Of a DNA stretch of 64,000 nt, positions 1 to 64,000 are shown in pieces (position 1 is the stretch's first letter; the number at the start of each line of letters is the position of its first letter). Position numbers and translations under genes: made by a program. The notes under the pieces were generated by a model that was given only the letters and a program-made list of their open reading frames with translations, searched no databases and was not told the DNA's origin. The DNA is from Bacteroidetes bacterium ADurb.Bin145 (GTDB taxonomy: Bacteria; Bacteroidota; Bacteroidia; Bacteroidales; VadinHA17), in the NCBI GenBank assembly GCA_002070505.1, contig MWDJ01000002.1, forward strand, positions 227,216 through 291,215, read 5' to 3'.

Positions 1-560
1 TAACCCAGAAATGATGCCCGAAGCCATCTTCAGCTGTAAAATCATATTCAGGTTTTGTTTTCCTTACTATTCTTTTTACTATAGCATCAAGCTCCTTAAC
101 AGGAGGATAAGCAAAGAAAACCGGTTCAATATTGGCATTGTTAACCCGGATATGCACCATTCTGTCCTGTTCCTTATCAGGTCGTGTAAGCTCATGTTTT
201 TTAATAACTCCTTTAAGATAATCATCCACAGAAGCGCATCCGACAATGCCATACTGTGTCCTGCCCTTCATAGTCTGGGCATATACGTAATATGACGGCT
301 CATTATCCTGAACAAGCCATCCTTTCTCCTGCCACAGGTTAAAATTATCTACCGATTTTTTATATACTTCTTCGGAATGAACATCTGTACCCTTGCGCAA
401 GTCGATCTCCGCTCTTGTGATATGAAGCAATGAACATTCCTTGTCTTTAGCCATTGCGGCGGCTTCTTCGGTGTTCATGACATCATAGGGCAGACAGGCC
501 AAAGAACTCACTATTTCACGGGGAGGTCTGAGTCCCCTGAAAGGTTTCACGATCGCCATA
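1..560 (-). CDS. DUF1015 family protein, 3' part outside the window
   Basis: The reading frame opens with ATG at 560 (Met-Ala-Ile-Val-Lys-Pro-Phe-Arg-Gly) and stays open to the left edge, so about 186 N-terminal residues are visible. The start 'KPFRGLRPP' and the following 'LPYDVMNTEEA' are typical of DUF1015, a roughly 400-residue family of unknown biochemical function. It lies 16 bp after serA on the same strand. DUF1015 genes commonly follow serA in Bacteroidota, so it is probably the last gene of a serC-serA-DUF1015 operon. Serine-related function is inferred from context only. Confidence 0.85.
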
Positions 561-576
561 AATCTGATTTAGAATA

Positions 577-1497
577 CTACTTATTAAGTCTGAACTTTTC
601 GTTGCCTGTCTTGAAGTAATCGACTATCTGTCTGGCTGCTGCAACTCCTGCATTAATATTAGCCTCTTCAGTCTGGGCTCCCATCTTCTTAGCTGTAAAG
701 ATGAACCTTCCCTTGTACTTCTCTTCGAAGACAGCTTTGCTATCAGGTTCAACGTCAGAAAGATATTTAATATCCTTACGTTCCTCGAAAATTTTAAGCA
801 GACCCTCTTCATCGATGACCTCTTTTCTGGCTGTATTTACGAGAACTGCATCTTTCGGCATTTTTTTAAGAAGATCGTAACCGATCGATTTCTTTGTTTT
901 GTCATTTGCAGGCATATGCAATGATACGTACTGGCATTTTGAATATAGTTCATCAACCGATTTGCACACTTTTACTCCGGCTTTCTCTATGATTTCGTCG
1001 CTGACGAAAGGATCGAAAGCAAAGACATCCATCCCGAAGCCTTTTGCTATCTCAGCCATGTACTTACCGACATTCCCAAAAGCCTGTAATCCAAGGGTTT
1101 TACCCCGTAATTCCGAGCCGGATTTCCCGGCAAAGCCATTTCTGGCCTGATACAGCATCATTTCAAATGCAAGTTCAGCAACGGCATTTGAGTTCTGGCC
1201 AGGAGTGTTCATAGCTATGACCTTATGGGCAGTACATGCGGGAAGGTCAAGGTTATCATAACCGGCGCCTGCTCTTACGACTATCTTAAGTTTTTTAGCG
1301 GCATCAAGTACCTGGGCCGTAACCAGATCGGATCTGACAATCATAGCATCGGCATCAGCGACGGCAGCAAGAAGCTCTGATACATCCTTATAGTTTTCAA
1401 GAAGAACAAGTTGATGTCCGGCAGCATCCGTAACCTCACGGATAAGTTTTATTGCAATAGGTGCAAATGGTTTTTCAGTTGCAACAAGTATTTTCAT
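577..1497 (-). CDS. serA: D-3-phosphoglycerate dehydrogenase
   Basis: Oxidises 3-phosphoglycerate to 3-phosphohydroxypyruvate with NAD, the first step of serine synthesis, in the cytosol. The protein has the two-part D-2-hydroxyacid dehydrogenase fold: a catalytic segment with 'VRAGAGYDNLD', the signature 'NAVAELAFEMML', and a Rossmann part with 'LGLQAFGNVGKYMA' near residue 140. At 306 residues it is the short form without the C-terminal ACT regulatory domain. I chose ATG 1497 (MKILVATEKP), 13 bp past the serC stop; an upstream in-frame start at 1527 would overlap serC and add ten atypical residues. Operon with serC and DUF1015. Confidence 0.93.
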   Translation of the reverse strand: MKILVATEKPFAPIAIKLIREVTDAAGHQLVLLENYKDVSELLAAVADADAMIVRSDLVTAQVLDAAKKLKIVVRAGAGYDNLDLPACTAHKVIAMNTPGQNSNAVAELAFEMMLYQARNGFAGKSGSELRGKTLGLQAFGNVGKYMAEIAKGFGMDVFAFDPFVSDEIIEKAGVKVCKSVDELYSKCQYVSLHMPANDKTKKSIGYDLLKKMPKDAVLVNTARKEVIDEEGLLKIFEERKDIKYLSDVEPDSKAVFEEKYKGRFIFTAKKMGAQTEEANINAGVAAARQIVDYFKTGNEKFRLNK

Positions 1498-1510
1498 GGT
1501 CACAATCGGA

Positions 1511-2581
1511 TTAATTTTTCTTTTCAAATTCTTTCATTACATCTACGAGAGCCTGGACGCTTTCTTTAGGCAGGGCATTATATGTAGATGCCCTGAAGCC
1601 TCCGACTGAACGGTGCCCGGCTATTCCCACCATACCTTTTGACTTGGCGAAATCAGAGAAAGGTTGTTCAAGCTCTTTATATTCCGGAGCCATGACAAAG
1701 CAGATGTTCATTATTGAACGGTCTTCCGGATCAGCAATTGTCGGGACGAAAAGTTTATTTCTGTCAATCTCATCATATAGTATCGCAGCTTTCTCGATGT
1801 TCTTCTTCTGCATGACCTTCACACCACCAAGGTCCTTAAGATATTGCAGGGTTTGCTGTACTGCAAAGACATTTATACATGGAGGAGTGTTGAACATCGA
1901 TTCTGACTTGATATGTGTCCTGTAATCAAGTATTGTTGGTATAGGACGGGTCACCTTTCCAAGGGCATCTTCCCTGATGATTACCATTGCAACACCTGCC
2001 GGACCCATATTTTTCTGGGCACCTGCATAGATGATGGCATATTTTGCTACATCAACAGGGCGGCTGAAGATATCAGAAGACATATCAGCAACCATCGGAA
2101 CTTTTACATCTGGATCCTTTTTAAGCTCGGTACCGAATATTGTGTTATTAGTAGTAATATGGAAATAATCAGCATCGGCAGGAACGGTGTAGTTCTTAGG
2201 TATATAATTGAAGTTCTTATCTTTAGAGGAAGCTACCTCGACAGCTTCACCATATATTTTTGCTTCCTTGAATGCTTTGGATGCCCATTCGCCAGTTACC
2301 AGGTAAGCAGATTTTTTCACCATCAGGTTCATCGGAACCATTGCGAACTGCATACTGGCTCCACCTCCTAAGAAGATTACCTGATAACCGGATGGTACTT
2401 CGAGAAGCTCCTTGGCAAGAGCAATAGTATCGTTCATACAAGCAATGAATTCCTTGCTCCTATGAGATATCTCCATTATTGATAATCCGGTTCCGGCAAA
2501 ATCCCTTATTCCTTCAATAGTCTTGTCGAGTGTATACTGCGGAAGAATTGAAGGTCCAGCATAAAAGTTGTGTTTTTTCAT
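1511..2581 (-). CDS. serC: phosphoserine aminotransferase
   Basis: PLP-dependent class V aminotransferase that converts 3-phosphohydroxypyruvate and glutamate to phosphoserine and 2-oxoglutarate. The full 356-residue length is normal for SerC. Visible marks are the N-terminal '[10 protein letters not shown]', the glycine-rich '[12 protein letters not shown]' phosphate-binding region, and '[12 protein letters not shown]' containing the PLP-binding lysine near residue 190. It is the first gene of serC-serA-DUF1015. A possible -7 box (TATTTTTG on the minus strand, 2626-2633) lies about 45 bp upstream, in a very AT-rich leader. Confidence 0.96.
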
Positions 2582-2625
2582 TTTTAAACGGTTTATAAAA
2601 AATTTTAAATTCTACGTATGTTCAG

Positions 2626-2633
2626 CAAAAATA
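2626..2633 (-). promoter_or_regulatory. candidate Bacteroidota -7 box upstream of serC
   Basis: The minus strand reads TATTTTTG, an exact match to the TAnnTTTG -7 consensus of Bacteroidota sigma factors, about 45 bp before the serC start. No clear TTTG -33 box sits at the usual 19-20 nt spacing, and the region is AT-rich, so the call is weak. Confidence 0.35.
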
Positions 2634-2685
2634 ATCAAAAAAAAACTCTATTGTTAATTAATTAACACTAAAACTATCTTTTTAT

Positions 2686-3408
2686 TTATAAAATATTATC
2701 AACAAGAACTCCATCTTTAATTACGGGTATTTTATCGGTATAATCCGGAGTCAGGCAGAAATCGATGCAATCGTCCAGTCCGTTTGCCTTTAATCTCGAT
2801 CTGTGAGCGGCTTTATCGATATACCGTCTAAGATCATCCTTTGCCAGTCCCCAAAGATCTATTGCTGCCTTTGTTGAATCACAAATAGTATCAAACTGCC
2901 TGCTGTTCATTAGTTTTTCTGCAAAGGCTCCGGCGCAGACGCTGTCTTCAAGATTGAACCTGTTCTTCCATCCTGCACAAAAGAGTATGACATCCTGATC
3001 CTTCTCCAGCAACCATCTTGTAAGGGCAGTTATATTCAGAAATGATCCTATCACTATATAAGCGGCTGACGATGCAAGCTTAATTATTCCTGTTCCGTTG
3101 GTAGTGCTGTATACTATAGTTTTTCCCTCAATCTTATCACGTGTAAAATTAAATGGGGAGTTGCCAAAGTCGGCAAAATCAAGGATTATCCCATCTCTCT
3201 CAGCTGCAACCAGATAGCCACGGTTTTTGTAATCCCTTGCTTCCCCTATGCTTTCAACCGGAATAATTGATTTAACACCATTTGCAAATGCCGAGCATAT
3301 CGCAGAGGTGGCACGAAGTATATCAATTATTACCACTAGTGAGCCCTTATGACGCTCCGGCTCGTACATAGCGGGTGAAAAACAAGTCTCCAGGGTCCGT
3401 TTCTTCAT
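2686..3408 (-). CDS. comB: ComB/2-phosphosulfolactate phosphatase family protein
   Basis: The 240-residue protein has the ComB pattern: 'VVIIDILRATSAICSAFANG' region near residue 25, 'AAERDG', 'GNSPFNF' and 'YSTTNGTGIIKLA', with the conserved acidic and Thr-Asn-Gly residues of the Mg-dependent phosphatase. In methanogens ComB makes sulfolactate for coenzyme M. In bacteria without coenzyme M the substrate is not settled. It stands alone between serC and gcvT on the same strand, 104 bp upstream of serC, so a functional link is not implied. Family assignment is firm, reaction less so. Confidence 0.85.
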   Translation of the reverse strand: MKKRTLETCFSPAMYEPERHKGSLVVIIDILRATSAICSAFANGVKSIIPVESIGEARDYKNRGYLVAAERDGIILDFADFGNSPFNFTRDKIEGKTIVYSTTNGTGIIKLASSAAYIVIGSFLNITALTRWLLEKDQDVILFCAGWKNRFNLEDSVCAGAFAEKLMNSRQFDTICDSTKAAIDLWGLAKDDLRRYIDKAAHRSRLKANGLDDCIDFCLTPDYTDKIPVIKDGVLVDNIL

Positions 3409-3423
3409 TTCTTACATACAATT

Positions 3424-3522
3424 AAAAGGCGTTACGGCGTTAAGGCGTCACGGCATTAGGGCGTATAGGTGGCTAATTTTCTGGCCGTAAAGCCGTAATG
3501 CCGTAAAGCCTTAATGCCTTTA
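3424..3522. repeat. inverted pair of 'AAGGCGTTACGGC'-type iterated repeats
   Basis: The comB-gcvT spacer is built from short related units (GGCGTTACGGCGTTAAGGCG... on the left; CCGTAAAGCCGTAATGCCG... on the right) that are reverse complements of each other around a TGGCTAATTTTCTGG loop. Arms are about 3424-3462 and 3484-3522, so the transcript could fold into a long imperfect hairpin reaching the gcvT stop codon. It may act as terminator or mRNA stabiliser for gcvT; it has no T tract, and the iteration looks like a dispersed intergenic repeat. Confidence 0.7.
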
Positions 3523-4620
3523 TTTGTAGAACGGAAGATCAACAACTTCAGCTTTCAGATCTTTGTTTCTGATCCTTATTAAGATCTCCGATCCGGTTTT
3601 CCAGAATCCCTTTGCAAGGTAAGCCATCCCTATACCCTGTTTAAGCATTGGTGACATAGTACCTGAGGTGACTTCTCCGATAATATTTCCTGACTGATCG
3701 ACAACCTCGTAATGCTGCCTTGGGATCCCCCTTTCTTTCAGTATGAACCCTTTAAGTCTTCTGGAGACACCTTCATTTTTCTGTTTCAGAAGCAGCTCCT
3801 TATCAATGAAGTTCTTCTTATCAGTAAATTTGGTTATCCATCCGAGCCCGGCTTCTATCGGGGAGGTTTGATCGTTTATATCGTTACCGTAGAGGCAATA
3901 ACCCATCTCGAGCCTGAGAGTATCCCTTGCTCCCAATCCGGCGGGTTTAATTCCAAATTCTTTACCTGCTTCAAATACGGCATCCCACAGCTTTGCACCA
4001 TCACTGTTCTTAACATACAGCTCACATCCTCCGGAACCTGTATATCCGGTTGTGGAGAAGATAACATTATTGATCCCGGCGAATTTAATTTCCCTGAAAG
4101 TATAATATTCCATATCCATAATCGGTGAGTCAGTAAGCTTCTGCATGGCTTTCAGGGCCAGAGGTCCCTGAACGGCCAGCTGAGCAGTATCATCAGATAC
4201 GTTTATCAGCTCTTTCCCGGGAGTTAAACCAAACTCCGGGGCATGACTGACACACCAGTTCCAGTCCTTCTCAATATTCGCGGCATTGACAACGAGAAGG
4301 TACTTTTCAGGTCCGAACCGGTAGACAAGCAAATCGTCGACTATCCCTCCCCTGCCATTCGGGAAGCATGAGTATTGCACCTTACCATCGAAGAGTAATG
4401 AGACATCATTTGATGTAATATATTGAAGGAAATCAAATGCCGACGGTCCTGTTACCCAGAATTCACCCATATGCGATACATCAAAGACCCCTATGGCCTG
4501 GCGCACTGTAATGTGTTCATCATTTATACCTGTATATTCAACAGGCATATTATAACCTGCAAAAGGGATCATCCTTGCCCCTGCCCTGATATGGAATTCT
4601 GTAAAGGGAGTAGTCTTCAT
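3520..4620 (-). CDS. gcvT: glycine cleavage system aminomethyltransferase (T protein)
   Basis: Transfers the aminomethyl carbon from the lipoylated H protein to tetrahydrofolate, giving methylene-THF and ammonia. The 366-residue length is canonical. Visible motifs are '[14 protein letters not shown]' at the N terminus, '[11 protein letters not shown]' near residue 45, '[11 protein letters not shown]' around 195 and '[20 protein letters not shown]' near 230, followed by the C-terminal barrel. No gcvP or gcvH lies nearby, as is common in Bacteroidota where gcvT stands alone. The stop codon lies inside the right arm of the 3424-3522 inverted repeat. Confidence 0.96.
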
Positions 4621-4682
4621 GTTTTAAAAGCTGTATTACTTAATTTTTTTTTGTCATTCAGTTATTGCTGATCTGTGGTCCA

Positions 4683-6791
4683 TCAGAACTCAAGTATCTT
4701 GAATTCGACCCTTCTGTTCTGTAACCTTCCGGCAGCCGTTGCATTGTCAGCAATAGGTTGCTGTGGTCCGTATCCTTTGAATTCAAGCCGGCTCTGGACG
4801 ATCCCTTTCTTCACAAGGTAATCCACTACAGCCTTAGCCCTGGCTTCGGAGAGCCTGAAATTCAATGATTCACTTCCGGTATTGTCGGTATGGCCGGAAA
4901 TCTCAATCCGCATATTCGCATTCTCCTGAAGTATACCAACAAGCCTGTCAAGCTCTGCAGAGGAGCTTGGTGTAAGCACGGACTTGCCTGTCTCAAAGAG
5001 GATGTTGTTCAGAATAACTTTCTTGCCCACTTTGATTTTGGCAAGCTGGACGTCAAGCTTAAAGACATCTCCTGAGTAATTTTCCGGAATATTGATCCGC
5101 CTCATATCTGACAGGAATCCGCTGCCCCGTATATCTACCATGTATGATCTCTTTTCAGGGAGCCTAACCCTGTAGGTACCGTCAACATCGGAACTGGCTG
5201 TTGTTGAAATAACAGCATCAGTAGTAAGATCTATCACATCGATTTTAGCCATTACGGGTTCACCTGACTCTGTATCGGAGATTCTTCCGGTAAGGAAAAT
5301 AACAGGTTTTTCCGGTGGTTCGGGGATCTGCACAGGCTGGGGAGGTGCCGGTGCTACTTCCCTTACAATAAAAACGGTATCCCGGATCACAACTGTATCA
5401 GGTTTTGCCGGAGGAACAGGTTCAGGCAGAGGTATTGGTTCCGGTTCCGGAGGAGGCGGAATTATTCTCCCTTCAAAAATATCCAGTCCTCCGAGAGTGC
5501 CGGAACGATTGGATGAAAAATAGAATGTTCCGTACCTGCCTCTCGGTGGAGTGTAAAACAACTCATCGCAAGGTGTATTTAAAAGATTCCCATAATTAAC
5601 GGCTTCTTTCCAGACACCATTTTCATCCTTCACACTGTAAAAAACATCATATCCTCCAATTGAATTTCTACCCTTTGAACTGAACCATAGTGTATCGCCG
5701 TCTCCCGAGAACCTTAATGATTCCTCATCATATTCACTATTTATGGCGTTCCCGGCATTTTGAGGACCGGACCATTTCTTTTCCCCCATCTTCTTTATGA
5801 AATATATATCTTTCCCTCCCTTGCTGTCTTTTTTCTTGTCTGTAACGAACCATACTTCATCATTATCAGGAGAAACAGTAAATGAGGTTTCAGTCCCGGA
5901 AGAGTTTATTTTATAAGGTATACGATCAGGTTTTTTCCAGACCCCATTTTTCAACCGTGAAACCATAATATCCCCTCCATTCTCATAACCCACGTACAGG
6001 TAAAGCTCATCACCGGCTGCATTGAGGTATAGCGGGGCTTCGCAGTAATTTGTGCTCAGCTCCTTCGAAGCCAGTGCTGCCTGTCCCCATTTATCTTCAT
6101 ATCTTGTTGATAAAAATATATTCTCATCATATTTCGTGTCCTTATATGTCTTGCTTGAGCCTGACTTTGCGCGGCGGGAGGCAAAATACATTGATGCACC
6201 GTCAGCAGAAATAACCTGAGCGTACTCGTCAGCATTTGAGTTTATTACAGAGCCGGGGTTTCCTATCTGAGCCTTTAGTGTATCACCCGCCAGCAGCAGG
6301 GCTGAATTGCATTCGGCGATATATTTATTCGCTTCTGATATTTTTTTCTCGTCTTTTTCTTTAGAAGAAATGAGCCAGGAGTTCAGTTTATCAAGAGCTT
6401 CCTGATACCGTCCTGTATATTGAAGGGCTCTTCCCATCATAAGGAGAATATCATCTGTAACATTATTTTTTAATTCGTATGCTTTAAAGAAATAATCAGA
6501 TGCTTTCTCCTTGTGATCCGACATCAGCGCTGCAACACCTGTTTTATAATTCAATTCCGGGTTAAGACCATTATATACTCCTGCCTGAAGATATTCTTCG
6601 TAGGCATAGCCATACCATATCCCTTTCAGGCGGAAAAAGGCATCACCGTCGATGATATGTTTCCAGGCCTCATTGAAACCTGTTTTCTCTTTCATGAATT
6701 CCTTCTTTCCTATTTTTACATCTGTCTGGGCGCCTGCCTGCAGCGAGAATGCAAAAATTACCGGAATAATAAAGCCTGAAATAGCTTTCAT
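4683..6791 (-). CDS. PorE-like OmpA-family envelope protein (TPR, PD40 propeller, CRD, OmpA)
   Basis: A 702-residue exported protein. In order: signal peptide (1-22, ending QAGAQ), TPR-like helices to about 160, PD40/WD40-like beta-propeller repeats at about 180-430 ('SADGASMYFASRR', 'SPDNDEVWFVTDKK', 'FSGDGDTLWFSSKGR'), a proline-rich linker near 442-495, a carboxypeptidase-regulatory-like domain at about 500-570, and an OmpA C-terminal peptidoglycan-binding domain from about 590 ('HTDNTGSESLNFRLSEARA'). This is the architecture described for PorE of the type IX secretion system, which anchors the machinery to peptidoglycan. Generic OmpA/PD40 proteins with the same order are common in Bacteroidota, so T9SS membership is inferred. 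Confidence 0.8.
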   Translation of the reverse strand: MKAISGFIIPVIFAFSLQAGAQTDVKIGKKEFMKEKTGFNEAWKHIIDGDAFFRLKGIWYGYAYEEYLQAGVYNGLNPELNYKTGVAALMSDHKEKASDYFFKAYELKNNVTDDILLMMGRALQYTGRYQEALDKLNSWLISSKEKDEKKISEANKYIAECNSALLLAGDTLKAQIGNPGSVINSNADEYAQVISADGASMYFASRRAKSGSSKTYKDTKYDENIFLSTRYEDKWGQAALASKELSTNYCEAPLYLNAAGDELYLYVGYENGGDIMVSRLKNGVWKKPDRIPYKINSSGTETSFTVSPDNDEVWFVTDKKKDSKGGKDIYFIKKMGEKKWSGPQNAGNAINSEYDEESLRFSGDGDTLWFSSKGRNSIGGYDVFYSVKDENGVWKEAVNYGNLLNTPCDELFYTPPRGRYGTFYFSSNRSGTLGGLDIFEGRIIPPPPEPEPIPLPEPVPPAKPDTVVIRDTVFIVREVAPAPPQPVQIPEPPEKPVIFLTGRISDTESGEPVMAKIDVIDLTTDAVISTTASSDVDGTYRVRLPEKRSYMVDIRGSGFLSDMRRINIPENYSGDVFKLDVQLAKIKVGKKVILNNILFETGKSVLTPSSSAELDRLVGILQENANMRIEISGHTDNTGSESLNFRLSEARAKAVVDYLVKKGIVQSRLEFKGYGPQQPIADNATAAGRLQNRRVEFKILEF

Positions 6792-6892
6792 AAAATGGAG
6801 TTTTTATGTCCATAAAATTAGCACTAATTTCCTTTTTTAAAAAAACCTTCTATATAAGCATGACAAATGACTATTTCAGACTAAAAATATTT

Positions 6893-6900
6893 TATATTTG
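6893..6900 (+). promoter_or_regulatory. candidate -7 box upstream of the HPt-STAS operon
   Basis: TATATTTG matches the Bacteroidota TAnnTTTG -7 consensus and lies 46 bp upstream of the HPt start. A TTTC at 6874-6877 is too close for a standard -33 box, so only the -7 element is supported. Confidence 0.4.
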
Positions 6901-6946
6901 TTTCACTCTTTGCAGACTTTAAACCCGATCAATAATTACCTGAGAT

Positions 6947-7309
6947 ATGGATTATAAGCTAATCAATACTGACTACCTTGATTCAGTATCCGGAGATGAT
7001 TATAGCATAATGTCAGAAATCATTGGTATTTTCAAGGAACAGGTGCCGGAGATACTTCAGGAAATGAAAAAACTTCACTCCGAAAAGAATTATTACTCTC
7101 TTGGCCTGCTTGCACATAAAGCAAAGTCGTCTGTTGCAATCATGGGGATGGATGATCTTGCTGCAATGCTAAAATCCTTTGAGCTTGAGGCAAAAGAAGG
7201 GAAAGGAGCGGAAAAATACGAATACTACATAGGCAAATTTGAGAAAGACACCTCAGAGGCCGTCAAGGAACTTGATGATCTGATCTCTAACAGACTAAAG
7301 CAGAAATGA
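6947..7309 (+). CDS. HPt domain phosphotransfer protein
   Basis: A free-standing 120-residue histidine-containing phosphotransfer domain: an all-helical sequence with 'LAHKAKSSVAIMG', where His57 is the expected phosphoryl acceptor. The segment matches the HPt core (helix, H-x-x-K-[GS]-S, helix) and nothing else is attached. It would relay phosphoryl groups between a hybrid histidine kinase and a response regulator; no kinase or receiver gene is nearby. Its stop codon directly abuts the ATG of the next gene (TGAATG), so the two proteins are translationally coupled and probably work in one pathway. Confidence 0.8.
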   Translation: MDYKLINTDYLDSVSGDDYSIMSEIIGIFKEQVPEILQEMKKLHSEKNYYSLGLLAHKAKSSVAIMGMDDLAAMLKSFELEAKEGKGAEKYEYYIGKFEKDTSEAVKELDDLISNRLKQK

Positions 7310-7645
7310 ATGATCAATGTTGAGAAGAGAGAGAAAGTTGATATTGTTTCATTCACTACCGACACAATAAACGCTCTTGTCACTGATGAAATAAGGGAGG
7401 AGATAAGTAAGATCTTTGAGATAGCCAACTCTAAAGTGATAATTAACCTTAGCGGAGTAAAATATATCGATAGTACAGGGTTTGGGAGTTTCCTTTCGAT
7501 CATGAGGACTGCCAGGAATAACTACGGCACTCTCAAATTTGTAAACAACGAACCAGCCCTGATTGATATATTCCGGACACTTCATCTCAATACGGTATTT
7601 GATATCTATGAAAACCTGGAAGAGTGTATGCGGGCAATGAAGTAG
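7310..7645 (+). CDS. STAS domain protein (anti-sigma factor antagonist type)
   Basis: A 111-residue STAS domain of the SpoIIAA/BtrV type: alternating beta strands and helices with 'VKYIDSTGFGSFLSI', where the Asp-Ser pair near residue 55 is the usual kinase-controlled phosphorylation site. Such proteins bind or release an anti-sigma kinase or another partner according to their phosphorylation state. It starts at the base after the HPt stop, suggesting joint expression and a partner-switching output joined to a phosphorelay. The target is unknown, and no RsbW-like kinase is in the window apart from the distant SiaB-like gene at 14768. Confidence 0.85.
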   Translation: MINVEKREKVDIVSFTTDTINALVTDEIREEISKIFEIANSKVIINLSGVKYIDSTGFGSFLSIMRTARNNYGTLKFVNNEPALIDIFRTLHLNTVFDIYENLEECMRAMK

Positions 7646-7780
7646 GGGATTTCCGCTTCGCTCCAACCTTCAAAGGGAGAATTAGAGATCCTGTACCCTG
7701 AAAAAACATCCCCCTAACCCCCTTCGAAGGGGGAATTGAAAACCGTGTACCTTGGACCATGCACCCTGCACCATTGCTAC
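7646..7780. repeat. convergent spacer with CCCCCTTCGAAGGGGG palindrome
   Basis: Between the ends of the STAS gene and clpB is a perfect 16-bp palindrome (7718-7733) in the context AACCCC...GGGGAATT, preceded about 60 bp upstream by a degenerate relative (AACCTTCAAAGGGAGAATT). A 'CCTTGGACCATGCACCCTGCACC' type segment follows. It looks like a dispersed intergenic repeat that could also serve as a bidirectional terminator, although it lacks T tracts. Confidence 0.6.
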
Positions 7781-10369
7781 CTATTGCTTAAAAACCAGCC
7801 TGCCTCCCTTTACCGATATCGTGACAACCGAATCCTTATGTATCCTTCCGGCAATTATTTCTTTCGATAATTCGTTAACTATATCCTTCTGGATCAGACG
7901 CTTCACAGGCCTGGCGCCTGACTGGGGATCAAAGCCTTTTTCCGCGAGCCAGTTTATTGCTTCGTCAGTTACCTTCATCTCAATGTTGTTAGCCTGAAGT
8001 ATCTTATTGACCATTCTGATCTGAATTTCAACGATCTCCCTGATCTGATCGAAGGCCAGGGGCCTGAACATTACTATTTCGTCAACCCTGTTCAGGAACT
8101 CGGGTCTGAGCGATTTCCTGAGCAGGTTGAAGATCTCTCTTCTCAGTTTCTCATGCTCTTCCTCCGACATCTTGTTATCCCATTCTTCCATTCTGTCTCT
8201 GATCATTTCGGAGCCAAGATTAGATGTCATTATAATTATGACATTCCTGAAATTCACAGTACGTCCTTTGTTATCAGTCAGTCTTCCTTCATCAAGAACC
8301 TGCAGAAGCAGGTTGAAAAGATCGGGATGCGCCTTTTCTATCTCATCGAGCAGGACCACTGAATATGGTTTATGTCGCACCGCTTCTGTCAGTTGTCCTC
8401 CTTCCTCATAACCTATATATCCTGGAGGAGCTCCGATAAGCCTTGACACCGAATGGCGTTCCTGGTATTCCGACATATCTATTCTTGTCATCAGGTTCTC
8501 ATCATTGAACAGGAATTCTGCAAGAGCACGTGCCAGTTCGGTCTTGCCAACACCGGTCGTTCCGATGAATATGAACGATCCGACAGGTCTCTTCTGGTCC
8601 TGCAGCCCGGCTCTTGAACGTCTTACAGCATCAGATACTGCCCTTATAGCCTCATCCTGTCCAACTACCCTCTTATGGAGCTCATCTTCAAGCCGCAAAA
8701 GCTTTTCCTTCTCACTTTCCATCATCCTGGAGACTGGGATCCCTGTCCATTTTGATACTATTTCGGCAATATCTTCCGATCTGACCTCCTCACGAATGAG
8801 CGCCCCCTTGCTCCGTTTCTTTTCAATTTTTTCCTTCAGATCAGCGATTTCTTTTTCTATCTGGATTATTTTGCCATATCTTATTTCGGCCACTTTGCCA
8901 TAATCACCTGCACGTTCAGCCTGTTCAGCTTCGAAGCGGAGGGCATCAACCTCTTCTTTTTTTGACTGCACTTTCCCTATCATATCCTTTTCAGAAGCCC
9001 ACGCTGCCTTCAGTTCGGCCCGTTTAGACTGCATCTCGCTAAGCTCCCTGGCTATATTTTCTTCTTTCTCTCTGTCACCATCACGACGTACCGCTTCTTT
9101 CTCTATCTCCAGCCTGGTTATGGAACGTTCCACCTCATCGATATCTTCAGGGACTGAATTCATTTCCAGCCTAAGTCTTGCGGCCGCCTCATCGATCAGA
9201 TCGATAGCTTTATCGGGGAGGAACCTGTCGGTTATATAACGGGTAGAAAGATCCACTGCCGCAATTATAGCTTCATCCCTGATTATCACTTTATGGTGTG
9301 CCTCATATTTCTCTCTTATGCCTCTGAGTATTGACACAGTATCGTCGCGGTCAGGTTCATCGACCATTACCACCTGGAATCTTCTCTCAAGGGCTTTGTC
9401 TTTCTCAAAATATTTCTGATATTCATTCAGGGTGGTTGCACCAATAGCTCTGAGTTCACCCCGTGCCAGTGCCGGTTTCAGAATATTTGCTGCATCCATT
9501 GCCCCTTCCGATTTCCCGGCGCCCACAAGGGTATGAATCTCATCTATGAACAATACTATCTCACCGTTGGCACCGATCACTTCATTTACAACCGATTTCA
9601 GTCTCTCCTCAAACTCTCCCTTGTACTTTGCGCCTGCTATCAGGGCTCCCATATCGAGTGAGTAGATCACTTTTGATTTGAGATCCTCCGGTACATCACC
9701 CCTTATTATCCTGTGAGCTATACCTTCTGCAATAGCTGTCTTTCCGACACCTGGTTCACCGATCATCAGGGGATTGTTTTTGGTGCGGCGCTCAAGAATC
9801 TGAAGTATTCTTCTTATCTCGTCATCTCGGCCTATAACGGGATCGAGTTTGCCTGATCTTGCTCTTTCATTAAGGTTGATCGCGTACCTGTTCAGGGAGT
9901 TGAAGGTATCGTCAGATGTCTGACTGTCAACCGTGGCGCCTTTGCGCAATTCCTTAACAGCTGCCTTTAACGCCTTAAGAGTGACTCCCTTGTCCTTAAG
10001 CAGCTGGGAAGCTTTGTCGCTTGTATCCAGGATACCCATCATCAGGTGCTCTGCAGTGACAAATTTATCCTTCATTTCTGCTGCAAAACTGTTTGCTTTC
10101 CGGAAAGCTTCTGATAAGGAACCGGAGATGTATGCTTCAGCACCAGACACCCTGGGGTAGGTATCAATTAGTTTATCAAGATCACGTGATAACTGTGCCG
10201 AGGAGACTCCCAGCTTACCAAAAAGGAATTCAGTGACGCTTTCCGCTTCGGTCATTATTCCCTTCAGGAGATGTGCACATTCAACAGCCTGTTGTCCTGC
10301 TGCCGAGGCTATATTAAATGCCTGCTGAACAGATTCCTGCGCCTTAAGTGTGAAATTATTCAGATTCAT
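7781..10369 (-). CDS. clpB: ATP-dependent chaperone ClpB
   Basis: Hexameric AAA+ disaggregase that threads aggregated proteins together with DnaK. At 862 residues it is full length: Clp N domain (1-145), first AAA+ module with Walker A 'GEPGVGKT' near residue 205, a middle coiled coil (about 400-520) that distinguishes ClpB from ClpA/ClpC, second AAA+ module with 'GTTGVGKT' near 602, and the C-terminal D2-small domain ('[16 protein letters not shown]'). Monocistronic. No HrcA/CIRCE repeat was seen in the upstream 150 bp, which is shared with the divergent flavin reductase gene. Confidence 0.98.
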
Positions 10370-10490
10370 TGCTGATTGTTTTGAGAAAACCGATCAAATT
10401 ATCTGCCATTGGAGGAAAATAGACGAATTGACATGATTATCTGATGCTTTAATGTCAAACTGTCAAATAGGAAGTCAATTAATATAATGT

Positions 10491-10498
10491 TATCTTTG
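10491..10498 (+). promoter_or_regulatory. candidate -7 box upstream of the flavin reductase gene
   Basis: TATCTTTG is an exact TAnnTTTG match 25 bp before the ATG at 10524, giving a very short leader. No TTTG is found at -33 spacing. Confidence 0.45.
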
Positions 10499-10523
10499 AG
10501 ACAGTCTGAAACAATCATTGCTA

Positions 10524-11123
10524 ATGTCAAAACTACTGTGGAAACCAGGTACTATGATCTACCCTCTGCCTGCTGTAATGGTCAGCTGCGGAACAGATCC
10601 TTCTGAATACAATATAATAACTGTTTCATGGACAGGCACTATATGTACCGATCCGGCCATGTGTTACATTTCAATCCGGCCTGAGAGGCACTCATATAAT
10701 ATTATACGTAAAACAGGGGAATTTGTCATTAATCTTACCACAAAACCGCTTGCTCATGCTGCCGACTGGTGCGGTGTGAGATCAGGCAGCAAGCATAGCA
10801 AATTCAAGGAAATGGGATTAACGCCGGAAACCGCCACCAAAATAAAAGCTCCGCTCATTAAAGAGTCTCCGGTGAACATTGAGTGTGTTGTCAGGGAAGT
10901 AAAGGAACTGGGTTCACATCACATGTTCATATCAGAGGTAGTAGCTGTTCATGCCGATACGAGATACTACAATGAGGAGACCGGAGTATTCAGACTACAC
11001 GATGCAGAACCTTTGTGCTATGTTCACGGAAAATATTATGAAACCGGAAAACTGATCGGAAAATTTGGTTTTTCAGTTGAAAAGAAAAAGAAAAAAAGAA
11101 AGAAAAATAGTTCTACAGGCTGA
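10524..11123 (+). CDS. flavin reductase family protein (flavoredoxin-like)
   Basis: A 199-residue FMN-binding split-barrel protein. It begins 'KLLWKPGTMIYPLPAVMVSCG', continues 'NIITVSWTGTICTDPAMCYISIRPERHSYNII' and 'GEFVINLTT', the FMN-contact strands of the flavin reductase-like family, and ends with a lysine-rich tail. Such proteins carry FMN for electron transfer (flavoredoxin) or reduce free flavin; the partner is unknown. I prefer ATG 10524 over an in-frame TTG at 10518. It is divergent from clpB, and a short hairpin overlaps its stop codon. Confidence 0.88.
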   Translation: MSKLLWKPGTMIYPLPAVMVSCGTDPSEYNIITVSWTGTICTDPAMCYISIRPERHSYNIIRKTGEFVINLTTKPLAHAADWCGVRSGSKHSKFKEMGLTPETATKIKAPLIKESPVNIECVVREVKELGSHHMFISEVVAVHADTRYYNEETGVFRLHDAEPLCYVHGKYYETGKLIGKFGFSVEKKKKKRKKNSSTG

Positions 11124-11140
11124 ATGTAAAGCCTGTTTAA
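11115..11140 (+). terminator. possible weak terminator after the flavin reductase gene
   Basis: ACAGGCT (11115-11121) pairs with AGCCTGT (11130-11136) across an 8-nt loop, followed by TTAATGTTTG. The stem contains the TGA stop codon. The stem is short and the T run broken, so termination is only possible. Confidence 0.35.
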
Positions 11141-11196
11141 TGTTTGTGCGATTATTAAATTTTATAACTTCAGCTCGGAATTAATAGGCAACACCA

Positions 11197-14100
11197 ATGA
11201 GTGAAAGGATCCTGGAAACACTGATGCAGCTGTTTGCGATCATTGCAAAACCTCTTGCTGACGATCATGAGAGAAGAGGGGTTGTTGAGGCTTTCCTTAG
11301 AAGACTTCTCAATGAGGAACTTGTGAAGGTGTATCTCGCAAAATATGATGCTGCCTATGATGAAGCCAGGAAAAAGCTCGAGAAGAGCAGTGCTGAGCGA
11401 CGTGAGGGGGCAATAGCCATAAGGATCCGGAAACTTTGCAAGGAGATTAACGAACAGGGACAGCTTGACCAGGAGCAAAGGATCGTTGTTGTGATACAGG
11501 CCCTTGAATTCTGCAAATCAGGCAATCCTGAAGTGAGTCCTCTTGAACTGGGTTTTATAAGCACACTTGCTGAAGGCCTCAACATAACAAGTGAAGAATA
11601 CGGATACATCGAGCAGTTTGTCCTTAATTCATTCCATAACTTCCCCGATTCCGAGAATTTTCTTCTGATAAACGGTAACCAGGAAAGTGATCTTAAAGAG
11701 GCAAAACATATCTGGAAAGAGCTGCTGAGAGGGCAGATATGGATTCTATTCGTTCCCTCAGTAAAACTTTACTTCCTGAGATATACGGGTTCCGGTGAAC
11801 TCTCAATGAATGGACAACTACTGCAGGAAGATAAGGTCTATCCTCTAAGTTCAGGATCATCGGTAAAGGGATATAAGATCAAACCAATATATTACTGGGA
11901 TGTGACAATGCAATTCCTAAAGGAGGAATTTGAATCATCAAGGGTGGTATATGAGGTTAACAATATTGAGTATCGTTTCAAAACGGGACAGGTAGGCATC
12001 CACCATATGAGCTTCAGGGAAGAATCCGGAAGGATGGTTGGGATAATGGGCGCAAGCGGTGCCGGTAAGTCTACCCTGCTGAGTGTCCTCAACGGTATTA
12101 ATCCTCCCAACGATGGGGAAGTTCTCATAAACGGCATAAGCATCCATAAGGAAAAGGAAAAAATCAAAGGTCTTATAGGGTATGTCTCACAGGATGACCT
12201 TCTTATCGAAGAGCTGACTGTATTTGAAAATCTCTATTACAACGCCAAGCTCTGTTTCGGGAATATCTCGGACAGGGAAATAATCAATAAGGTTGATAAC
12301 GTACTGAAAAACCTGGGTTTGTATGAGATCCGCGATATGAAAGTCGGGACACCCCTTAACAAGGCTATCAGCGGCGGCCAGAGAAAAAGGCTTAATATTT
12401 CACTGGAACTGATCCGTGAACCGGCTATAATGTTCCTTGATGAACCTACTTCAGGGCTTTCATCGCGTGACTCTGAAAATATTCTCGACCTTTTAAAGGA
12501 TCTTACGCGTAAAGGTAAGCTTCTTTTTATAGTGATACATCAGCCTTCTTCTGACATCTTCAAGATGTTTGATAAGCTTATAATACTTGACACGGGCGGT
12601 TACCTGATATACAACGGAAATCCTATTGAATCGATTGAATATTTCAAGAGAAAGATTGAACAGGCTAATTATAACGAAAGTGAATGTTATGTCTGCGGTA
12701 ACGTTAATCCTGAACAGATATTTAATATTGTAGAGACACGTGTCTTTACTGAAAGCGGAAAACCTACCGATACAAGGAGAATATCTCCGGCTGACTGGAG
12801 TAATCATTACAAAGCTGAAAAGAAAGAAGACTATATTGAACCAGGAGGAGCTTTGCCTGAGATCAATTTCAGGTCTCCGGGGATGCTCAGGCAGCTTATC
12901 ATTTTCATCAAACGCGATCTCCTCTCCAAACTGTCTGACGTGCAATATCTTCTTATTACACTTCTTGAAGCACCCATCCTGGCGGCAGCGCTTTCCTTTC
13001 TTATCCGGTATTTCGATGAAAGCGTCTCCGCTCCAAAATACACCCTCTATGAGAACAGTAATCTTCCGGTTTATATTTTCATGTCTGTGATCATAGCAAT
13101 ATTCATGGGGCTTACTGTCAGTGCTGAAGAGATCATTAAAGACAGGAAAATACTTAAAAGGGAGGCCTTCCTGAACCTGAGCTGGAACAGTTACCTTGTA
13201 TCAAAAGTCTTCGTTCAGCTTGGTATCTCAGCTATCCAGGCACTCACCTTTGTATTGATAGGTAATACGATAATAGGTATAAAAGGGATGTTCTTTCAGT
13301 ACTGGCTTGTACTGTTTTCCTGCTGGGCAGGTGCCAACCTGATGGGACTAATAATCTCCGACAGCTTTAAAGCTGTTGTAACAATATATATCCTGATACC
13401 ATTCCTTGTTATCCCGCAGATTATTCTAAGTGGTATAATGGTAAAATTCGAAAAACTCAATCCAAATCTTTCATCACCTGTATCTATACCGGTATATGGT
13501 GAGCTATTATCAGCCAGATGGGGCTATGAAGCACTGTCCGTGAAACAATTCAAAGATAACAGGTATGAGCGGCAGTTCTATGTTTATGATAAGGCAATGA
13601 GTCTTGCAAAATATAAGAAAGACTACTGGTATATAGAGGTTAAGGGTAACCTGGAAGAAATCCAGACTGATCTTAACAATAATACAAGAAGTAAGGATTT
13701 CGATAACAAGCTAAGGGTAGTATATAACGAATTCCGGAAGGATGCTATTAACTATCCTTCACTGAAATTTGATAAATATGAGCTGCTTACTCCTGAACAG
13801 GTGACTCCTGAAATAATTACGGAAGCACTTGCCCGGCTTGAGGTTGAACGGAAATATTTTGTTGCCTATTCAAATAATGCCAAAAACAAGAAAGATGCGT
13901 TACTGACAAAGCTCCAGGAGACGGATAACAAGGCGTTTCTGAAGCTACGTGATGATTATGCCAATGAATCACTTGAGGAGTTTGTTACAAACAAAAATGA
14001 GACAGAAAAGATAATCGAATTCAAAGGAGAGCTGGTTCAGAAACTTGATCCCATATACATGGATCCCAAATACCCCTTCATAAAAGCTCACTTCTACTCT

Positions 14101-14268
14101 CCGGTGAAATGGTTGTTCGGAAGGCAGATGGACACATATGTAGTTAATATAATAGTATTGTGGTTCATGTCATTGATGTTTTATTTTATTCTTTATTTCA
14201 GGCTTCTCAAGAAAGTGCTTGATTCCGGAGAGACCGCCTTCGGGAAGAAATCGAGGTTAAGCGAGTAG
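11197..14268 (+). CDS. ABCG-type ABC transporter with N-terminal TerB-like and FHA-like regions
   Basis: A 1023-residue half-transporter fusion. Residues 1-165 are helical and acidic, resembling TerB/DjlA-type domains. About 170-230 is a beta-rich, FHA-like stretch ('KLYFLRYTGSGELSMNGQ'). The ATPase (about 240-480) has Walker A 'GASGAGKST' near 285, Q-loop 'YVSQDD', signature 'SGGQRKRLNI' near 392 and Walker B 'IMFLDEPTSGL'. A White/ABCG-type membrane domain starts near 595; a large non-membrane segment (about 785-960) sits before the last helix. The substrate is unknown. The fusion with sensor-like domains suggests regulated export. A good terminator follows. Confidence 0.85.
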   Translation: MSERILETLMQLFAIIAKPLADDHERRGVVEAFLRRLLNEELVKVYLAKYDAAYDEARKKLEKSSAERREGAIAIRIRKLCKEINEQGQLDQEQRIVVVIQALEFCKSGNPEVSPLELGFISTLAEGLNITSEEYGYIEQFVLNSFHNFPDSENFLLINGNQESDLKEAKHIWKELLRGQIWILFVPSVKLYFLRYTGSGELSMNGQLLQEDKVYPLSSGSSVKGYKIKPIYYWDVTMQFLKEEFESSRVVYEVNNIEYRFKTGQVGIHHMSFREESGRMVGIMGASGAGKSTLLSVLNGINPPNDGEVLINGISIHKEKEKIKGLIGYVSQDDLLIEELTVFENLYYNAKLCFGNISDREIINKVDNVLKNLGLYEIRDMKVGTPLNKAISGGQRKRLNISLELIREPAIMFLDEPTSGLSSRDSENILDLLKDLTRKGKLLFIVIHQPSSDIFKMFDKLIILDTGGYLIYNGNPIESIEYFKRKIEQANYNESECYVCGNVNPEQIFNIVETRVFTESGKPTDTRRISPADWSNHYKAEKKEDYIEPGGALPEINFRSPGMLRQLIIFIKRDLLSKLSDVQYLLITLLEAPILAAALSFLIRYFDESVSAPKYTLYENSNLPVYIFMSVIIAIFMGLTVSAEEIIKDRKILKREAFLNLSWNSYLVSKVFVQLGISAIQALTFVLIGNTIIGIKGMFFQYWLVLFSCWAGANLMGLIISDSFKAVVTIYILIPFLVIPQIILSGIMVKFEKLNPNLSSPVSIPVYGELLSARWGYEALSVKQFKDNRYERQFYVYDKAMSLAKYKKDYWYIEVKGNLEEIQTDLNNNTRSKDFDNKLRVVYNEFRKDAINYPSLKFDKYELLTPEQVTPEIITEALARLEVERKYFVAYSNNAKNKKDALLTKLQETDNKAFLKLRDDYANESLEEFVTNKNETEKIIEFKGELVQKLDPIYMDPKYPFIKAHFYSPVKWLFGRQMDTYVVNIIVLWFMSLMFYFILYFRLLKKVLDSGETAFGKKSRLSE

Positions 14269-14277
14269 AAAAAACTA

Positions 14278-14308
14278 AGGGTGTCTTTGTGAGACACCCT
14301 CCTTTTTA
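14278..14308 (+). terminator. rho-independent terminator after the ABC transporter
   Basis: A perfect 9-bp stem, AGGGTGTCT (14278-14286) with AGACACCCT (14292-14300), encloses a 5-nt loop and is followed by CCTTTTT. It lies 10 bp past the transporter stop, between two convergent genes, and may work in both directions. Confidence 0.8.
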
Positions 14309-14348
14309 GTTACTGGATTACCGATCAGAAAATTGCCAGGAGACTAGT

Positions 14349-14729
14349 TTATTCAACGATCTCTATCATTTTAAAGGGAACCCTGATAATGGATTCATAA
14401 TCTTCACCGGCTTCCAGCATATCTTCATCATCTTCCTCATAATACCAGTTGACCTCGACTTCATTCTTTGCCTTATGGATAGCTTCAAGCTTCTTGAATA
14501 CATCCAGAATGCATTTTGAGGAGCTTGTGTTGAAATATTCAAGCCTTATATTTACGACAGTTTTGTTAAGAGGTGTTTCTTTATAACCGTCCAGCCAGTC
14601 AACGATAGGTTTGTAAAACTCTACTGAGTTTTCCGGGATTGAACGTCCCTTGATTTCAAATATACCTTCTGCAGCATCAAATCTGACAGTCGGGGTTTTT
14701 GGTGTTCCTTCAATGATGATCGGTTCCAT
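14349..14729 (-). CDS. siaC: SiaC family regulatory phosphoprotein (DUF1987)
   Basis: The 126-residue protein shows the DUF1987/SiaC pattern: N-terminal 'GTPKTPTVRFDAAEGIFEIKGRS', then 'YFNTSSSK' with a threonine at residue 68, the same position that is phosphorylated by SiaB in Pseudomonas aeruginosa SiaC. There, unphosphorylated SiaC activates the diguanylate cyclase SiaD. No GGDEF gene is visible here, so the partner in this organism is open. It lies 38 bp downstream of the SiaB-like kinase on the same strand, a conserved pair. Confidence 0.88.
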   Translation of the reverse strand: MEPIIIEGTPKTPTVRFDAAEGIFEIKGRSIPENSVEFYKPIVDWLDGYKETPLNKTVVNIRLEYFNTSSSKCILDVFKKLEAIHKAKNEVEVNWYYEEDDEDMLEAGEDYESIIRVPFKMIEIVE

Positions 14730-14767
14730 CTTATAAAGTTTTTTTGGTTTATCTGATTTATCTTTAA

Positions 14768-15325
14768 TTAATTGTCCTCATTTACTAAAATATCCAGATA
14801 GAAAAATGAATATTTATCGTTATATTCTTTAAATGTATATTCGAGTTTGTTACCTGTTTTTCTTGCTATATCCACAAGCCCGAGTCCCCCTCCTCCCTTG
14901 GCAGAGATCCTCTGGTGATTGAGAATGAACTTATAAAGTTCTTTTATCTCTTCATGGCTTGAACGATTGATCTTTTTGATCTTTTCCTCAAGTCTTTCAA
15001 CATTATCGGCCTTAACAAAGTTCCCTGTGATAATCTTATAACCCCTGTCGACCTTCTGAACTATAAGCATTCCGAATTTTTCAGAAGTCTGATCCTCAAA
15101 ATCATCAGGTACCTTGTCAACATGGTGGTAAAGGTTCTGAAGGCTTTCGACCAATACGTTATAGACTTTTTTCCTGAGTCTTGACTGGTCATTTACCTGA
15201 ATCATCTTATCCTCAACCGTATCAAGTATATGATTGATAACATCAGAATCAACATTACCTTTATAAAAAAGAATAATGTTATTCTTTAACTGGTCCGGTA
15301 AATAACTCTCTATATTAAAGCCCAT
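14768..15325 (-). CDS. siaB: SiaB family protein kinase
   Basis: A 185-residue GHKL-fold kinase of the SiaB/DUF6272 family. The N box is seen in 'LVESLQNLYHHVDK' near residue 66 and a glycine-rich ATP-lid motif 'AKGGGGLGLVDIARK' near 145. Known SiaB proteins phosphorylate SiaC on threonine and, in Pseudomonas, are opposed by the PP2C phosphatase SiaA. Neither a SiaA phosphatase nor SiaD is next to the pair here. It forms an operon with siaC and probably controls a partner-switch output. Confidence 0.85.
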   Translation of the reverse strand: MGFNIESYLPDQLKNNIILFYKGNVDSDVINHILDTVEDKMIQVNDQSRLRKKVYNVLVESLQNLYHHVDKVPDDFEDQTSEKFGMLIVQKVDRGYKIITGNFVKADNVERLEEKIKKINRSSHEEIKELYKFILNHQRISAKGGGGLGLVDIARKTGNKLEYTFKEYNDKYSFFYLDILVNEDN

Positions 15326-15486
15326 TTAAGCTTCCAGTTGGATATGGAATTTTTTACGATAACAAATATAATAAAAATATGAAGTTAGCAAATTTTAACT
15401 TTTCCACATACCGGTTCTTGGAAAATTGCGCCATTTTTTGATAAATCAGCTAAATTATGATGATGAACGGCATTTTCAGAAAGATG

Positions 15487-16638
15487 TCAGGCGACATTGT
15501 CCTTTCGTGAACCCTGAAACATCTCATATCCTGCTAATATACATTCAATTGAACCGTTGAAAAGTTTATATTTCAGGCTGGCTTTAAGCCCAATTCCGTT
15601 AAGGTATTCTTTACCTGAAGTTATTATCCATGCTTTATGTCCATGGAAATTATGTTTGAGCGTCGATCCGATACTCTTGTACAGGTCCGTCAGTTCTTCG
15701 ACCTCCAGCCTCTGTCCGTAAGGAGGATTAAATACCAGGAAACCTTCATTATCCAAAGGCTTTAAGTACTTAAAATCAGCCACTTCAAAAGAGATCACAC
15801 CCTTCAGTCCTGCCTTTTCTGCATTTATTACAGCCTGCTTTATTGCTTCCCCTGAGATATCCGATCCTGCAATCCTTGATTGTGATCTAAGTATCTTTCC
15901 ATCGTATTCCTTCCTTACTTTATTGAAAAGCTTCTCATCAAAGTCTTTCCATCTGGTGAATCCGAAAAAGCTTCTGAAGATCCCCGGAGGTACATTGTTT
16001 GCCATCAGTCCGGCTTCAATTGGTATGGTTCCGGAGCCACACATAGGATCAAGAAGTGGAGTGGAGACATCCCAGCCGGAGAGCATAAGTATGCCTGCTG
16101 CAAGAACTTCATTGAGAGGAGCTTTCCCCTGCTCAACTCTGTACCCGCGCTTGTACAGAGGGATCACTGATGAGTCAAGCGACAGTGAAACCCTGTTCCC
16201 GCTTATATGCACATTAATCAGCAGGTCAGGATTACCCGTATCCACATTTGGTCTTCTGCCTGTTCTGTTCCTTAAATGATCTGCAATTGCATCCTTTACT
16301 ACCAGTCCGGGATAGGCATTATGGCTGAATATTTTTGAGTTGACCACGGGTGCTATTGAAAAAGTCATTTCAGCATCAATCACTTCTGACCAGTTTACCT
16401 CATATGATCTTCTGTAGAGATCCTCCCTGGAGGATATATTGAATCCTGCCACAGGCATCAGTACAGAGAGAGCCGTGCGTAAACAATAGTTAGCCCTGTA
16501 TAGAAGCTCTTTGTTGCCAGTGAACATTACTGCACGGTTTGCCGGCTCTACATCTGAAGCACCCAGCTCTCTGAGTTCAGCAGCAAGGACATTCTCAAGA
16601 CCATAAAGGGTCTTTGCCACAAATTTAATTGTACCCAT
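15487..16638 (-). CDS. THUMP-domain class I rRNA (guanine-N2) methyltransferase
   Basis: A 383-residue RlmL/TrmN-type methyltransferase. The N-terminal THUMP region (to about 160) binds RNA. The SAM-binding part follows, with 'PLLDPMCGSGTIPIEAGLMA' (motif I) near 200 and the catalytic 'VFNPPYGQRLE' near 300, the N/D-PP-Y motif used for N2-guanine methylation. It corresponds to the N-terminal half of E. coli RlmL without the RlmK half, so m2G2445 of 23S rRNA is the likely target. I prefer ATG 16638 over the in-frame TTG at 16647. Confidence 0.88.
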   Translation of the reverse strand: MGTIKFVAKTLYGLENVLAAELRELGASDVEPANRAVMFTGNKELLYRANYCLRTALSVLMPVAGFNISSREDLYRRSYEVNWSEVIDAEMTFSIAPVVNSKIFSHNAYPGLVVKDAIADHLRNRTGRRPNVDTGNPDLLINVHISGNRVSLSLDSSVIPLYKRGYRVEQGKAPLNEVLAAGILMLSGWDVSTPLLDPMCGSGTIPIEAGLMANNVPPGIFRSFFGFTRWKDFDEKLFNKVRKEYDGKILRSQSRIAGSDISGEAIKQAVINAEKAGLKGVISFEVADFKYLKPLDNEGFLVFNPPYGQRLEVEELTDLYKSIGSTLKHNFHGHKAWIITSGKEYLNGIGLKASLKYKLFNGSIECILAGYEMFQGSRKDNVA

Positions 16639-16764
16639 GACTGTCAAAGTTAATTATTTGAGCTGATAAACTGTTTTTTTGCCTGATCCTCTATGAGAAA
16701 ATAAAACATGTTGCTATTTTTAGCGTTTTAAAACAGGTAGTGTAATAAATTAATTTTTAATATA

Positions 16765-17190
16765 ATGAAGAAGCTGAATCTTTACCCGGTTGTTTTCCTT
16801 TCTCTTATCCTTCTGACTTTCACTTCGTGTGAAAAAGATAAGCCTCTGGCTGAGGCTATAATCGGCACCTGGGAAATACAGGACAGGACGGTTGTTGTTT
16901 ATGAAAACGGCATTAAAAAGGAATCTCATACTGAATATCTGGAAGCCGATGAGATGGTTTTCCAGTTTGTTTCTGGCGGCACGGGAATATATTATGAATA
17001 TACCAGCAATCATGTTTTTAACTGGGCTCTGGCCAATGCAACACTTGTTATCAGTAATCTTTTTGAAGAAGATCTGCAGGCTGAATTAACAATAGATGGT
17101 GATGTGATGATATTATCATATGATGAGACTAACAGCCAACAGCCATCTGTCAAATATGAATACTATTTTACGGGGTACAGGGTTAATTAA
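16765..17190 (+). CDS. lipocalin-like lipoprotein of unknown function
   Basis: A 141-residue protein with a lipoprotein signal (hydrophobic stretch ending 'LLTFTSCEKD', lipobox Cys near residue 22). The mature part starts 'AIIGTWEIQDRTVV' and alternates short beta strands, like the lipocalin-like lipoproteins common in Bacteroidota. No catalytic residues can be named. It is convergent with the S41 protease gene, whose stop lies 4 bp away. Anchoring to a cell membrane is inferred from the lipobox. Confidence 0.7.
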   Translation: MKKLNLYPVVFLSLILLTFTSCEKDKPLAEAIIGTWEIQDRTVVVYENGIKKESHTEYLEADEMVFQFVSGGTGIYYEYTSNHVFNWALANATLVISNLFEEDLQAELTIDGDVMILSYDETNSQQPSVKYEYYFTGYRVN

Positions 17191-17193
17191 TAG

Positions 17194-18822
17194 TTAAAGA
17201 GTCCCTTCCGCAAGTTCACCAGATCTATTCCGCAGAATACGGTTATAGGTTCCTGCATCTGAGATAACCTCAAGGGCTTTATCTATGACAGGATCTTTTT
17301 CGTTAATTATCCGGTAATACTCGTTAACCTGCCATATATTGCTTGCAACCAATGCCTTCAATATAAGCAGCATCTCTTCTTTTGATCTGTTGAATTGATT
17401 TTCAACATATTTTACACCCAACTCCTCTCCTTTTTTTATGAATTCGTTCACTTCTGCGGAAGTGAATTGAAAACCTTCCTTGAATTCATCGAAAGAGGTA
17501 TAACGGGAAGTTATTTTTGCTCTGTTCCTGTCGGTATATTCAAGAACAAATGAACGGAAAACATCTCTCCTTACAAGTGACCTGTAATAATCTGAATAAT
17601 TTGCTGTATCGGCAGCCATAAACACATCAGGCATGATCCCTCCTCCGCCGTATACTGTTCTGCCGTTAACGAGAGTCCTGAATTTCAGTGAATCAGGCAT
17701 ATGGATGCTATCGGCAGAAATCATTTCCCCGTCGGAGTATCTTTTGTAAAAGGCACTCATATACTTATCATAACCTTCATTATAAGGAGACTGTATTGAT
17801 CTGCCTGTAGGAGTGTAATATCTTGCGATTGTCAGGCGGATCATTGAACCGTCAGTCAGATAGAACGGGTTCTGTACAAGTCCTTTGCCAAAAGTGCGCC
17901 GGCCTATTATTACACCCCTGTCCCAATCCTGTATTGCGCCGGCAAATATCTCGGTGGCTGAAGCTGAACCTTCATCGGTAAGGACCACAACTCTCGCTGA
18001 TGAGAGATCGCCTGATCCTGCAGACTTGTAATCTTTTCTCGGGTATTTTCGTCCGATGAGATAAACAAGCAGGTTCTTATCCCTGAAGAAATGATTAGCC
18101 AGGTCTGTCGCAGCTGCCATATAACCGCCCCCGTTGTTTCTCAGATCAATCACCAGGTTTTTCATATTCTTCTGCTTCAGCTGAGCAACTGCATCCCTGA
18201 ATTCCTTGTCGGTCGTTGCGGCAAACTTGTTTAGCTTCACATAACCCGTTTCCTTATCAAGCATATAAGCTGCATCAAGGCTGTTAATGGGTATTTTATC
18301 GCGTACAATAGTGTAATCTAGAATATTTCTGACACCTTTTCTGAAGACACCAATATTGACGACTGTTCCCTTAGGTCCCATAAGTCTGTTTCTGACACCG
18401 GTTGTCGTTATCCTGATACCTGAGACTTTTTCGCCGTTTATAGTGACTATCCTGTCTCCTGGAAGAAGGCCCACTTTCTCAGACGGCCCGCCCGGTATTG
18501 GTTCAATAACGATTATAGTATCGCGGAGTAAATTGAAGGAAATACCTATTCCCTCAAAATTACCAAGAAGCGGCTGGTTAGCTTCCTTAACTTCTTCGGC
18601 AGATATATATGTAGAATGAGGATCCAGATCTCTAAGCATATCAATTATAACCTTCTCAGTTATTTTGCTCAGGTTTGTCGAATCGACGTAAAAATCTTCG
18701 ATCAGATTAAGCGTCCTGCCAAACTTAATCGTTTCATTCGTCAAAGTCTGCCCTGATACATATTGACTTCCTGACAAGAATATCAATATAAAAGCGACTG
18801 CCAGAATTTTCCTGATTATCAT
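17194..18822 (-). CDS. S41 family carboxy-terminal processing peptidase
   Basis: A periplasmic serine protease of the CtpA/Prc type, 542 residues, with a signal peptide (1-25). A PDZ domain (about 85-165) has the carboxylate-binding 'GIGISFNLL' start and 'GGPSEKVGLLPGDRI'. The catalytic core has 'TDEGSASATEIFAGAIQD' near residue 285 with the serine, and 'RRTFGKGLVQ' with the lysine of the Ser-Lys dyad near 310. The C-terminal 150 residues are helical, as in Bacteroidota homologues. Its substrate is unknown; the family trims or degrades envelope proteins from their C termini. Confidence 0.93.
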   Translation of the reverse strand: MIIRKILAVAFILIFLSGSQYVSGQTLTNETIKFGRTLNLIEDFYVDSTNLSKITEKVIIDMLRDLDPHSTYISAEEVKEANQPLLGNFEGIGISFNLLRDTIIVIEPIPGGPSEKVGLLPGDRIVTINGEKVSGIRITTTGVRNRLMGPKGTVVNIGVFRKGVRNILDYTIVRDKIPINSLDAAYMLDKETGYVKLNKFAATTDKEFRDAVAQLKQKNMKNLVIDLRNNGGGYMAAATDLANHFFRDKNLLVYLIGRKYPRKDYKSAGSGDLSSARVVVLTDEGSASATEIFAGAIQDWDRGVIIGRRTFGKGLVQNPFYLTDGSMIRLTIARYYTPTGRSIQSPYNEGYDKYMSAFYKRYSDGEMISADSIHMPDSLKFRTLVNGRTVYGGGGIMPDVFMAADTANYSDYYRSLVRRDVFRSFVLEYTDRNRAKITSRYTSFDEFKEGFQFTSAEVNEFIKKGEELGVKYVENQFNRSKEEMLLILKALVASNIWQVNEYYRIINEKDPVIDKALEVISDAGTYNRILRNRSGELAEGTL

Positions 18823-19114
18823 GATTATGTTTCCTCTCTTTCTATGTATTGTTCATTGTTAAATGGCCTTGATTTTCTTCGTTTACCCCGGCCCCAAGGG
18901 GAGCGAAGAACCGATCCCGACTTGTCGGGAGAGCTCGACGAAGTCAAAATCAACTTACTCCCCCCTCGCCTTCGCGTAGCCGCTTCGGCGGAGCAAGGTT
19001 GGGGTTGGGGTAGATGTATTGATTTTCAAGCGTTTTGTAATTCATTATGTAATATTACCGATAGTCAAATAACTTATTATATACCTGTTACAACAATTTT
19101 CGTGCCCTAAGGTT
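18823..19114. repeat. 292-bp spacer with several palindromes, no gene
   Basis: Contains TCCCGACTTGTCGGGA (an inverted repeat), the pair CTTCGTTTACCCC...GGGGAGCGAAG, CGCCTTCGCGTAGCCGCTTCGGCGGAG and GGTTGGGGTTGGGG. These resemble the mosaic of dispersed intergenic palindromes seen elsewhere in the window. I see no credible coding sequence; the plus-strand frame through it has no family features. Confidence 0.6.
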
Positions 19115-20644
19115 CTATTCCCATTCAATTGTAGCCGGTGGTTTTGAGCTTATGTCATAGACTACCCTGTTTATGCCTTTCACCCGGTTGATTATCTCAT
19201 TTGAAATTGTTCTAAGAAATTCATGGGGCAGATACGACCAGTCAGCAGTCATCCCGTCAGTTGAATTGACTGCTCTCAGAACCACGGTATTTTCGTAGGT
19301 TCTCTCATCGCCCATCACTCCCACTGATTGAACCGGAAGAAGTATTACACCTGCCTGCCAGATGCTGTCATAAAGATCATGTTTGCGAAGGCCTTCAATA
19401 AAAATTTCATCAGCTTCCTTCAGTGTCTCGATGTTTTGTCTTGTTATTTTTCCGAGTATGCGGATTGCCAGACCAGGCCCCGGGAAAGGGTGTCTCTTCA
19501 GGATAGTATCCGGAAGACCCAGTGAATACCCGACTCTCCTGACTTCGTCCTTGAATAACAACCGCAAGGGTTCAATCACTTTAAGGTGCATACGCTCAGG
19601 CAACCCACCCACATTGTGATGGGATTTTATTGTTGCTGATGGCCCTTTAACAGAAACGGATTCAATCACATCAGGATAGATAGTGCCTTGTGCCAGCCAT
19701 TTCACATCTTTCACTTTACGTGCCTCTTCTTCAAAAACTTCAATGAATACTCTTCCAATAGTTTTTCTTTTCTCCTCAGGATCGCTTATACCTTCAAGGG
19801 CATCAAGGAACTTGTCAGCAGCATCAACCCCAACGACATTTAGTCCTAATCCAAGGTAAGAATCCATCACTTTCCCAAATTCATTTTTTCTCAGTAGTCC
19901 GTTATCGACGAAAATACATGTAAGGTTTCTGCCTGAGGCTTTATTCAGCAGAGCAGCTGCAACTGTTGAATCGACACCTCCTGAAAGTCCAAGTATCACC
20001 TTGTCATCACCAATTTGCTCTCTCAGAAAGGCGACCGACGATCCGATAAAAGAATCGGGTGTCCAGCTGCGGTTGCATCCGCAGATATCCACAACAAAAT
20101 TCTCAAGGATCTTTTTACCGTCAGAGGTATGATACACCTCAGGATGGAACTGAATTCCCCAGGTTAGCTCTCCGTTTATCCTGTAAGCTCCTGCCCTCAC
20201 ACCAGAGGTTGAACCGGTTATTTTATAGTTTTCAGGAAGCCGGGCAATTGTATCTCCGTGCGACATCCACACCTGGGATCCCGTTGGTATATCTTTAAAA
20301 AGTTGATCTTCAGGGTCGGTATAGAGGAGGTTCGCTCTTCCGTATTCCCTTGCAGAGGACCGTGAGACTTCTCCGCCGAAAAAATGAACAAGGTACTGGG
20401 CTCCGTAACATATCCCCAGCAGAGGGATAGATCCTTTTATTCCCTTCAGGTCGGGTTTTGGTGCATTTTTATCATGTACGGAGGAAGGGCTGCCGGAAAG
20501 AATTACACCCTTTACACTTTTATCAGGTGCCGGAAAATGATTGAAGGGATAAATCTCGCAATATACGTTTATCTCCCTTACCCTTCTGGCAATGAGCTGC
20601 GTATATTGAGAACCGAAATCGAGTATAAGTATCTTTTCGTTCAC
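19115..20644 (-). CDS. guaA: GMP synthase (glutamine-hydrolysing)
   Basis: Converts XMP to GMP using ATP and glutamine. The 509-residue protein has a class I glutamine amidotransferase domain with nucleophile motif 'GICYGAQ' near residue 80 and 'FHPEVYHT' near 172, the ATP-pyrophosphatase P-loop 'LSGGVDST' near 220, and the C-terminal dimerisation domain ending 'KPPATIEWE', the GuaA signature. It lacks the insertions of archaeal two-subunit enzymes. It is separate from its neighbours by spacers on both sides. Confidence 0.98.
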
Positions 20645-20687
20645 TTTTTGTTAATTATCGAAAAAGCCAAATATAGATAATCTTTCA

Positions 20688-21611
20688 TTACAGATCGTTA
20701 ATATGCTGCACCTCGTATGTCTTGCCGTCCAATGCAGCCAGTGTCCTCGGGAAAACCGATCTTGCCTCATCAACCAGGACGGATATGTCTTTATATCTTC
20801 CCGAGAAATGGCCTATAATAAGAGTCCCTGCTCCCGCTTCTGCTGCTGTCCTGGCAGCATCAGTTGTTGTTGAATGTCCGGTTAATTCAGCCAGTTCGGT
20901 AAGGCTCCTGTCAAAAGTTGCCTCATGGTACAGAAGGTCGACACCTTTTACGAACCCGGGAAGGCGTTTGAAAAACTTTGTATCGCTGCAATAGGCGTAC
21001 GACAGTGAAACCGGGCCAGGTATTGTAAGGTCCTCATTTTTTATGACTTCACCGTTTTTTGCTATAAAATCCTCACCTTTTTTAATTGCCCTGATCCTTA
21101 CTGCCGTTATCTCATATTTGCTGATCATTTCCTTGATAATATTACGGTCATAGGGCTTTTCCCTGAAGAGGAATCCAAAAGCCGGGATCCTGTGTTTCAA
21201 GGGGAAAGAGGTTACCGTGAGATATTTATCGTCAAGTATTATAACAGGATCCTTACCCCTGAGGGGGATGAAGTCAATCTCAAAATTCAAATGAATATCA
21301 AAATCTTTCAGATGCGACGCCAGAAGAGCATCATAATTTTCAGGGGCATAGATATGAACGGGGGTAGTTCTTCCCATAAGGCTGAATGTTGAAAGTAGGC
21401 CATATAATCCGAATACATGGTCGCCGTGCAGGTGACTTATGAATATATGGTTTATTTTTCCAAACCTTATCCTGCATTTTCTGAGCTGCATCTGGGTGCC
21501 TTCACCGCAGTCTATCAAAAAAATCCGCTCATGAGCATTAAGCACATGAGCGGAAGGATATCTTTCTGATGTTGGCAATGCAGAACTACTGCCAAGTATG
21601 GTTAACTTCAT
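20688..21611 (-). CDS. rnz: ribonuclease Z
   Basis: Metallo-beta-lactamase-fold endonuclease that matures tRNA 3' ends. The protein starts 'MKLTILGSSSALPTSERYPSA', carries the zinc motif 'SHLHGDHVFG' near residue 62, the characteristic RNase Z exosite region around 150-190, and 'ATFDRSLTELAELTGHST' plus 'IGHFSGRY' for the remaining metal ligands. At about 307 residues it is the short bacterial form. An ATG two codons upstream (21617) is an alternative start. It follows the STAS gene closely on the same strand. Confidence 0.95.
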   Translation of the reverse strand: MKLTILGSSSALPTSERYPSAHVLNAHERIFLIDCGEGTQMQLRKCRIRFGKINHIFISHLHGDHVFGLYGLLSTFSLMGRTTPVHIYAPENYDALLASHLKDFDIHLNFEIDFIPLRGKDPVIILDDKYLTVTSFPLKHRIPAFGFLFREKPYDRNIIKEMISKYEITAVRIRAIKKGEDFIAKNGEVIKNEDLTIPGPVSLSYAYCSDTKFFKRLPGFVKGVDLLYHEATFDRSLTELAELTGHSTTTDAARTAAEAGAGTLIIGHFSGRYKDISVLVDEARSVFPRTLAALDGKTYEVQHINDL

Positions 21612-21634
21612 CGGCATCCTGCATTGCTGAAAAC

Positions 21635-21973
21635 TCAGGAAATCATTTTTTCAGCATCTGCAACTGATCCTGTAATTGTCAGTACAGTATCAAGCTGAGA
21701 GATAGTTATTAAACGTTCAACGGCTTCATTTAATCCGCAAAGAACAAACGTACCACCGGCGTTCTTGCATAGTCTGTTAGCCACAAGTATGGCGCTCAGA
21801 CCTGATGAATCGCAGTATTGACATTTCTCAAGATTGAGGATGATATTCTTCTCACCCTTTCCTGAAACCAGCACAAGTTCAGATTTAAGAGCTGGAGCAA
21901 TATGGGTATCAAGCTTCTCAGCCTGGATCTGAATTACCGTGCTGTTATTCCGGCTTTCAATATTGAAATCCAT
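21635..21973 (-). CDS. STAS domain protein (anti-sigma factor antagonist type)
   Basis: A 112-residue STAS domain: 'FNIESRNNSTVIQIQAEKLD' strands, then 'NLEKCQYCDSSGLSAILVANRLC' with the conserved Asp-Ser pair near residue 56. It is a different paralogue from the one at 7310. It lies between rpsA and rnz on the same strand, with about 20-40 bp gaps, a placement common in Bacteroidota. The regulated partner is not known. Confidence 0.87.
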   Translation of the reverse strand: MDFNIESRNNSTVIQIQAEKLDTHIAPALKSELVLVSGKGEKNIILNLEKCQYCDSSGLSAILVANRLCKNAGGTFVLCGLNEAVERLITISQLDTVLTITGSVADAEKMIS

Positions 21974-22015
21974 AATTATTGTTATTTTTTGATAGCCCCA
22001 ATTTAGTAAATATTT

Positions 22016-24136
22016 CTATTTCTTGGTAGCTTTATTCTCTTTTTCTTCCATTTCTTCTTTCAAAGCCGCAAGCTGCGTAATATCTCCGAGGGTAGTTTTT
22101 TCCATATTGGATTTTGATTTCCTTGAAGATCTCTTAGGTGATTCAGCTTCTGCTTTCTTCACCGGAGCTTCAACAGCTTTCTTTTCGTCCTCATAAATCC
22201 TGCTATGGGATATTATTATCTTCTTAGCTGATTTGTTGAATTCGATGACCTTGAACATCAGTTTTTCATCAACTTTCGCAACTGTTCCATCCTCTTTGAC
22301 GAGGTGTTTCGGGGTTGCAAATCCTTCAACTCCGTAAGGAAGAGCTACAATGGCACCTTTATCAAAAACTTCCATTACAGTACCTTCATGAATGGAATCG
22401 ATAGTGAAGAGAGTCTCAAATACATCCCACGGGTTTTCTTCAAGCTGTTTATGTCCAAGGCTGAGACGTCTGTTTTCCTTATCTATTTCAAGGACAACTA
22501 CTTCAATTTCAGCATCGATCGAAGTGAATTCTGCCGGATGTTTGATCTTCTTTGTCCAGGAAAGGTCAGATATATGGATCAGTCCGTCGACACCTTCTTC
22601 TATCTCAACGAATACACCGAAATTTGTAAAGTTCCTTACCCTTGCTTTATGTTTGGAACCGACAGTATATTTTTCCTCGATATTCTGCCATGGATCGGGT
22701 TTCAGTTGTTTGATACCAAGTGACATTTTCCTTTCGCTTCTGTCGAGAGTAAGTATAACAGCTTCAACTTCATCACCGACTTTCATGAATTCCTGTGCGC
22801 TGCGCAGGTGCTGTGACCACGACATTTCCGACACATGGATAAGACCTTCCACTCCCGGGGCTATCTCAACAAATGCTCCGTAATCGGCCATAACAACAAC
22901 TTTCCCTTTAACCTTGTCGCCGATCTTCAGGTTGGGATCAACTGAATCCCATGGATGAGGTGTAAGCTGTTTCAGTCCGAGAGCTATCCTCTTTTTATCA
23001 TCATCAAAATCGAGGATAACAACATTCAGTTTCTGATCAAGCTGTACTATCTCTTCAGGATGATTTACCCTGCCCCATGAAAGATCTGTTATATGAATAA
23101 GTCCGTCGACACCGCCAAGATCAATAAATACTCCATATGAAGTAATATTCTTGACAGTACCTTCCAGAACCTGTCCTTTTTCAAGTTTGGCAATTATCTC
23201 TTTCTTCTGCTGCTCAAGTTCAGCCTCTATAAGCGCTTTATGTGACACGACGACATTCTTGAATTCCTGGTTTATCTTCACAACCTTGAATTCCATCGTT
23301 TTACCTACAAAAACATCGTAGTCGCGTATTGGTTTGACATCGATCTGCGATCCGGGGAGGAAAGCCTCGATACCGAATACATCTACGATCATACCGCCTT
23401 TTGTACGGCATTTTATATAACCTGTAATTATTTCGTCTTTTTCGAGTGAAGCATTGACACGGTCCCATGAATTTATTGCCCGTGCCTTTTTATGTGACAG
23501 CAGAAGCTGACCTTTTTTATCTTCCTGGCTTTCAACATAGACTTCAACTTTATCGCCCACCTTCAGATTCGGGTTGTAGCGGAACTCATTAAGGCTCACA
23601 ACACCTTCCGATTTGTACCCGATATTGATAACAACTTCCCTCGAAGTCATCTGAATTACAGTACCCTGAACCACCTCATCAACTGCTACAGTCGACAGTG
23701 TTTCATCATACATGGCTTCATACTCCTTGTGTTTCGGGGAATTCTTCAATTCGTCACTTTCAAAAGCTGACCAGTCAAAATCTTCATTTGCAGTTGTGAC
23801 GTTAATCTGCGGCCTGGTGTCAGCCGTTTTTTCGCTTCTGACTTTCTTCGGCTTGCTCTCTGCAGAATCCGCTTCAACAGAACCTGTTTCTACAGAGAAA
23901 TCTGATACGGATTCCGGAGTTTCTAAACTAACTTCAGGTTTATCTTCAACCTTTTTAGGAGCTTTCGCTCTGACTTCAGTTACCTCCTGCTCAGGTATCT
24001 CAATCTCTTCCAATGCCTCCTCAATAAGTTTTTCCTTTGTTTCTTTTACTTTAATTTTCCTTACTGGTTTGACAACGTCTTCAGTGTTTTTCTCAACGAC
24101 CTCTTTTTTGGTCGTTTTTTTCTTGCTTTCACTCAT
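22016..24136 (-). CDS. rpsA: 30S ribosomal protein S1
   Basis: mRNA-binding ribosomal protein with six S1 (OB-fold) repeats beginning near 'VVQGTVIQMTSREVVINIG', 'GYIKCRTKGGMIVDVFG', 'GTVKNITSYGVFIDLGG', 'GKVVVMADYGAFVEIA', 'ARVRNFTNFGVFVEIEE' and 'GTVMEVFDKGAIVALP'. At 706 residues it is longer than the E. coli protein because of a roughly 140-residue Lys/Glu/Val-rich N-terminal extension, usual for Bacteroidota S1, and a charged C-terminal tail. The long form probably helps initiation in a phylum with weak Shine-Dalgarno use; that link is inference. Confidence 0.96.
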   Translation of the reverse strand: MSESKKKTTKKEVVEKNTEDVVKPVRKIKVKETKEKLIEEALEEIEIPEQEVTEVRAKAPKKVEDKPEVSLETPESVSDFSVETGSVEADSAESKPKKVRSEKTADTRPQINVTTANEDFDWSAFESDELKNSPKHKEYEAMYDETLSTVAVDEVVQGTVIQMTSREVVINIGYKSEGVVSLNEFRYNPNLKVGDKVEVYVESQEDKKGQLLLSHKKARAINSWDRVNASLEKDEIITGYIKCRTKGGMIVDVFGIEAFLPGSQIDVKPIRDYDVFVGKTMEFKVVKINQEFKNVVVSHKALIEAELEQQKKEIIAKLEKGQVLEGTVKNITSYGVFIDLGGVDGLIHITDLSWGRVNHPEEIVQLDQKLNVVILDFDDDKKRIALGLKQLTPHPWDSVDPNLKIGDKVKGKVVVMADYGAFVEIAPGVEGLIHVSEMSWSQHLRSAQEFMKVGDEVEAVILTLDRSERKMSLGIKQLKPDPWQNIEEKYTVGSKHKARVRNFTNFGVFVEIEEGVDGLIHISDLSWTKKIKHPAEFTSIDAEIEVVVLEIDKENRRLSLGHKQLEENPWDVFETLFTIDSIHEGTVMEVFDKGAIVALPYGVEGFATPKHLVKEDGTVAKVDEKLMFKVIEFNKSAKKIIISHSRIYEDEKKAVEAPVKKAEAESPKRSSRKSKSNMEKTTLGDITQLAALKEEMEEKENKATKK

Positions 24137-24262
24137 AATTTGAATTTAAAAGTTCTAATAATTAATAAGTTAGACATTATTTTGATAAAAATAGTGTGCA
24201 AAGATAGGTATATATTTGAAATTTGCCACAATAATTGTAAGATTTTCAGATGTCTTTGCCTG

Positions 24263-24293
24263 TTTCGCAATCTCAGGTGAACTATTATCTTTG
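24263..24293 (+). promoter_or_regulatory. Bacteroidota-type promoter of ugd
   Basis: TTTC at 24263-24266 and TATCTTTG at 24286-24293 are separated by 19 nt, matching the TTTG-N19-TAnnTTTG layout with one mismatch. It lies 35 bp before the ugd start, in the spacer shared with the divergent rpsA gene. Confidence 0.6.
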
Positions 24294-24328
24294 CATTCAT
24301 TGAATATTACCTGAAATAATCTTGACAG

Positions 24329-25645
24329 ATGAAGATAGCCGTAATAGGAACCGGATATGTAGGACTGGTTACAGGGACATGTTTTGCTGAGAGCGGCGTA
24401 ACAGTCACATGTATCGACAACGACAGGAAAAAGATCCAGCAATTGAAGGACGGTGCCACTCCTATCTATGAACCCGGGCTTGAGGTCATGATAAGGAAAA
24501 ACACTGAGAAAAAAAGGCTAAGCTTCTCATCTGACATCGCTGAAGGCATAAGGGATGCAGAAGTTGTGTTTCTTGCTGTCGGAACTCCGTCGGGAAGCGA
24601 CGGAAGCGCAGACCTGACAGATATTCTTTCGGCAGCCCGGGAAATAGGCAGATCGATGACCGGTTATATGGTTATAGTGATAAAAAGCACTGTACCTGTA
24701 GGTACTTCTGAAAAGGTCAGAAAAGTTATAACCGAAGAACTCTATAACAGGAAAAGCAGTCTGACATTCGATATGGCATCGAACCCGGAATTCCTAAAAG
24801 AGGGTGCTGCTGTGGAGGATTTTCTCAGGCCTGAAAGAATAGTTATCGGGGTCGACAATGAAAAGACCGGGGAAATTATGAAAAGGCTCTATATGACCTT
24901 CGTGCTCAATAACCACCCGATCTATTTCATGGACATAGCTTCAGCCGAAATCACGAAATATGCAGCCAATGCGATGCTGGCCACACGTATCAGTTTCATT
25001 AATGAGATCGCCAACCTGTGCGATCTGCTGGGCGCTGACATAAACCAGGTCAGAAAAGGTATCGGAAGCGATTCAAGAATAGGGAATAAATTCCTGTATC
25101 CGGGCGCCGGATATGGTGGATCATGCTTCCCTAAAGATGTTAAAGCAATAATCAAAACTGCCCGGGATAATGGCTATGAACTGAATGTTATCAGGGCTGT
25201 GGAGAAAGCCAACGAGTTTCAAAAAAATGTGATCTTTAAAAAAATATCTTCCTTCTTCAATAATAAATTGAAAGACAGGGTATTTGGAATATGGGGACTA
25301 TCATTTAAGCCAAAGACGGATGACATTCGTGAATCGCCGGCCATATATCTGATTGAAAAGCTTTTGGATGAAAGAGCTGTTGTAAGAGCCTACGATCCGG
25401 CAGCAATAACTGAAACGAAGAACAAGCTCGGCAACAGGTTATACTATGCTGCTGATCAGTATGAAGCACTGAAGGGAGCTGATGCGATGGTTCTAATGAC
25501 AGAATGGGCAGAATTCCATCTTCCTGATTTCGGCAGGATGGCTGATCTGATGAAGGGAAAAGTGATCTTCGACGGAAGAAATATTTATGATCCGGCAGAG
25601 ATCCGAAGACAGGGGTTCGTTTATTCCGGGATAGGGAGGAGGTAG
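24329..25645 (+). CDS. ugd: UDP-glucose 6-dehydrogenase
   Basis: Oxidises UDP-glucose to UDP-glucuronate with two NAD for polysaccharide synthesis. The 438-residue protein has the N-terminal Rossmann motif 'IAVIGTGYVGLVTGTCFAE', 'NPEFLKEGAAVEDFL' near residue 152, the catalytic 'GAGYGGSCFPKD' (Cys near 260) and the C-terminal 'GLSFKPKTDDIRESPA' domain. It heads a run of nucleotide-sugar genes, but a 145-bp spacer with a minisatellite separates it from rfbA. Confidence 0.96.
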   Translation: MKIAVIGTGYVGLVTGTCFAESGVTVTCIDNDRKKIQQLKDGATPIYEPGLEVMIRKNTEKKRLSFSSDIAEGIRDAEVVFLAVGTPSGSDGSADLTDILSAAREIGRSMTGYMVIVIKSTVPVGTSEKVRKVITEELYNRKSSLTFDMASNPEFLKEGAAVEDFLRPERIVIGVDNEKTGEIMKRLYMTFVLNNHPIYFMDIASAEITKYAANAMLATRISFINEIANLCDLLGADINQVRKGIGSDSRIGNKFLYPGAGYGGSCFPKDVKAIIKTARDNGYELNVIRAVEKANEFQKNVIFKKISSFFNNKLKDRVFGIWGLSFKPKTDDIRESPAIYLIEKLLDERAVVRAYDPAAITETKNKLGNRLYYAADQYEALKGADAMVLMTEWAEFHLPDFGRMADLMKGKVIFDGRNIYDPAEIRRQGFVYSGIGRR

Positions 25646-25655
25646 CTCGACCTGT

Positions 25656-25760
25656 ATGCCTTGCAAGTCGTGCAAGTCGTGCAAGTCGTGCAAGTCGTGC
25701 AAGTCCTGCAAGTCCTGCAAGACCTGCAAGACCTGCAAGACCTGCAAGACAGTTTACTAA
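25656..25760 (+). repeat. 10-copy 9-bp minisatellite, in frame with a 34-codon Cys-Lys-Ser/Thr mini-ORF
   Basis: Exact 9-bp units run from 25662 to 25751: TGCAAGTCG four times, TGCAAGTCC twice, TGCAAGACC three times, then TGCAAGACA. An ATG at 25656 and a TAA at 25758-25760 frame the array so that it reads Met-Pro, six Cys-Lys-Ser, four Cys-Lys-Thr, Val-Tyr. The array lies 10 bp after the ugd stop and 30 bp before the rfbA start. Slippage-prone non-coding repeat is the simplest reading; a tiny cysteine-rich peptide is possible but unsupported by any family. Confidence 0.9.
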
Positions 25761-25790
25761 ATTGACTGACCAAACTTAAATTTAAAATAG

Positions 25791-26684
25791 ATGAAAGGCA
25801 TAATTCTGGCGGGCGGATCGGGTACAAGACTTTACCCGATAACAAGTGCCATTTCGAAACAGATGTTACCGGTTTATGACAAACCGATGATATACTACCC
25901 CTTGTCGGTACTTATGCTGGCAGGGATCCGCGACATTCTTGTCATTTCAACGCCAAGGGATCTTCCCGGTTTTCGTGCCCTTCTCAGAGACGGCCATTCA
26001 ATAGGACTCAAATTCAGCTATGTTGAACAACCGAGACCTGAAGGTCTTGCCCAGGCTTTCATACTGGGAGCTGATTTTGTAGGATCAGACACCGTTTGCA
26101 TGATACTTGGAGATAATATCTTCTATGGTCATGGTTTCGGGGATACCCTTCTCAAAACCGCCGAACTGAAGAATGGTGCCTGCGTCTTTGGTTATTATGT
26201 TACTGATCCTGAAAGATATGGGGTAGTTGAATTTGACAGAAACAGGAAAGCGATATCAATAGAGGAAAAACCTGAAAAACCAAGGTCTAATTACGCAGTC
26301 ACAGGTTTGTATTTCTACGATAACACGGTAGTTACAAAAGCCCGGACGTTAAAGCCATCAAAAAGAGGCGAGCTTGAGATCACCGATCTTAACAGGCTTT
26401 ACCTCGAAGAGGGCACTCTGGAGGTCAGGGTTATGGGACGCGGGATGGCATGGCTTGATACAGGAACCTATGAGAGCCTTTTACAGGCTGCCAATTTCAT
26501 AGCCACACTGGAACAACGACAGGGATTAAAGGCATCGTGTGTTGAAGAGATAGCCTATAAACGGGGTTTCATAAATAAAGAACAGCTTATTGCGCTGGCA
26601 GAACCGGTAAAAAACAGCCAGTACGGCAGGTACCTGCTGAGAATAGCTTCCGAAGAAATAAACGTATTTGAGGGATTCAGGTAA
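25791..26684 (+). CDS. rfbA: glucose-1-phosphate thymidylyltransferase
   Basis: Forms dTDP-glucose from dTTP and glucose-1-phosphate, first step of dTDP-rhamnose synthesis. The 297-residue protein starts '[39 protein letters not shown]' (the nucleotidyltransferase signature, quoted here in overlapping family terms: GGSGTRL with [10 protein letters not shown]). It also has 'ILGDNIFYG' near residue 110 and '[19 protein letters not shown]' near 162. It is the first gene of rfbA-rfbC-rfbD-phosphohexomutase; gaps of 6 and 15 bp follow. Confidence 0.97.
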
Positions 26685-26690
26685 AAAATT

Positions 26691-27239
26691 ATGGAGATAA
26701 TTGAGACAGGATTTAAAGGATTGGTGATAATTCAGCCTGCTGTATACGCTGACAGCAGGGGTTATTTTTTTGAAAGCTTCAGCATAAAGAAATTCCGTGA
26801 AGCCGGTATTTCGTTCTCACCCGTGCAGGATAACGAATCGATGTCGGGTAAGGGAGTGATACGCGGACTTCATTACCAGCTCAAACCTCACGATCAGGCT
26901 AAACTGATAAGGGTTGTTGCAGGAAAGATTTTTGATGTTGCGCTCGATCTCCGTAAGGATTCAGCAACCTACGGAAAATGGTTCGGAATTGAACTGGATT
27001 CGGAGAACAAGATCCAGCTTCTTGTCCCGAGAGGGTTTGCCCACGGTTTTTCCGTACTTGCCGATAAAACTGTGATACAATATAAAGTGGATGATTTTTA
27101 TGATCGTTCATCCGAGAGAGGGATACTGCTGAGCGATCCCGAACTAAACATTGACTGGAGACTTGGGGATATTCCAAGGATAATCAGTGAGAAAGACATG
27201 AAGAATCCGACTTTTAGCAAAGCTGAAAATAATTTCTGA
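26691..27239 (+). CDS. rfbC: dTDP-4-dehydrorhamnose 3,5-epimerase
   Basis: A 182-residue cupin-fold epimerase acting on dTDP-4-keto-6-deoxyglucose. Visible are 'DSRGYFFESF', 'FSPVQDNESMSGKGVIRGLHYQ' (catalytic His near residue 62), 'GKIFDVALDLRKDSATYGKW' and 'LVPRGFAHGFSVLADKTVIQYKVDDFY' with the second catalytic residues. It sits 6 bp after rfbA and 15 bp before rfbD, in the usual pathway operon. The dehydratase gene rfbB is absent from this operon. Confidence 0.97.
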   Translation: MEIIETGFKGLVIIQPAVYADSRGYFFESFSIKKFREAGISFSPVQDNESMSGKGVIRGLHYQLKPHDQAKLIRVVAGKIFDVALDLRKDSATYGKWFGIELDSENKIQLLVPRGFAHGFSVLADKTVIQYKVDDFYDRSSERGILLSDPELNIDWRLGDIPRIISEKDMKNPTFSKAENNF

Positions 27240-27254
27240 TTAATAATTAATGTA

Positions 27255-28118
27255 GTGGCAGTAATACTTATCACCGGGGCCAAAGGGCAGCTTGGAAGCG
27301 AGATAAACAAGCTCTCCAGAAAATACCTTGGGTATGACTTCATATTTACTGATATTGACACTCTCGATATCACCAACAGGGGGCAGACCACTGAATTCAT
27401 TAAGAAAAACGAGCCTGACTGGATCATTAACTGTGCTGCATATAACCTTGTCGACAAGGCCGAAAACGAACCTGCAAAAGCTATGCTGATCAATTCAGAG
27501 GCTGTAAAGAACATTGCCGAATCAATAACCGGATCAGAGTGCAAATTCATTCATGTCTCAACAGATTATGTTTTTGACGGCAATTCAAATATTCCCTATA
27601 ATGAGAATTCTCCGGCCAATCCTGTCTCAGCTTACGGAAAATCAAAGTATTCCGGAGAGCTGGCCGCGCTTCGGTATAACAGGAGCATGGTGATCAGGAC
27701 ATCATGGCTTTATTCGTCGTTCGGGAACAATTTTGTGAGAACCATCCTTGTAAAAGCTAAGGAAAGAGACACGCTAAATGTGGTCTTCGATCAGGTCGGA
27801 TCCCCTACCTACGCTGGTGATCTGGCCTCAGCGATAATTGAAATCGTCGCACTTGTAATCAGGAACAAAATCGCTTTTAACCCGGGGATATATCATTACT
27901 CGAACGAAGGAGTATGCAGCTGGTATGATTTTGCTGAAGAAATTGTAAAGGAAGCCGGTCTTTCCTGCAAAGTGCTGCCAATACTGAGCAAGGAATACCC
28001 GACGGCAGCAAGAAGACCATTTTATTCCGTCCTTGATAAAAGCAAGATAAAAGAAACATACGGTATCGCGATCCCTCACTGGAGATCAAGTCTTAAAAAT
28101 TGTATCAAATTAATGTAA
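27255..28118 (+). CDS. rfbD: dTDP-4-dehydrorhamnose reductase
   Basis: NAD(P)H-dependent short-chain reductase giving dTDP-L-rhamnose. The 287-residue protein has 'ILITGAKGQLGSEI' at the N terminus, 'INCAAYNLVDKAE' near residue 57, the catalytic 'YGKSKYSGE' (Tyr-x3-Lys) near 128 and 'VIRTSWLYSSFGNNFV' around 146. The start is GTG at 27255, which places the Rossmann glycine motif at the usual distance; no ATG is better. Its end overlaps the longest frame of the next gene, but not its preferred start. Confidence 0.95.
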   Translation: MAVILITGAKGQLGSEINKLSRKYLGYDFIFTDIDTLDITNRGQTTEFIKKNEPDWIINCAAYNLVDKAENEPAKAMLINSEAVKNIAESITGSECKFIHVSTDYVFDGNSNIPYNENSPANPVSAYGKSKYSGELAALRYNRSMVIRTSWLYSSFGNNFVRTILVKAKERDTLNVVFDQVGSPTYAGDLASAIIEIVALVIRNKIAFNPGIYHYSNEGVCSWYDFAEEIVKEAGLSCKVLPILSKEYPTAARRPFYSVLDKSKIKETYGIAIPHWRSSLKNCIKLM

Positions 28119-28129
28119 AAGAAGCCTAT

Positions 28130-29863
28130 ATGTTATCACTAAGCAGTATTAAAAAGAAAGCCCGTACATGGCTGGGAGATGAGTTCAATGAAGAGACGCG
28201 TAAAGAGGTGCGCGAAATGCTCGAAAAAGATGAAAAAAAACTTATCGATGCTTTTTACCAGGATCTTGAGTTTGGTACGGGAGGTCTTCGTGGTATTATG
28301 GGAGCCGGCACCAACAGGATGAACATCTACACTCTTGGAATGGCTACACAGGGGCTCTCAAATTACATTTTAAGGCAATTTGGTGAAAGAGGTATCAGGG
28401 TGGCAGTGGCGTACGACTGCAGGAACAACAGCCGGTATTTTGCTGAAACGGCAGCCGATATCTTCACTGCCAACGGATTCGATGTCTATCTTTTCGAATC
28501 CCTGCGCCCTACACCGGAACTTTCATTTGCAATAAGGTATTATAAATGCCACAGCGGTGTTGTGATAACAGCTTCACACAATCCTCCGGAATACAATGGT
28601 TATAAAGCTTACTGGAATGATGGCGGACAGGTTGTCGCCCCTCATGATGAAGCCATTATAGAGGAAGTACGCAAAATACAGTCTGTCAGTGATATAAAGT
28701 TCAAAAGTGATAAAACCAAAATCAGGATTCTTGGAAAAGAGACAGACGATGCCTTCCTGAAAGAGGTGATCAAAATGAGTCTTAATCCGGATATCATAAA
28801 AAGACATAATGATATTGGCATTGTTTACACGCCCATTCACGGATCGGGAATAAAACTGGTTCCTCCTGCATTAAGGTTATTCGGATTCAGAAACATAATC
28901 AATGTGCCTGAACAGGAAAAACCTGATGGTAATTTCCCGACAGTCAAGTCACCTAATCCTGAGGAACCGGGAGCACTGAAACTTGCTATCGAAACAGCTG
29001 CCAAAAACGGATCTGACCTTGTGATGGCAACAGATCCCGATGCCGACAGGCTGGGTATAGCAGTCAGAAACAAAGAAGGTGAATTCGTTCTGCTGAACGG
29101 TAACCAGACCTGTGCTTTACTTATCTATTACATCCTCTCACAGTATAAGGAGAAGAACAAGTACATTGGCAATGAATACATAATCAAGACGATAGTTACA
29201 ACAGACCTGCTCGACAGGATAGCGGAGAAATACAATGTTGAATGTTTCAATGTTCTTACCGGATTTAAATTTTTCGCCGAGTTGATACGGGATCTTGAAG
29301 GTAAGAAGAAATTTATCGGAGGAGGAGAAGAGAGTTATGGTTTCCTTCCCGGTGATTATGTCAGGGATAAAGATGCAGTAGCTTCATGTTCAATGGTTGC
29401 AGAGACTGCTGCCTGGGCTAAGAGCAAGGGTAAATCATTATTCAGCCTCCTTATTGATATTTACCTTGAGTACGGTTTGTATAAGGAGAAACTCATAAAT
29501 ATAGTACGGAAGGGTGCAGATGGTGCAAATGAGATAAAGGCAATGATGAAAGGTTACAGAAACCATCCGCCGAAGAAGATCAATAACAGCAAGGTCATAA
29601 GGATCAACGATTATGAGACTCTCGTATCAACTGATTGCATTACAGGTGAAAAGACCAGGATCAACCTGATAAAATCTGATGTTCTCCAGTTCTTCCTTGA
29701 AGACGGATCGAAGATATCGGTAAGGCCATCAGGCACAGAACCCAAGATCAAATTCTATTTCAGTGTGAATACGGGACTTGAATCGGCAGCTGCCTATGAT
29801 GATACGATGAAGCTTCTCGATGAAAGGATTGAGGGGATAATAAATGATATGAAGCTGAAATGA
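28130..29863 (+). CDS. phospho-sugar mutase (phosphoglucomutase/phosphomannomutase)
   Basis: Alpha-D-phosphohexomutase interconverting sugar 1- and 6-phosphates, feeding nucleotide-sugar synthesis. Domains visible: 'FGTGGLRGIMGAGTNRMN' near residue 45, the phosphoserine loop 'GVVITASHNPPEYNGYKAYW' near 145, the metal loop 'ATDPDADRLGIAV' near 300, 'GGGEESYGFLPGDYVRDKDA' around 400 and the C-terminal phosphate-binding 'RPSGTEPKIKFYF' near 545. I prefer ATG 28130 (MLSLSSIKKKA); an earlier frame start at 28100 would overlap rfbD. The 577-residue length fits the PGM2-like subgroup. Substrate preference cannot be read from sequence alone. Confidence 0.93.
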   Translation: MLSLSSIKKKARTWLGDEFNEETRKEVREMLEKDEKKLIDAFYQDLEFGTGGLRGIMGAGTNRMNIYTLGMATQGLSNYILRQFGERGIRVAVAYDCRNNSRYFAETAADIFTANGFDVYLFESLRPTPELSFAIRYYKCHSGVVITASHNPPEYNGYKAYWNDGGQVVAPHDEAIIEEVRKIQSVSDIKFKSDKTKIRILGKETDDAFLKEVIKMSLNPDIIKRHNDIGIVYTPIHGSGIKLVPPALRLFGFRNIINVPEQEKPDGNFPTVKSPNPEEPGALKLAIETAAKNGSDLVMATDPDADRLGIAVRNKEGEFVLLNGNQTCALLIYYILSQYKEKNKYIGNEYIIKTIVTTDLLDRIAEKYNVECFNVLTGFKFFAELIRDLEGKKKFIGGGEESYGFLPGDYVRDKDAVASCSMVAETAAWAKSKGKSLFSLLIDIYLEYGLYKEKLINIVRKGADGANEIKAMMKGYRNHPPKKINNSKVIRINDYETLVSTDCITGEKTRINLIKSDVLQFFLEDGSKISVRPSGTEPKIKFYFSVNTGLESAAAYDDTMKLLDERIEGIINDMKLK

Positions 29864-30163
29864 TTCAAAATTCACCACAGGGATCACGGACACGGATTAA
29901 GAATGTGATACATAACAGGAAATAACTCCGTGTTTTTTCCGTGAAATCCGTTATCCACTAATACTTCATGAGCTATTGGAGTAATCTTTTAACAGAAATC
30001 CTATTTGACATCTGTTTAAGGGGAGGAGGTCCTTCACTCGTCAATCCTTCGTGAGCTCAGGATTGACTCATTCAGGATGAAACGGCTTCTTACTAGGAAA
30101 GGGGGAATGAGAAACTGAAGCTTGTATTTTTAAAGAAAATATTATCTTACAAAAAAAAACTAT
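29864..30163. repeat. 300-bp spacer with dispersed stem-loop repeat
   Basis: The spacer has no supported gene. At 30024-30080 is a copy of a dispersed repeat (GAGGTCCTTCACTCG..., ...GACTCATTCAGGATGA) with a 9-bp perfect stem, GTCAATCCT (30040-30048) and AGGATTGAC (30059-30067). Related copies are at 34701-34757, 34783-34840 and, degenerate, near 47476-47503. An upstream segment 'CACAGGGATCACGGACACGGATTAAG' also looks repeat-like. A low-complexity A-rich tract precedes the yjbQ start. Confidence 0.6.
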
Positions 30164-30580
30164 ATGAAATCATATCGAAAGGAATTGTGGTTTGAGTCCA
30201 CCAGGAGAAGGGAATTTATCAATATAACTTCACAAGTTGAAACTTGTTTAAGTGAATCCGGCATTAAAGAAGGCCTCCTGCTATGCAACGCGATGCATAT
30301 AACAGCAAGTGTTTTTATCAATGATGATGAATCAGGATTGCATCATGATTATGAGGTCTGGCTGGAAAAACTAGCCCCTGAAAAGCCTCATTCACAATAC
30401 AGGCATAATGGCTTTGAGGACAATGCTGACGCTCATATGAAACGTCAGGTCATGGGCAGGGAGGTTGTATGTGCTGTAACTAATGGACATCTGGATTTTG
30501 GACCCTGGGAACAGATCTTTTACGGTGAATTCGATGGAAAACGCCGTAAAAGAGTGCTAGTGAAAATCATTGGAGAATAA
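30164..30580 (+). CDS. yjbQ: YjbQ/UPF0047 family protein
   Basis: A 138-residue protein of the UPF0047 family, members of which show secondary thiamine-phosphate synthase activity in vitro. It has '[18 protein letters not shown]' near residue 45, '[15 protein letters not shown]' near 93 with the conserved His-containing metal site, and the C-terminal '[26 protein letters not shown]' signature region. The physiological role is uncertain. It is an isolated gene convergent with the RecD-like helicase gene. Confidence 0.9.
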
Positions 30581-30658
30581 TCTAATTTATAAATATGTAT
30601 TATCAGACCTCTGATTTTTTCAGTTAAGCAGAATACAAAGACCTGGAAGCTGCACTCT

Positions 30659-32077
30659 TCATGATTTAAAGAAACTATCGTTGAAATTGACAAGGTATAC
30701 CCTGTCTGTAGAGCGGGTCAGTGCGGTGTAGAACCACCTGAGATAATCGAGTGATATCTCATTGCGGTTGAACATACCCTGGTCGATAAAGACCCTCTCC
30801 CACTGACCGCCCTGGGCCTTATGGCAGGTTACAGCATATGAGAATTTTATCTGCAGGGCGTTGAACCAGGGGTCATTCCTCACTGCTTCATATTGCTTCC
30901 TCCTGCTTTTTATATGAAGATAGTCGTTAAGAATAGCATGGAAAAGCTCACTGTTCTTTTCCGACGGAAGTGAGGGCGTATCAAGATGCAGTACATCCAT
31001 CATCACTTTTGATTCAACCTCAAAGTTATAATCGGGAAACCAGAGAGTCATCTCCGCAAAATGGAATCCGTAACGTTCCTCATATTTCCTTATTCTTTTC
31101 ACTTCTGCGATATCTCCATTTGCTATAAAACCCGGGCCCTCTCCGTCATCTTCAATTAGTGAATAATTATTTTTTACAATCATCACCATATCTCCGGGAC
31201 TGATCTCCTCCTCCCTGAAGAATATCCTGCTTCTGATACCCTGATTATATTTGTTTGCGAGTTTATTGGAATTAACGACAATTATCGTCCCTTCAAGCCC
31301 GCATGTGCCGTAAGAAGCTGACAGTTCATCAATAAGCTGCTCACCATTTATCCTTATTACATCATTGAAATTAATGCAATCAACTGATGGATGGACCAGA
31401 TCGTTTTCAGCTATCTGCAACCTTACCCTTGTAGCATTCATGAGAACTCCCGATTCTTCACTCTGACGGACGACCTGCCTGAGTTCTGCAGTCAGAAGTC
31501 CGAATCCGTAATCCTTAAGTACTGTTGGATCCAGGGCAGGGCTTAGATCTGAACCTACGGGAGGCAGCTGGGCCGGATCTCCGACAAGGATAAGCTTACA
31601 ATCGGTTCCCGAGTAGACATACTCGATAAGGTCGTCAAGCAGCTTGCCGCTCCCGAAAAGTGATATCTCGTTTGTCGAATTTGAGATCATCGATGCTTCA
31701 TCAACTATGAAATATGTGTTCCTGTGAAGATTCCTGTCAAGGATAAAACTGCCCATGCCATCCTTTGACGATTTCTGCCGGTATATCTTCTTGTGAATTG
31801 TATATGTCTGACGGCCCGCATACGACCCGAGTACTTTTGCAGCTCTTCCGGTAGGAGCAAGAAGAACCGATTTAAATCTCAGGAGTTCAAGTGTTTTCAC
31901 AACAGAGCTTATGACACTTGTCTTACCTGTCCCTGCATAACCAGTGAGAGTAAAAATTACATCACTAGTGTTCTCACAGATATAGGAAGCGATTTTCTTC
32001 AAGGCTGACGACTGATCATCTGTTGGTACATTACCAAGGTTCTTGCAGAGATTATTGAATATTATCGTGTCGCGCAT
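30659..32077 (-). CDS. RecD-like ATP-dependent DNA helicase (SF1B)
   Basis: A 472-residue AAA ATPase of the RecD/Dda-like group. Walker A 'GYAGTGKTS' is near residue 45, motif Ia 'LLAPTGRAAKVL' near 75, Walker B 'FIVDEASMIS' near 118, motif III 'ILVGDPAQLPPVG' near 165, and a UvrD-like C-terminal part has 'YAVTCHKAQGGQWERVFID' near 425 and 'RWFYTALTRSTDRVYLVN' at the end. No RecB or RecC is nearby, so it is a stand-alone helicase of the kind common in Bacteroidota; its cellular task is not known. Confidence 0.9.
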   Translation of the reverse strand: MRDTIIFNNLCKNLGNVPTDDQSSALKKIASYICENTSDVIFTLTGYAGTGKTSVISSVVKTLELLRFKSVLLAPTGRAAKVLGSYAGRQTYTIHKKIYRQKSSKDGMGSFILDRNLHRNTYFIVDEASMISNSTNEISLFGSGKLLDDLIEYVYSGTDCKLILVGDPAQLPPVGSDLSPALDPTVLKDYGFGLLTAELRQVVRQSEESGVLMNATRVRLQIAENDLVHPSVDCINFNDVIRINGEQLIDELSASYGTCGLEGTIIVVNSNKLANKYNQGIRSRIFFREEEISPGDMVMIVKNNYSLIEDDGEGPGFIANGDIAEVKRIRKYEERYGFHFAEMTLWFPDYNFEVESKVMMDVLHLDTPSLPSEKNSELFHAILNDYLHIKSRRKQYEAVRNDPWFNALQIKFSYAVTCHKAQGGQWERVFIDQGMFNRNEISLDYLRWFYTALTRSTDRVYLVNFNDSFFKS

Positions 32078-32272
32078 TACAAATTACAAGGTATTATGGG
32101 CTGCTTGGATATTTTTTTTAATTTTGTTCGTAAACTTAATCATTCCGTTTCAATTAAAAGCTGATACTCACTGCCTCCTTGGTGTATAAAAATGGATATT
32201 TAAAAAATTTCACCCAGAGTGGCAGAGAGCGGCAAAGAATAAGATACGTAGTTAACTTAAGATCCCGGCAGA

Positions 32273-33115
32273 ATGCCTTATCTTGAACTTTTTGATGAGA
32301 CACTTGATATCAATGCGACTCATAATTATGAGTTATCACTTCAGTTAAGTCCTGACGGAGTAGCATTCTCGATACTTGATACTATAAGAAGCAAGTACAT
32401 TCTTCTCAGATCTTTTGATCCCGATGGCAACCGTTACTTCACGGATGATAATATAAGGGATATAATTGCCAGGGATGACTTCCTTACGAAAGAATATAAA
32501 AAGGTCAATATTGTGATGCCTTCGCAAAAGTTCACACTTGTGCCCGAACCGCTTTTTGACCCCGGCAAAAAGGATGAGTACTTTTGCCTCAACCTCATTA
32601 AGGAAGAAAATGAAACAATCATTACAAACAAAGTCCATGAACCTGCAGCCTATCTGATCTTTTCAGTTGCAAGGCCGCTGTTTGAGATTGCAGGGCATTT
32701 CTATCCTTCGGTTTATCCTTCACACCATATCAAGCCTCTGCTTAACCAGGTTACCCAATACAGCAAAAGCCATAGCGGGACCTATTTTCACGTTCATATT
32801 GAAAAAGAGTATTTCAATGTTCTTGTTCTCGAACAGAACGTGCTAAAGTTCTCGAATACATATAGATTCAGGAATATTTCAGATATACTTTATTATGTGC
32901 TGAATATATTCAGGACATTTGGTCTGGGACAGGATGTTACTTTACATTTCAGCGGATTGACTGAAAAATACGATGACCTGTATTCAAGCTTTGCTATCTA
33001 TGTGAGGAATATGAAATTCACCGGTCCGTCGGGAAATTTTTCGTTCAGTTATGTGTTCAATAACGTAGAACTTCACCGGTATATAAACCTTTTCAGCATC
33101 ACAAATTGCGGATAA
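32273..33115 (+). CDS. DUF3822 family protein
   Basis: A 280-residue protein. It opens 'LFDETLDINATHNYELSLQLSPDGVAFSILD' in pattern and ends with '...FTGPSGNFSFSYVFNNVELHRYINLF', typical of DUF3822, a Bacteroidota family placed directly before rsmD. The repeated beta-beta-helix layout suggests an actin/PilM-like (ASKHA) fold, which is inference. No catalytic motif is seen. Its stop codon overlaps the rsmD start by 10 bp, so the two genes are translationally coupled. Confidence 0.85.
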   Translation: MPYLELFDETLDINATHNYELSLQLSPDGVAFSILDTIRSKYILLRSFDPDGNRYFTDDNIRDIIARDDFLTKEYKKVNIVMPSQKFTLVPEPLFDPGKKDEYFCLNLIKEENETIITNKVHEPAAYLIFSVARPLFEIAGHFYPSVYPSHHIKPLLNQVTQYSKSHSGTYFHVHIEKEYFNVLVLEQNVLKFSNTYRFRNISDILYYVLNIFRTFGLGQDVTLHFSGLTEKYDDLYSSFAIYVRNMKFTGPSGNFSFSYVFNNVELHRYINLFSITNCG

Positions 33116-33645
33116 CAGGAGGTAAATACAGAGGCAGGATAATTAATCCTTTGCCGGGATTGAAAGCAAGGCCCACAACTGATTTTGCCCGGGTAGGCTT
33201 ATTTAATATCCTGAACAACAGGGTTGATTATGAGAACATTACGGTACTCGATCTGTTTTCGGGCACAGGCAGTATAAGTTTCGAGTTTGCATCCCGTGGA
33301 GCAAGTGCCGTACATCTTATAGAGCAGGATGCAAAACACATTTCGGGTATAAGAAGGATAATAAATGAAATGGGATTTGAAACCATCAAACCTGTTCATA
33401 TTGATGTAAAATCCTACCTGAAAACCTGTTCAGTAAAATACGATATTGTTTTTGCCGATCCTCCCTATGACCTGACATGGCTAAGGGATATCCCTGATCT
33501 CGTTCTTGGTTCCGGCGTAATTGCCGAAGATGGATTTTTCATCCTTGAACACCCCAGAAATGAGCATTTCAACAGTCATGAATCTTTTTTTGAGCACCGT
33601 AATTACGGGGGAGTTAATTTTAGTTTCTTCAGACCATTAAAATAG
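33106..33645 (+). CDS. rsmD: 16S rRNA (guanine966-N2)-methyltransferase RsmD
   Basis: The 179-residue protein has the RsmD start 'MRITGGKYRGR', motif I 'VLDLFSGTGSISFEFASRG' near residue 47 and catalytic 'IVFADPPYDL' near 117. It methylates N2 of G966 in 16S rRNA during 30S assembly. The start is TTG at 33106: the family-conserved N terminus begins exactly there and no ATG or GTG fits. The rare start, inside the end of the DUF3822 gene, suggests expression by translational coupling. Confidence 0.92.
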   Translation: MRITGGKYRGRIINPLPGLKARPTTDFARVGLFNILNNRVDYENITVLDLFSGTGSISFEFASRGASAVHLIEQDAKHISGIRRIINEMGFETIKPVHIDVKSYLKTCSVKYDIVFADPPYDLTWLRDIPDLVLGSGVIAEDGFFILEHPRNEHFNSHESFFEHRNYGGVNFSFFRPLK

Positions 33646-33732
33646 ATACATTCATTCAAAAAAATTTGTTCTATTTGCTGATCTTTAATAATTTTACATC
33701 TGTAAAAGCTCAGTTAGCCTAACCATAATAAA

Positions 33733-33900
33733 ATGAAAAGAAATTCATTCATAATTGAGTTGATAAAAAGTCCTCCTTTCAGGATATTAATTATCCTGGC
33801 CCTTTTGATCATTTTAGGAGTGATTATCGCAAACCGGAAAGAAAAGTCAATAAGGCTCAAGGAGGATGTGCTTTATGTGCAGCCTAAAACAGATGAATAG
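33733..33900 (+). CDS. small single-pass membrane protein
   Basis: An ATG-initiated frame of 55 codons: a basic N terminus (MKRNSFIIELIKSPPFR), one hydrophobic helix of about 18 residues (ILIILALLIILGVIIAN) and a charged cytosolic or periplasmic tail ending KTDE. It lies 88 bp after rsmD and 33 bp before the beta-barrel gene. The organisation (start, transmembrane segment, polar tail, stop) supports a real gene, but I recognise no family. Confidence 0.5.
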   Translation: MKRNSFIIELIKSPPFRILIILALLIILGVIIANRKEKSIRLKEDVLYVQPKTDE

Positions 33901-33932
33901 AGCGGTCTGACCTTTGAATTTATCATCTGATC

Positions 33933-34562
33933 ATGAAAAAATATTTAGCTTCCGTTTTAGTTCTTTCCCTGATCATAATTCAGTTTGCTCATTGTCAGAG
34001 TATAGGTTTAAAAGGCGGCTTATCTCTTGCAAAAGGAACGTTCAAATATTCAATGGTAAAACAGCAGACTCATTTTTTCCCGGGGCTGAGCATTGGCCTT
34101 TCGGGTGAGGTACCTCTGTCTGAATCGTTATACCTGAACTCCGGAGCATTATTCATTAAAAAAGGAGTGAAAAGGCATATTGCGGACCTCGATCAGAAAA
34201 TTCCGGTGATTTACCTTGAAATTCCGGTGAATATTCTTTGCAAATACGACTTCATCACCTGGAAAATGTTCGGGCAGGCAGGCTTATATGCCGGGATAGG
34301 ACTATCAGCAAAGTCAAAACGGGGCGATGATAAGGAAAAAATAGAATTCGGTACCGAATTAGGTCAATTCAGGAGAATGGATTATGGGATTAACCTCGGG
34401 GCCGGAGTGGAACTTGATAATAATGTTCAGTTCATCATTAATTACGGATACGGACTCAGGGATATCTCAAGGCAATATGATGAAAAGATAAGGAACCGGG
34501 TACTGGCAATTACAGTATTCTGTCCTTTTAAGGAACTGGTATATCTCATTCAATCCCTGTAG
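33933..34562 (+). CDS. outer-membrane beta-barrel protein (PorT-like family)
   Basis: A 209-residue exported protein with a signal peptide ending near residue 22 (IIQFAHCQS). The mature part begins 'IGLKGGLSLAKGTF' and alternates amphipathic strands ('PGLSIGLSGEVPLSESLYLNSGALF', 'YGINLGAGVELDNNVQFIINYGYGL'), the pattern of the small PorT/OMP_b-brl_2 barrels frequent in Bacteroidota. It probably sits in the outer membrane; function unknown. The Cys in the signal region is not in a good lipobox. Confidence 0.8.
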   Translation: MKKYLASVLVLSLIIIQFAHCQSIGLKGGLSLAKGTFKYSMVKQQTHFFPGLSIGLSGEVPLSESLYLNSGALFIKKGVKRHIADLDQKIPVIYLEIPVNILCKYDFITWKMFGQAGLYAGIGLSAKSKRGDDKEKIEFGTELGQFRRMDYGINLGAGVELDNNVQFIINYGYGLRDISRQYDEKIRNRVLAITVFCPFKELVYLIQSL

Positions 34563-34931
34563 TAGCCTGGTTAATCTTTACAAATTATTCCTTAACTCCT
34601 TCAAAAAGAACGAGATCCTTTATTCGTCAATTCTTCCTCCAATAACCGTGTCAAAAAGGTTTTCCAAAGAGATTTTTTAAGTATACTGTTTACTATGAAG
34701 GAGATCCCTCACTCGTAAATCCTTCGGAAATCTCAGGGAAGATTCGCTTCGATGAAACCCCTTATGGTATTTGTGGAATGGGAAGGAGATCCCTCACTCG
34801 TCAATCCTTCGCATGCTCAGGATTGACTCACTCGGGATGACACAGCCTCTTTAGGGATTAGGGGGAATGAGGAATCTCCCTCTTTAATAAGAGATATAGA
34901 TTATATTACCCGGAAGAGGGATTTACATTGA
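34563..34931. repeat. 369-bp spacer with two or more copies of a dispersed stem-loop repeat
   Basis: No gene is supported. The repeat family GGAGATCCCTCACTCG...AATCCTTCG...GGATGA occurs at 34701-34757 (partly degenerate) and 34783-34840, the latter with the perfect stem GTCAATCCT (34800-34808)/AGGATTGAC (34819-34827). The two copies are about 90 bp apart in the same orientation. The spacer separates convergent genes, so read-through control is a possible side effect. Confidence 0.65.
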
Positions 34932-35507
34932 TCAGCTCACAAATATTGTTGTTGAACATCGTTCTCCGCCAAGGAGATAAGATTCATCGATCCGGACTTT
35001 GACTTTTTTGCCTAGCAGTAACCCGAACATCTCTTCCTGAAACCTTTTACAGCAGTAATTACATAGGGATTTCGGAGGGTTTTCCGTTTTGCTGTACTCA
35101 CAGGCGCACGATGTAACTTTTCTTCCTATAAGGGTGATGACTGATTTTTCCTTGTCATACTCGAGCTTCTCCCAGTATTTCGATTCATCCCGCTGCACAC
35201 GGTCAAAGAATTCATCCTGATTATCTTTGAAACCGTTGACCCATTTATCAAGACCTCTTGAATACAGACACTCTGAACCCAGTTTTGAGAAGATCTTCTT
35301 TTTCTGCGATTCGCTCACGGAAGTATCTATATACCCAAGCAATGTAAGGATCTGCGCTCTATTGATCGCGATCGTATCCGGGTCATCTTTTGTATCCTGG
35401 ATAGCATTCTCATCTTTATGAAACTGCGCTTCATCAAGGCCAGTTATCTTAAAAAGGGCCAGAGCTCCGCAGGCACTGCATCCGTTCAGGAATTCATTTC
35501 TTTTCAT
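34932..35507 (-). CDS. cysteine-rich protein of unknown function
   Basis: A 191-residue protein with ten or more cysteines. The N terminus is 'MKRNEFLNGCSACGALALF', which looks like a short hydrophobic segment with a Cys pair. The C-terminal half carries 'RKVTSCACEYSKTENPPKSLCNYCCKRFQEEMFG', a C-x-C...C-x2-CC pattern that could bind a metal or Fe-S cluster. The C-terminal region resembles V4R or hydrolase-type small-molecule domains, but I cannot name a family with confidence. It stands alone between two repeat-rich spacers. Confidence 0.6.
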   Translation of the reverse strand: MKRNEFLNGCSACGALALFKITGLDEAQFHKDENAIQDTKDDPDTIAINRAQILTLLGYIDTSVSESQKKKIFSKLGSECLYSRGLDKWVNGFKDNQDEFFDRVQRDESKYWEKLEYDKEKSVITLIGRKVTSCACEYSKTENPPKSLCNYCCKRFQEEMFGLLLGKKVKVRIDESYLLGGERCSTTIFVS

Positions 35508-35615
35508 ATTATAAAATTAGGTCTGTCAGGCAGCTATACTATTATCCGCGCCAATCATCCTTTATTTTGCAGCTATGTCGGTAATTACATTTATCAGAGC
35601 AATTACGACATATAA

Positions 35616-36386
35616 TCAATCTGCTAAAAATTCCATCAATCCGAAATGACAGGGTTGATGAACATCCTGTTTCAGATCAAACAGCGGAAAGAGTATTGAA
35701 GTAGATCTGAACCGGTCAGATACCAGATTCCTGTCCTGACGCACTGCCTGGAAGGCCCATCTTGTACCTGGCTTTACACGGGCATTAAACTGGTTGAAAC
35801 ATGTAAAAGGAATCGCCATTTCCATCTGCCAGCCTTTGTCTTTATCCTTTTCGTTATTTACTGTTCCCTCATAAGTAACTCCCACTTCATATTCCGGATT
35901 ATAACCATTAATGAAGAGAGTTCTTCCGTTAAGATACTTCCAGAGCACGACAAAATCAAAAGCTGTTTTGGCAATGTTAACTTCGAACCCGAAATGAATA
36001 TAAGCACTGTCGGCAATTGGAACACAGAAGAATTCAGCACAATCATCCACATGAGTAGCGCCGTCATGTCTTGTTTCATTGGCCATCAGCGATGTATCTT
36101 CACACTGATAAAACAGATATATCTTTTCATCATCATATAATATCCTGAATTTTGTGTTCTGCTTGTCAAGTGATCCCCTTAATCTAAAGAAATTATCGAA
36201 AGTACGGACCTCAGCATTCCGCCAGGCAGCCTCATCCATTTTTCCGTCAATTACCATAGCTTCTTTTGCCCGGTGAATATTATAAACAGGTTGCTGACCT
36301 ATTACGATCTTTGTTGCGGTTTGCGATGTAACAGGTAACCACATGATTGAAAAAAATAAAACAGCAATTAAAATTCTCCTTTTCAT
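35616..36386 (-). CDS. carbohydrate-binding family 9-like (CBM9) secreted protein
   Basis: A 256-residue exported protein with a signal peptide (MKRRILIAVLFFSIMWLPVTSQT). The mature part follows the CBM9/DOMON-like pattern: 'AMVIDGKMDEAAWRNAEV', 'FRILYDDEKIYLFYQCED', 'DDCAEFFCVP', 'GWQMEMAIPF' and 'WAFQAVRQDR'. Such modules bind sugars or glycan ends at the cell surface, yet this one stands without a catalytic domain. I prefer ATG 36386; the frame extends 17 codons further up to 36437 but that would bury the signal peptide. It lies divergent from the T9SS cargo gene. Confidence 0.82.
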   Translation of the reverse strand: MKRRILIAVLFFSIMWLPVTSQTATKIVIGQQPVYNIHRAKEAMVIDGKMDEAAWRNAEVRTFDNFFRLRGSLDKQNTKFRILYDDEKIYLFYQCEDTSLMANETRHDGATHVDDCAEFFCVPIADSAYIHFGFEVNIAKTAFDFVVLWKYLNGRTLFINGYNPEYEVGVTYEGTVNNEKDKDKGWQMEMAIPFTCFNQFNARVKPGTRWAFQAVRQDRNLVSDRFRSTSILFPLFDLKQDVHQPCHFGLMEFLAD

Positions 36387-36565
36387 TTTATAAATCTTTA
36401 TGTTGTAAATAAGTTCATTAATATAACTCAGATCCAAATTTTAAACAAATTCCGGTCTTTTTCGTATACATGGATAATCGTGGTGAAATTACTGATAAAA
36501 GTGAATCTAAATTATGATCTGCAAATAAAAAGACTGAAAATAATACAATTATTTAGAAAGTATAA

Positions 36566-36573
36566 TAAATTTG
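36566..36573 (+). promoter_or_regulatory. candidate -7 box upstream of the T9SS cargo gene
   Basis: TAAATTTG matches TAnnTTTG and lies 100 bp before the ATG at 36674. The AT-rich spacer between the divergent genes offers other partial matches, and no TTTG sits at -33, so support is weak. Confidence 0.3.
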
Positions 36574-36673
36574 AACTAATTCTGTTTCAATAAATGAAAG
36601 TCAAAGATGTTTTAATTGTCTTATAATTTGCTGGTTAAACTTTGATTTTGAAGAATATAATGATCCCGGATTG

Positions 36674-39205
36674 ATGAAAAAATGGTTTCCATATATACTT
36701 TTTGCTCTTATTTCGATAAACATATCAGGACAGAATTGTTCAATTCTTTCAAAAGCCAACAATATCACTCCCAATAGGTTATGTGCTCCCGTCACTGCAA
36801 CCTGGGAAATTACATATACAGGAGTCAATGATGCAGGAACTCCTGTAAGCATAAGGATTGACTGGGATAACGGTACTGTCGTCACGATCCCGGCAACAAA
36901 GATCGGCGCCGGTATTTTCAGGGCTACAGCCATTAATGTATATACATCCGCAGGGAATATTTGTAACTATCACCCAAAGGCAACGTTGATGGTAAATGGC
37001 GTTTTATGTACTTCTTCATCTCAGGAACAAATAGTTACTGTATGGGATGTGGACGATCATAACGGGGGTTACATGTATATTAATCCAAAAACCTATCCGG
37101 TTTGTTTCGGTAACAGCGCCTATGTTCGCTTCCAGGATGCAACATTATTCAACTGTGTTCCTCCCCAGGAACAGGATAATCCGAATGTTAACACAAGATG
37201 GATCCAATGGATATATGGAACAGATAATACGATGACAGGTGCTCCTGTTACTATCGGCGGGAAAAACCGGACCTTTCCTTTTTATGAAAATGTTATTGAG
37301 CTTCCAGGCCCAGTTACCGGTTCAGGGGTCTGGTCCGATGTAATTTATGTAGCCAGCGACAAGGCTGTAGGACAGTATTTTGAAGTGACACTGCGCAACT
37401 GGAATTATTGCAATCCCTATGATGATCCAAACATACCGGGGAAACCTGCAGACAAGCAGAACGGTGATCACCCTCCGGTTGTAACAACCGCCCGGATATT
37501 GATCGTCCCATATCCTGATGCAACAATAACACCTGTAGCTCCGATGTGTGCCAATGCTGCTCCTGTCAGCCTTACTGCTGCAACACCGGGAGGTATGTGG
37601 TCAGGTAACGGAATTGCAGGGAATTTCTTCGATCCGAAGCTCGCGGGACCAGGGAATCATGTAATAAAATATGATATAACAAGTGCCTATGGATGCCATG
37701 ACCAGGATCAGATAACAATTGTTGTTCATCCGGTTCCGGACGCTACAATAATCTCAGAAGGAATATTCTGTAATTCAGACCCGCCTTTCGCTCTTGCATC
37801 CGAGGAGCCTGGCGGGATATGGTCCGGGACAGGAGTAACCGGAAATATATTTGATCCTGCAACTGCAGGTGCAGGCAACCATATTATTACATATACGATA
37901 CTGGATGCAAATGGTTGCACAGATACCGATGAATCGATGATCACAGTAGCAACGCCCGATGCTACGATCACTCCTGTTGATACCTTATGTGCGGATAATC
38001 CTGTCATTACTCTGACAGCAGTAGATCAGGGAGGTGTATGGACAGGGCCGGGCATTTCCGGCAACACCTTTAATCCTGTTCTTGCCGGAGTAGGTACCCA
38101 TTGGATCAAATATGAAATAATCAATCCCGCCTGCAGTGACCGGGACAGTATTCAGATCACTGTTATGCCGGTCCCTGTCGTCACAATTCAGCCTGTCGGA
38201 GATGCTTTCCTTAATGGTCCTCAGATAACTCTGGAAGCTACACCTGTCGGAGGGATCTGGACAGGTAATGGTGTTACAGGCAACAGTTTCAATCCGAACA
38301 GTGTCGGCTTGGGAAGCTATATTTTGCAATATGAAACAATACCTGACAGGTGGGGTTGTATGGCAAAAGACACTATCCACGTTAAGGTTATTATGCCTCC
38401 TCCTCCTGTAGCGAATTTCACGCCTGATACAGTAGGCTGCGCTCCGCTAACAGTTCATTTTAATAATTCCAGCCTGTACGGAGAATCATATCTATGGGAT
38501 TTTGGCGATAAGCAGTATTCGAATGAGGAGAATCCGACACACATTTATTATCTGCCTGGTAATTATATAGTCAAGCTTACGGTATTTAATATTGCCGGCC
38601 AGGATATCCACAACAGTACAATATTGGTTTATCAGAATCCTGTAGCAATGTTTGATGCATACCCGACTAATGTTGTGAATAATGAACAGATAGTTATATT
38701 CTACAATTACAGCTACTACGATTCGCTTTACCTCTGGAGATTTGGCGACGGTAACACTTCCACAGAGGAGAATCCCTATCATAAATATGAAAATCCCGGA
38801 AGCTACACTGTATCGCTGACAGTAACGACGAACAGAGGATGTGTTGATTCAACAATTCTTAGTACGCCGATAAATGTGGAGTGGAAAACTGGTAATATAA
38901 GGTTCCCCAATGTTTTCAAATGGAACGGGACAGGCCCGACCGGCGGTGAATGGCATGAAGGTGTATATCCGGAAATGGATTATGTGTTCAGACCCTTCTT
39001 TGAGAATGTACTTGAATATAAGCTGCAGATATTCAACAGATGGGGCGTATTGATATATGAAAGTGACGATGTCTATAAAGGGTGGGACGGATACCATGGT
39101 GATGGTAACCTGGCAGTCCAGGGAGTATATGTATGGAAAGTGACGGGCCGTTATGCCGATGGAAAATACTTTGATATCGTTGGAGACGTAACATTTCTTC
39201 ATTAA
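36674..39205 (+). CDS. T9SS type B sorting-domain surface protein with Ig-like and PKD repeats
   Basis: An 843-residue secreted protein. After the signal peptide (1-20) there is a unique N-terminal region of about 260 residues. Four homologous repeats of about 73 residues follow, starting near 282, 356, 429 and 502, each with 'GG.W(S/T)G.G(I/V)(A/T/S)GN.F(D/N)P' and paired cysteines. Two PKD domains start near 579 ('YLWDFGDKQYS') and 657 ('YLWRFGDGNTS'). A gliding-motility-type (type B) C-terminal sorting domain starts near 741 ('FPNVFKWNG', 'LQIFNRWGVLIYES', 'YKGWDGYHG'). The last directs export through T9SS. Function is adhesion-like by inference. A TTG three bases upstream is not needed. 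Confidence 0.9.
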   Translation: MKKWFPYILFALISINISGQNCSILSKANNITPNRLCAPVTATWEITYTGVNDAGTPVSIRIDWDNGTVVTIPATKIGAGIFRATAINVYTSAGNICNYHPKATLMVNGVLCTSSSQEQIVTVWDVDDHNGGYMYINPKTYPVCFGNSAYVRFQDATLFNCVPPQEQDNPNVNTRWIQWIYGTDNTMTGAPVTIGGKNRTFPFYENVIELPGPVTGSGVWSDVIYVASDKAVGQYFEVTLRNWNYCNPYDDPNIPGKPADKQNGDHPPVVTTARILIVPYPDATITPVAPMCANAAPVSLTAATPGGMWSGNGIAGNFFDPKLAGPGNHVIKYDITSAYGCHDQDQITIVVHPVPDATIISEGIFCNSDPPFALASEEPGGIWSGTGVTGNIFDPATAGAGNHIITYTILDANGCTDTDESMITVATPDATITPVDTLCADNPVITLTAVDQGGVWTGPGISGNTFNPVLAGVGTHWIKYEIINPACSDRDSIQITVMPVPVVTIQPVGDAFLNGPQITLEATPVGGIWTGNGVTGNSFNPNSVGLGSYILQYETIPDRWGCMAKDTIHVKVIMPPPPVANFTPDTVGCAPLTVHFNNSSLYGESYLWDFGDKQYSNEENPTHIYYLPGNYIVKLTVFNIAGQDIHNSTILVYQNPVAMFDAYPTNVVNNEQIVIFYNYSYYDSLYLWRFGDGNTSTEENPYHKYENPGSYTVSLTVTTNRGCVDSTILSTPINVEWKTGNIRFPNVFKWNGTGPTGGEWHEGVYPEMDYVFRPFFENVLEYKLQIFNRWGVLIYESDDVYKGWDGYHGDGNLAVQGVYVWKVTGRYADGKYFDIVGDVTFLH

Positions 39206-39252
39206 TTTTCTTAACTTAGACCAGCCGAATTGATCTTTCAAGCTTATGCCTG

Positions 39253-39648
39253 ATGAAGAAATTTGCTGGTTTTCCCATATTATTTGTACTGCTGGTTTCA
39301 TGTTCAACGGCTGTTCCTTTTACCGGTGGTGAAGATCAATTGATGATAACCCGCAAGTACGTGGGTGATTTCGTGGAATCAACATATTCCGCACCCTCGA
39401 AAGCCAGTGAGCCGCATCTTATTTGGATCACAACAACGCTGGAAAGCACATATGGAAAAATAGCTGCCTATTCAAAATCGTGCGACTTCAATGAAGGGGA
39501 AAGGTTATACATAAGGAGGATATTGTCGGATAATGGCAGTGTATGGGGAGAATGGCAATACCAGATCGAATCGGACAGGGATAATATAAAATATATCCTC
39601 AGCCAGCCTCAGAAAATGAATAACAAGGTTATTAGTTCATGGTTCTGA
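39253..39648 (+). CDS. small lipoprotein of unknown function
   Basis: A 131-residue protein with a lipobox-type signal peptide, 'FVLLVSCSTAVP', Cys near residue 17. The mature part starts 'FTGGEDQLMITRKYVGDFVES' and contains 'RLYIRRILSDNGSVWGEWQYQIESD'; the beta-rich composition suggests a small folded domain. I recognise no family. It follows the T9SS cargo gene by 47 bp on the same strand, so co-expression is possible. Confidence 0.65.
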   Translation: MKKFAGFPILFVLLVSCSTAVPFTGGEDQLMITRKYVGDFVESTYSAPSKASEPHLIWITTTLESTYGKIAAYSKSCDFNEGERLYIRRILSDNGSVWGEWQYQIESDRDNIKYILSQPQKMNNKVISSWF

Positions 39649-39727
39649 ACAGAATCATTGTTAATATCGTGAAGACCTGCTCCTTCTCCCCTATGTTCAA
39701 CATTGTATAATTCTTCAAAATTAAAGC

Positions 39728-42502
39728 ATGGCAGATACAAATTCCTGTATTAAAATAAATTTCAACACATTCAAAACGCTGATCTTTGCAGGATACCTGA
39801 TCCTTACCGCCTGCGGTTCACGTACATCGACAGCAGAAATAACGGTTACTGACGTAACAAAGAGGGAAAAAATATGCATCAATGATGGCTGGTTTTTTTA
39901 TAAGTATCCATCAGATTCACTGGCCGATAAGCTGATCTATGATGTACGCCCAGAAGTCACTGACCGGCGTGATGACAGGGTTGCTGATTCGAGACCCACT
40001 GAAGCCGTAAGAGCGGAAAGTATACAGGATATTCTTAAGCCATGGATCTTACCCTCAGGAAACAGATTTATCAAGGATACTGCCCGGTGGTATGTTCGTC
40101 CTGAAGGCGATCCCGGCAATGATTTCCCATTTGTACTAAACAGTTTTGACGATAGTTCATGGGAGGCAATTGACCTTCCTCACGATTGGGCGATAAAAGG
40201 TCCTTTTCTTGAAGGACCCGATGTTGTCGTCGGCGGAGGGATGGGCAGATTGCCAGTTAACGGAGTAGCCTGGTATCGAAAGAAACTTGATATTCCTGCT
40301 ACCGATAAGGGAAGGTCGGTTTTCCTGGAAGTTGACGGTGCCATGTCGTATGCTATTGTATGGCTGAACGGGCATCTTGTTGGAGGATGGCCGTATGGAT
40401 ATAATTCCTTCAGGCTCGATCTTACTCCATATATCAGTCCCGGAGGTGATAATCAGCTTGCCATCCGAATTGACAATCCTGCCAATTCGGCCCGCTGGTA
40501 CCCCGGCGCCGGAATCTACCGGAATGTATGGCTTGTAAAGACTGATCCTGTTCATGTTGCACAATGGGGCACCTTCATAACAACTCCGGATGTATCGATA
40601 GAATCGGCAACAATCAATCTGGAAATAACGATTGACAACGATTCGGAAAATGATGCAGTGGTCGAAGTAAATACTGAAGTATATTCTCTTGGTCCCGAAA
40701 GCAAACGGGTTGGGGAACCCGCAATCGTTTTTCCGCCTCTTTATACAACTATCAATGCCAGAGGCAGTTCTACGGTAAACGGATCTGTAATTTTACAGAA
40801 TCCCCGCTTATGGGGTCCATTGCCGGTTGAAAATCCTGAACTTTATGAAGCGGTTACAAAAGTTGTTAAGGATGGTGAGACGACTGACACTTATGTAACG
40901 CAATTTGGCATAAGGTCTGTCACATTTGATCCCGATCGTGGTATCCTTGTCAACGGAGAGCATATTCCGATAAAAGGTGTCAACCAGCATCATGATCTTG
41001 GAGCTTTAGGTGCTGCCTTCAACCTGCGGGCTGCAGAAAGACAGCTTGAGATACTGAAGGAAATGGGCTGCAACGCGATTCGCACTTCGCATAATCCTCC
41101 GGCTCCGGAGTTGCTTGAACTGACCGACAGGATGGGTTTCCTTGTGATTGATGAGATCTTTGATGTATGGGAAAGGAGAAAAACGCCTCTCGATTTTCAT
41201 TTGATCTTCCCCGATTGGTATGAACAGGATACACGTTCATTCGTACGTCGTGACCGTAATCATCCATCGGTGATCCTCTGGAGCTATGGTAACGAGGTAG
41301 GGGAACAATATACCGGCGCTGAAGGTGCCGAACTGGCGAAAAAACTTGCTGACATTGTAAAGGACGAAGATCCGACAAGGCTTACGACAGCATCAATGAA
41401 TTATGCCAGGCCCGGGATGGAGATGCCTGCTGTGACGGAGGTAATTAGTCTGAATTACCAGGGAGAAGGCATCAGGGATGCTGAAGCTTATTCACACCTG
41501 AGAGGTATCCGCACCTCACCACTTTATAAGAGTTTTCACGATAGTTACCCTGACAAAGTCATCCTGAGCAGCGAGACTGCCTCAGCACTTAGTACACGAG
41601 GTACATATATTTTCCCTGTGATAGAAGGTATCAGTGCACCTGCAGAAGAAAAAACTGGCGGAGATCAGAAAAGGATGTATGTCAGTGCTTATGAATTATA
41701 CACTTCGCAGTTTGGAGCCTCTCCCGATAAGGTATTTGCTGCACAGGACAGGCATCCTTATGTTGCCGGAGAATTTGTCTGGAGCGGTTGGGATTATCTT
41801 GGTGAGCCTACCCCCTATTACTCAGCAAGAAGCTCTTATTGCGGGATCATCGATCTGTCCGGTTTTAAGAAGGACCGTTTTTACCTGTATCAATCGCGCT
41901 GGAAGCCGGAACTGCCGTTCGTCCATATACTGCCTCACTGGAACTGGCCCGGCCGGGTCGGTGAAGTAACTCCCGTGCATGTGTTTACCTCAGGCGATGA
42001 AGCTGAACTGTTCCTGAATGGTAAATCTCTTGGAAGGAAGAAAAAAGGTCAGTATGAGTACCGCCTGCGATGGGATAATGTTAAATATGAGCCTGGCGAA
42101 TTAAAAGTGGTTGCTTATAAGGACAGCAAGAAATGGGCAGAGGAGAAAGTTAAAACTACTGATAAACCGGCCAGGTTGATAGCAGAAGCAGATCGTAGCA
42201 GGATAAAAGCTGATGGAAATGATCTCTCTTTTATAACAATATATATTGGTGACAAAAAAGGAAATAAAGTGCCTGATTCAGACAATCTCATTGAATTCAG
42301 TATTGAGGGACCGGCAGAAATAGTAGCAACGGATAACGGTGATCCATCGGATATGGAAGAATTCCCTTCGAATAAGCGTAAAGCGTTCAGCGGAATGGCA
42401 CTTGTCATTATCCGCTCAGAAGAAAAAAGTGCTGGTTTAATAACCGTCAGGGCAATATCCCTGGGATTGAAAGAAGCTACAATTAGGATTATTGCCGAAT
42501 AA
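39728..42502 (+). CDS. glycoside hydrolase family 2 protein (beta-galactosidase-like)
   Basis: A 924-residue exported enzyme with a lipobox-like signal (YLILTACGS, Cys near residue 29). The GH2 order is clear: sugar-binding domain ('WYRKKLDIPATDKGRSVFLEVDGAM', 'GWPYGYNSFRLDLTPYI'), Ig-like sandwich, TIM barrel with 'GVNQHHDLGALGAA', 'TSHNPPAPELLELTDRMGFLVIDEIFDVW', the acid/base Glu523 in 'YGNEVGEQ' and the likely nucleophile Glu616 in 'ILSSETAS', then further beta domains (DUF4982-like, bacterial Ig-like). It hydrolyses beta-linked galactosides or related sugars; the exact substrate is open. No SusC/SusD pair is nearby. Confidence 0.92.
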   Translation: MADTNSCIKINFNTFKTLIFAGYLILTACGSRTSTAEITVTDVTKREKICINDGWFFYKYPSDSLADKLIYDVRPEVTDRRDDRVADSRPTEAVRAESIQDILKPWILPSGNRFIKDTARWYVRPEGDPGNDFPFVLNSFDDSSWEAIDLPHDWAIKGPFLEGPDVVVGGGMGRLPVNGVAWYRKKLDIPATDKGRSVFLEVDGAMSYAIVWLNGHLVGGWPYGYNSFRLDLTPYISPGGDNQLAIRIDNPANSARWYPGAGIYRNVWLVKTDPVHVAQWGTFITTPDVSIESATINLEITIDNDSENDAVVEVNTEVYSLGPESKRVGEPAIVFPPLYTTINARGSSTVNGSVILQNPRLWGPLPVENPELYEAVTKVVKDGETTDTYVTQFGIRSVTFDPDRGILVNGEHIPIKGVNQHHDLGALGAAFNLRAAERQLEILKEMGCNAIRTSHNPPAPELLELTDRMGFLVIDEIFDVWERRKTPLDFHLIFPDWYEQDTRSFVRRDRNHPSVILWSYGNEVGEQYTGAEGAELAKKLADIVKDEDPTRLTTASMNYARPGMEMPAVTEVISLNYQGEGIRDAEAYSHLRGIRTSPLYKSFHDSYPDKVILSSETASALSTRGTYIFPVIEGISAPAEEKTGGDQKRMYVSAYELYTSQFGASPDKVFAAQDRHPYVAGEFVWSGWDYLGEPTPYYSARSSYCGIIDLSGFKKDRFYLYQSRWKPELPFVHILPHWNWPGRVGEVTPVHVFTSGDEAELFLNGKSLGRKKKGQYEYRLRWDNVKYEPGELKVVAYKDSKKWAEEKVKTTDKPARLIAEADRSRIKADGNDLSFITIYIGDKKGNKVPDSDNLIEFSIEGPAEIVATDNGDPSDMEEFPSNKRKAFSGMALVIIRSEEKSAGLITVRAISLGLKEATIRIIAE

Positions 42503-42508
42503 AGACAG

Positions 42509-43576
42509 TTATTTACATCCCTTATATTCCTTCAGCAAAGATTGAAAGATCTCTTTTACTGAAGATATTTTTGTTGCTCTGAATGCATTGCTTCCGGCAA
42601 AAGCAAAACCATTCTCAAAATTCCCCTTTAAGGCATTAATCAGCGCAGTGATTATACAATAAGGACTACTTGAGATATCACACGTCTTTATACACTTAAA
42701 AGGACATTTTTTCGGCTGTTTCCTCCCCTCTTTCACTTTCTGGATGAAATTAGAGAAGATAGCTCTCCCTGGCATTCCTACAGGACTTTTAATTATTTCT
42801 ATATCTTTTTCGACAGCATTAATATAAGCCTGTTTGAAACCATCCGATGCATCGCATTCATAAGTAGTGACAAATCTCGTTCCCATCTGCACGCCAGAAG
42901 CACCAAGCTCCATGATTCTTTTTATATCTCCACCCGTGTAAATCCCTCCGGCGGCAAAAAGAGGGATCGGCTTATTATATTTTTCTTTATATTGTTTTAG
43001 TTCGTTGACTATTTCAGGTACTAGTTTTTCAAGACGGAAATCATCATCCATGATCTGTTCTGTTTTGAAGCCAAGATGACCACCTGCTTTGGGCCCTTCC
43101 ACAACAAAAGCATCCGGCAGATAGTCGTAGTTTGACTTCCACTTTTCACAAATGATCCTGGCTGCCCTCGCAGATGAGATTATAGGAACCAGCTTCGTTA
43201 CACTATCTTTCTTAAGAAATGATGGCAGATCGAGAGGTAGACCAGCACCTGCAAATATGATATCTGCCTTTTCAGAAATTGAAGTTTTTATCATATCAAC
43301 GAAATTTGTCATGGCTACCATGACATTAACGCCAATAACTCCAAGTGTTTTTTCCCTTGCTTTTCGTATCTCCGCCTTTAGCCCATTAATACTGGCTTCA
43401 AGATAATTTTCTGAGATATCCCTGTAAAGAAGTCCGAGTCCGGCGCTTGAAATTACACCCACTCCCCCCTCGTTGGCTATTGCCGATGCCAGCCCTGACA
43501 GTGATATCCCCACACCCATTCCTCCCTGGATGATTGGAACCGCTATAGCAAGATTGCCTATTTTTACCGGATTCAT
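42509..43576 (-). CDS. nitronate monooxygenase family FMN protein
   Basis: A 355-residue TIM-barrel flavoprotein of the NMO/2-nitropropane dioxygenase family. It opens 'IVQGGMGVGISLSGLASAIANEGGVGVISSAG' in pattern, has 'VVEGPKAGGHLGF' near residue 160 and the FMN-phosphate site 'FAAGGIYTGGDIKRIMELGASGVQMGTRF' near 210-235. The C-terminal part has several cysteines ('KKCPFKCIKTCDISSSPYC'). Bacterial members include true nitronate oxidases and enoyl-reductase-like enzymes (FabK), so the substrate is uncertain. Its stop lies 6 bp from the GH2 stop, convergent. Confidence 0.88.
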   Translation of the reverse strand: MNPVKIGNLAIAVPIIQGGMGVGISLSGLASAIANEGGVGVISSAGLGLLYRDISENYLEASINGLKAEIRKAREKTLGVIGVNVMVAMTNFVDMIKTSISEKADIIFAGAGLPLDLPSFLKKDSVTKLVPIISSARAARIICEKWKSNYDYLPDAFVVEGPKAGGHLGFKTEQIMDDDFRLEKLVPEIVNELKQYKEKYNKPIPLFAAGGIYTGGDIKRIMELGASGVQMGTRFVTTYECDASDGFKQAYINAVEKDIEIIKSPVGMPGRAIFSNFIQKVKEGRKQPKKCPFKCIKTCDISSSPYCIITALINALKGNFENGFAFAGSNAFRATKISSVKEIFQSLLKEYKGCK

Positions 43577-43632
43577 TTTTTCTTACTTTATATTGAAATC
43601 ATAATGTTATTAACTTTTACTGAGAGTGCAGC

Positions 43633-45375
43633 TCAACCTCTGTAAAGAGATTTGCGGAAAGCTTCCTTTCTTTTTTTCCTTTTAGCTCTCTCACCTGATC
43701 CTGCATGTCTCTCATCATAGTGTTTACCAGCACCAGGTTCAGCAGTTTTTGCCTGTGCTACCTCCACTGCAACTCTTGTGTCCTTAAACATAGCGTTGTT
43801 TAATGATCTGATCAGTTCATCTGCAAAATCAGATTCAACCTCAAAAAATGAGAAGTTCTTTAAAAGATCTATCTTGCCCAGGGGGATCTTCTTCCCCCTT
43901 GTGTTTTTATTTACAAGTTCAATAAGTTGTTCAGGATAAAAACCGTCGGATTTACCAAGGTTAATGAACAAACGTTTATAATTACCATTGAATTTTTGTC
44001 TTGAATTTCTTTTATCAGCCTTGTTAAAACTGGTCTCTTTATCGGTAAAAGTTTCAACTTCATCATCTCCAGTACGATAGTCATTAAGAAACCTGTTAAA
44101 TTCAAGTGATACAACCCTTCTGAGAAGAGCTTCCCGATCAAGCTTTTCAAGTCTTTCTTTAATCTCAGGCAGGTATTTCTCAATTTCCTGATGATCGATC
44201 GTAACCTTCTCAAGCTTATCCACCCAGTTGAATAGTTGTTTCCCGCAAATCTCGGTACCGGTGGGCACAGGAAGTGCTCTGAAAGGTTTCTTCAGCATTC
44301 TTTCAATTTTATGCAGGTTATTCTTCTCCCTGAGGTGAACGAGAGAGATTGAGATACCTGTTTTTCCTGCTCTGCCTGTACGTCCTGACCTGTGAGTGTA
44401 AGCCTCGGTGTCGTCGGGCAGACTGAAATTGACCACATGAGTCAGATCATCGACATCCAGTCCGCGTGCAGCAACGTCAGTAGCGACAAGCATTTGCAGG
44501 TTCTTCTGCCTGAATTTCTGCATAACCGCATCACGCTGAGCCTGCGACAGGTCGCCATGGAGGGCATCAGCATCATAACCGTCGTTAATTAGTTTTGATG
44601 CGACTTCCTGTGTCTCTCTCCTTGTGCGGCAGAAAATTATCGCATAGATATCCGGTTCGAAATCAGCAATTCGTTTAAGCACCTTGTATTTATCCTTAGC
44701 GTGGACGAGGTAATAATTATGACTTACATTTTCCGCTGATGAGTTTTTAGTTCCAATGACGACCTCGGTGGGATTGTGCATGTATTTCCTTGCGATTGAG
44801 GATATTTCAGGCGGCATAGTAGCTGAGAAAAGAAGTGTCCTTCTTCCTTCAGGCACTTCCTCAAGGATCTCGTTTATACTGTCGATAAATCCCATATTTA
44901 GCATTTCATCAGCTTCATCAAGTATAACTGTCCGGACATTCCCAAGCCTTGCTGCCTTTCTTCCTATAAGATCAATAAGCCTTCCGGGGGTAGCAACAAT
45001 AATATGGACGCCTTTCTTAAGCTCACGTATCTGGTTCTCGATGCTTGAGCCACCGTACACTGCAAGGATTTTCAGGTTACCTGTATGTTTTGCATAGGTG
45101 TAAAGGTCTCCGGTGATCTGAATACATAGTTCGCGTGTAGGGCAGATTATAACTGCCTGTGTAGTGTTTTTATCGGGATCAGTTGAAAAGACAAGTGGTA
45201 GCCCATAAGCAGCAGTTTTCCCTGTTCCTGTCTGGGCAAGTGCTATAATATCCTGTTCATTGCTTAGGATTAGGGGTATCACTTTCTCCTGCACAGGCAT
45301 TGGTTGTTCAAATCCAAGATCCTCTATCGCCCTGAGTATATCAGGAGTAAATCCCATTTCATCAAAATTTATCAT
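43633..45375 (-). CDS. DEAD-box RNA helicase with DbpA-like RNA-binding domain
   Basis: A 580-residue ATP-dependent RNA helicase with all core motifs: Q motif near residue 20, 'AQTGTGKTAAYG' (I), 'PTRELCIQI' (Ia), 'LDEADEMLNMGF' (II), 'LLFSATMP' (III), 'ATDVAARGLDVDDL' (V) and 'HRSGRTGRAG' (VI). From about 470 the C terminus has a DbpA-type RNA-recognition module ('RLFINLGKSDGFYPEQLIELVN...IGKIDL' type) and a Lys/Arg-rich tail. Related to DeaD/CsdA; a ribosome-assembly or cold role is likely but unproven. It lies upstream of a cold-shock gene on the same strand, 180 bp away. Confidence 0.95.
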   Translation of the reverse strand: MINFDEMGFTPDILRAIEDLGFEQPMPVQEKVIPLILSNEQDIIALAQTGTGKTAAYGLPLVFSTDPDKNTTQAVIICPTRELCIQITGDLYTYAKHTGNLKILAVYGGSSIENQIRELKKGVHIIVATPGRLIDLIGRKAARLGNVRTVILDEADEMLNMGFIDSINEILEEVPEGRRTLLFSATMPPEISSIARKYMHNPTEVVIGTKNSSAENVSHNYYLVHAKDKYKVLKRIADFEPDIYAIIFCRTRRETQEVASKLINDGYDADALHGDLSQAQRDAVMQKFRQKNLQMLVATDVAARGLDVDDLTHVVNFSLPDDTEAYTHRSGRTGRAGKTGISISLVHLREKNNLHKIERMLKKPFRALPVPTGTEICGKQLFNWVDKLEKVTIDHQEIEKYLPEIKERLEKLDREALLRRVVSLEFNRFLNDYRTGDDEVETFTDKETSFNKADKRNSRQKFNGNYKRLFINLGKSDGFYPEQLIELVNKNTRGKKIPLGKIDLLKNFSFFEVESDFADELIRSLNNAMFKDTRVAVEVAQAKTAEPGAGKHYDERHAGSGERAKRKKRKEAFRKSLYRG

Positions 45376-45555
45376 TCAATATTTTTCTTGTGTGGCTCCG
45401 GGAGCGGTGATTAATTATCCCGGCTGAAATGAACTCAAATGCAGACTGGGCTAAACGTGTGACAACACTGCCTGGAAATCACTTTGTTAATAAGGCGGCA
45501 AAGATAATCAAATTAAACCGATATCAAGTTTTTTTAAACTTATCAGTGGAACTTA

Positions 45556-46011
45556 TTATTCTTTAAGAAGTTTTACATTTATTGCAGATAGTCCTCTGGG
45601 GCCTTTTTCCAGCTCGAAAGCGACGAGGTCGTTCTCCTTAACCGGCTCGGTCAGATTATTTACGTGAACGAATACTTTTTCGTCTGAAACTATATCGCGG
45701 ATAAATCCGAAACCTTTTGATTCGTTAAAGAAAGTGATGATCCCTTTTCTTACAGGGTCAGAGACAATCTCCTGGCTGTTTCTGGTGACCGTCAGTTCAA
45801 TGCTATCTGCATCAACAACTGTTTTTTTGTCCGGATCGGGTGGTACAGATGAAATCTTTCCGAACTCGTCGACATAAGCGATCATTTCATCGAAACTTCT
45901 CTTTTTCCCGCTGATTTTTTTCAGAGCGCGTTTCTGTTCTTTTTCCTTTCTCTTCTTCTCTTTCTTGTTTCTTACTTCCTTCTTGCCTGATGTCTCCTGT
46001 GATCTGCCCAT
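45556..46011 (-). CDS. cold-shock domain protein with basic N-terminal extension
   Basis: A 151-residue protein: residues 1-50 are extremely Lys/Arg/Glu-rich and probably disordered or coiled, and residues 88-150 form a cold-shock OB fold with RNP1-like 'SKGFGFI' and RNP2-like 'VFVHV'. Such proteins bind single-stranded nucleic acid and melt RNA structure. The arrangement next to a DEAD-box helicase, on the same strand, fits joint work on RNA, though a 180-bp gap means separate expression is possible. Confidence 0.9.
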   Translation of the reverse strand: MGRSQETSGKKEVRNKKEKKRKEKEQKRALKKISGKKRSFDEMIAYVDEFGKISSVPPDPDKKTVVDADSIELTVTRNSQEIVSDPVRKGIITFFNESKGFGFIRDIVSDEKVFVHVNNLTEPVKENDLVAFELEKGPRGLSAINVKLLKE

Positions 46012-46234
46012 ATGTTTAATTAATCTGGTTGTTGGTTACAAACTGAAGCCAGCTGTCAGAAATGATTATGCGCAGATGTGGACTAACCGGATGAATGATC
46101 AGAAGAAATGCTCAAGATCGCCAAGCTGGATCTGACTGCAAAGATACCAAAAAACAGGTTAACCGCAAACTAAAAGGCAGAGGGTCCTTCTATCCTTCAG
46201 CATCTACGATAGTATTTTCAAGATAATGCCCTGT

Positions 46235-47317
46235 CTACTGGAGCTTCAGAGGATCTTTCCACTGCAGCTGGGTTTCGATTGTATCGTGGAGTTTATACTT
46301 TATTATGTGTTTTTCGGGGGCCTCACTTCCGATGATATCAATTTTAGCGCGATCGACATTACCCAGTCCGGCTGCAGCCATATAGTTGAGATATCCGACA
46401 TCCTCGAGTGGAATGCCCATCAGTCTGGTGCACATGCTGTCGACGGCCAGAACATCTTCTCCGGCAAGAGCAATCCTGTGATTAACCGGGGTACCGTCAG
46501 CTGGGCCATTTCCTTCCATTCCCTCAACGCCGTCGATTATAGTGAAATCGGGACGAACGCGCTGTCCTACCAGGAACATATTAAGATGCAAAAAGCGTTC
46601 TCCGCCGGAGTGCATTCTGCTTTTATAGTGTTTACCGCTGGCTCTGTCATTTGATTTTACAAGTGGCGCACCCATAACCATATTTTTTACACCGGCCGTC
46701 ATTACAACGCGGTTATGGGTTTTAAGCCTTGACAGAGATATAAAATAATTATTCGGGTCGACGTATGGATTGGCAACAGGTATCACCTCCTGGTGAAGGT
46801 TACTGTCAACGATATAGAAAGGACTTCCTTCGAGAGTATTCAGGTCGATGAATTTAACATTATAGTTTTTTGCCAGGTCGAGGTAGCCATAGTTTTTAAA
46901 GCCCTCAGCGGAGTCAACAACAGAGCTTGACTCTGCAATAATGATCTGCTTATTATAAATAGGTTTCATATATTCGAGCAGGGCACGTATAGCATCGACG
47001 TGAGTTGCACAGAGCGGCTTGCTTGTCTGGACCATATTGACCTTGATGATAAGCTGTTTACCTTTCAGGCCTTTTTTTATTTCTGCCTCAAAAGGTTTTA
47101 CAACTTCAAACAGCATCTGTTGTCTGTCAGTACCAGTTGTAAAAGCAACGCTGCTGTTCCCCGGAGTGGTTACCGGTTTAGTGGCATATTTCATTTCAGC
47201 CGGTTCAGCAGCCAGAATATCAGAGAAACCACCTGCCAGCATACCGGCAGAGCCAAGACCAAGCATCTTAAGTGCCTGACGTCTTCCGACGATTAGTTGG
47301 TTATCTTTTCTGTTCAT
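46235..47317 (-). CDS. DUF362 domain protein with Tat-type signal
   Basis: A 360-residue protein. The N terminus has a twin-arginine-like signal, 'GRRQALKMLGLGSAGMLAGG', then the DUF362 domain: 'GLKGKQLIIKVNMVQTSKPLCATHVDAIRALLEY', 'IAESSSVVDSAEGFKNYGY' and 'SLSRLKTHNRVVMTAGVKNMVMG'. DUF362 proteins are often fused to or found near ferredoxins; this one has only two cysteines or so and no Fe-S domain. Its role is unknown. Tat export suggests that a cofactor is inserted before export. Confidence 0.85.
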   Translation of the reverse strand: MNRKDNQLIVGRRQALKMLGLGSAGMLAGGFSDILAAEPAEMKYATKPVTTPGNSSVAFTTGTDRQQMLFEVVKPFEAEIKKGLKGKQLIIKVNMVQTSKPLCATHVDAIRALLEYMKPIYNKQIIIAESSSVVDSAEGFKNYGYLDLAKNYNVKFIDLNTLEGSPFYIVDSNLHQEVIPVANPYVDPNNYFISLSRLKTHNRVVMTAGVKNMVMGAPLVKSNDRASGKHYKSRMHSGGERFLHLNMFLVGQRVRPDFTIIDGVEGMEGNGPADGTPVNHRIALAGEDVLAVDSMCTRLMGIPLEDVGYLNYMAAAGLGNVDRAKIDIIGSEAPEKHIIKYKLHDTIETQLQWKDPLKLQ

Positions 47318-47830
47318 AATCCTTCCATTTACATATTGTGTGAAATATAAGAAGAAATCTTATTTGTTGGTATCTGAAAGAGTTAAATAATCATAATGGG
47401 TGAGATATGTCGCTTTGCTTTCGCAGAAGCGGTAAATGATGATCACTTCTCGGAGCAATGCTGCTTCATTTAAGGAGATCCTTCGCTTCGCTCAGGATGA
47501 CAGTTGACAAGAGAGGAACAGGGGAGAAAGGGCGGCTGGCCGCAGGTTCTTAAAAGTGTTATCACAGATCTTTCTTCTGCGGCCCGCCGCCCTTTCCCCC
47601 TTATTGACCAGGTTGACAATGTCATGCCGAGCGCCAGCGAGGCATCTCATTCAAATTAAAACAGAATCATTTTGTGAAAGTACCAGTGCAAAAGCTGATC
47701 ATCATGACCACTTTCAGTGTGTCAAAATTTATTTGATAGATATAATTAACAACAAATACTTAACTTCGGCTTCTGATTGTCAGTTTATCCCGGCCGAATA
47801 TGGTCAGGGTCACTGTTTTCCCGGAGAATC
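47318..47830. repeat. 513-bp spacer with strong inverted repeat and dispersed repeats
   Basis: No gene is supported. It contains a degenerate copy of the AGGAGATCC...TCAGGATGAC repeat (47476-47503), a long inverted repeat whose 24-nt arms 47521-47544 (GGGGAGAAAGGGCGGCTGGC...) and 47577-47600 differ at two positions around a 32-nt loop, and a 'CATGCCGAGCGCCAGCGAGGCATCTC' element at 47623-47648 that is also an imperfect palindrome. These look like non-autonomous dispersed repeats. Confidence 0.65.
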
Positions 47831-48811
47831 ATGATAAAGCAAAAATTCAAATCACTAATAAGTACCGGATTATCTGCATATCTGAAAGTGATGGTTGGAA
47901 TCAACCTCATATTCTTGCCAAAGCTTTCAGGGAGTGATCAGAGAACCTCACTTATACATAATAATCTGAAACGGAACTTCAATATCCATATCCCGCCTTC
48001 CTTTGATAAATCAACACAAAGTCCACTGGTTATAGCTTTACATGGCAGGGGAGGTAACGGGGAGAGCATGATTCTCGTTACACTTAAGGGTTTTAATAAA
48101 CTGGCCGACAAGGATGGATTCATTGTGGTTTATCCCGACGGAATTGAACTGAACTGGAACGACGGGAGAATGGATGAAGAGGCAAACGATCGGGCACACA
48201 GAGAAAATATTGATGATGTTGGGTTCATCTCTGCTTTAATAGACCTCATGATTGTAGATTACAACATAGATCCAAAACGGGTCTACGTCACGGGTATTTC
48301 AAATGGAGCTATAATGTCGTATCGTCTGGCCTGCGAATTATCTCAAAAAATCACCGCTATTGCTCCGGTGGACGGGAATCTACCCTACCTGCTCATTAAC
48401 GAATGTTCACCATCGAGACCAGTATCAGTTCTGGCCATTAATAACATAAATGATCCGCTTGTACCATTTTACGGGGGTGAGATCCAGGGAAAAATTAAAA
48501 GGGTAAAGTTGGGTAAGGTTCTATCCGCGAGTGAATCAGTGGGATTCTGGGTAAAACGGAATAACTGTTCAATGGTGTCTGTCGTTACTGAAGAGCCTGA
48601 CAGGGATCCTCATGATGGTACGAGGGTAAAGTGTACGAGATATGTTAATGAGAGTGACGGAACAGAAGTAATCCTTTATGCTGTCGAAGGGGGTGGTCAT
48701 ACCTGGCCGGGCGGGTTTCAGTACCTGCCGGCATGGATCATAGGAAAGACATCCAGGGATATTGATGCCAATGAGGTTATATGGGCATTTTTCAAGCGAC
48801 ACTCGAAGTAG
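47831..48811 (+). CDS. PHB-depolymerase/feruloyl-esterase-like alpha/beta hydrolase
   Basis: A 326-residue hydrolase of the LpqC/poly(3-hydroxybutyrate) depolymerase type. Residues 1-35 include a hydrophobic segment that may be a signal. 'PLVIALHGRGGNGESM' gives the oxyanion-hole region, Ser157 in 'GISNG' is the nucleophile, the Asp in 'NDPLVPF' and His290 in 'GGGHTWPGG' complete the triad. The family hydrolyses polyesters or feruloyl sugar esters, and Bacteroidota members often act on plant polysaccharide esters. I prefer ATG 47831; the frame is open 18 codons further upstream only with a TTG. Confidence 0.85.
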   Translation: MIKQKFKSLISTGLSAYLKVMVGINLIFLPKLSGSDQRTSLIHNNLKRNFNIHIPPSFDKSTQSPLVIALHGRGGNGESMILVTLKGFNKLADKDGFIVVYPDGIELNWNDGRMDEEANDRAHRENIDDVGFISALIDLMIVDYNIDPKRVYVTGISNGAIMSYRLACELSQKITAIAPVDGNLPYLLINECSPSRPVSVLAINNINDPLVPFYGGEIQGKIKRVKLGKVLSASESVGFWVKRNNCSMVSVVTEEPDRDPHDGTRVKCTRYVNESDGTEVILYAVEGGGHTWPGGFQYLPAWIIGKTSRDIDANEVIWAFFKRHSK

Positions 48812-49307
48812 AGTGGAAAAGCTGGAAGTCCTGACCACATTTAGCCGGGCATAATGACGTTTTTGTATTTGTTTAATTATCAAAGGATTACTTCCGGTGA
48901 CAGATGATCAATCTAATCCGGCGCCAAGTGGCCTGGAGGATTGGGTTTTGCAATTACGGAAGGTTCAATGGATGCTTCATTATCGGATATATATTTAATA
49001 GATTTTGTTAAGCTCATTGATGGTATTGGCAAATTCAGTGGGATTGAAATGAGAACAGAAAAATTCCAATTATGTAATTGATTGCCGTTGTGAGGAGGAA
49101 GTTATAGTGTAGTTTCAGGTCATTTTATGACTGCTTCAACGTGCAGTGCTGCTTGACTTTAAACTGCTGTAAAAGGATTTCCTGAAATGATAAAAGTTAA
49201 TGTTATGATTGTATTACCCAATAATTAGATTTCTCAAAAAAAATGAAAAATATTTGCATTATGAACGCAGGTTCAATATCTTTGTAGTGAACTATTGCTC
49301 ATAATTA
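48812..49307. other. 496-bp spacer before the accessory cluster
   Basis: No gene is supported. A plus-strand frame of about 50 codons through 48930-49080 ends in TGA and shows no family traits. The last 55 bp hold a well-formed promoter and operator (separate entry). The AT content rises after 49,190, marking the boundary between the housekeeping part and the accessory cluster. Confidence 0.5.
49253..49284 (+). promoter_or_regulatory. promoter of the DUF134/ORP-like operon with TGAAC-N4-GTTCA operator
   Basis: TTTG (49253-49256), a 20-nt spacer and TATCTTTG (49277-49284) match both boxes of the Bacteroidota promoter exactly. The spacer contains the operator TGAACGCAGGTTCA (49262-49275), arms TGAAC/GTTCA with a 4-nt centre, lying between the boxes so that a bound dimer would block polymerase. 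The first gene begins 24 bp after the -7 box. The same arms recur at 62988-63001 and 63887-63900. Confidence 0.8.
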
Positions 49308-49892
49308 ATGTCGCCAAGACCATTCAGATTACGAAAAATAAGCAACCCACCGGTGATTTCGGGTTTTAAACCTTACGGTAATAAAAAAATTGGAGGTAAA
49401 ACTGAGAGTGTATTTCTACATCTGGAAGAATATGAAGCATTGAGGTTATGCGACTATGAAATGCTTAATCACCATCAGGCTTCGATATTAATGGCAGTAT
49501 CACGACCTACACTAACTCGTATTTACTCAAAAGCAAGGCAGAAAATAGCAGAAGCGCTTGTCCAGGGGAAACAGATTATTATCGAAGGAGGCAAGATATA
49601 TTTTGACAGCGAATGGTATTCCTGCAAAAATTGTGGTTGTTTTTTTAATAATCCTGACAAACAGGAAGAAATAAAAGAATGTCCATTATGCAGGAACAGC
49701 AATATTCTAAATTATGAACCTGATAATGAGGAAACTGAGGAAAATACAACAAGATATTCGGATATATGTATTTGTCCCTCATGTGGTTATGAAACACCTC
49801 ACCGCTGTGGTTGTCCATGCAAGGATGAAATATGCCCTGAATGTGGAACCAATATGGTCAGAAAAGGAAGACCACACAAAAGGAATTTTTAA
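49308..49892 (+). CDS. DUF134 (UPF0251) DNA-binding protein with C-terminal cysteine clusters
   Basis: A 194-residue predicted transcription factor. The N-terminal DUF134 part (1-95) starts 'MSPRPFRLRKISNPP', has 'LHLEEYEALRLCDYE' and the sigma-70-region-4-like helix-turn-helix 'QASILMAVSRPTLTRIYSKAR'. The C-terminal part adds two cysteine groups: C-x2-C-x-C...C-x2-C near 105-130 and C-x-C-x2-C...C-x-C-x3-C...C-x2-C near 150-185, likely zinc or Fe-S sites. It is the first gene of a long plus-strand run and is a candidate local regulator. DUF134 genes often accompany NifX-like and Mrp genes in anaerobes. Confidence 0.88.
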   Translation: MSPRPFRLRKISNPPVISGFKPYGNKKIGGKTESVFLHLEEYEALRLCDYEMLNHHQASILMAVSRPTLTRIYSKARQKIAEALVQGKQIIIEGGKIYFDSEWYSCKNCGCFFNNPDKQEEIKECPLCRNSNILNYEPDNEETEENTTRYSDICICPSCGYETPHRCGCPCKDEICPECGTNMVRKGRPHKRNF

Positions 49893-49904
49893 TAAACAAA
49901 TGAT

Positions 49905-50222
49905 ATGAAAGTAGCTATTACAAGTAATGGGAACAGCCTTGAAAGTAAATTGGATCAGCGTTTTGGCCGTTGTGGATACTTTACTATTTATGATACTGAA
50001 ACTAAAGGGATAGAATTCTTGCCAAATCCCAATAAAGATGCACAGGAAGGGGCAGGACCTGCGTCCGTTCAACTTGTTGCATCACGCAATGTCCAGAAGA
50101 TTATTTCAGGAGAATTCGGAATTAAGATCAAGTCGTTGCTTGACAGTCTGAAAATCCAGATGATTGTTCTCAAACAACCTGAAAAAAGTATAAGAGAAAT
50201 TATCGATATGTTACACAATTAA
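49905..50222 (+). CDS. NifX/NifB-family (orange-protein-like) cofactor-binding protein
   Basis: A 105-residue single domain of the dinitrogenase iron-molybdenum cofactor family: 'MKVAITSNGNSLESKLDQRFGRCGYFTIYD' at the N terminus, with Arg-Phe-Gly-Arg-Cys typical, and 'ASVQLVASRNVQKIISGEFG' in the middle. Relatives are NifX, NafY and the Desulfovibrio orange protein ORP, which holds a Mo-Cu-sulfide cluster. No nitrogenase genes exist here, so metal-cluster carriage in the ORP sense is more likely. It sits 12 bp after the DUF134 gene. Confidence 0.9.
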   Translation: MKVAITSNGNSLESKLDQRFGRCGYFTIYDTETKGIEFLPNPNKDAQEGAGPASVQLVASRNVQKIISGEFGIKIKSLLDSLKIQMIVLKQPEKSIREIIDMLHN

Positions 50223-50236
50223 AAACGGAAGTAATT

Positions 50237-50482
50237 ATGCCAGGTTTTGATCAAACAGGCCCTGTAGGACAAGGTTCCATGACAGGCCGCAGAATGGGTC
50301 GCTGCACAAATTATGGCAGGAATTTGAAAAAAACAGAAAATGCTTCTTCCAACGAACAAAATGACAATACGCCTGAAAATTTACCAGGAAGAGGTTTTGG
50401 TTTTGGCTTGAGAAGAGCAGGATTAGGGAGAGGAAGAGTACGTGGAATAGGACGGCAAAATCGTCTCAGAGAAGGAAATTAA
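50237..50482 (+). CDS. DUF5320-like Gly/Arg-rich small protein
   Basis: An 81-residue protein starting 'MPGFDQTGPVGQGSMTGRRMGRC', the N-terminal signature of DUF5320, followed by a polar segment and a Gly/Arg/Phe-rich tail ('GRGFGFGLRRAGLGRGRVRGIG'). One cysteine is near residue 23. DUF5320 genes are found beside NifX-like and Mrp genes in anaerobes; their function is unknown. The tail resembles RGG-type low-complexity sequence. A second, longer member is at 61123. Confidence 0.85.
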   Translation: MPGFDQTGPVGQGSMTGRRMGRCTNYGRNLKKTENASSNEQNDNTPENLPGRGFGFGLRRAGLGRGRVRGIGRQNRLREGN

Positions 50483-50533
50483 CAAAAACAAGAAGATTAA
50501 TTTAATTAGCTGGTAATAATATTAAAAAATAAA

Positions 50534-50872
50534 ATGAAAAAAATTATTGCAATTCCGTTGGAAAACGGGATTTTGTGTTCACATTTTGGTCATTGTCAGC
50601 AATTTGCAATTATAAATGCTGAGAACAATTCAATTACAGGTGAAACATTTGTCACACCACCACCCCATGAACCCGGATTACTCCCAGCCTGGCTGGCAGA
50701 GAAAGGTGTAACAGATGTTATCGCAGGTGGCATGGGCCAGAGAGCAATTGACCTGTTCAATCAGCAAAAAATAAATGTTTTTGTTGGTGCACCAATAAAA
50801 AAATCAAAAGATCTGGCAAATGACCTTCTTAACAATACCCTTTCGGCCGGAGCTAACTATTGCGATCATTAA
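50534..50872 (+). CDS. second NifX/NifB-family (orange-protein-like) protein
   Basis: A 112-residue member of the same cofactor-binding family, but of another subgroup: 'MKKIIAIPLENGILCSHFGHCQQFAIINAE', 'PHEPGLLPAWLAEKGVTDVIAGGMGQRAIDLF' and the C-terminal 'GANYCDH'. The conserved His-Phe-Gly-His-Cys and Cys-Asp-His residues could bind a metal cluster. Having two subgroups in one operon suggests a donor/acceptor or heteromeric arrangement; that is inference. Confidence 0.9.
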   Translation: MKKIIAIPLENGILCSHFGHCQQFAIINAENNSITGETFVTPPPHEPGLLPAWLAEKGVTDVIAGGMGQRAIDLFNQQKINVFVGAPIKKSKDLANDLLNNTLSAGANYCDH

Positions 50873-50884
50873 TCCTGAAGATAA

Positions 50885-51766
50885 ATGATTCCGGATCACC
50901 GATGTTTTTTTTGCTTCACCAGGGCATTTGAAAAATTGATAGCTAAAGAAAATATCACCAATGAAGCAAAAAATAATTTTATACGTGAAATTATCCTTTT
51001 ATATCACACTAACTGGGATAAGCTTTCGGCTCCTGAGTTTTCAAGGGAGCTTCATTATAAATTAAGAAACTATACCCATAATCATGATCCTTACTTAAAA
51101 GAAAAGAAGGAAAGTAATGATCAGGCGACCAGGATGATCCCAAAGCTGGAAAGGATTGTACGGAAATCATCAAATCCATTTTGTACTGCACTGAAGCTTG
51201 CAATTGCAGGTAATATTATCGACTTCGCAGCTAATGACACTTTTAATCTTCAGGCTACAATTGAGACAGCTCTTGAAACAGAATTTGCCATCGATCACTC
51301 TGAACAACTGGAGAAAGAAATCAGGCGCGCTCATTCTATCCTTTATCTTGGAGATAATGCAGGTGAAATTGTTTTGGACAAACTCTTTATCGAAACGATT
51401 AATCATCCGGGTTTGACCTTTGTTGTAAGAGGAGGCCCGGTAATAAATGACGCCACAATGGATGACGCCGAATATACGGGTATGAAAGAGGCAGCAGATG
51501 TAATTTCAAGCGGATATGACGCAGCATCAACTATTCCTGAAAAATCGAGTAAACAGTTTCAGGAATACTTCAGGAATGCGGATGTTATTATTTCTAAAGG
51601 CCAGGGTAACCTGGAAGGATTGTTCCATTTGAACGATAAAAGAATATTTTTCCTTTTAATGGTCAAATGCGATGTAATGGCAGAATTCCTGAAAGTGGAA
51701 AAAGGCAGCCAGGTAGTTTATAATAATGCCTGTAAAAAAATATATCAAGGTACTTTTACTGACTGA
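50885..51766 (+). CDS. DUF89/ARMT1-like protein
   Basis: A 293-residue protein of the DUF89 family of metal-dependent phosphatases ('damage-control' phosphatases). It begins with a C-x2-C pair ('HRCFFCFTRAFEKL'), and the core has 'LYLGDNAGEIVLDKLFIE' with Asp-Asn near residue 158 and 'VVRGGPVINDATMDDA' plus 'IISKGQGNLEGL', the metal- and phosphate-binding motifs. Bacterial and archaeal DUF89 proteins with the N-terminal cysteines remain uncharacterised. It lies between the second NifX-like gene and the radical SAM gene with gaps of 12 and 2 bp. Confidence 0.85.
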   Translation: MIPDHRCFFCFTRAFEKLIAKENITNEAKNNFIREIILLYHTNWDKLSAPEFSRELHYKLRNYTHNHDPYLKEKKESNDQATRMIPKLERIVRKSSNPFCTALKLAIAGNIIDFAANDTFNLQATIETALETEFAIDHSEQLEKEIRRAHSILYLGDNAGEIVLDKLFIETINHPGLTFVVRGGPVINDATMDDAEYTGMKEAADVISSGYDAASTIPEKSSKQFQEYFRNADVIISKGQGNLEGLFHLNDKRIFFLLMVKCDVMAEFLKVEKGSQVVYNNACKKIYQGTFTD

Positions 51767-51768
51767 AA

Positions 51769-52713
51769 ATGATAAGTTTTGGACCTGTACCATCAAGAAG
51801 ACTGGGGAAAAGCCTTGGGATCAATAATATCATTTCGCCCAAGGCCTGCTCTTATGGATGTGTTTACTGCCAGGTGGGAAAGACAATAAAAAAAAGTATT
51901 AAAAGAGAAACATTTTTTAAATCAGAAATAATCTTTGAAAAAGTCGAAGAGCATCTCAAACGACTCAGTAGTGAAAATTATCCCGATTATCTGACTTTTG
52001 TTTCCAATGGAGAACCCACTCTTGACATAAACCTGGGCAGGAGTATAGAATTATTGAAAAAAATCGGAATTCCGGTAGCCGTAATCACAAATGCTTCATT
52101 ATTGGGCGATGATTCAATAAGAAAAGACCTCAGGCTTTCTGACCTAGTGTCCGTAAAAATGGACGCAGGAGATAACGAAACATGGCAAAAAGTCAACAGT
52201 CCGGCTCCACGACTCGAATTCGAAAAAGTGACAGAAGGCAAAAATTTGTTTGCTTCTGATTTTAAGGGTATTTTATATACTGAAACAATGCTGGTTGAAG
52301 GGTTAAACGACTTCTCTGAGAACTTAATAAACGTGGCAAAGCTGGTTCATGATTTAAATCCGGCTAAAGCATACCTGTCAATTCCAATACGACCCCCTGC
52401 CAGATCCTCGGTGAAAGCGCCAGGCCCGGAAAAGTTGAACCAGGCATGGCAGATATTCAACGATATGAATATCAATACAGAATTTCTTACAGGTTTTGAA
52501 GGCACCAATACCGGATTTACAGGCAATATATATGAAGATATTCTGAATATTACTGCCGTTCATCCATTAAGGGAAGACTCACTGATTAAGCTTTTGCAGA
52601 GTGATAATGCTGACTTCGGAGTGGTTGATTCTCTTATCCGGCAAAGATTAATAAGAATCTCTGTATATGGCGGGGAAAAATTTTATATGAGGGAATATCA
52701 TCTTAATATTTAA
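51769..52713 (+). CDS. radical SAM protein, COG0731-like
   Basis: A 314-residue radical SAM enzyme. The N terminus has 'FGPVPSRRLGKSLGINN' followed by the cluster motif 'KACSYGCVYCQ' (C-x3-C-x2-C, near residue 27-34), the typical COG0731 opening. Further on are 'VSNGEPTLDINLG' (GEPT motif binding SAM) and 'SVKMDAGDNETW'. The C-terminal 80 residues look like a winged helix ('LREDSLIKLLQSDNADFGVVDSLIRQ'). The reaction is unknown. It is 2 bp after the DUF89 gene and 3 bp before the deformylase. Confidence 0.9.
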   Translation: MISFGPVPSRRLGKSLGINNIISPKACSYGCVYCQVGKTIKKSIKRETFFKSEIIFEKVEEHLKRLSSENYPDYLTFVSNGEPTLDINLGRSIELLKKIGIPVAVITNASLLGDDSIRKDLRLSDLVSVKMDAGDNETWQKVNSPAPRLEFEKVTEGKNLFASDFKGILYTETMLVEGLNDFSENLINVAKLVHDLNPAKAYLSIPIRPPARSSVKAPGPEKLNQAWQIFNDMNINTEFLTGFEGTNTGFTGNIYEDILNITAVHPLREDSLIKLLQSDNADFGVVDSLIRQRLIRISVYGGEKFYMREYHLNI

Positions 52714-52716
52714 CAA

Positions 52717-53271
52717 GTGGTTGTTCCAATAATTTTATATGGCTCCTCAGTTCTCAGGAAACATTCAGCAGAAGTGAATGAAAAAGATAATATTCAGGAG
52801 ATCGTTGATTCATTGTTTGCAACTCTTAAAGAAGCTGAAGGAATAGGTCTTGCAGCACCTCAGATCAACATCTTAAAGAGGGCTTTTGTAATTGACACTT
52901 CACCACTAAACGAGCAGGATTTAACCTTAGAGAAATTTGAAGGTATATTCATAAATCCAGTTCTAATTGACCGGGATAGTGAGGATATAATATACCGTGA
53001 GGGGTGCCTGAGTCTCCCGGATATTTTTGAAGAAGTTGTTCGGCCAGAGAAAATATTGGTTAGATATCAGGATATTCGGCTTATAACACATGAAGAAGAA
53101 TTGGATGGAATAAAATCAAGGATTTTCCAGCATGAACTTGATCATCTTGACGGAGTTCTGTTCATTGATAAAATCAGCATATTAAAAAGGAAAATTCTGA
53201 GTGGTAGATTAAATAAGATTAAAAGATTATCAAAGATTCAAAATAACCAGATATATGCCGACACTTTATGA
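52717..53271 (+). CDS. def: peptide deformylase (accessory copy)
   Basis: Fe2+ enzyme that removes the formyl group from new proteins. All three motifs are intact: 'GIGLAAPQ' near residue 42, 'EGCLSLP' near 96 (metal Cys) and 'QHELDHLDG' near 138 (metal His pair and catalytic Glu). The start is GTG at 52717, four bases after the radical SAM stop, and the 3' end overlaps the HdrC-like start by 17 bp. Such tight embedding in a redox operon is unusual; a chromosomal housekeeping def is expected elsewhere. Confidence 0.93.
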   Translation: MVVPIILYGSSVLRKHSAEVNEKDNIQEIVDSLFATLKEAEGIGLAAPQINILKRAFVIDTSPLNEQDLTLEKFEGIFINPVLIDRDSEDIIYREGCLSLPDIFEEVVRPEKILVRYQDIRLITHEEELDGIKSRIFQHELDHLDGVLFIDKISILKRKILSGRLNKIKRLSKIQNNQIYADTL

Positions 53272-53938
53272 AGAATTGGAAAAGGATGTCCGTTACAGGG
53301 AAGGTTTAAAAGCCTGCTTCAATTGCGGTGTTTGCACTGCAATATGCCCGGCAGCTGAAGTAAGCGATTACGATCCCCGGCGAATACTCAACATTGTACA
53401 GGAGAAAAACGATACTGCCCTTGAGGAATTATTAAAAGGTGACGAGATATGGAGATGCGGCGAGTGTCTTTCCTGCAAAACAAGGTGCCCGCGTGGAAAT
53501 ACTCCCTGCTATGTAATTCAGGCATTAAGAGGCGTATCAATTGAAACCGGTTTTTTTATTGAAAGTGAACAGGGCAGAAAACAATTAGCTATTAAGCGAA
53601 CTGTTGGTGATCATATTCTGAAATATGGTTATTGCGTATATATTGATGAAGTCGATCTTGAAATGTATCCTGAACAAGGCCCGGTATGGGATTGGATGAG
53701 GGAAAACAGGGGATCAATTCTGCAGCGGCTTAATACAAGTTATAATAAAGACCAGGCTGGTACTCTTCGTAAAACATCGAAAAAATCTCTTGATGACCTG
53801 AAAAAGATATTTGACGAAACAGGAGGCACACAAAGGTTCGAAAAAATAGAACAATATTCTTCTGTAAAGGCAAAAGAACTTGATAAGGATTTTAAAGAAG
53901 GTAAAGATGAGTACTTCAGGTATTTGTATAATAAATAA
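53255..53938 (+). CDS. HdrC-like 4Fe-4S dicluster protein
   Basis: A 227-residue protein with two 4Fe-4S motifs, 'CFNCGVCTAICPA' near residue 21 and 'CGECLSCKTRCPRGNTP' near 68, in the order and spacing of heterodisulfide reductase subunit C. The last 120 residues are charged and helical, an extension beyond typical HdrC. It overlaps the def gene and precedes the HdrB-like gene by 20 bp, so the two probably form an HdrBC unit transferring electrons to or from a thiol/disulfide substrate. Confidence 0.9.
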   Translation: MPTLYEELEKDVRYREGLKACFNCGVCTAICPAAEVSDYDPRRILNIVQEKNDTALEELLKGDEIWRCGECLSCKTRCPRGNTPCYVIQALRGVSIETGFFIESEQGRKQLAIKRTVGDHILKYGYCVYIDEVDLEMYPEQGPVWDWMRENRGSILQRLNTSYNKDQAGTLRKTSKKSLDDLKKIFDETGGTQRFEKIEQYSSVKAKELDKDFKEGKDEYFRYLYNK

Positions 53939-53958
53939 CAAAACTAAAAGTATATCCT

Positions 53959-55026
53959 GTGATATCCGGGAAAAATAATATTTGGGCTGCATACCAGAAA
54001 GAAATAGCAGATGATCATTATTATTTTGCGCGCAGTTGTATCAGGCAGAATATATTCCCTGCTGCAGAAAATCTGTATTTAAACATTCTGAAGGATGTTC
54101 TGGGTAAAGATATTTTTGACGATATAAAGCAAACTACCTGCACAGGAATAGCATATCATTCAGGGTTAATCCCGATGGAGACCATAATGACTGTTGTCGC
54201 TCGCCAGTTTGCACTGATGAACGAAGCCGGATATGAAAATTTTGTTGTCTCCTGTGTTACATCATTTGGTATTTATGTGGAAATGCTTGAGACATGGAAA
54301 CATTTTCCTGAAACAGAACAAAAGACGCGGGAGGCTCTTAAACGGGCAACTGGTATGACATTCTCGATTCCGAAAAATCTTGTTCATGCAAGTGATGTTA
54401 TCTATAAATTTCGGAAAGAGATAGCCGCAAGATCAAAATACAGGCTGGTAAATACAAATACGGGGGAACCTCTAAAAGTTGTTGATCACATCGGATGCCA
54501 TTATGCAAAGATATTTCCATCACATGGAATAGGCGGAGCTGAATATCCATATGTGTTGGCAGGATTAATTGATGAATTGGGTGGACAACAGGTTGATTAT
54601 CCTGAAAGAAGACACTGTTGTGGGTTTGGATTCAGACAATATTTGCTAAAATCAAACAGGGGTTATTCCGTATCAAATTCTAAAAAGAAATTTGATTCGA
54701 TGCTCGCTTTCAAACCTGACCTTATAATAGCGAATTGTCCCGGTTGTACTTTTTTTCTCGATCGATGGCAATATGTGATCGCTGAACAGGAAGGCATAAC
54801 TTATGGGGACAACGGTTATGGCATCCCTGTTTTGACATATGAAGAGATAGCAGGACTTCTGTTAGGATATGATCCCTGGGATATAGGGTTGCAAACACAC
54901 CAGGTATCAGTCGAACCACTGCTTGAAAAGCTTGGGATCAGATATAATCCGGATCAAAAATATAAAGGTTTCAATGGTGAAGATATCGGGAATCCTGAAC
55001 ATCCGCAGGTATTGAAATGCATTTAG
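53959..55026 (+). CDS. HdrB-like CCG-domain protein
   Basis: A 355-residue protein of the HdrB/LutA (cysteine-rich CCG) type. The C-terminal motif is complete: Cys in 'HIGCHYAK', 39 residues, 'HCCGFG', 38 residues, 'NCPGC'. The N-terminal one is degenerate: the Cys-Cys is Thr-Cys ('TTCTG') and the last C-x2-C is C-V-T-S. In HdrB these motifs hold non-cubane 4Fe-4S clusters that split a disulfide, so here probably one site is active. The start is GTG at 53959. The substrate is not known. Confidence 0.9.
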   Translation: MISGKNNIWAAYQKEIADDHYYFARSCIRQNIFPAAENLYLNILKDVLGKDIFDDIKQTTCTGIAYHSGLIPMETIMTVVARQFALMNEAGYENFVVSCVTSFGIYVEMLETWKHFPETEQKTREALKRATGMTFSIPKNLVHASDVIYKFRKEIAARSKYRLVNTNTGEPLKVVDHIGCHYAKIFPSHGIGGAEYPYVLAGLIDELGGQQVDYPERRHCCGFGFRQYLLKSNRGYSVSNSKKKFDSMLAFKPDLIIANCPGCTFFLDRWQYVIAEQEGITYGDNGYGIPVLTYEEIAGLLLGYDPWDIGLQTHQVSVEPLLEKLGIRYNPDQKYKGFNGEDIGNPEHPQVLKCI

Positions 55027-55098
55027 AATCTATGGTAATTTTCAATGGTATGGAATATTAAAATTCATAAAAACATAGCAATCAATAAACAAGTAAAT

Positions 55099-56454
55099 AT
55101 GAAAACGACTGATGTATTAGTGATCGGAGGAAGTGCTGCAGGTATGGTTGCCGCACTTACAGGAAAATCTTCATGGCCAAAGAAGAGTTTTATTTTAGTT
55201 AAAAAACAAAAGGAAATGATGGTCCCATGCGGAATACCATATATTTTCGGAACATTCGATAGCAGCGATCAGAATTTAATGCCGGTAGACGCCATGCTGG
55301 GGAAAGCTGGCATAGAATCGATTGTTGATGAAGTTGTTAAAATAAATAAGGAAATAAAAACAGTTGATCTTGCCAGTGGAGAAACAATTCAGTATGAAAA
55401 GCTTGTGCTGGCAACCGGATCAATACCTCTCAAACCCAAATGGCTGGTAGGGGGAGAAAAAGAAAATGTATTCGTTATACCCAAAGACAAGATCTATCTT
55501 GATGAAATGAAGAATAAACTTGCTTCATGCAAAAAGGTAGTTATTATTGGAGCAGGCTTCATCGGAGTGGAATTTTCTGATGAACTTATAAAACAAGGGC
55601 ATGAAGTAACACTGGTAGAAAAGCTACCTGATATTTTAATACTTGCATTCGATGTTGAACTGTCAAAGAAAATAGAAGAAATACTTACAATCAGAGGGGT
55701 AAATATTGTAACCGGAAATGGAATCAAAGAAATACTTGGTGAAAAGAAAGTAGAATCAGTTAAACTCGAAAACGGAGATATTATTGAGTCTGATGCAGTA
55801 ATTCTTTCTGTTGGTTATAAACCTAATGTGGAGCTCGCCAGAAAGTCTGAGATTTATGTAGACGAAAGCGGTTTCATTGCTGTAGACGAATATATGCGAA
55901 CTCACATAAAGGATATTTTTGCTGTCGGTGATTGTGCACAGAAACGCGATTTTGTTACACGTGCCAGAGTCTCAACCATGCTTGCCTCAACTGCATGTGC
56001 TGAAGCAAGAATAGCTGGAATGAATCTTTTTAATCTCAATGTTGTTAAGACCTTCAGCGGTACCATTGCTATTTATTCCACAGCAATAGGCAACACCGGT
56101 TTCGGTACAGCTGGCATCACTGAAGCAAGGGCGAAAGCAGAAGGAATTGATTCCATTACTGGAACATTTGAAGGTATTGACCGTCATCCCGGTAACCTTC
56201 CTGATGCGCATAAGCAACTTATCAAACTCATCGCAGCCCGTCAGTCAGGTGTAATAATCGGGGGTGAAGTAATTGGAGGATTAAGTGCTGGCGAACTTAC
56301 CAATGTTATAGGACTCGCAATCCAGAACAGAATGACAGTTAATTCATTACTTACTTCTCAGATAGGGACGCATCCTTGTCTGACAGCCTCACCCGCAGGT
56401 TATCCTTTGATAAAAGCAGCTGAAATAATTGCAGGTAAAATGAGGAACAGATAA
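55099..56454 (+). CDS. CoA-disulfide-reductase/NADH-oxidase-like flavoprotein
   Basis: A 451-residue FAD-dependent pyridine-nucleotide oxidoreductase. The FAD motif is 'VLVIGGSAAGMVAALTG', Cys44 in 'VPCGIPYIFG' is at the position of the single redox-active cysteine of CoA disulfide reductases, the NAD motif is 'VVIIGAGFIGVEFSDEL' near residue 155, and 'IFAVGDCAQ' near 275 is the second FAD motif. The C-terminal dimerisation domain is present. With HdrB/HdrC it could couple NAD(P)H to thiol/disulfide chemistry. I use ATG 55099; the frame extends upstream to 55045 without a fold. Confidence 0.9.
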   Translation: MKTTDVLVIGGSAAGMVAALTGKSSWPKKSFILVKKQKEMMVPCGIPYIFGTFDSSDQNLMPVDAMLGKAGIESIVDEVVKINKEIKTVDLASGETIQYEKLVLATGSIPLKPKWLVGGEKENVFVIPKDKIYLDEMKNKLASCKKVVIIGAGFIGVEFSDELIKQGHEVTLVEKLPDILILAFDVELSKKIEEILTIRGVNIVTGNGIKEILGEKKVESVKLENGDIIESDAVILSVGYKPNVELARKSEIYVDESGFIAVDEYMRTHIKDIFAVGDCAQKRDFVTRARVSTMLASTACAEARIAGMNLFNLNVVKTFSGTIAIYSTAIGNTGFGTAGITEARAKAEGIDSITGTFEGIDRHPGNLPDAHKQLIKLIAARQSGVIIGGEVIGGLSAGELTNVIGLAIQNRMTVNSLLTSQIGTHPCLTASPAGYPLIKAAEIIAGKMRNR

Positions 56455-56543
56455 TGATTACCAATGTAAGAAAGAGTACAGGCAAAGCCTGTTTTCCGCC
56501 AAAGAGAATATCAGATACACTGAAAGAGCTAACTGGTAAATAA
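56454..56543 (+). CDS. possible 29-residue mini-gene overlapping the flavoprotein stop
   Basis: The sequence TAATG joins the flavoprotein stop to an ATG at 56454. The frame reads 29 residues, ending 'GKACFPPKRISDTLKELTGK', with one cysteine, then TAA. It is short and shows no family I recognise. The same stretch contains a hairpin (56478-56492), which gives an alternative, non-coding explanation. Confidence 0.25.
   Translation: MITNVRKSTGKACFPPKRISDTLKELTGK
56478..56495 (+). terminator. short stem-loop with T4, possible attenuator
   Basis: ACAGGC (56478-56483), AAA loop, GCCTGT (56487-56492), then TTT. It lies in the only spacer of nearly 100 bp within this part of the operon, between the flavoprotein and CGGC genes. 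It could reduce read-through into the downstream ATPase genes. Confidence 0.4.
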
Positions 56544-56550
56544 TTGAATT

Positions 56551-56994
56551 ATGGAGAAAATCAAAATAGGAATTATTATCTGTGACAGGTACAACACTTG
56601 CTCTGGCGGAAAATGTTTCAGATCAGCTGCTAACAGGGAAGGCGCATTCTCCATTTATAATGATTGCGAGATTGAAATCGCGGGATTCACAACGTGCGGA
56701 GGCTGCCCGGGAGGTAATATCGAATATGCTCCTGAAGAAATGAAAAAGAACGGGATAACTCATATCCATTTTGCAACCGGATTCCTCGTGGGTTATCCAC
56801 CTTGTCCTTATATGGAACATTTTAAAAAATTCATAGAAGAGAAATATGGAATGAAAGTAATTTACGGAACACATCCTATTCCTCAGAAATACTACCTCAC
56901 ACATAAAAATCTGGATACATGGCACAGTGAATTTCTTTCAGAATCTATTAAACCCACCCTTACTGATGAATTAACCCGCTTTAGTTATGATTAA
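56551..56994 (+). CDS. CGGC domain protein
   Basis: A 147-residue protein of the CGGC family (putative metal-binding). 'GIIICDRYNTCSGGKCFRSA' near residue 8, 'GFTTCGGCPGGNIEY' near 47 (the motif naming the family) and 'GYPPCPYMEHF' near 80 supply six cysteines. Members are found in anaerobes next to redox and metal genes; no function is proven. Its stop codon is inside the start of the MinD-like gene (8-bp overlap), so it is translated together with that ATPase. Confidence 0.9.
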   Translation: MEKIKIGIIICDRYNTCSGGKCFRSAANREGAFSIYNDCEIEIAGFTTCGGCPGGNIEYAPEEMKKNGITHIHFATGFLVGYPPCPYMEHFKKFIEEKYGMKVIYGTHPIPQKYYLTHKNLDTWHSEFLSESIKPTLTDELTRFSYD

Positions 56995-57862
56995 AATTGC
57001 CATCGCCAGTGGGAAAGGCGGAACAGGTAAAACATTTGTTGCTACAAATATTTTCCATACTCTGGTTAAGAATCAAATTGATGCGGCTCTCGTTGATTGT
57101 GATGCTGAAGCGCCTAATTCTGTTGCTTTCTTTCAAACAAAGCAGGCCAGTGCTTTTAAAGTAACCCAGTTGGTACCGGTTATAGATACCAATGCATGTA
57201 CTTTTTGTGGAAAATGTCAGGAATACTGTAATTATAATGCCATTTTCATCCTGCCTCCAATGAAAATAATCAATGTAATAGAAGATCTCTGTCATGGGTG
57301 CGGAGCATGCAGTGTTGCATGCAAATATGACGCTATTATAGAAAAGCCGGTCTCATTGGGTATGGTTAATTTATATTCAATCAATGGCAAGCCTGCACTC
57401 ATCGAAGCAAGAATGAATATCGGCGTGATGTCACCGGTTCCCATTATAAAAGAAGCTATAAAACAAATCAACGGCCAGGCCGAAATTGCAATTCTTGATT
57501 CTCCCCCCGGCACATCATGTCCTTTTATTCAAACAGTATCAGCTTCCGACTATGTAATTCTTGTGACGGAACCTACTCCATTTGGTTTAAGTGATTTGAA
57601 ACAAAGCATTGATACTCTCATAAAGATTGGTATCCCTTATGGAGTAATAATAAACCGAGCAGGGATAGGGAATTTTGCTGTTTACGATTGGCTGAAGGAG
57701 AACAATATTCCTCTTCTAATGGAAATTCCTTTTGATGAAGAAATTGCCCACATTTATTCCGAGGGAAGAATATTGACTGAAGATAATGTTAATTACAGGA
57801 ATCAGTTTCTGAATTTAATAAAGAAGATCAATCATATAATAAAGAATCAGAAATATGTTTAA
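56987..57862 (+). CDS. MinD/Mrp-family ATPase with inserted 2x[4Fe-4S] ferredoxin domain (first copy)
   Basis: A 291-residue P-loop ATPase: deviant Walker A 'SGKGGTGKT' at residues 8-16, 'LVDCDAEAPN' (Walker A' region) and 'ILDSPPGTSCP' (switch II). A ferredoxin domain is inserted at about 65-115 with 'CTFCGKCQEYC' and 'CHGCGACSVAC'. This layout is that of the MinD proteins of the Desulfovibrio orange-protein complex. It is likely a dimer that loads or moves a metal cluster with ATP. It overlaps its neighbours by 8 bp on both sides. Confidence 0.9.
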   Translation: MIKIAIASGKGGTGKTFVATNIFHTLVKNQIDAALVDCDAEAPNSVAFFQTKQASAFKVTQLVPVIDTNACTFCGKCQEYCNYNAIFILPPMKIINVIEDLCHGCGACSVACKYDAIIEKPVSLGMVNLYSINGKPALIEARMNIGVMSPVPIIKEAIKQINGQAEIAILDSPPGTSCPFIQTVSASDYVILVTEPTPFGLSDLKQSIDTLIKIGIPYGVIINRAGIGNFAVYDWLKENNIPLLMEIPFDEEIAHIYSEGRILTEDNVNYRNQFLNLIKKINHIIKNQKYV

Positions 57863-58259
57863 GCGGATTTTAATGATTGTTTTGAGTATTTATGTTCCGG
57901 CCTCAATATCCGGACAAACCAAATCAGTTAACACCATAGATGCAAATGCACCCAAAATCGTATTCAGTAAAACATCTCATGACTTTGGTGAACTAATCTT
58001 GTATTCCCCTGCATTCTGTGAATTTAAATTCTATAATAAAGGCAGATCACCTCTGATATTATCTGATATTTCTGCTACCTGTGGCTGTACTGTGCCATCC
58101 TGGCCTAAAAAGCCCATTATGCCAGGAGACAGCGATATAATTGTGATTAACTATCTGCCTGACGAAACAGGTATTATTCATAAAAATGTCACTGTTTTTT
58201 CGAATGCAACAAAAATGCCGGTAACATTAGAGCTTAACGGAAAGGTTATAAAAAAATAG
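57855..58259 (+). CDS. DUF1573 exported protein
   Basis: A 134-residue protein with a signal peptide (1-21). The mature part is the DUF1573 Ig-like domain: 'FSKTSHDFGELILYSPAFCEFKFYNKG' and 'LILSDISATCGCTVPSWPKKPIMPGDS' with the C-x-C pair. DUF1573 proteins are abundant surface or periplasmic proteins of Bacteroidota with unknown function. It is embedded, with 8-bp overlap, between the cytosolic ATPase genes, which is unusual for the family. Confidence 0.9.
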   Translation: MFKRILMIVLSIYVPASISGQTKSVNTIDANAPKIVFSKTSHDFGELILYSPAFCEFKFYNKGRSPLILSDISATCGCTVPSWPKKPIMPGDSDIIVINYLPDETGIIHKNVTVFSNATKMPVTLELNGKVIKK

Positions 58260-58270
58260 GAACACACTTC

Positions 58271-59431
58271 ATGAAGGTTTTAATGAGTAGAATTGCCATA
58301 TTATCACGTATTTGTGCGGGATTGGTGTTTATTTTTTCAGGCTTTGTAAAAGCAGTGGATCCGCTGGGCTCGACTTATAAGTTTATTGATTATTTCCATG
58401 CCTTCAATTTGCCATGGCTTGAACAAGCTGCTTTTCCATTGGCAATACTATTAAGCGGATCGGAGTTTTTAATCGGAGTATGTTTGTTGCTGTTTATCCG
58501 GAACAAATTAGCAAACTGGGGTGCTTTATTGTTTATGGCTGGTTTCACTCCGCTTACATTTTGGCTGGCACTTACAAACCCTGTTCAGGATTGCGGTTGT
58601 TTTGGCGATGCAATTATTCTCTCAAACTGGCAGACGTTTTATAAAAATATACTAATATCTGCTCTTGTGATAATTTCTTTTATTTATCGTAATTCCACAA
58701 AACATTGGATGTCAATCAAAGCAGAATGGGTAATTGCTGCCTCGACAGCTTTGTTAATCACTGGTTTTTCATTGTTTAATTACTGGCATCTTCCTGTTAT
58801 CGATTTCAGGCCTTATAAGATCGGAACAAACATTCCTGAGGGAATGATAATTCCGGAAGATGCACCCGCCAGTGTATATGAGCAATATTTTACATTACTT
58901 GATACCATTTCCGGTAAAAAGGTTTCAATAGAAAGCAACATTTATTCGAGCGATTCAATATACTGGAAGAAAGGTACAACCTGGAAATTTATTTCATCAA
59001 CTGAACCTGTAATGGTAAAAAGAGGCTATCAGCCTGCTATTCATGATTTTAGTATTTCTTCACTTTCAGGTGAAGATATTACAGAGAAGGTTCTTGCAGA
59101 TACGGGTTATTACTTTATTATTGTTGCATATGACCTCAAAAAATCTGAAATAAAATATCAGCCAGAAATAAACAGACTCTTTAATCAGGCTGTTGCCGAT
59201 AACCATAAATTTGTTTGCCTTACAGCCGTTACAGGCAGTGAAATAGAACAATTTAAAACCGCTCATAATGCAGTCTATGAATTTTATATCACTGATCCTA
59301 TAACCCTTAAAACCATAATCCGTGCAAATCCCGGGCTGATAATTTTGCATAAAGGTACCATATTAGCAAAATGGGCATCAAATGATATTCCCGGTTATGA
59401 TAAAATTAAGATGAAATACCTGAAGAAATGA
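58271..59431 (+). CDS. BT_3928 family DoxX/MauE-like membrane protein
   Basis: A 386-residue membrane protein. About five helices in residues 1-170 form a DoxX/MauE-like domain: 'LVFIFSGFVKAVDPLGSTYKFIDYF' is the characteristic start and 'NPVQDCGCFGDAIILSNWQTFYKN' supplies the conserved Cys-Gly-Cys-Phe-Gly-Asp. The rest is a thioredoxin-fold-like soluble domain (about 230-386). The family is widespread in Bacteroidales and may work in periplasmic thiol redox or methylamine-dehydrogenase-type maturation. Its TGA overlaps the next ATG (ATGA). Confidence 0.88.
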   Translation: MKVLMSRIAILSRICAGLVFIFSGFVKAVDPLGSTYKFIDYFHAFNLPWLEQAAFPLAILLSGSEFLIGVCLLLFIRNKLANWGALLFMAGFTPLTFWLALTNPVQDCGCFGDAIILSNWQTFYKNILISALVIISFIYRNSTKHWMSIKAEWVIAASTALLITGFSLFNYWHLPVIDFRPYKIGTNIPEGMIIPEDAPASVYEQYFTLLDTISGKKVSIESNIYSSDSIYWKKGTTWKFISSTEPVMVKRGYQPAIHDFSISSLSGEDITEKVLADTGYYFIIVAYDLKKSEIKYQPEINRLFNQAVADNHKFVCLTAVTGSEIEQFKTAHNAVYEFYITDPITLKTIIRANPGLIILHKGTILAKWASNDIPGYDKIKMKYLKK

Positions 59432-60300
59432 CACAGATAGCTGTAATAAGCGGAAAGGGAGGCACAGGTAAATCGAGCATTGCTGCTGCATTTGCCACAT
59501 TAAACGGGAAAGTTGTTGTTGCCGACTGTGATGTTGATGCAGCAAACCTTTATTTGTTATTTAATCCTATACATGAAGAAGAAATAGTCTATATCAGTGG
59601 TAGTAAAGCAGTTATAAATTATTCTTTATGTACCGGTTGCGGTATCTGTGAAAGTTATTGCCGGTTTGATGCCATATCAATAATAGACAAAAAGGTGGTT
59701 ATTTCAGAAATATCCTGTGATGGTTGCTTCCTCTGTTCACATATATGCCCTGAAAAAGCCATAACCATGGTTCGGAATGATAAGAGCAGAATGTATTCAG
59801 GATCATTTCGCAATGGCAAAATGGTCTACGGCCGGCTTGCCCCGGGTGAAGAAAATTCGGGTAAACTGGTGAATATGGTACGGGAAAAAGCTAAAGAGGT
59901 TGCAAAAATAAATAACCTGGATACTACTATACTTGACGGTCCGCCGGGAATTGGTTGTCCGGTAATATCCACCATTACAGGAGTGGACAAGGTCGTGATT
60001 GTTACAGAACCAACTATCTCCGGCCTTCACGATTTGCAAAGAACAATTGAAATTGTTAAAAAATTTAGTCTGCCTGCATTTGTTGTAATCAATAAATATA
60101 ATCTTAATTCTTCAATGAGCAACCAAATTGAAAAGTGGTGTACTCAAAATGAAATCACAATCGCAGGGAAACTGCCTTTTGACAAACAAATGACAGAGGC
60201 AATGGTACAGTTAAAAAGCATAACAGAATTTAATCCCTATCTTGAAATCAGTAACAAAATTAAAGTAATATGGAAAAAAATCTTAAATCAAAAGAAGTGA
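59428..60300 (+). CDS. MinD/Mrp-family ATPase with inserted 2x[4Fe-4S] ferredoxin domain (second copy)
   Basis: A 290-residue paralogue of the ATPase at 56987: Walker A 'SGKGGTGKSS', 'VADCDVDAANL', ferredoxin motifs 'CTGCGICESYC' near residue 68 and 'CDGCFLCSHICP' near 97, and 'ILDGPPGIGCP'. Sequence between the two paralogues differs enough for a hetero-pair, as in Desulfovibrio where two such MinDs work with the orange protein. It starts in the stop codon of the BT_3928-like gene. Confidence 0.92.
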   Translation: MTQIAVISGKGGTGKSSIAAAFATLNGKVVVADCDVDAANLYLLFNPIHEEEIVYISGSKAVINYSLCTGCGICESYCRFDAISIIDKKVVISEISCDGCFLCSHICPEKAITMVRNDKSRMYSGSFRNGKMVYGRLAPGEENSGKLVNMVREKAKEVAKINNLDTTILDGPPGIGCPVISTITGVDKVVIVTEPTISGLHDLQRTIEIVKKFSLPAFVVINKYNLNSSMSNQIEKWCTQNEITIAGKLPFDKQMTEAMVQLKSITEFNPYLEISNKIKVIWKKILNQKK

Positions 60301-61106
60301 GTGATCTGTTTAAAAAAATCCCGATGGAAGGGATTAAAAACATTATTGTTGTTGCGTCAGGGAAAGGCGGCGTTGGAAAATCGACAGTGGCAGCAAATCT
60401 GGCAATTGCATTTGCAAGAAACGGACTAAGTACTGCGCTTGTTGATGCAGATATTTTTGGCCCGTCAATACCAAAAATGTTCGGGATAGAAGATGCAAGA
60501 CCAGATGTTACGGCCCTTGGAGATAAAGAAATGATTTTCCCGATAGTTAAATACGGGGTTAAAATCATTTCGATAGGTTTTTTTATCGACCGCAGTCAAT
60601 CACTTATTTGGAGGGGACCAATGGCCGGTAAAGCTGTTACCCAGCTTTTTGAAGACACCCAGTGGGGAGATATTGATTACATGATCATTGATTTTCCACC
60701 CGGAACCAGCGATATCCAGCTCACAACTGTTCAAAAACTTAAACTTACAGGAGCAATAATAGTGACCACACCACAGGAAATATCTCTGAATGATGCCAGA
60801 AAGGCAACTTCCATGTTCAAAAATCCTGATCTTAATGTCCCTGTTATTGGAATTATTGAAAATATGTCATGGTTTACCCCCGAAAAACACCCCGACGAAA
60901 TATACTATCTCTTCGGCAAGGGAGGAGGCCTTAAACTGGCAAAAGAATTCGATACAGTTCTGCTTGGACAGATACCCCTTGTATTGGAGGTAGGTGAGGC
61001 TGCCGAAAAGGGATTGAGTGTATTCAGCCAAAAAAATAAATCTGTGGTAGCTGCATTTGAGCAGATAGCAGAAATGATAATTTCAAGAACAGAGGTCAGA
61101 TCCTGA
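60270..61106 (+). CDS. Mrp/NBP35-family P-loop ATPase without cysteines
   Basis: A 278-residue Mrp/ApbC-type ATPase: 'VVASGKGGVGKSTVAANLAIAFA' (Walker A near residue 30), 'LVDADIFGPSIPKMFG' and 'IDFPPGTSDIQLT' (switch II). The usual C-terminal C-x2-C that holds the bridging 4Fe-4S cluster is absent; that region reads 'ENMSWFTPEKHPDEIYYLFGKGGG', and I find no cysteine in the whole protein. The N-terminal DUF59 domain of the housekeeping Bacteroidota Mrp is also lacking. It overlaps the preceding gene by 31 bp and ends the plus-strand run. Confidence 0.92.
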   Translation: MEKNLKSKEVSDLFKKIPMEGIKNIIVVASGKGGVGKSTVAANLAIAFARNGLSTALVDADIFGPSIPKMFGIEDARPDVTALGDKEMIFPIVKYGVKIISIGFFIDRSQSLIWRGPMAGKAVTQLFEDTQWGDIDYMIIDFPPGTSDIQLTTVQKLKLTGAIIVTTPQEISLNDARKATSMFKNPDLNVPVIGIIENMSWFTPEKHPDEIYYLFGKGGGLKLAKEFDTVLLGQIPLVLEVGEAAEKGLSVFSQKNKSVVAAFEQIAEMIISRTEVRS

Positions 61107-61122
61107 AGTGCTTTATCGACTG

Positions 61123-61476
61123 TCACTCTTTCTCCAGTTCACCCAGTCGTTTTTCAATATCTTTCTGCGAGCGGATAAGTGCGTCTGCCTGAGATTTAAG
61201 CATTTTGATCTCATCTTCTTTGCTTATTGAATGCGTCCAGGGGTAGCCCGGTACGAATCCCTGGTTATAAGCTCCCGAATGGAAGCCATATCCATAGTCT
61301 CTGCCCCAACCCATACCTCTTCCGAATCCGGCTCTCCTGCCGAATCCCATAGCTCTTCCCATTCCACCTCCAGCTCCTTTTGTAAATCCCGGGGAATCAA
61401 ATCCCTCACAATACCCAAATGCTCTTCCGGTTCTGGGACCTTGTCCCACTGGTCCGGTACGATCTCCTCCTGGCAT
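61123..61476 (-). CDS. DUF5320 family protein with C-terminal coiled coil
   Basis: A 117-residue protein, second DUF5320 member here. It begins 'MPGGDRTGPVGQGPRTGRAFGYCEG', followed by a Gly/Arg/Phe/Tyr-rich stretch ('GGGMGRAMGFGRRAGFGRGMGWGRDYGYG') and a C-terminal charged helix (about 85-117) likely to form a coiled coil. It is convergent with the Mrp gene (16-bp gap). Its own upstream region is interrupted by the IS element at 61519-62923, beyond which lies a promoter with the shared operator. Confidence 0.88.
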   Translation of the reverse strand: MPGGDRTGPVGQGPRTGRAFGYCEGFDSPGFTKGAGGGMGRAMGFGRRAGFGRGMGWGRDYGYGFHSGAYNQGFVPGYPWTHSISKEDEIKMLKSQADALIRSQKDIEKRLGELEKE

Positions 61477-61652
61477 AATTTTTAATTTTATAGTTTATTT
61501 TAATTATTAAATGTAATATGTCATAAGTTCGTTTACATTTTCTAAGCAAAATACTGTATCAAGAGTTCGTTTACATTCTTTGTACTTGCCCCCTAGGGGG
61601 CGCCGGCTCTAAGGAGAGCAAAATATCATAAGTTCATTGACATTTTGGAATT

Positions 61653-62453
61653 TCAGTCAACAGGCATCAGAAAGGGGAATACATGAAAAACAATATGGTC
61701 TCTTTCGATTAGCAGGATATGGTTTTCTATAACTATCCGAGCGATTACATAGCTGTACATTAATTCCTTTTTAAGCTCAAACTTCATATCCAGGATCCTG
61801 ATCATACAATCACTCCGGATGAACCTGATAAAAACTATTTCACCTTCAGTCATTGGGATTCGTTGATTCGGGCTGGGGGTGGCATTTAGTTTAAAGCATG
61901 GAGAGTCTGACACCATTTGATTAGGTGTGTTTCCTCCGGTGGTTGAATATCGATGGTTCTGATTATGAAAGGCCATGAACTCAACAGCACGCTCCTTTAG
62001 TTGCTCAAAGGATGAAAAGGTTTGGGTATTCAGAAAATACTTTTGCACGTTGTCGTTAAATTTCTCAATCACGCCATTGCGCCATGGTTCGGCAGGAGGA
62101 ATAAATACTGGAGTAATGTTTTCTGACAACGCAAGCCGTATTAATGGGCCAAAGCTTCTTGGGTAACGATTACTCCCTCTAAAAGACAGCTCATTGTCCA
62201 TTTGTAAATAATCAGGCATTGAAAAGTCTATCCAGAATTGGCATACGGCAGGCATTACGCTTTTTGAAGATTTATTTGGGATAGGGTAAACCCCGGCATA
62301 ATGTGGCTCAACCGCAATAATATTAAGTATGTAATACCTACAGCCCCCTCTGAGATACTTCGGTCCAATAAGGTCCATCTGTTGAACATTAGTGAAGTAA
62401 TCAGGATATTCTTTTTTTTTGCTTCTCTTTTTGTCCCCTTGCCTAAAAGCCAT
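61653..62453 (-). CDS. IS transposase, DDE integrase-core part
   Basis: A 266-residue rve-type catalytic domain. Candidate DDE residues are the Asp in 'QQMDLIGP', the Asp in 'LQMDNELSF' and the Glu in 'NGVIEKFND', with 'FMAFHNQNHRYSTTGG' further on. The start ATG 62453 overlaps the stop of the upstream HTH part (AATGGCTTTTAG), in the +1 frame. Either this is a coupled two-gene transposase, or a single transposase gene split by a frameshift. Confidence 0.8.
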   Translation of the reverse strand: MAFRQGDKKRSKKKEYPDYFTNVQQMDLIGPKYLRGGCRYYILNIIAVEPHYAGVYPIPNKSSKSVMPAVCQFWIDFSMPDYLQMDNELSFRGSNRYPRSFGPLIRLALSENITPVFIPPAEPWRNGVIEKFNDNVQKYFLNTQTFSSFEQLKERAVEFMAFHNQNHRYSTTGGNTPNQMVSDSPCFKLNATPSPNQRIPMTEGEIVFIRFIRSDCMIRILDMKFELKKELMYSYVIARIVIENHILLIERDHIVFHVFPFLMPVD

Positions 62454-62799
62454 TGCGTTGGATGACCCTATTAATTGTAGACATTGAAGGAGGGATAATA
62501 TTCAATCGCTTAAACTCATAAAGAATATTCAAAGCACCTTTTTGTGCATATTTCTGCTCTTTAAGGTTATTTCGAATAGATACGATTGTTCTTTCAATAT
62601 CTGCCGGGATCCTGCTAATTGGCTTATTCGGTGCATTGGACAGTGATTGATACCAACCTTCGCTTCCTGTCTTATACCGTTGAAGCCATTTATGAACCCA
62701 CTGACGAGTTTTACCTAAAGTGTCAGCAATGTCTTTAATCGGAATGCTTTTTAGATGTAATTCGACAGCCTGTTTTCTGAGTATCTCTTCGTCTTTCAT
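62443..62799 (-). CDS. IS transposase, helix-turn-helix part
   Basis: An N-terminal DNA-binding region of about 118 residues: 'IPIKDIADTLGKTRQWVHKWLQRYK' is an HTH of the transposase type and 'LNIIPPSMSTINRVIQRNG' a second one. I prefer ATG 62799; a TTG at 62820 would add seven residues. In related elements the HTH and DDE parts are one protein of about 390 residues; here they are split at an AATGGCTTTTAG overlap. Confidence 0.78.
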   Translation of the reverse strand: MKDEEILRKQAVELHLKSIPIKDIADTLGKTRQWVHKWLQRYKTGSEGWYQSLSNAPNKPISRIPADIERTIVSIRNNLKEQKYAQKGALNILYEFKRLNIIPPSMSTINRVIQRNGF

Positions 62800-62969
62800 C
62801 TTTTTTTGACGAAGTTCCAAAATTTCAAAGAACGATTTTTTTAAAATATATGTAAACGAACTGGTGAAACAAATTTTTACCTTAGATGTAAACGAACTAC
62901 TGACATTTTGATGTAAACGAACTATAGAAATTTATCAATTAAATGTTATTTGGTTACTGGTTTATCCTG

Positions 62970-63001
62970 TAAAGATACAAAATAAAATGAACATATGTTC
63001 A
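62970..63001 (-). promoter_or_regulatory. promoter with perfect TGAACATATGTTCA operator, stranded by the IS
   Basis: On the minus strand TATCTTTA (62977-62970) is a near-match -7 box, and the perfect 14-bp palindrome TGAACATATGTTCA (62988-63001) covers the expected -33 position. The next minus-strand gene is the IS transposase. Removing the IS would bring the DUF5320 gene (start 61476) to about 90-100 bp downstream, which suggests that this was its promoter. Confidence 0.65.
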
Positions 63002-63067
63002 CTTTAATTAAAAATATTTATTATTCCCCGAATGTTGACTTAAGTTTGTTTAAAATTATTGATGATC

Positions 63068-63847
63068 TTAGAACTCATACATATCCCCTGATTTAACCTG
63101 CCTAATGCTGAACGCTTCATAAAAAGCTGATAAGGCATGAAGTTCCGTGCAATGTGAAGGTAAAACATGCTTTACTTTATTATCTTTCAGGTATCGTATC
63201 GTCTCCTTTGTCTGACTATCAATTTCTTTCAGATGAAACCCTCCTATTATCCCATATATGTTACTTATCCCGGTGACCTTTTTTGCATGCTCCAGGGTAT
63301 TAACAACCCCTGAATGTCCGCAGCCTGTTACAACAAATAAACCTTCAGACAGTATCAGGGCCAATGCACTGTCGTCTATTACAAAATCAGGAGACTCGTC
63401 TTCAAAAATGAAAGAAGTGCTTTTTGATTCAAAGTCTGTTCTCCTGGGTATTTGTCCAAGGAAGATTATTTTTTCTGTAATCTTATAAGGTTGTTCACTG
63501 TTTTTCAAATTAAATTTCTTCTGCAATTCATCCCGTGTGTTTTTCAGTCCTATATACCTGTTGTCCTTCCTGCTGTAACGCTTCACAAAACATCCGGGGT
63601 GACAAACCAGGGAGCCTTCATGCAGATAACTCAACCCATTGCCGTGATCATAATGGCCATGACTCAGAATAATCATATCAATATTATCAATACTGATATT
63701 CATCTTTTTTGCATTTTTCATGAAAAGGTCGCTCTGACCTGTATCAAACAAAATTCGTTTTCCATGATGCTCAATTAGATATGAGAGCCCGTGCTCGGCC
63801 ATTGTATAAGATCCGGCATGATTTTCCGTCAGAACTGAAATCTTCAT
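63068..63847 (-). CDS. MBL-fold metallohydrolase (DHPMP-synthase-like)
   Basis: A 259-residue metallo-beta-lactamase-fold protein. The metal motif 'LSHGHYDHGNGL' is near residue 62, 'LVCHPGCF' near 82, 'VVTGCGHSGVVNTLEHA' near 173 and a final 'VLPSHCTE' near 230 supply the remaining ligands. This subgroup is annotated as 7,8-dihydropterin-6-methyl-4-aminobenzene 5'-phosphate synthase-like and occurs in anaerobes beside NifX-like/Mrp genes; the true substrate is unknown. Its promoter carries the shared operator, placing it in the same regulon as the plus-strand cluster. Confidence 0.88.
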   Translation of the reverse strand: MKISVLTENHAGSYTMAEHGLSYLIEHHGKRILFDTGQSDLFMKNAKKMNISIDNIDMIILSHGHYDHGNGLSYLHEGSLVCHPGCFVKRYSRKDNRYIGLKNTRDELQKKFNLKNSEQPYKITEKIIFLGQIPRRTDFESKSTSFIFEDESPDFVIDDSALALILSEGLFVVTGCGHSGVVNTLEHAKKVTGISNIYGIIGGFHLKEIDSQTKETIRYLKDNKVKHVLPSHCTELHALSAFYEAFSIRQVKSGDMYEF

Positions 63848-63860
63848 GAACTTTTTTATT

Positions 63861-63900
63861 CAAAATTAGTCTAAATAATTTTTATATGAACGAATGTTCA
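63861..63900 (-). promoter_or_regulatory. promoter of the MBL gene with TGAAC-N4-GTTCA operator
   Basis: On the minus strand TAATTTTG (63868-63861) matches TAnnTTTG, 13 bp before the ATG at 63847. The operator TGAACGAATGTTCA (63887-63900) lies 18 nt upstream of it, over the -33 position. The site could also serve a divergent gene beyond the right edge, where such operators often control a TetR-type regulator. Confidence 0.7.
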
Positions 63901-64000
63901 TTTAATTTTACTTTATATCCATTAACTAAGTACATGACAAAAATTTACAACATTGGTTAAATTTATCTATATCGTTGCTAAAAAGCAGGTTGGCTATAAA
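63901..64000. other. right-edge spacer
   Basis: The last 100 bp are AT-rich and have no supported gene. It is probably the upstream region of a gene that lies to the right of the window. Confidence 0.4.

Follow-up and report, generated by a model that had tools for sequence, protein, structure and literature searches.

An orange-protein-type gene cluster accompanied by thiol-redox genes and a DUF134-linked palindrome in anaerobic Bacteroidota

Introduction

The closest described system to the locus considered here is the ORP complex of Desulfovibrio vulgaris Hildenborough, which an excerpt of PMC6345978 gives as Orp3, Orp4, Orp5, Orp8 and Orp9, and whose genes form two divergent orp operons according to 2011 work cited in passages of PMC6345978 and PMC4672049. 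Another section of PMC6345978 reports a [3Fe-4S] cluster in the C-terminal domain of MrpORP, and the orange protein is still said to have an unknown function in a passage of a 2019 review (PMC6650914). From the literature on MinD proteins with inserted ferredoxin domains, a passage of PMC3445491 describes C. difficile CD2169 as raised in vivo. The names DUF134, DUF5320 and CGGC occur, in the passages concerned, in a list of function-less archaeal proteins (PMC7565180) or in a gene table (PMC8347963), and the match for UPF0251 in open-licence PMC literature is a mutation table naming the UPF0251 protein Tsac_2480. No description of the present gene combination or operator was found in the open-licence PMC literature; both are absent from the passages on inserted-ferredoxin MinD proteins in PMC9012536, PMC12068725 and PMC3445491, and from those on ORP in PMC4672049, PMC7701195 and PMC6650914.

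The cluster lies in a 64,000-nucleotide stretch of DNA from the uncultured Bacteroidetes bacterium ADurb.Bin145, the whole of which was analysed and is called the window; coordinates refer to it. From comparisons of sequence we infer that the cluster is a version of the orange-protein metal-sulfur system, found together with thiol-redox genes.

Results

Composition of the cluster

Identities were assigned from translated open reading frames (ORFs), Pfam and NCBIfam profiles, PDB comparisons and structure models. By the ORF calls, sixteen co-directional genes (49308-61106, + strand), with a widest intergenic gap of 96 nt, make up the operon. It opens with DUF134 (49308-49892; Pfam, 7e-24), the proposed regulator, which has an HTH part and a Cys-rich, zinc-ribbon-like part. 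This is followed by ORPa (49905-50222), a NifX/ORP-like protein with a Nitro_FeMo-Co profile and one conserved Cys (FGRC), DUF5320 protein a (50237-50482; Pfam) and ORPb (50534-50872), a free-standing counterpart of the MrpORP C-terminal domain. Pfam profiles then identify a DUF89/ARMT1-like phosphatase (50885-51766), a radical SAM protein with a CSYGCVYC motif (51769-52713) and a peptide deformylase with intact catalytic motifs (PDF; 52717-53271); HdrC-like (53255-53938) and HdrB-like (53959-55026) proteins are supported by Pfam and NCBIfam, and a CoA-disulfide/persulfide-reductase-like flavoprotein with a CGIP Cys (CoADR; 55045-56454) by NCBIfam. The remainder comprises a CGGC protein (56551-56994; Pfam), the P-loop ATPases MinD1 (56987-57862) and MinD2 (59428-60300), each recognized by Pfam and carrying two inserted 4Fe-4S motifs, two passengers between them, namely a DUF1573 protein (57855-58259; Pfam) and a BT_3928 family protein (58271-59431; NCBIfam, 451 bits against a cut-off of 250), and lastly an Mrp-type ATPase (60270-61106; Pfam, NCBIfam).

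Beyond the operon stand a convergent DUF5320 protein b (D5320b; 61123-61476, - strand; Pfam), an IS481-like element with repeated ends (about 61507-62942) whose ORFs occupy 61653-62453 and 62443-62820 on the - strand (Pfam, NCBIfam), and an MBL-fold metallohydrolase gene (63068-63847, - strand; Pfam). Every protein named in the 49308-63847 block by the sequence-only reading, an earlier account drawn from the DNA letters, was recovered there through ORFs, Pfam and NCBIfam. The operon takes up only part of that block; past it, D5320b is convergent and the IS481-like element and MBL-fold gene follow. The MBL-fold gene, the palindromic operator described below and the likely role of DUF134 did not figure in that reading.

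ORP proteins, MinD pair and Mrp

The two NifX-like proteins, the only PF02579 matches in the window genome at E<=0.001, differ from each other: ORPb aligns to the MrpORP C-terminal domain (NF041136 positions 265-365) at E 3e-35, and ORPa reaches only E 6.5e-7 against the same model, with PDB matches to 1rdu (9e-11), 1eo1 (6e-9) and the orange protein 2wfb (9e-7). FGRC is found in 58/60 relatives of ORPa. Among ORPb relatives CxHFGHC occurs in 55/61, a CDH C-terminus in only 30/61 and PPPHxPG in only 23/61; C21 and C110 are kept in all 62 aligned sequences. GKGG[TVI]GK together with at least two CxxCxxCxxxC motifs characterizes both window MinD proteins and all of their relatives (68/68 for MinD1, 80/80 for MinD2), and in alignments every one of the ten Cys of MinD1, and all but one of the eleven of MinD2, are invariant, with the switch-II Cys kept in 69/69 (Cys178, MinD1) and 81/81 (Cys177, MinD2). 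The MinD proteins share the P-loop fold of NifH-type Fe proteins and carry, seven residues past the Walker B Asp, a Cys that we take, from its spacing only, to hold the place of NifH Cys132, one ligand of the cluster that bridges the NifH subunits. They differ in their inserted ferredoxin domain, and the MinD2 model (pLDDT 93.7) finds structural matches to both MinD and NifH, with MinD ranked slightly higher; between the insert and switch II there is no further conserved Cys that could be a counterpart of NifH Cys97, the other ligand.

The window Mrp has GKGGVGKS, the deviant Walker A (GKGGhGK[ST]) of Mrp/ApbC carriers, and lacks their CXXC Fe-S motif, there being no Cys in the entire protein. 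Among 48 Mrp proteins of such clusters, CXXC directly after ENM was seen in none and 26 had no Cys at all; ten remote cluster Mrp (46-49% identical) carry CXXC some 45 residues further on, the position at which the second Mrp of the window genome also has one (CESC). Mrp is the published cluster carrier of the Desulfovibrio complex, a role that depends on these cysteines; since Mrp of the window type has no CXXC, the Fe-S transfer from Mrp to ORP described there may not hold for all such systems. ORPb and Mrp match the C- and N-terminal domains of MrpORP (NF041136), respectively, but both fall below its 450-bit cut-off and are encoded separately, 9.4 kb apart, with no MrpORP fusion in the cluster.

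In the Desulfovibrio ORP complex, as an excerpt of PMC6345978 presents it, genes for NifX/ORP proteins and an Mrp domain likewise stand with those for a pair of MinD-like ATPases that have two ferredoxin motifs each, and a core of this kind, as the earlier reading had recognized, is present here. The comparison, made with the published description, also brings out differences. In the window the Mrp and Di-Nase domains are separate proteins and the Mrp is devoid of Cys; the core is co-directional in one operon with a DUF134-linked palindrome, rather than split into two divergent operons; and CGGC, DUF5320, HdrCB, CoADR, DUF89 and radical SAM genes are added.

Redox and accessory proteins

HdrC and HdrB score below all NCBIfam equivalog cut-offs. 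As in heterodisulfide reductase HdrBC, HdrC has two 4Fe-4S motifs and, judged by the CCG cluster-site pattern of HdrB, the C-terminal site of HdrB is intact with all five Cys; unlike in that enzyme, the N-terminal site is degenerate, with three of five (the remaining Cys kept in 8/8 aligned sequences), and the operon has no HdrA. Similarly, CoADR resembles CoA-disulfide/CoA-persulfide reductases (3kd9, 4fx9, 8a56) in its FAD/NAD and dimerisation domains and in its active-site Cys (CGxP motif, 20/20 relatives), but reaches only 220.6 and 226.2 bits against equivalog cut-offs of 578.8 and 458 bits, and a rhodanese domain is absent by Pfam. Each of the six Cys of CGGC is kept in 30/30 aligned sequences; its fold model (pLDDT 95.2) has no PDB match at E<=0.001, so that structure suggests no function.

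Promoter and palindrome

The operon promoter (49253-49284, + strand), composed of TTTG (49253-49256), a 20-nt spacer and TATCTTTG (49277-49284), conforms to the Bacteroidota -33/-7 pattern. For sigma-54, the promoter type of the Desulfovibrio-type ORP complex, the pattern TGGCACN5TTGC with two mismatches gave 34 matches in the window against 42.6 expected, none of them on the + strand of 44300-51200. New here is the palindrome TGAAC-N4-GTTCA, which lies inside the operon promoter and also ahead of D5320b and MBL. Its first copy, the operator TGAACGCAGGTTCA (49262-49275), occupies the promoter spacer, and TGAACTATTGCTCA (49288-49301), with one mismatch, follows 26 bp downstream; exact tandem palindromes at the same 26-bp spacing recur in three related loci (L083, L052, L056). 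Another copy, TGAACATATGTTCA (62988-63001), presumably once lay directly upstream of D5320b, from which the IS481-like element separates it, and TGAACGAATGTTCA (63887-63900) lies 39 bp upstream of MBL. In the relative L052 the equivalent sites stand at 11176, 149 bp ahead of D5320b, and at 12113, and the D5320b-MBL spacer is 259 bp, versus 1591 bp in the window.

TGAAC-N4-GTTCA occurs three times in the window against 0.07 expected, a number reached by 0/100 shuffles. With at most one mismatch it precedes 49/56 DUF134-led operons, as opposed to 11/292 unlabelled leaders, and the palindrome followed by TAnnTTTG is found at 79 places in 198 genomes, versus one for the reversed control. Thirty of these sites have MinD2 no more than 12 kb away, another 21 lie at other places in MinD2 genomes and 28 in genomes without it, which makes the regulon wider than the ORP complex. 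The HTH call for DUF134 has its basis in a Sigma70_r4 match of E 0.0046, below the cut-off of that profile; C106 and C109 are kept in 62/64 relatives, and the best PDB match by sequence has E 0.41. DUF134 is probably the regulator of the operon. A family without assigned function thus gains a specific, testable role, and the operator lets the whole system be mapped, operons without MinD included.

Recurrence across genomes

Recurrence was followed in 59 genomes of the window's family and 198 of its order. With MinD2 as query, 520 relatives were confirmed and neighbouring genes were collected at the best 80 of them, a choice that makes these loci lean to close relatives; a simple ORF picker supplied the genes, so some starts are wrong, and many neighbours are without annotation. 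Several of the 80 loci are shared with the family set (L071 = G028, L079 = G040) and two (L113, L115) come from the same assembly; p-values overstate independence on account of kinship among genomes.

Beyond what chance would give, and beside the same neighbours, MinD2 is present in 38 of the 59 family genomes and in 73 of the 198 from the order; the MinD partner of the orange proteins is thus widespread there, its redox partners recur and the operator that goes with it is clear-cut. Among the best 80 of 520 loci the order DUF134-ORPa-DUF5320-ORPb-(CGGC)-MinD1-MinD2 is near-fixed, and DUF134, ORPa, ORPb and MinD1 each accompany MinD2 in 29-32 of the 32 fully flanked loci. At the level of sequence, this comparison shows a core (DUF134, ORPa, DUF5320, ORPb, MinD1 and MinD2, often with Mrp and CGGC) conserved behind a promoter-like sequence that carries the palindrome in its -33/-7 spacer. 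In some of the genomes this core also has CoADR, HdrCB, DUF89 and radical SAM genes as recurrent neighbours. In the fully flanked loci CGGC was found in 17/32, DUF89 in 16/32, radical SAM in 10/32, CoADR in 8/32, MBL in 6/32 and HdrC and HdrB in 5/32 each, HdrB near the core being a minority state. PDF (4/32), DUF1573 (2/32) and BT_3928 (1/32) were rejected as system members; genes so rare cannot define the system. Hence the proposal of the sequence-only reading that the additional genes belong to one system stands in part, for HdrCB, CoADR and CGGC, which recur beside the core in differing positions, and lapses for these three.

Linkage was counted in the 198 genomes, leaving out two weak MinD2 matches (G121, G253; 73 reduced to 71). 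CoADR orthologues share a genome with MinD2 in 20/21 cases (base 71/198) and lie within 10 kb of it in 10/20; the figures are 27/30 and 15/27 for CGGC, and 6/7 and 4/6 for the window type of HdrB. The other HdrB (59-69% type), a negative control, gave 19/62 and 1/19. We accept chance as the explanation of co-location in the control; for window-type HdrB we reject it on these counts. The redox genes and the MinD/NifX core are found together elsewhere, contrary to the complete lack of co-occurrence outside this genome that would have refuted the earlier reading. CoADR precedes CGGC in the window, whereas other genomes have it behind Mrp, MinD2 or ORPa. A remote relative appears in seven further loci; six of these proteins are 560-602 aa long and the seventh is cut short, and only for L124 was a rhodanese domain confirmed. 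These varied positions and remote relatives suggest that the linkage was re-established on more than one occasion. In one genome (G036) CoADR and the core are on different contigs and a DUF89-CoADR pair opens with the palindrome; among six off-core CoADR loci (L170-L175), DUF89 and the palindrome occur in L170 only.

Discussion

We lean, by a modest degree, towards an ORP system repressed by DUF134, in which the MinD pair would load or reduce ORP clusters and CoADR and HdrCB would feed in electrons or sulfur. DUF134 would bind the palindrome and repress its own operon, and a metal, sulfur or oxidant signal on its Cys-rich half could lift the repression. ORPa and ORPb would hold metal-sulfur clusters; the MinD pair, acting as Fe-S ATPases, would receive electrons at the ferredoxin domains inserted in them and use ATP to load or reduce these clusters; NADH and low-molecular thiols would be the source of the electrons or reduced sulfur that CoADR and HdrCB pass on; and CGGC would act as a further metal or cluster carrier. 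As a whole, the system would serve the assembly or repair of metal-sulfur clusters in anaerobes that face shifting stress from sulfide, metals or oxygen. Like the sequence-only reading, we infer a carrier of metal-sulfur clusters to which a thiol redox chain is coupled. Points against this explanation include the Cys-free window Mrp, the lack of a match to HdrA of the TusA-HdrA module in the window genome at E<=1e-60, the rarity of HdrB near the core, the presence of DUF89 and the palindrome at only one of six off-core CoADR loci, the many operator sites away from MinD2, the uneven conservation of two ORPb motifs and the sub-threshold HTH match of DUF134. Only tentatively do we suggest that DUF134 might be the dedicated regulator, at TGAAC-N4-GTTCA inside the promoter, of a metal-sulfur and thiol-redox regulon across anaerobic Bacteroidota, with the MinD pair as a ferredoxin-fused, NifH-like reductase that uses ATP to load or recharge the ORP clusters with electrons from CoADR and HdrCB.

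Possible, if on balance unlikely, is a loose anaerobe stress island, in which Fe-S, thiol and cofactor repair genes share one regulon without forming a single complex or pathway. The accessory pool does vary, with peroxiredoxin (19), CobO-like (15), thioesterase-like (12, labelled by inspection), ZIP (10) and Cys/Met PLP enzyme (9) genes among the best 80 of 520 MinD2 loci; moreover, among the 30 of the 79 promoter-operator sites whose gene context was looked at, the operator is also met ahead of DUF134-led operons with HdrC, OsmC-like or ORP genes in genomes lacking a MinD2 match. However, the near-fixed gene order of the core exceeds what convenience needs.

It is doubtful that HdrCB and CoADR are parts of another thiol/sulfur energy pathway, the TusA-MvhD-HdrA module, and merely ride with the ORP operon. 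The tie between HdrCB and the core is incomplete: in 13 family genomes the window type lies at the core in seven, elsewhere in three, and is without MinD2 in three. Its off-core copies are mostly beside DUF89, D5320b and DUF134, with HdrA-type genes in the vicinity; MvhD is also present in L164, L168 and L169, and TusA in L164 and L168. Yet the palindrome precedes DUF89 or D5320b in off-core stretches L165-L169, which thereby appear to be under shared control, and the window genome (92.5% complete) has HdrCB at the core with no HdrA of the module detected at E<=1e-60.

Equally improbable, in our judgement, is that the palindrome is bound by some other regulator and that DUF134 is merely a frequent target. 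Such palindromes are common for Crp/Fnr and TetR regulators, and a Crp-like gene (labelled by inspection) occurs in off-core stretches L164, L168 and L169; against this, at 14 sites from genomes without MinD2 the gene next to the operator is DUF134 in 11 cases and DUF134 comes second in one, no HTH protein exists among the other core families, and the three palindromes outside reading frames in the window genome all lie in the ORP cluster.

Least credible, and very unlikely, is that the MinD/ORP complex places the division septum or chromosome with the redox genes as unrelated neighbours, as passages of PMC4672049 and PMC6345978 propose in regard to placement by the Desulfovibrio complex: the fold is of MinD type and the C-terminal stretches of MinD1 (0.56) and MinD2 (0.62), where a Desulfovibrio-type complex would have an amphipathic helix, are somewhat more amphipathic than the chance maximum of about 0.52-0.53, but eight ferredoxin Cys and the switch-II Cys, needless for a spatial regulator, are invariant in both MinD proteins, the named recurrent neighbour families are redox, sulfur, cofactor or metal genes, and the C-terminal helix of MinD2 is packed within the folded domain in the model.

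Operon organization and conservation of the core

The window ends a 291-kb contig of a 3.95-Mb genome (92.5% complete). Within it, sixteen co-directional genes occupy positions 49308-61106 with intergenic gaps of -31 to 96 nt, an arrangement that makes a single transcript likely. All of the protein names given by the sequence-only reading were borne out by domain searches. Next to this run lies a convergent gene for a second DUF5320 protein (D5320b, 61123-61476), and between it and an MBL-fold metallohydrolase gene (MBL) is an IS481-like element spanning roughly 61507-62942, each end of which has three repeats of about AGTTCGTTTACAT; its transposase is encoded in two overlapping frames. The D5320b-MBL spacer measures 1591 bp in the window versus 259 bp in the related locus L052: the element has been inserted into this spacer. 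It stands between D5320b and its operator at 62988.

A search with MinD2, the second of two P-loop ATPases with inserted 4Fe-4S motifs, was positive in 38 of 59 family genomes and 73 of 198 order genomes; its partner MinD1 appears as a second, weaker match to the same query, directly before MinD2 in most positive genomes. Neighbourhoods were read in 37 family-set loci of relatives and in 80 named loci (the best 80 of 520 confirmed relatives), and neighbours of the MinD2 query were counted in the 32 fully flanked loci among the latter. The counts in these 32 were DUF134 (32), the NifX/ORP-like proteins ORPa (31) and ORPb (29), MinD1 (30), the Mrp-type ATPase (Mrp, 24), CGGC (17), DUF89 (16), radical SAM (10) and orthologues of the CoA-disulfide-reductase-like flavoprotein (CoADR, 8), followed by MBL (6), HdrC and HdrB (5 each), peptide deformylase (4), DUF1573 (2) and BT_3928 (1). 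Closer relatives show a nearly fixed order, DUF134-ORPa-DUF5320-ORPb-[variable]-CGGC-MinD1-MinD2-Mrp, and the variable slot after ORPb is filled in the window by DUF89, radical SAM, peptide deformylase, HdrCB and CoADR.

Linkage of redox genes to the core

The sequence-only reading would fail if the redox genes were found with the MinD/NifX core in no other genome; this is not so, as CoADR, CGGC and window-type HdrB are linked to it across one set of 198 order genomes, used for every query against a MinD2 baseline of 71/198 (weak matches in G121 and G253 being dropped). CoADR (E<=1e-140) occurs in 21 of the 198, and 20 of these 21 carry MinD2 versus 71/198 overall; in 10 of the 20 genomes with both, the two lie no more than 10 kb apart (0.11 expected). 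CGGC is found in 30/198 genomes, 27 of them with MinD2 and 15 of those 27 within 10 kb, and window-type HdrB (identity of 73% or more) in 7/198, six with MinD2 and four of the six within 10 kb; p-values for all such linkages are inflated by kinship among the genomes. HdrB of another type (59-69% identical; 62/198 genomes) showed no link to MinD2, which accompanied it in 19/62 and lay within 10 kb in 1/19.

The position of CoADR relative to the core varies between genera, and in seven loci (L119, L121, L124, L138, L140, L144 and L145) a remote relative takes its place beside the core, the L121 copy being incomplete at a contig end and a rhodanese domain being confirmed for L124 only. The presence of these relatives suggests that CoA-disulfide/persulfide reductases have been repeatedly recruited to the ORP core. 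Among six CoADR stretches away from the core (L170-L175), a clearly identified system gene was seen only in L170, from genome G036, where the palindrome described below, TGAAC-N4-GTTCA, lies 39 bp upstream of a DUF89-CoADR pair (7344 onward) and the ORP core is on another contig.

Window-type HdrCB was also read away from the core in seven stretches (L163-L169, of which L165-L167 end at contig ends). It is followed by Mrp (81% identical) in L163, and is accompanied in L165-L169 by DUF89 and D5320b, mostly also by radical SAM and MBL, with HdrA-type genes and a second HdrC nearby. MvhD occurs in L164, L168 and L169, and TusA in L164 and L168. HdrA-type, TusA and MvhD genes in this setting could possibly denote a sulfur-carrier-linked Hdr complex in Bacteroidota. 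HdrA from these stretches found no match at E<=1e-60 in the window genome (92.5% complete); there the adjoining CoADR is, by inference only, the natural candidate partner of HdrCB. HdrA-type flavoproteins, an HTH gene and a second HdrC lie near HdrCB at 8698-14642 of L164, as also in L165-L169. Elsewhere on the window contig (153000-172900) HdrC and HdrB are encoded a second time, with identities of 53 and 61%; genes for a flavoprotein and a 633-aa CCG protein accompany this pair, as does a short ferredoxin-like ORF, and its HdrB type has no MinD link in other genomes.

Predicted properties of the core proteins

Both 4Fe-4S motifs, the Cys of the DCD motif and the switch-II Cys (DxPPGxxCP) are kept in 69/69 MinD1 and 81/81 MinD2 sequences, and a confident structure model of MinD2 matches MinD and nitrogenase Fe-protein structures. 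The switch-II Cys of both proteins lies seven residues past the Walker B Asp, the spacing of Cys132 in NifH. Together, these features suggest that each may be an ATP-gated Fe-S protein supplied by its own ferredoxin domain. Six Cys are invariant in CGGC, whose fold model gave no clear match against the PDB.

No Cys is present in the window Mrp, nor in 26 of 48 cluster Mrp sequences overall, and a CXXC directly after ENM was found in 0/48. Ten remote cluster Mrp carry a CXXC further along, at the same place as a CESC about 45 residues past ENM in the window genome's second, longer Mrp (contig 31), which likewise lacks a CXXC directly after ENM. The window Mrp has lost this downstream CXXC and, having no Cys, a protein of its type cannot act as a cluster carrier in the manner reported. 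ORPb retains CxHFGHC in 55/61 sequences, CDH near the end in only 30/61 and PPPHxPG in 23/61, these being motifs of the MrpORP Di-Nase domain as PMC6345978 describes it.

The Desulfovibrio complex is described there as an assembly of five proteins that has MrpORP as a fusion and is controlled by sigma-54, and a division role suggested for it is repeated in PMC4672049. In the window, a scan for the sigma-54 pattern TGGCACN5TTGC, allowing 2 mismatches, gave 34 matches versus 42.6 expected, and the + strand of 44300-51200 had none. The two systems share the MinD pair and ORP proteins; that of the window differs in lacking the MrpORP fusion, the divergent operons and the Mrp CXXC. It is best regarded as a variant of the Desulfovibrio-type ORP system.

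A putative palindromic operator and its candidate regulator

Comparison of the window spacer with L052 first revealed a palindrome, TGAAC-N4-GTTCA, present in three copies in the window versus 0.07 expected: one 32 bp upstream of DUF134, another within the D5320b spacer and the third 39 bp upstream of MBL. The genome as a whole has ten (reversed pattern, two), of which three are intergenic, all in the ORP cluster, and seven lie within reading frames. In the 80 named loci (best 80 of 520) there are 52, whereas ten second-order Markov simulations gave 0-3 each and 20 shuffles averaged 1.15 (maximum 6); the nearest gene start is that of DUF134 for 35, D5320b for 6, ORPa for 4, MBL and peroxiredoxin for 2 each, HdrC for 1 and others for 2. 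When operon leaders were defined by an upstream gap of at least 60 nt, and up to one mismatch was accepted, the palindrome preceded 49/56 leading DUF134 genes, 7/9 D5320b, 5/11 ORPa, 4/11 MBL and 3/13 peroxiredoxin genes, 11/292 unlabelled leaders, and none of the leading ORPb (0/34) or CoADR (0/7) genes.

A TAnnTTTG-like sequence follows the palindrome at 27 of the 52 sites in the best 80 loci, and at 18 the palindrome lies between TTTG and TAnnTTTG (8/26 and 0/10 in two other site sets); such bracketing by putative promoter elements is the position predicted of a repressor site. The palindrome with its downstream element occurs at 79 sites in 65/198 genomes (reversed pattern, one), 41 of the 65 having MinD2: 30 sites lie within 12 kb of MinD2, 21 elsewhere in MinD2 genomes and 28 in genomes without it. 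DUF134 is the first gene at 22 of 30 sites examined among the 79; at the 14 examined sites from genomes without MinD2 it is first in 11 and second in one. No recognised system gene was seen at the examined sites in L199 and L204. DUF134 is the sole core protein with an HTH and is most simply read as the regulator, with predicted binding at the palindrome; its HTH part matches Sigma70_r4 weakly (E 0.0046).

Exact tandem palindromes, 26 bp apart, lie upstream of DUF134 in L052 (1790-1829), L056 (4131-4170) and L083 (2754-2793), the second being slightly degenerate in other loci, including the window. A Cys-rich protein beginning MNCT(S/T)C is encoded after the palindrome by the first gene in L203 and the second in L193.
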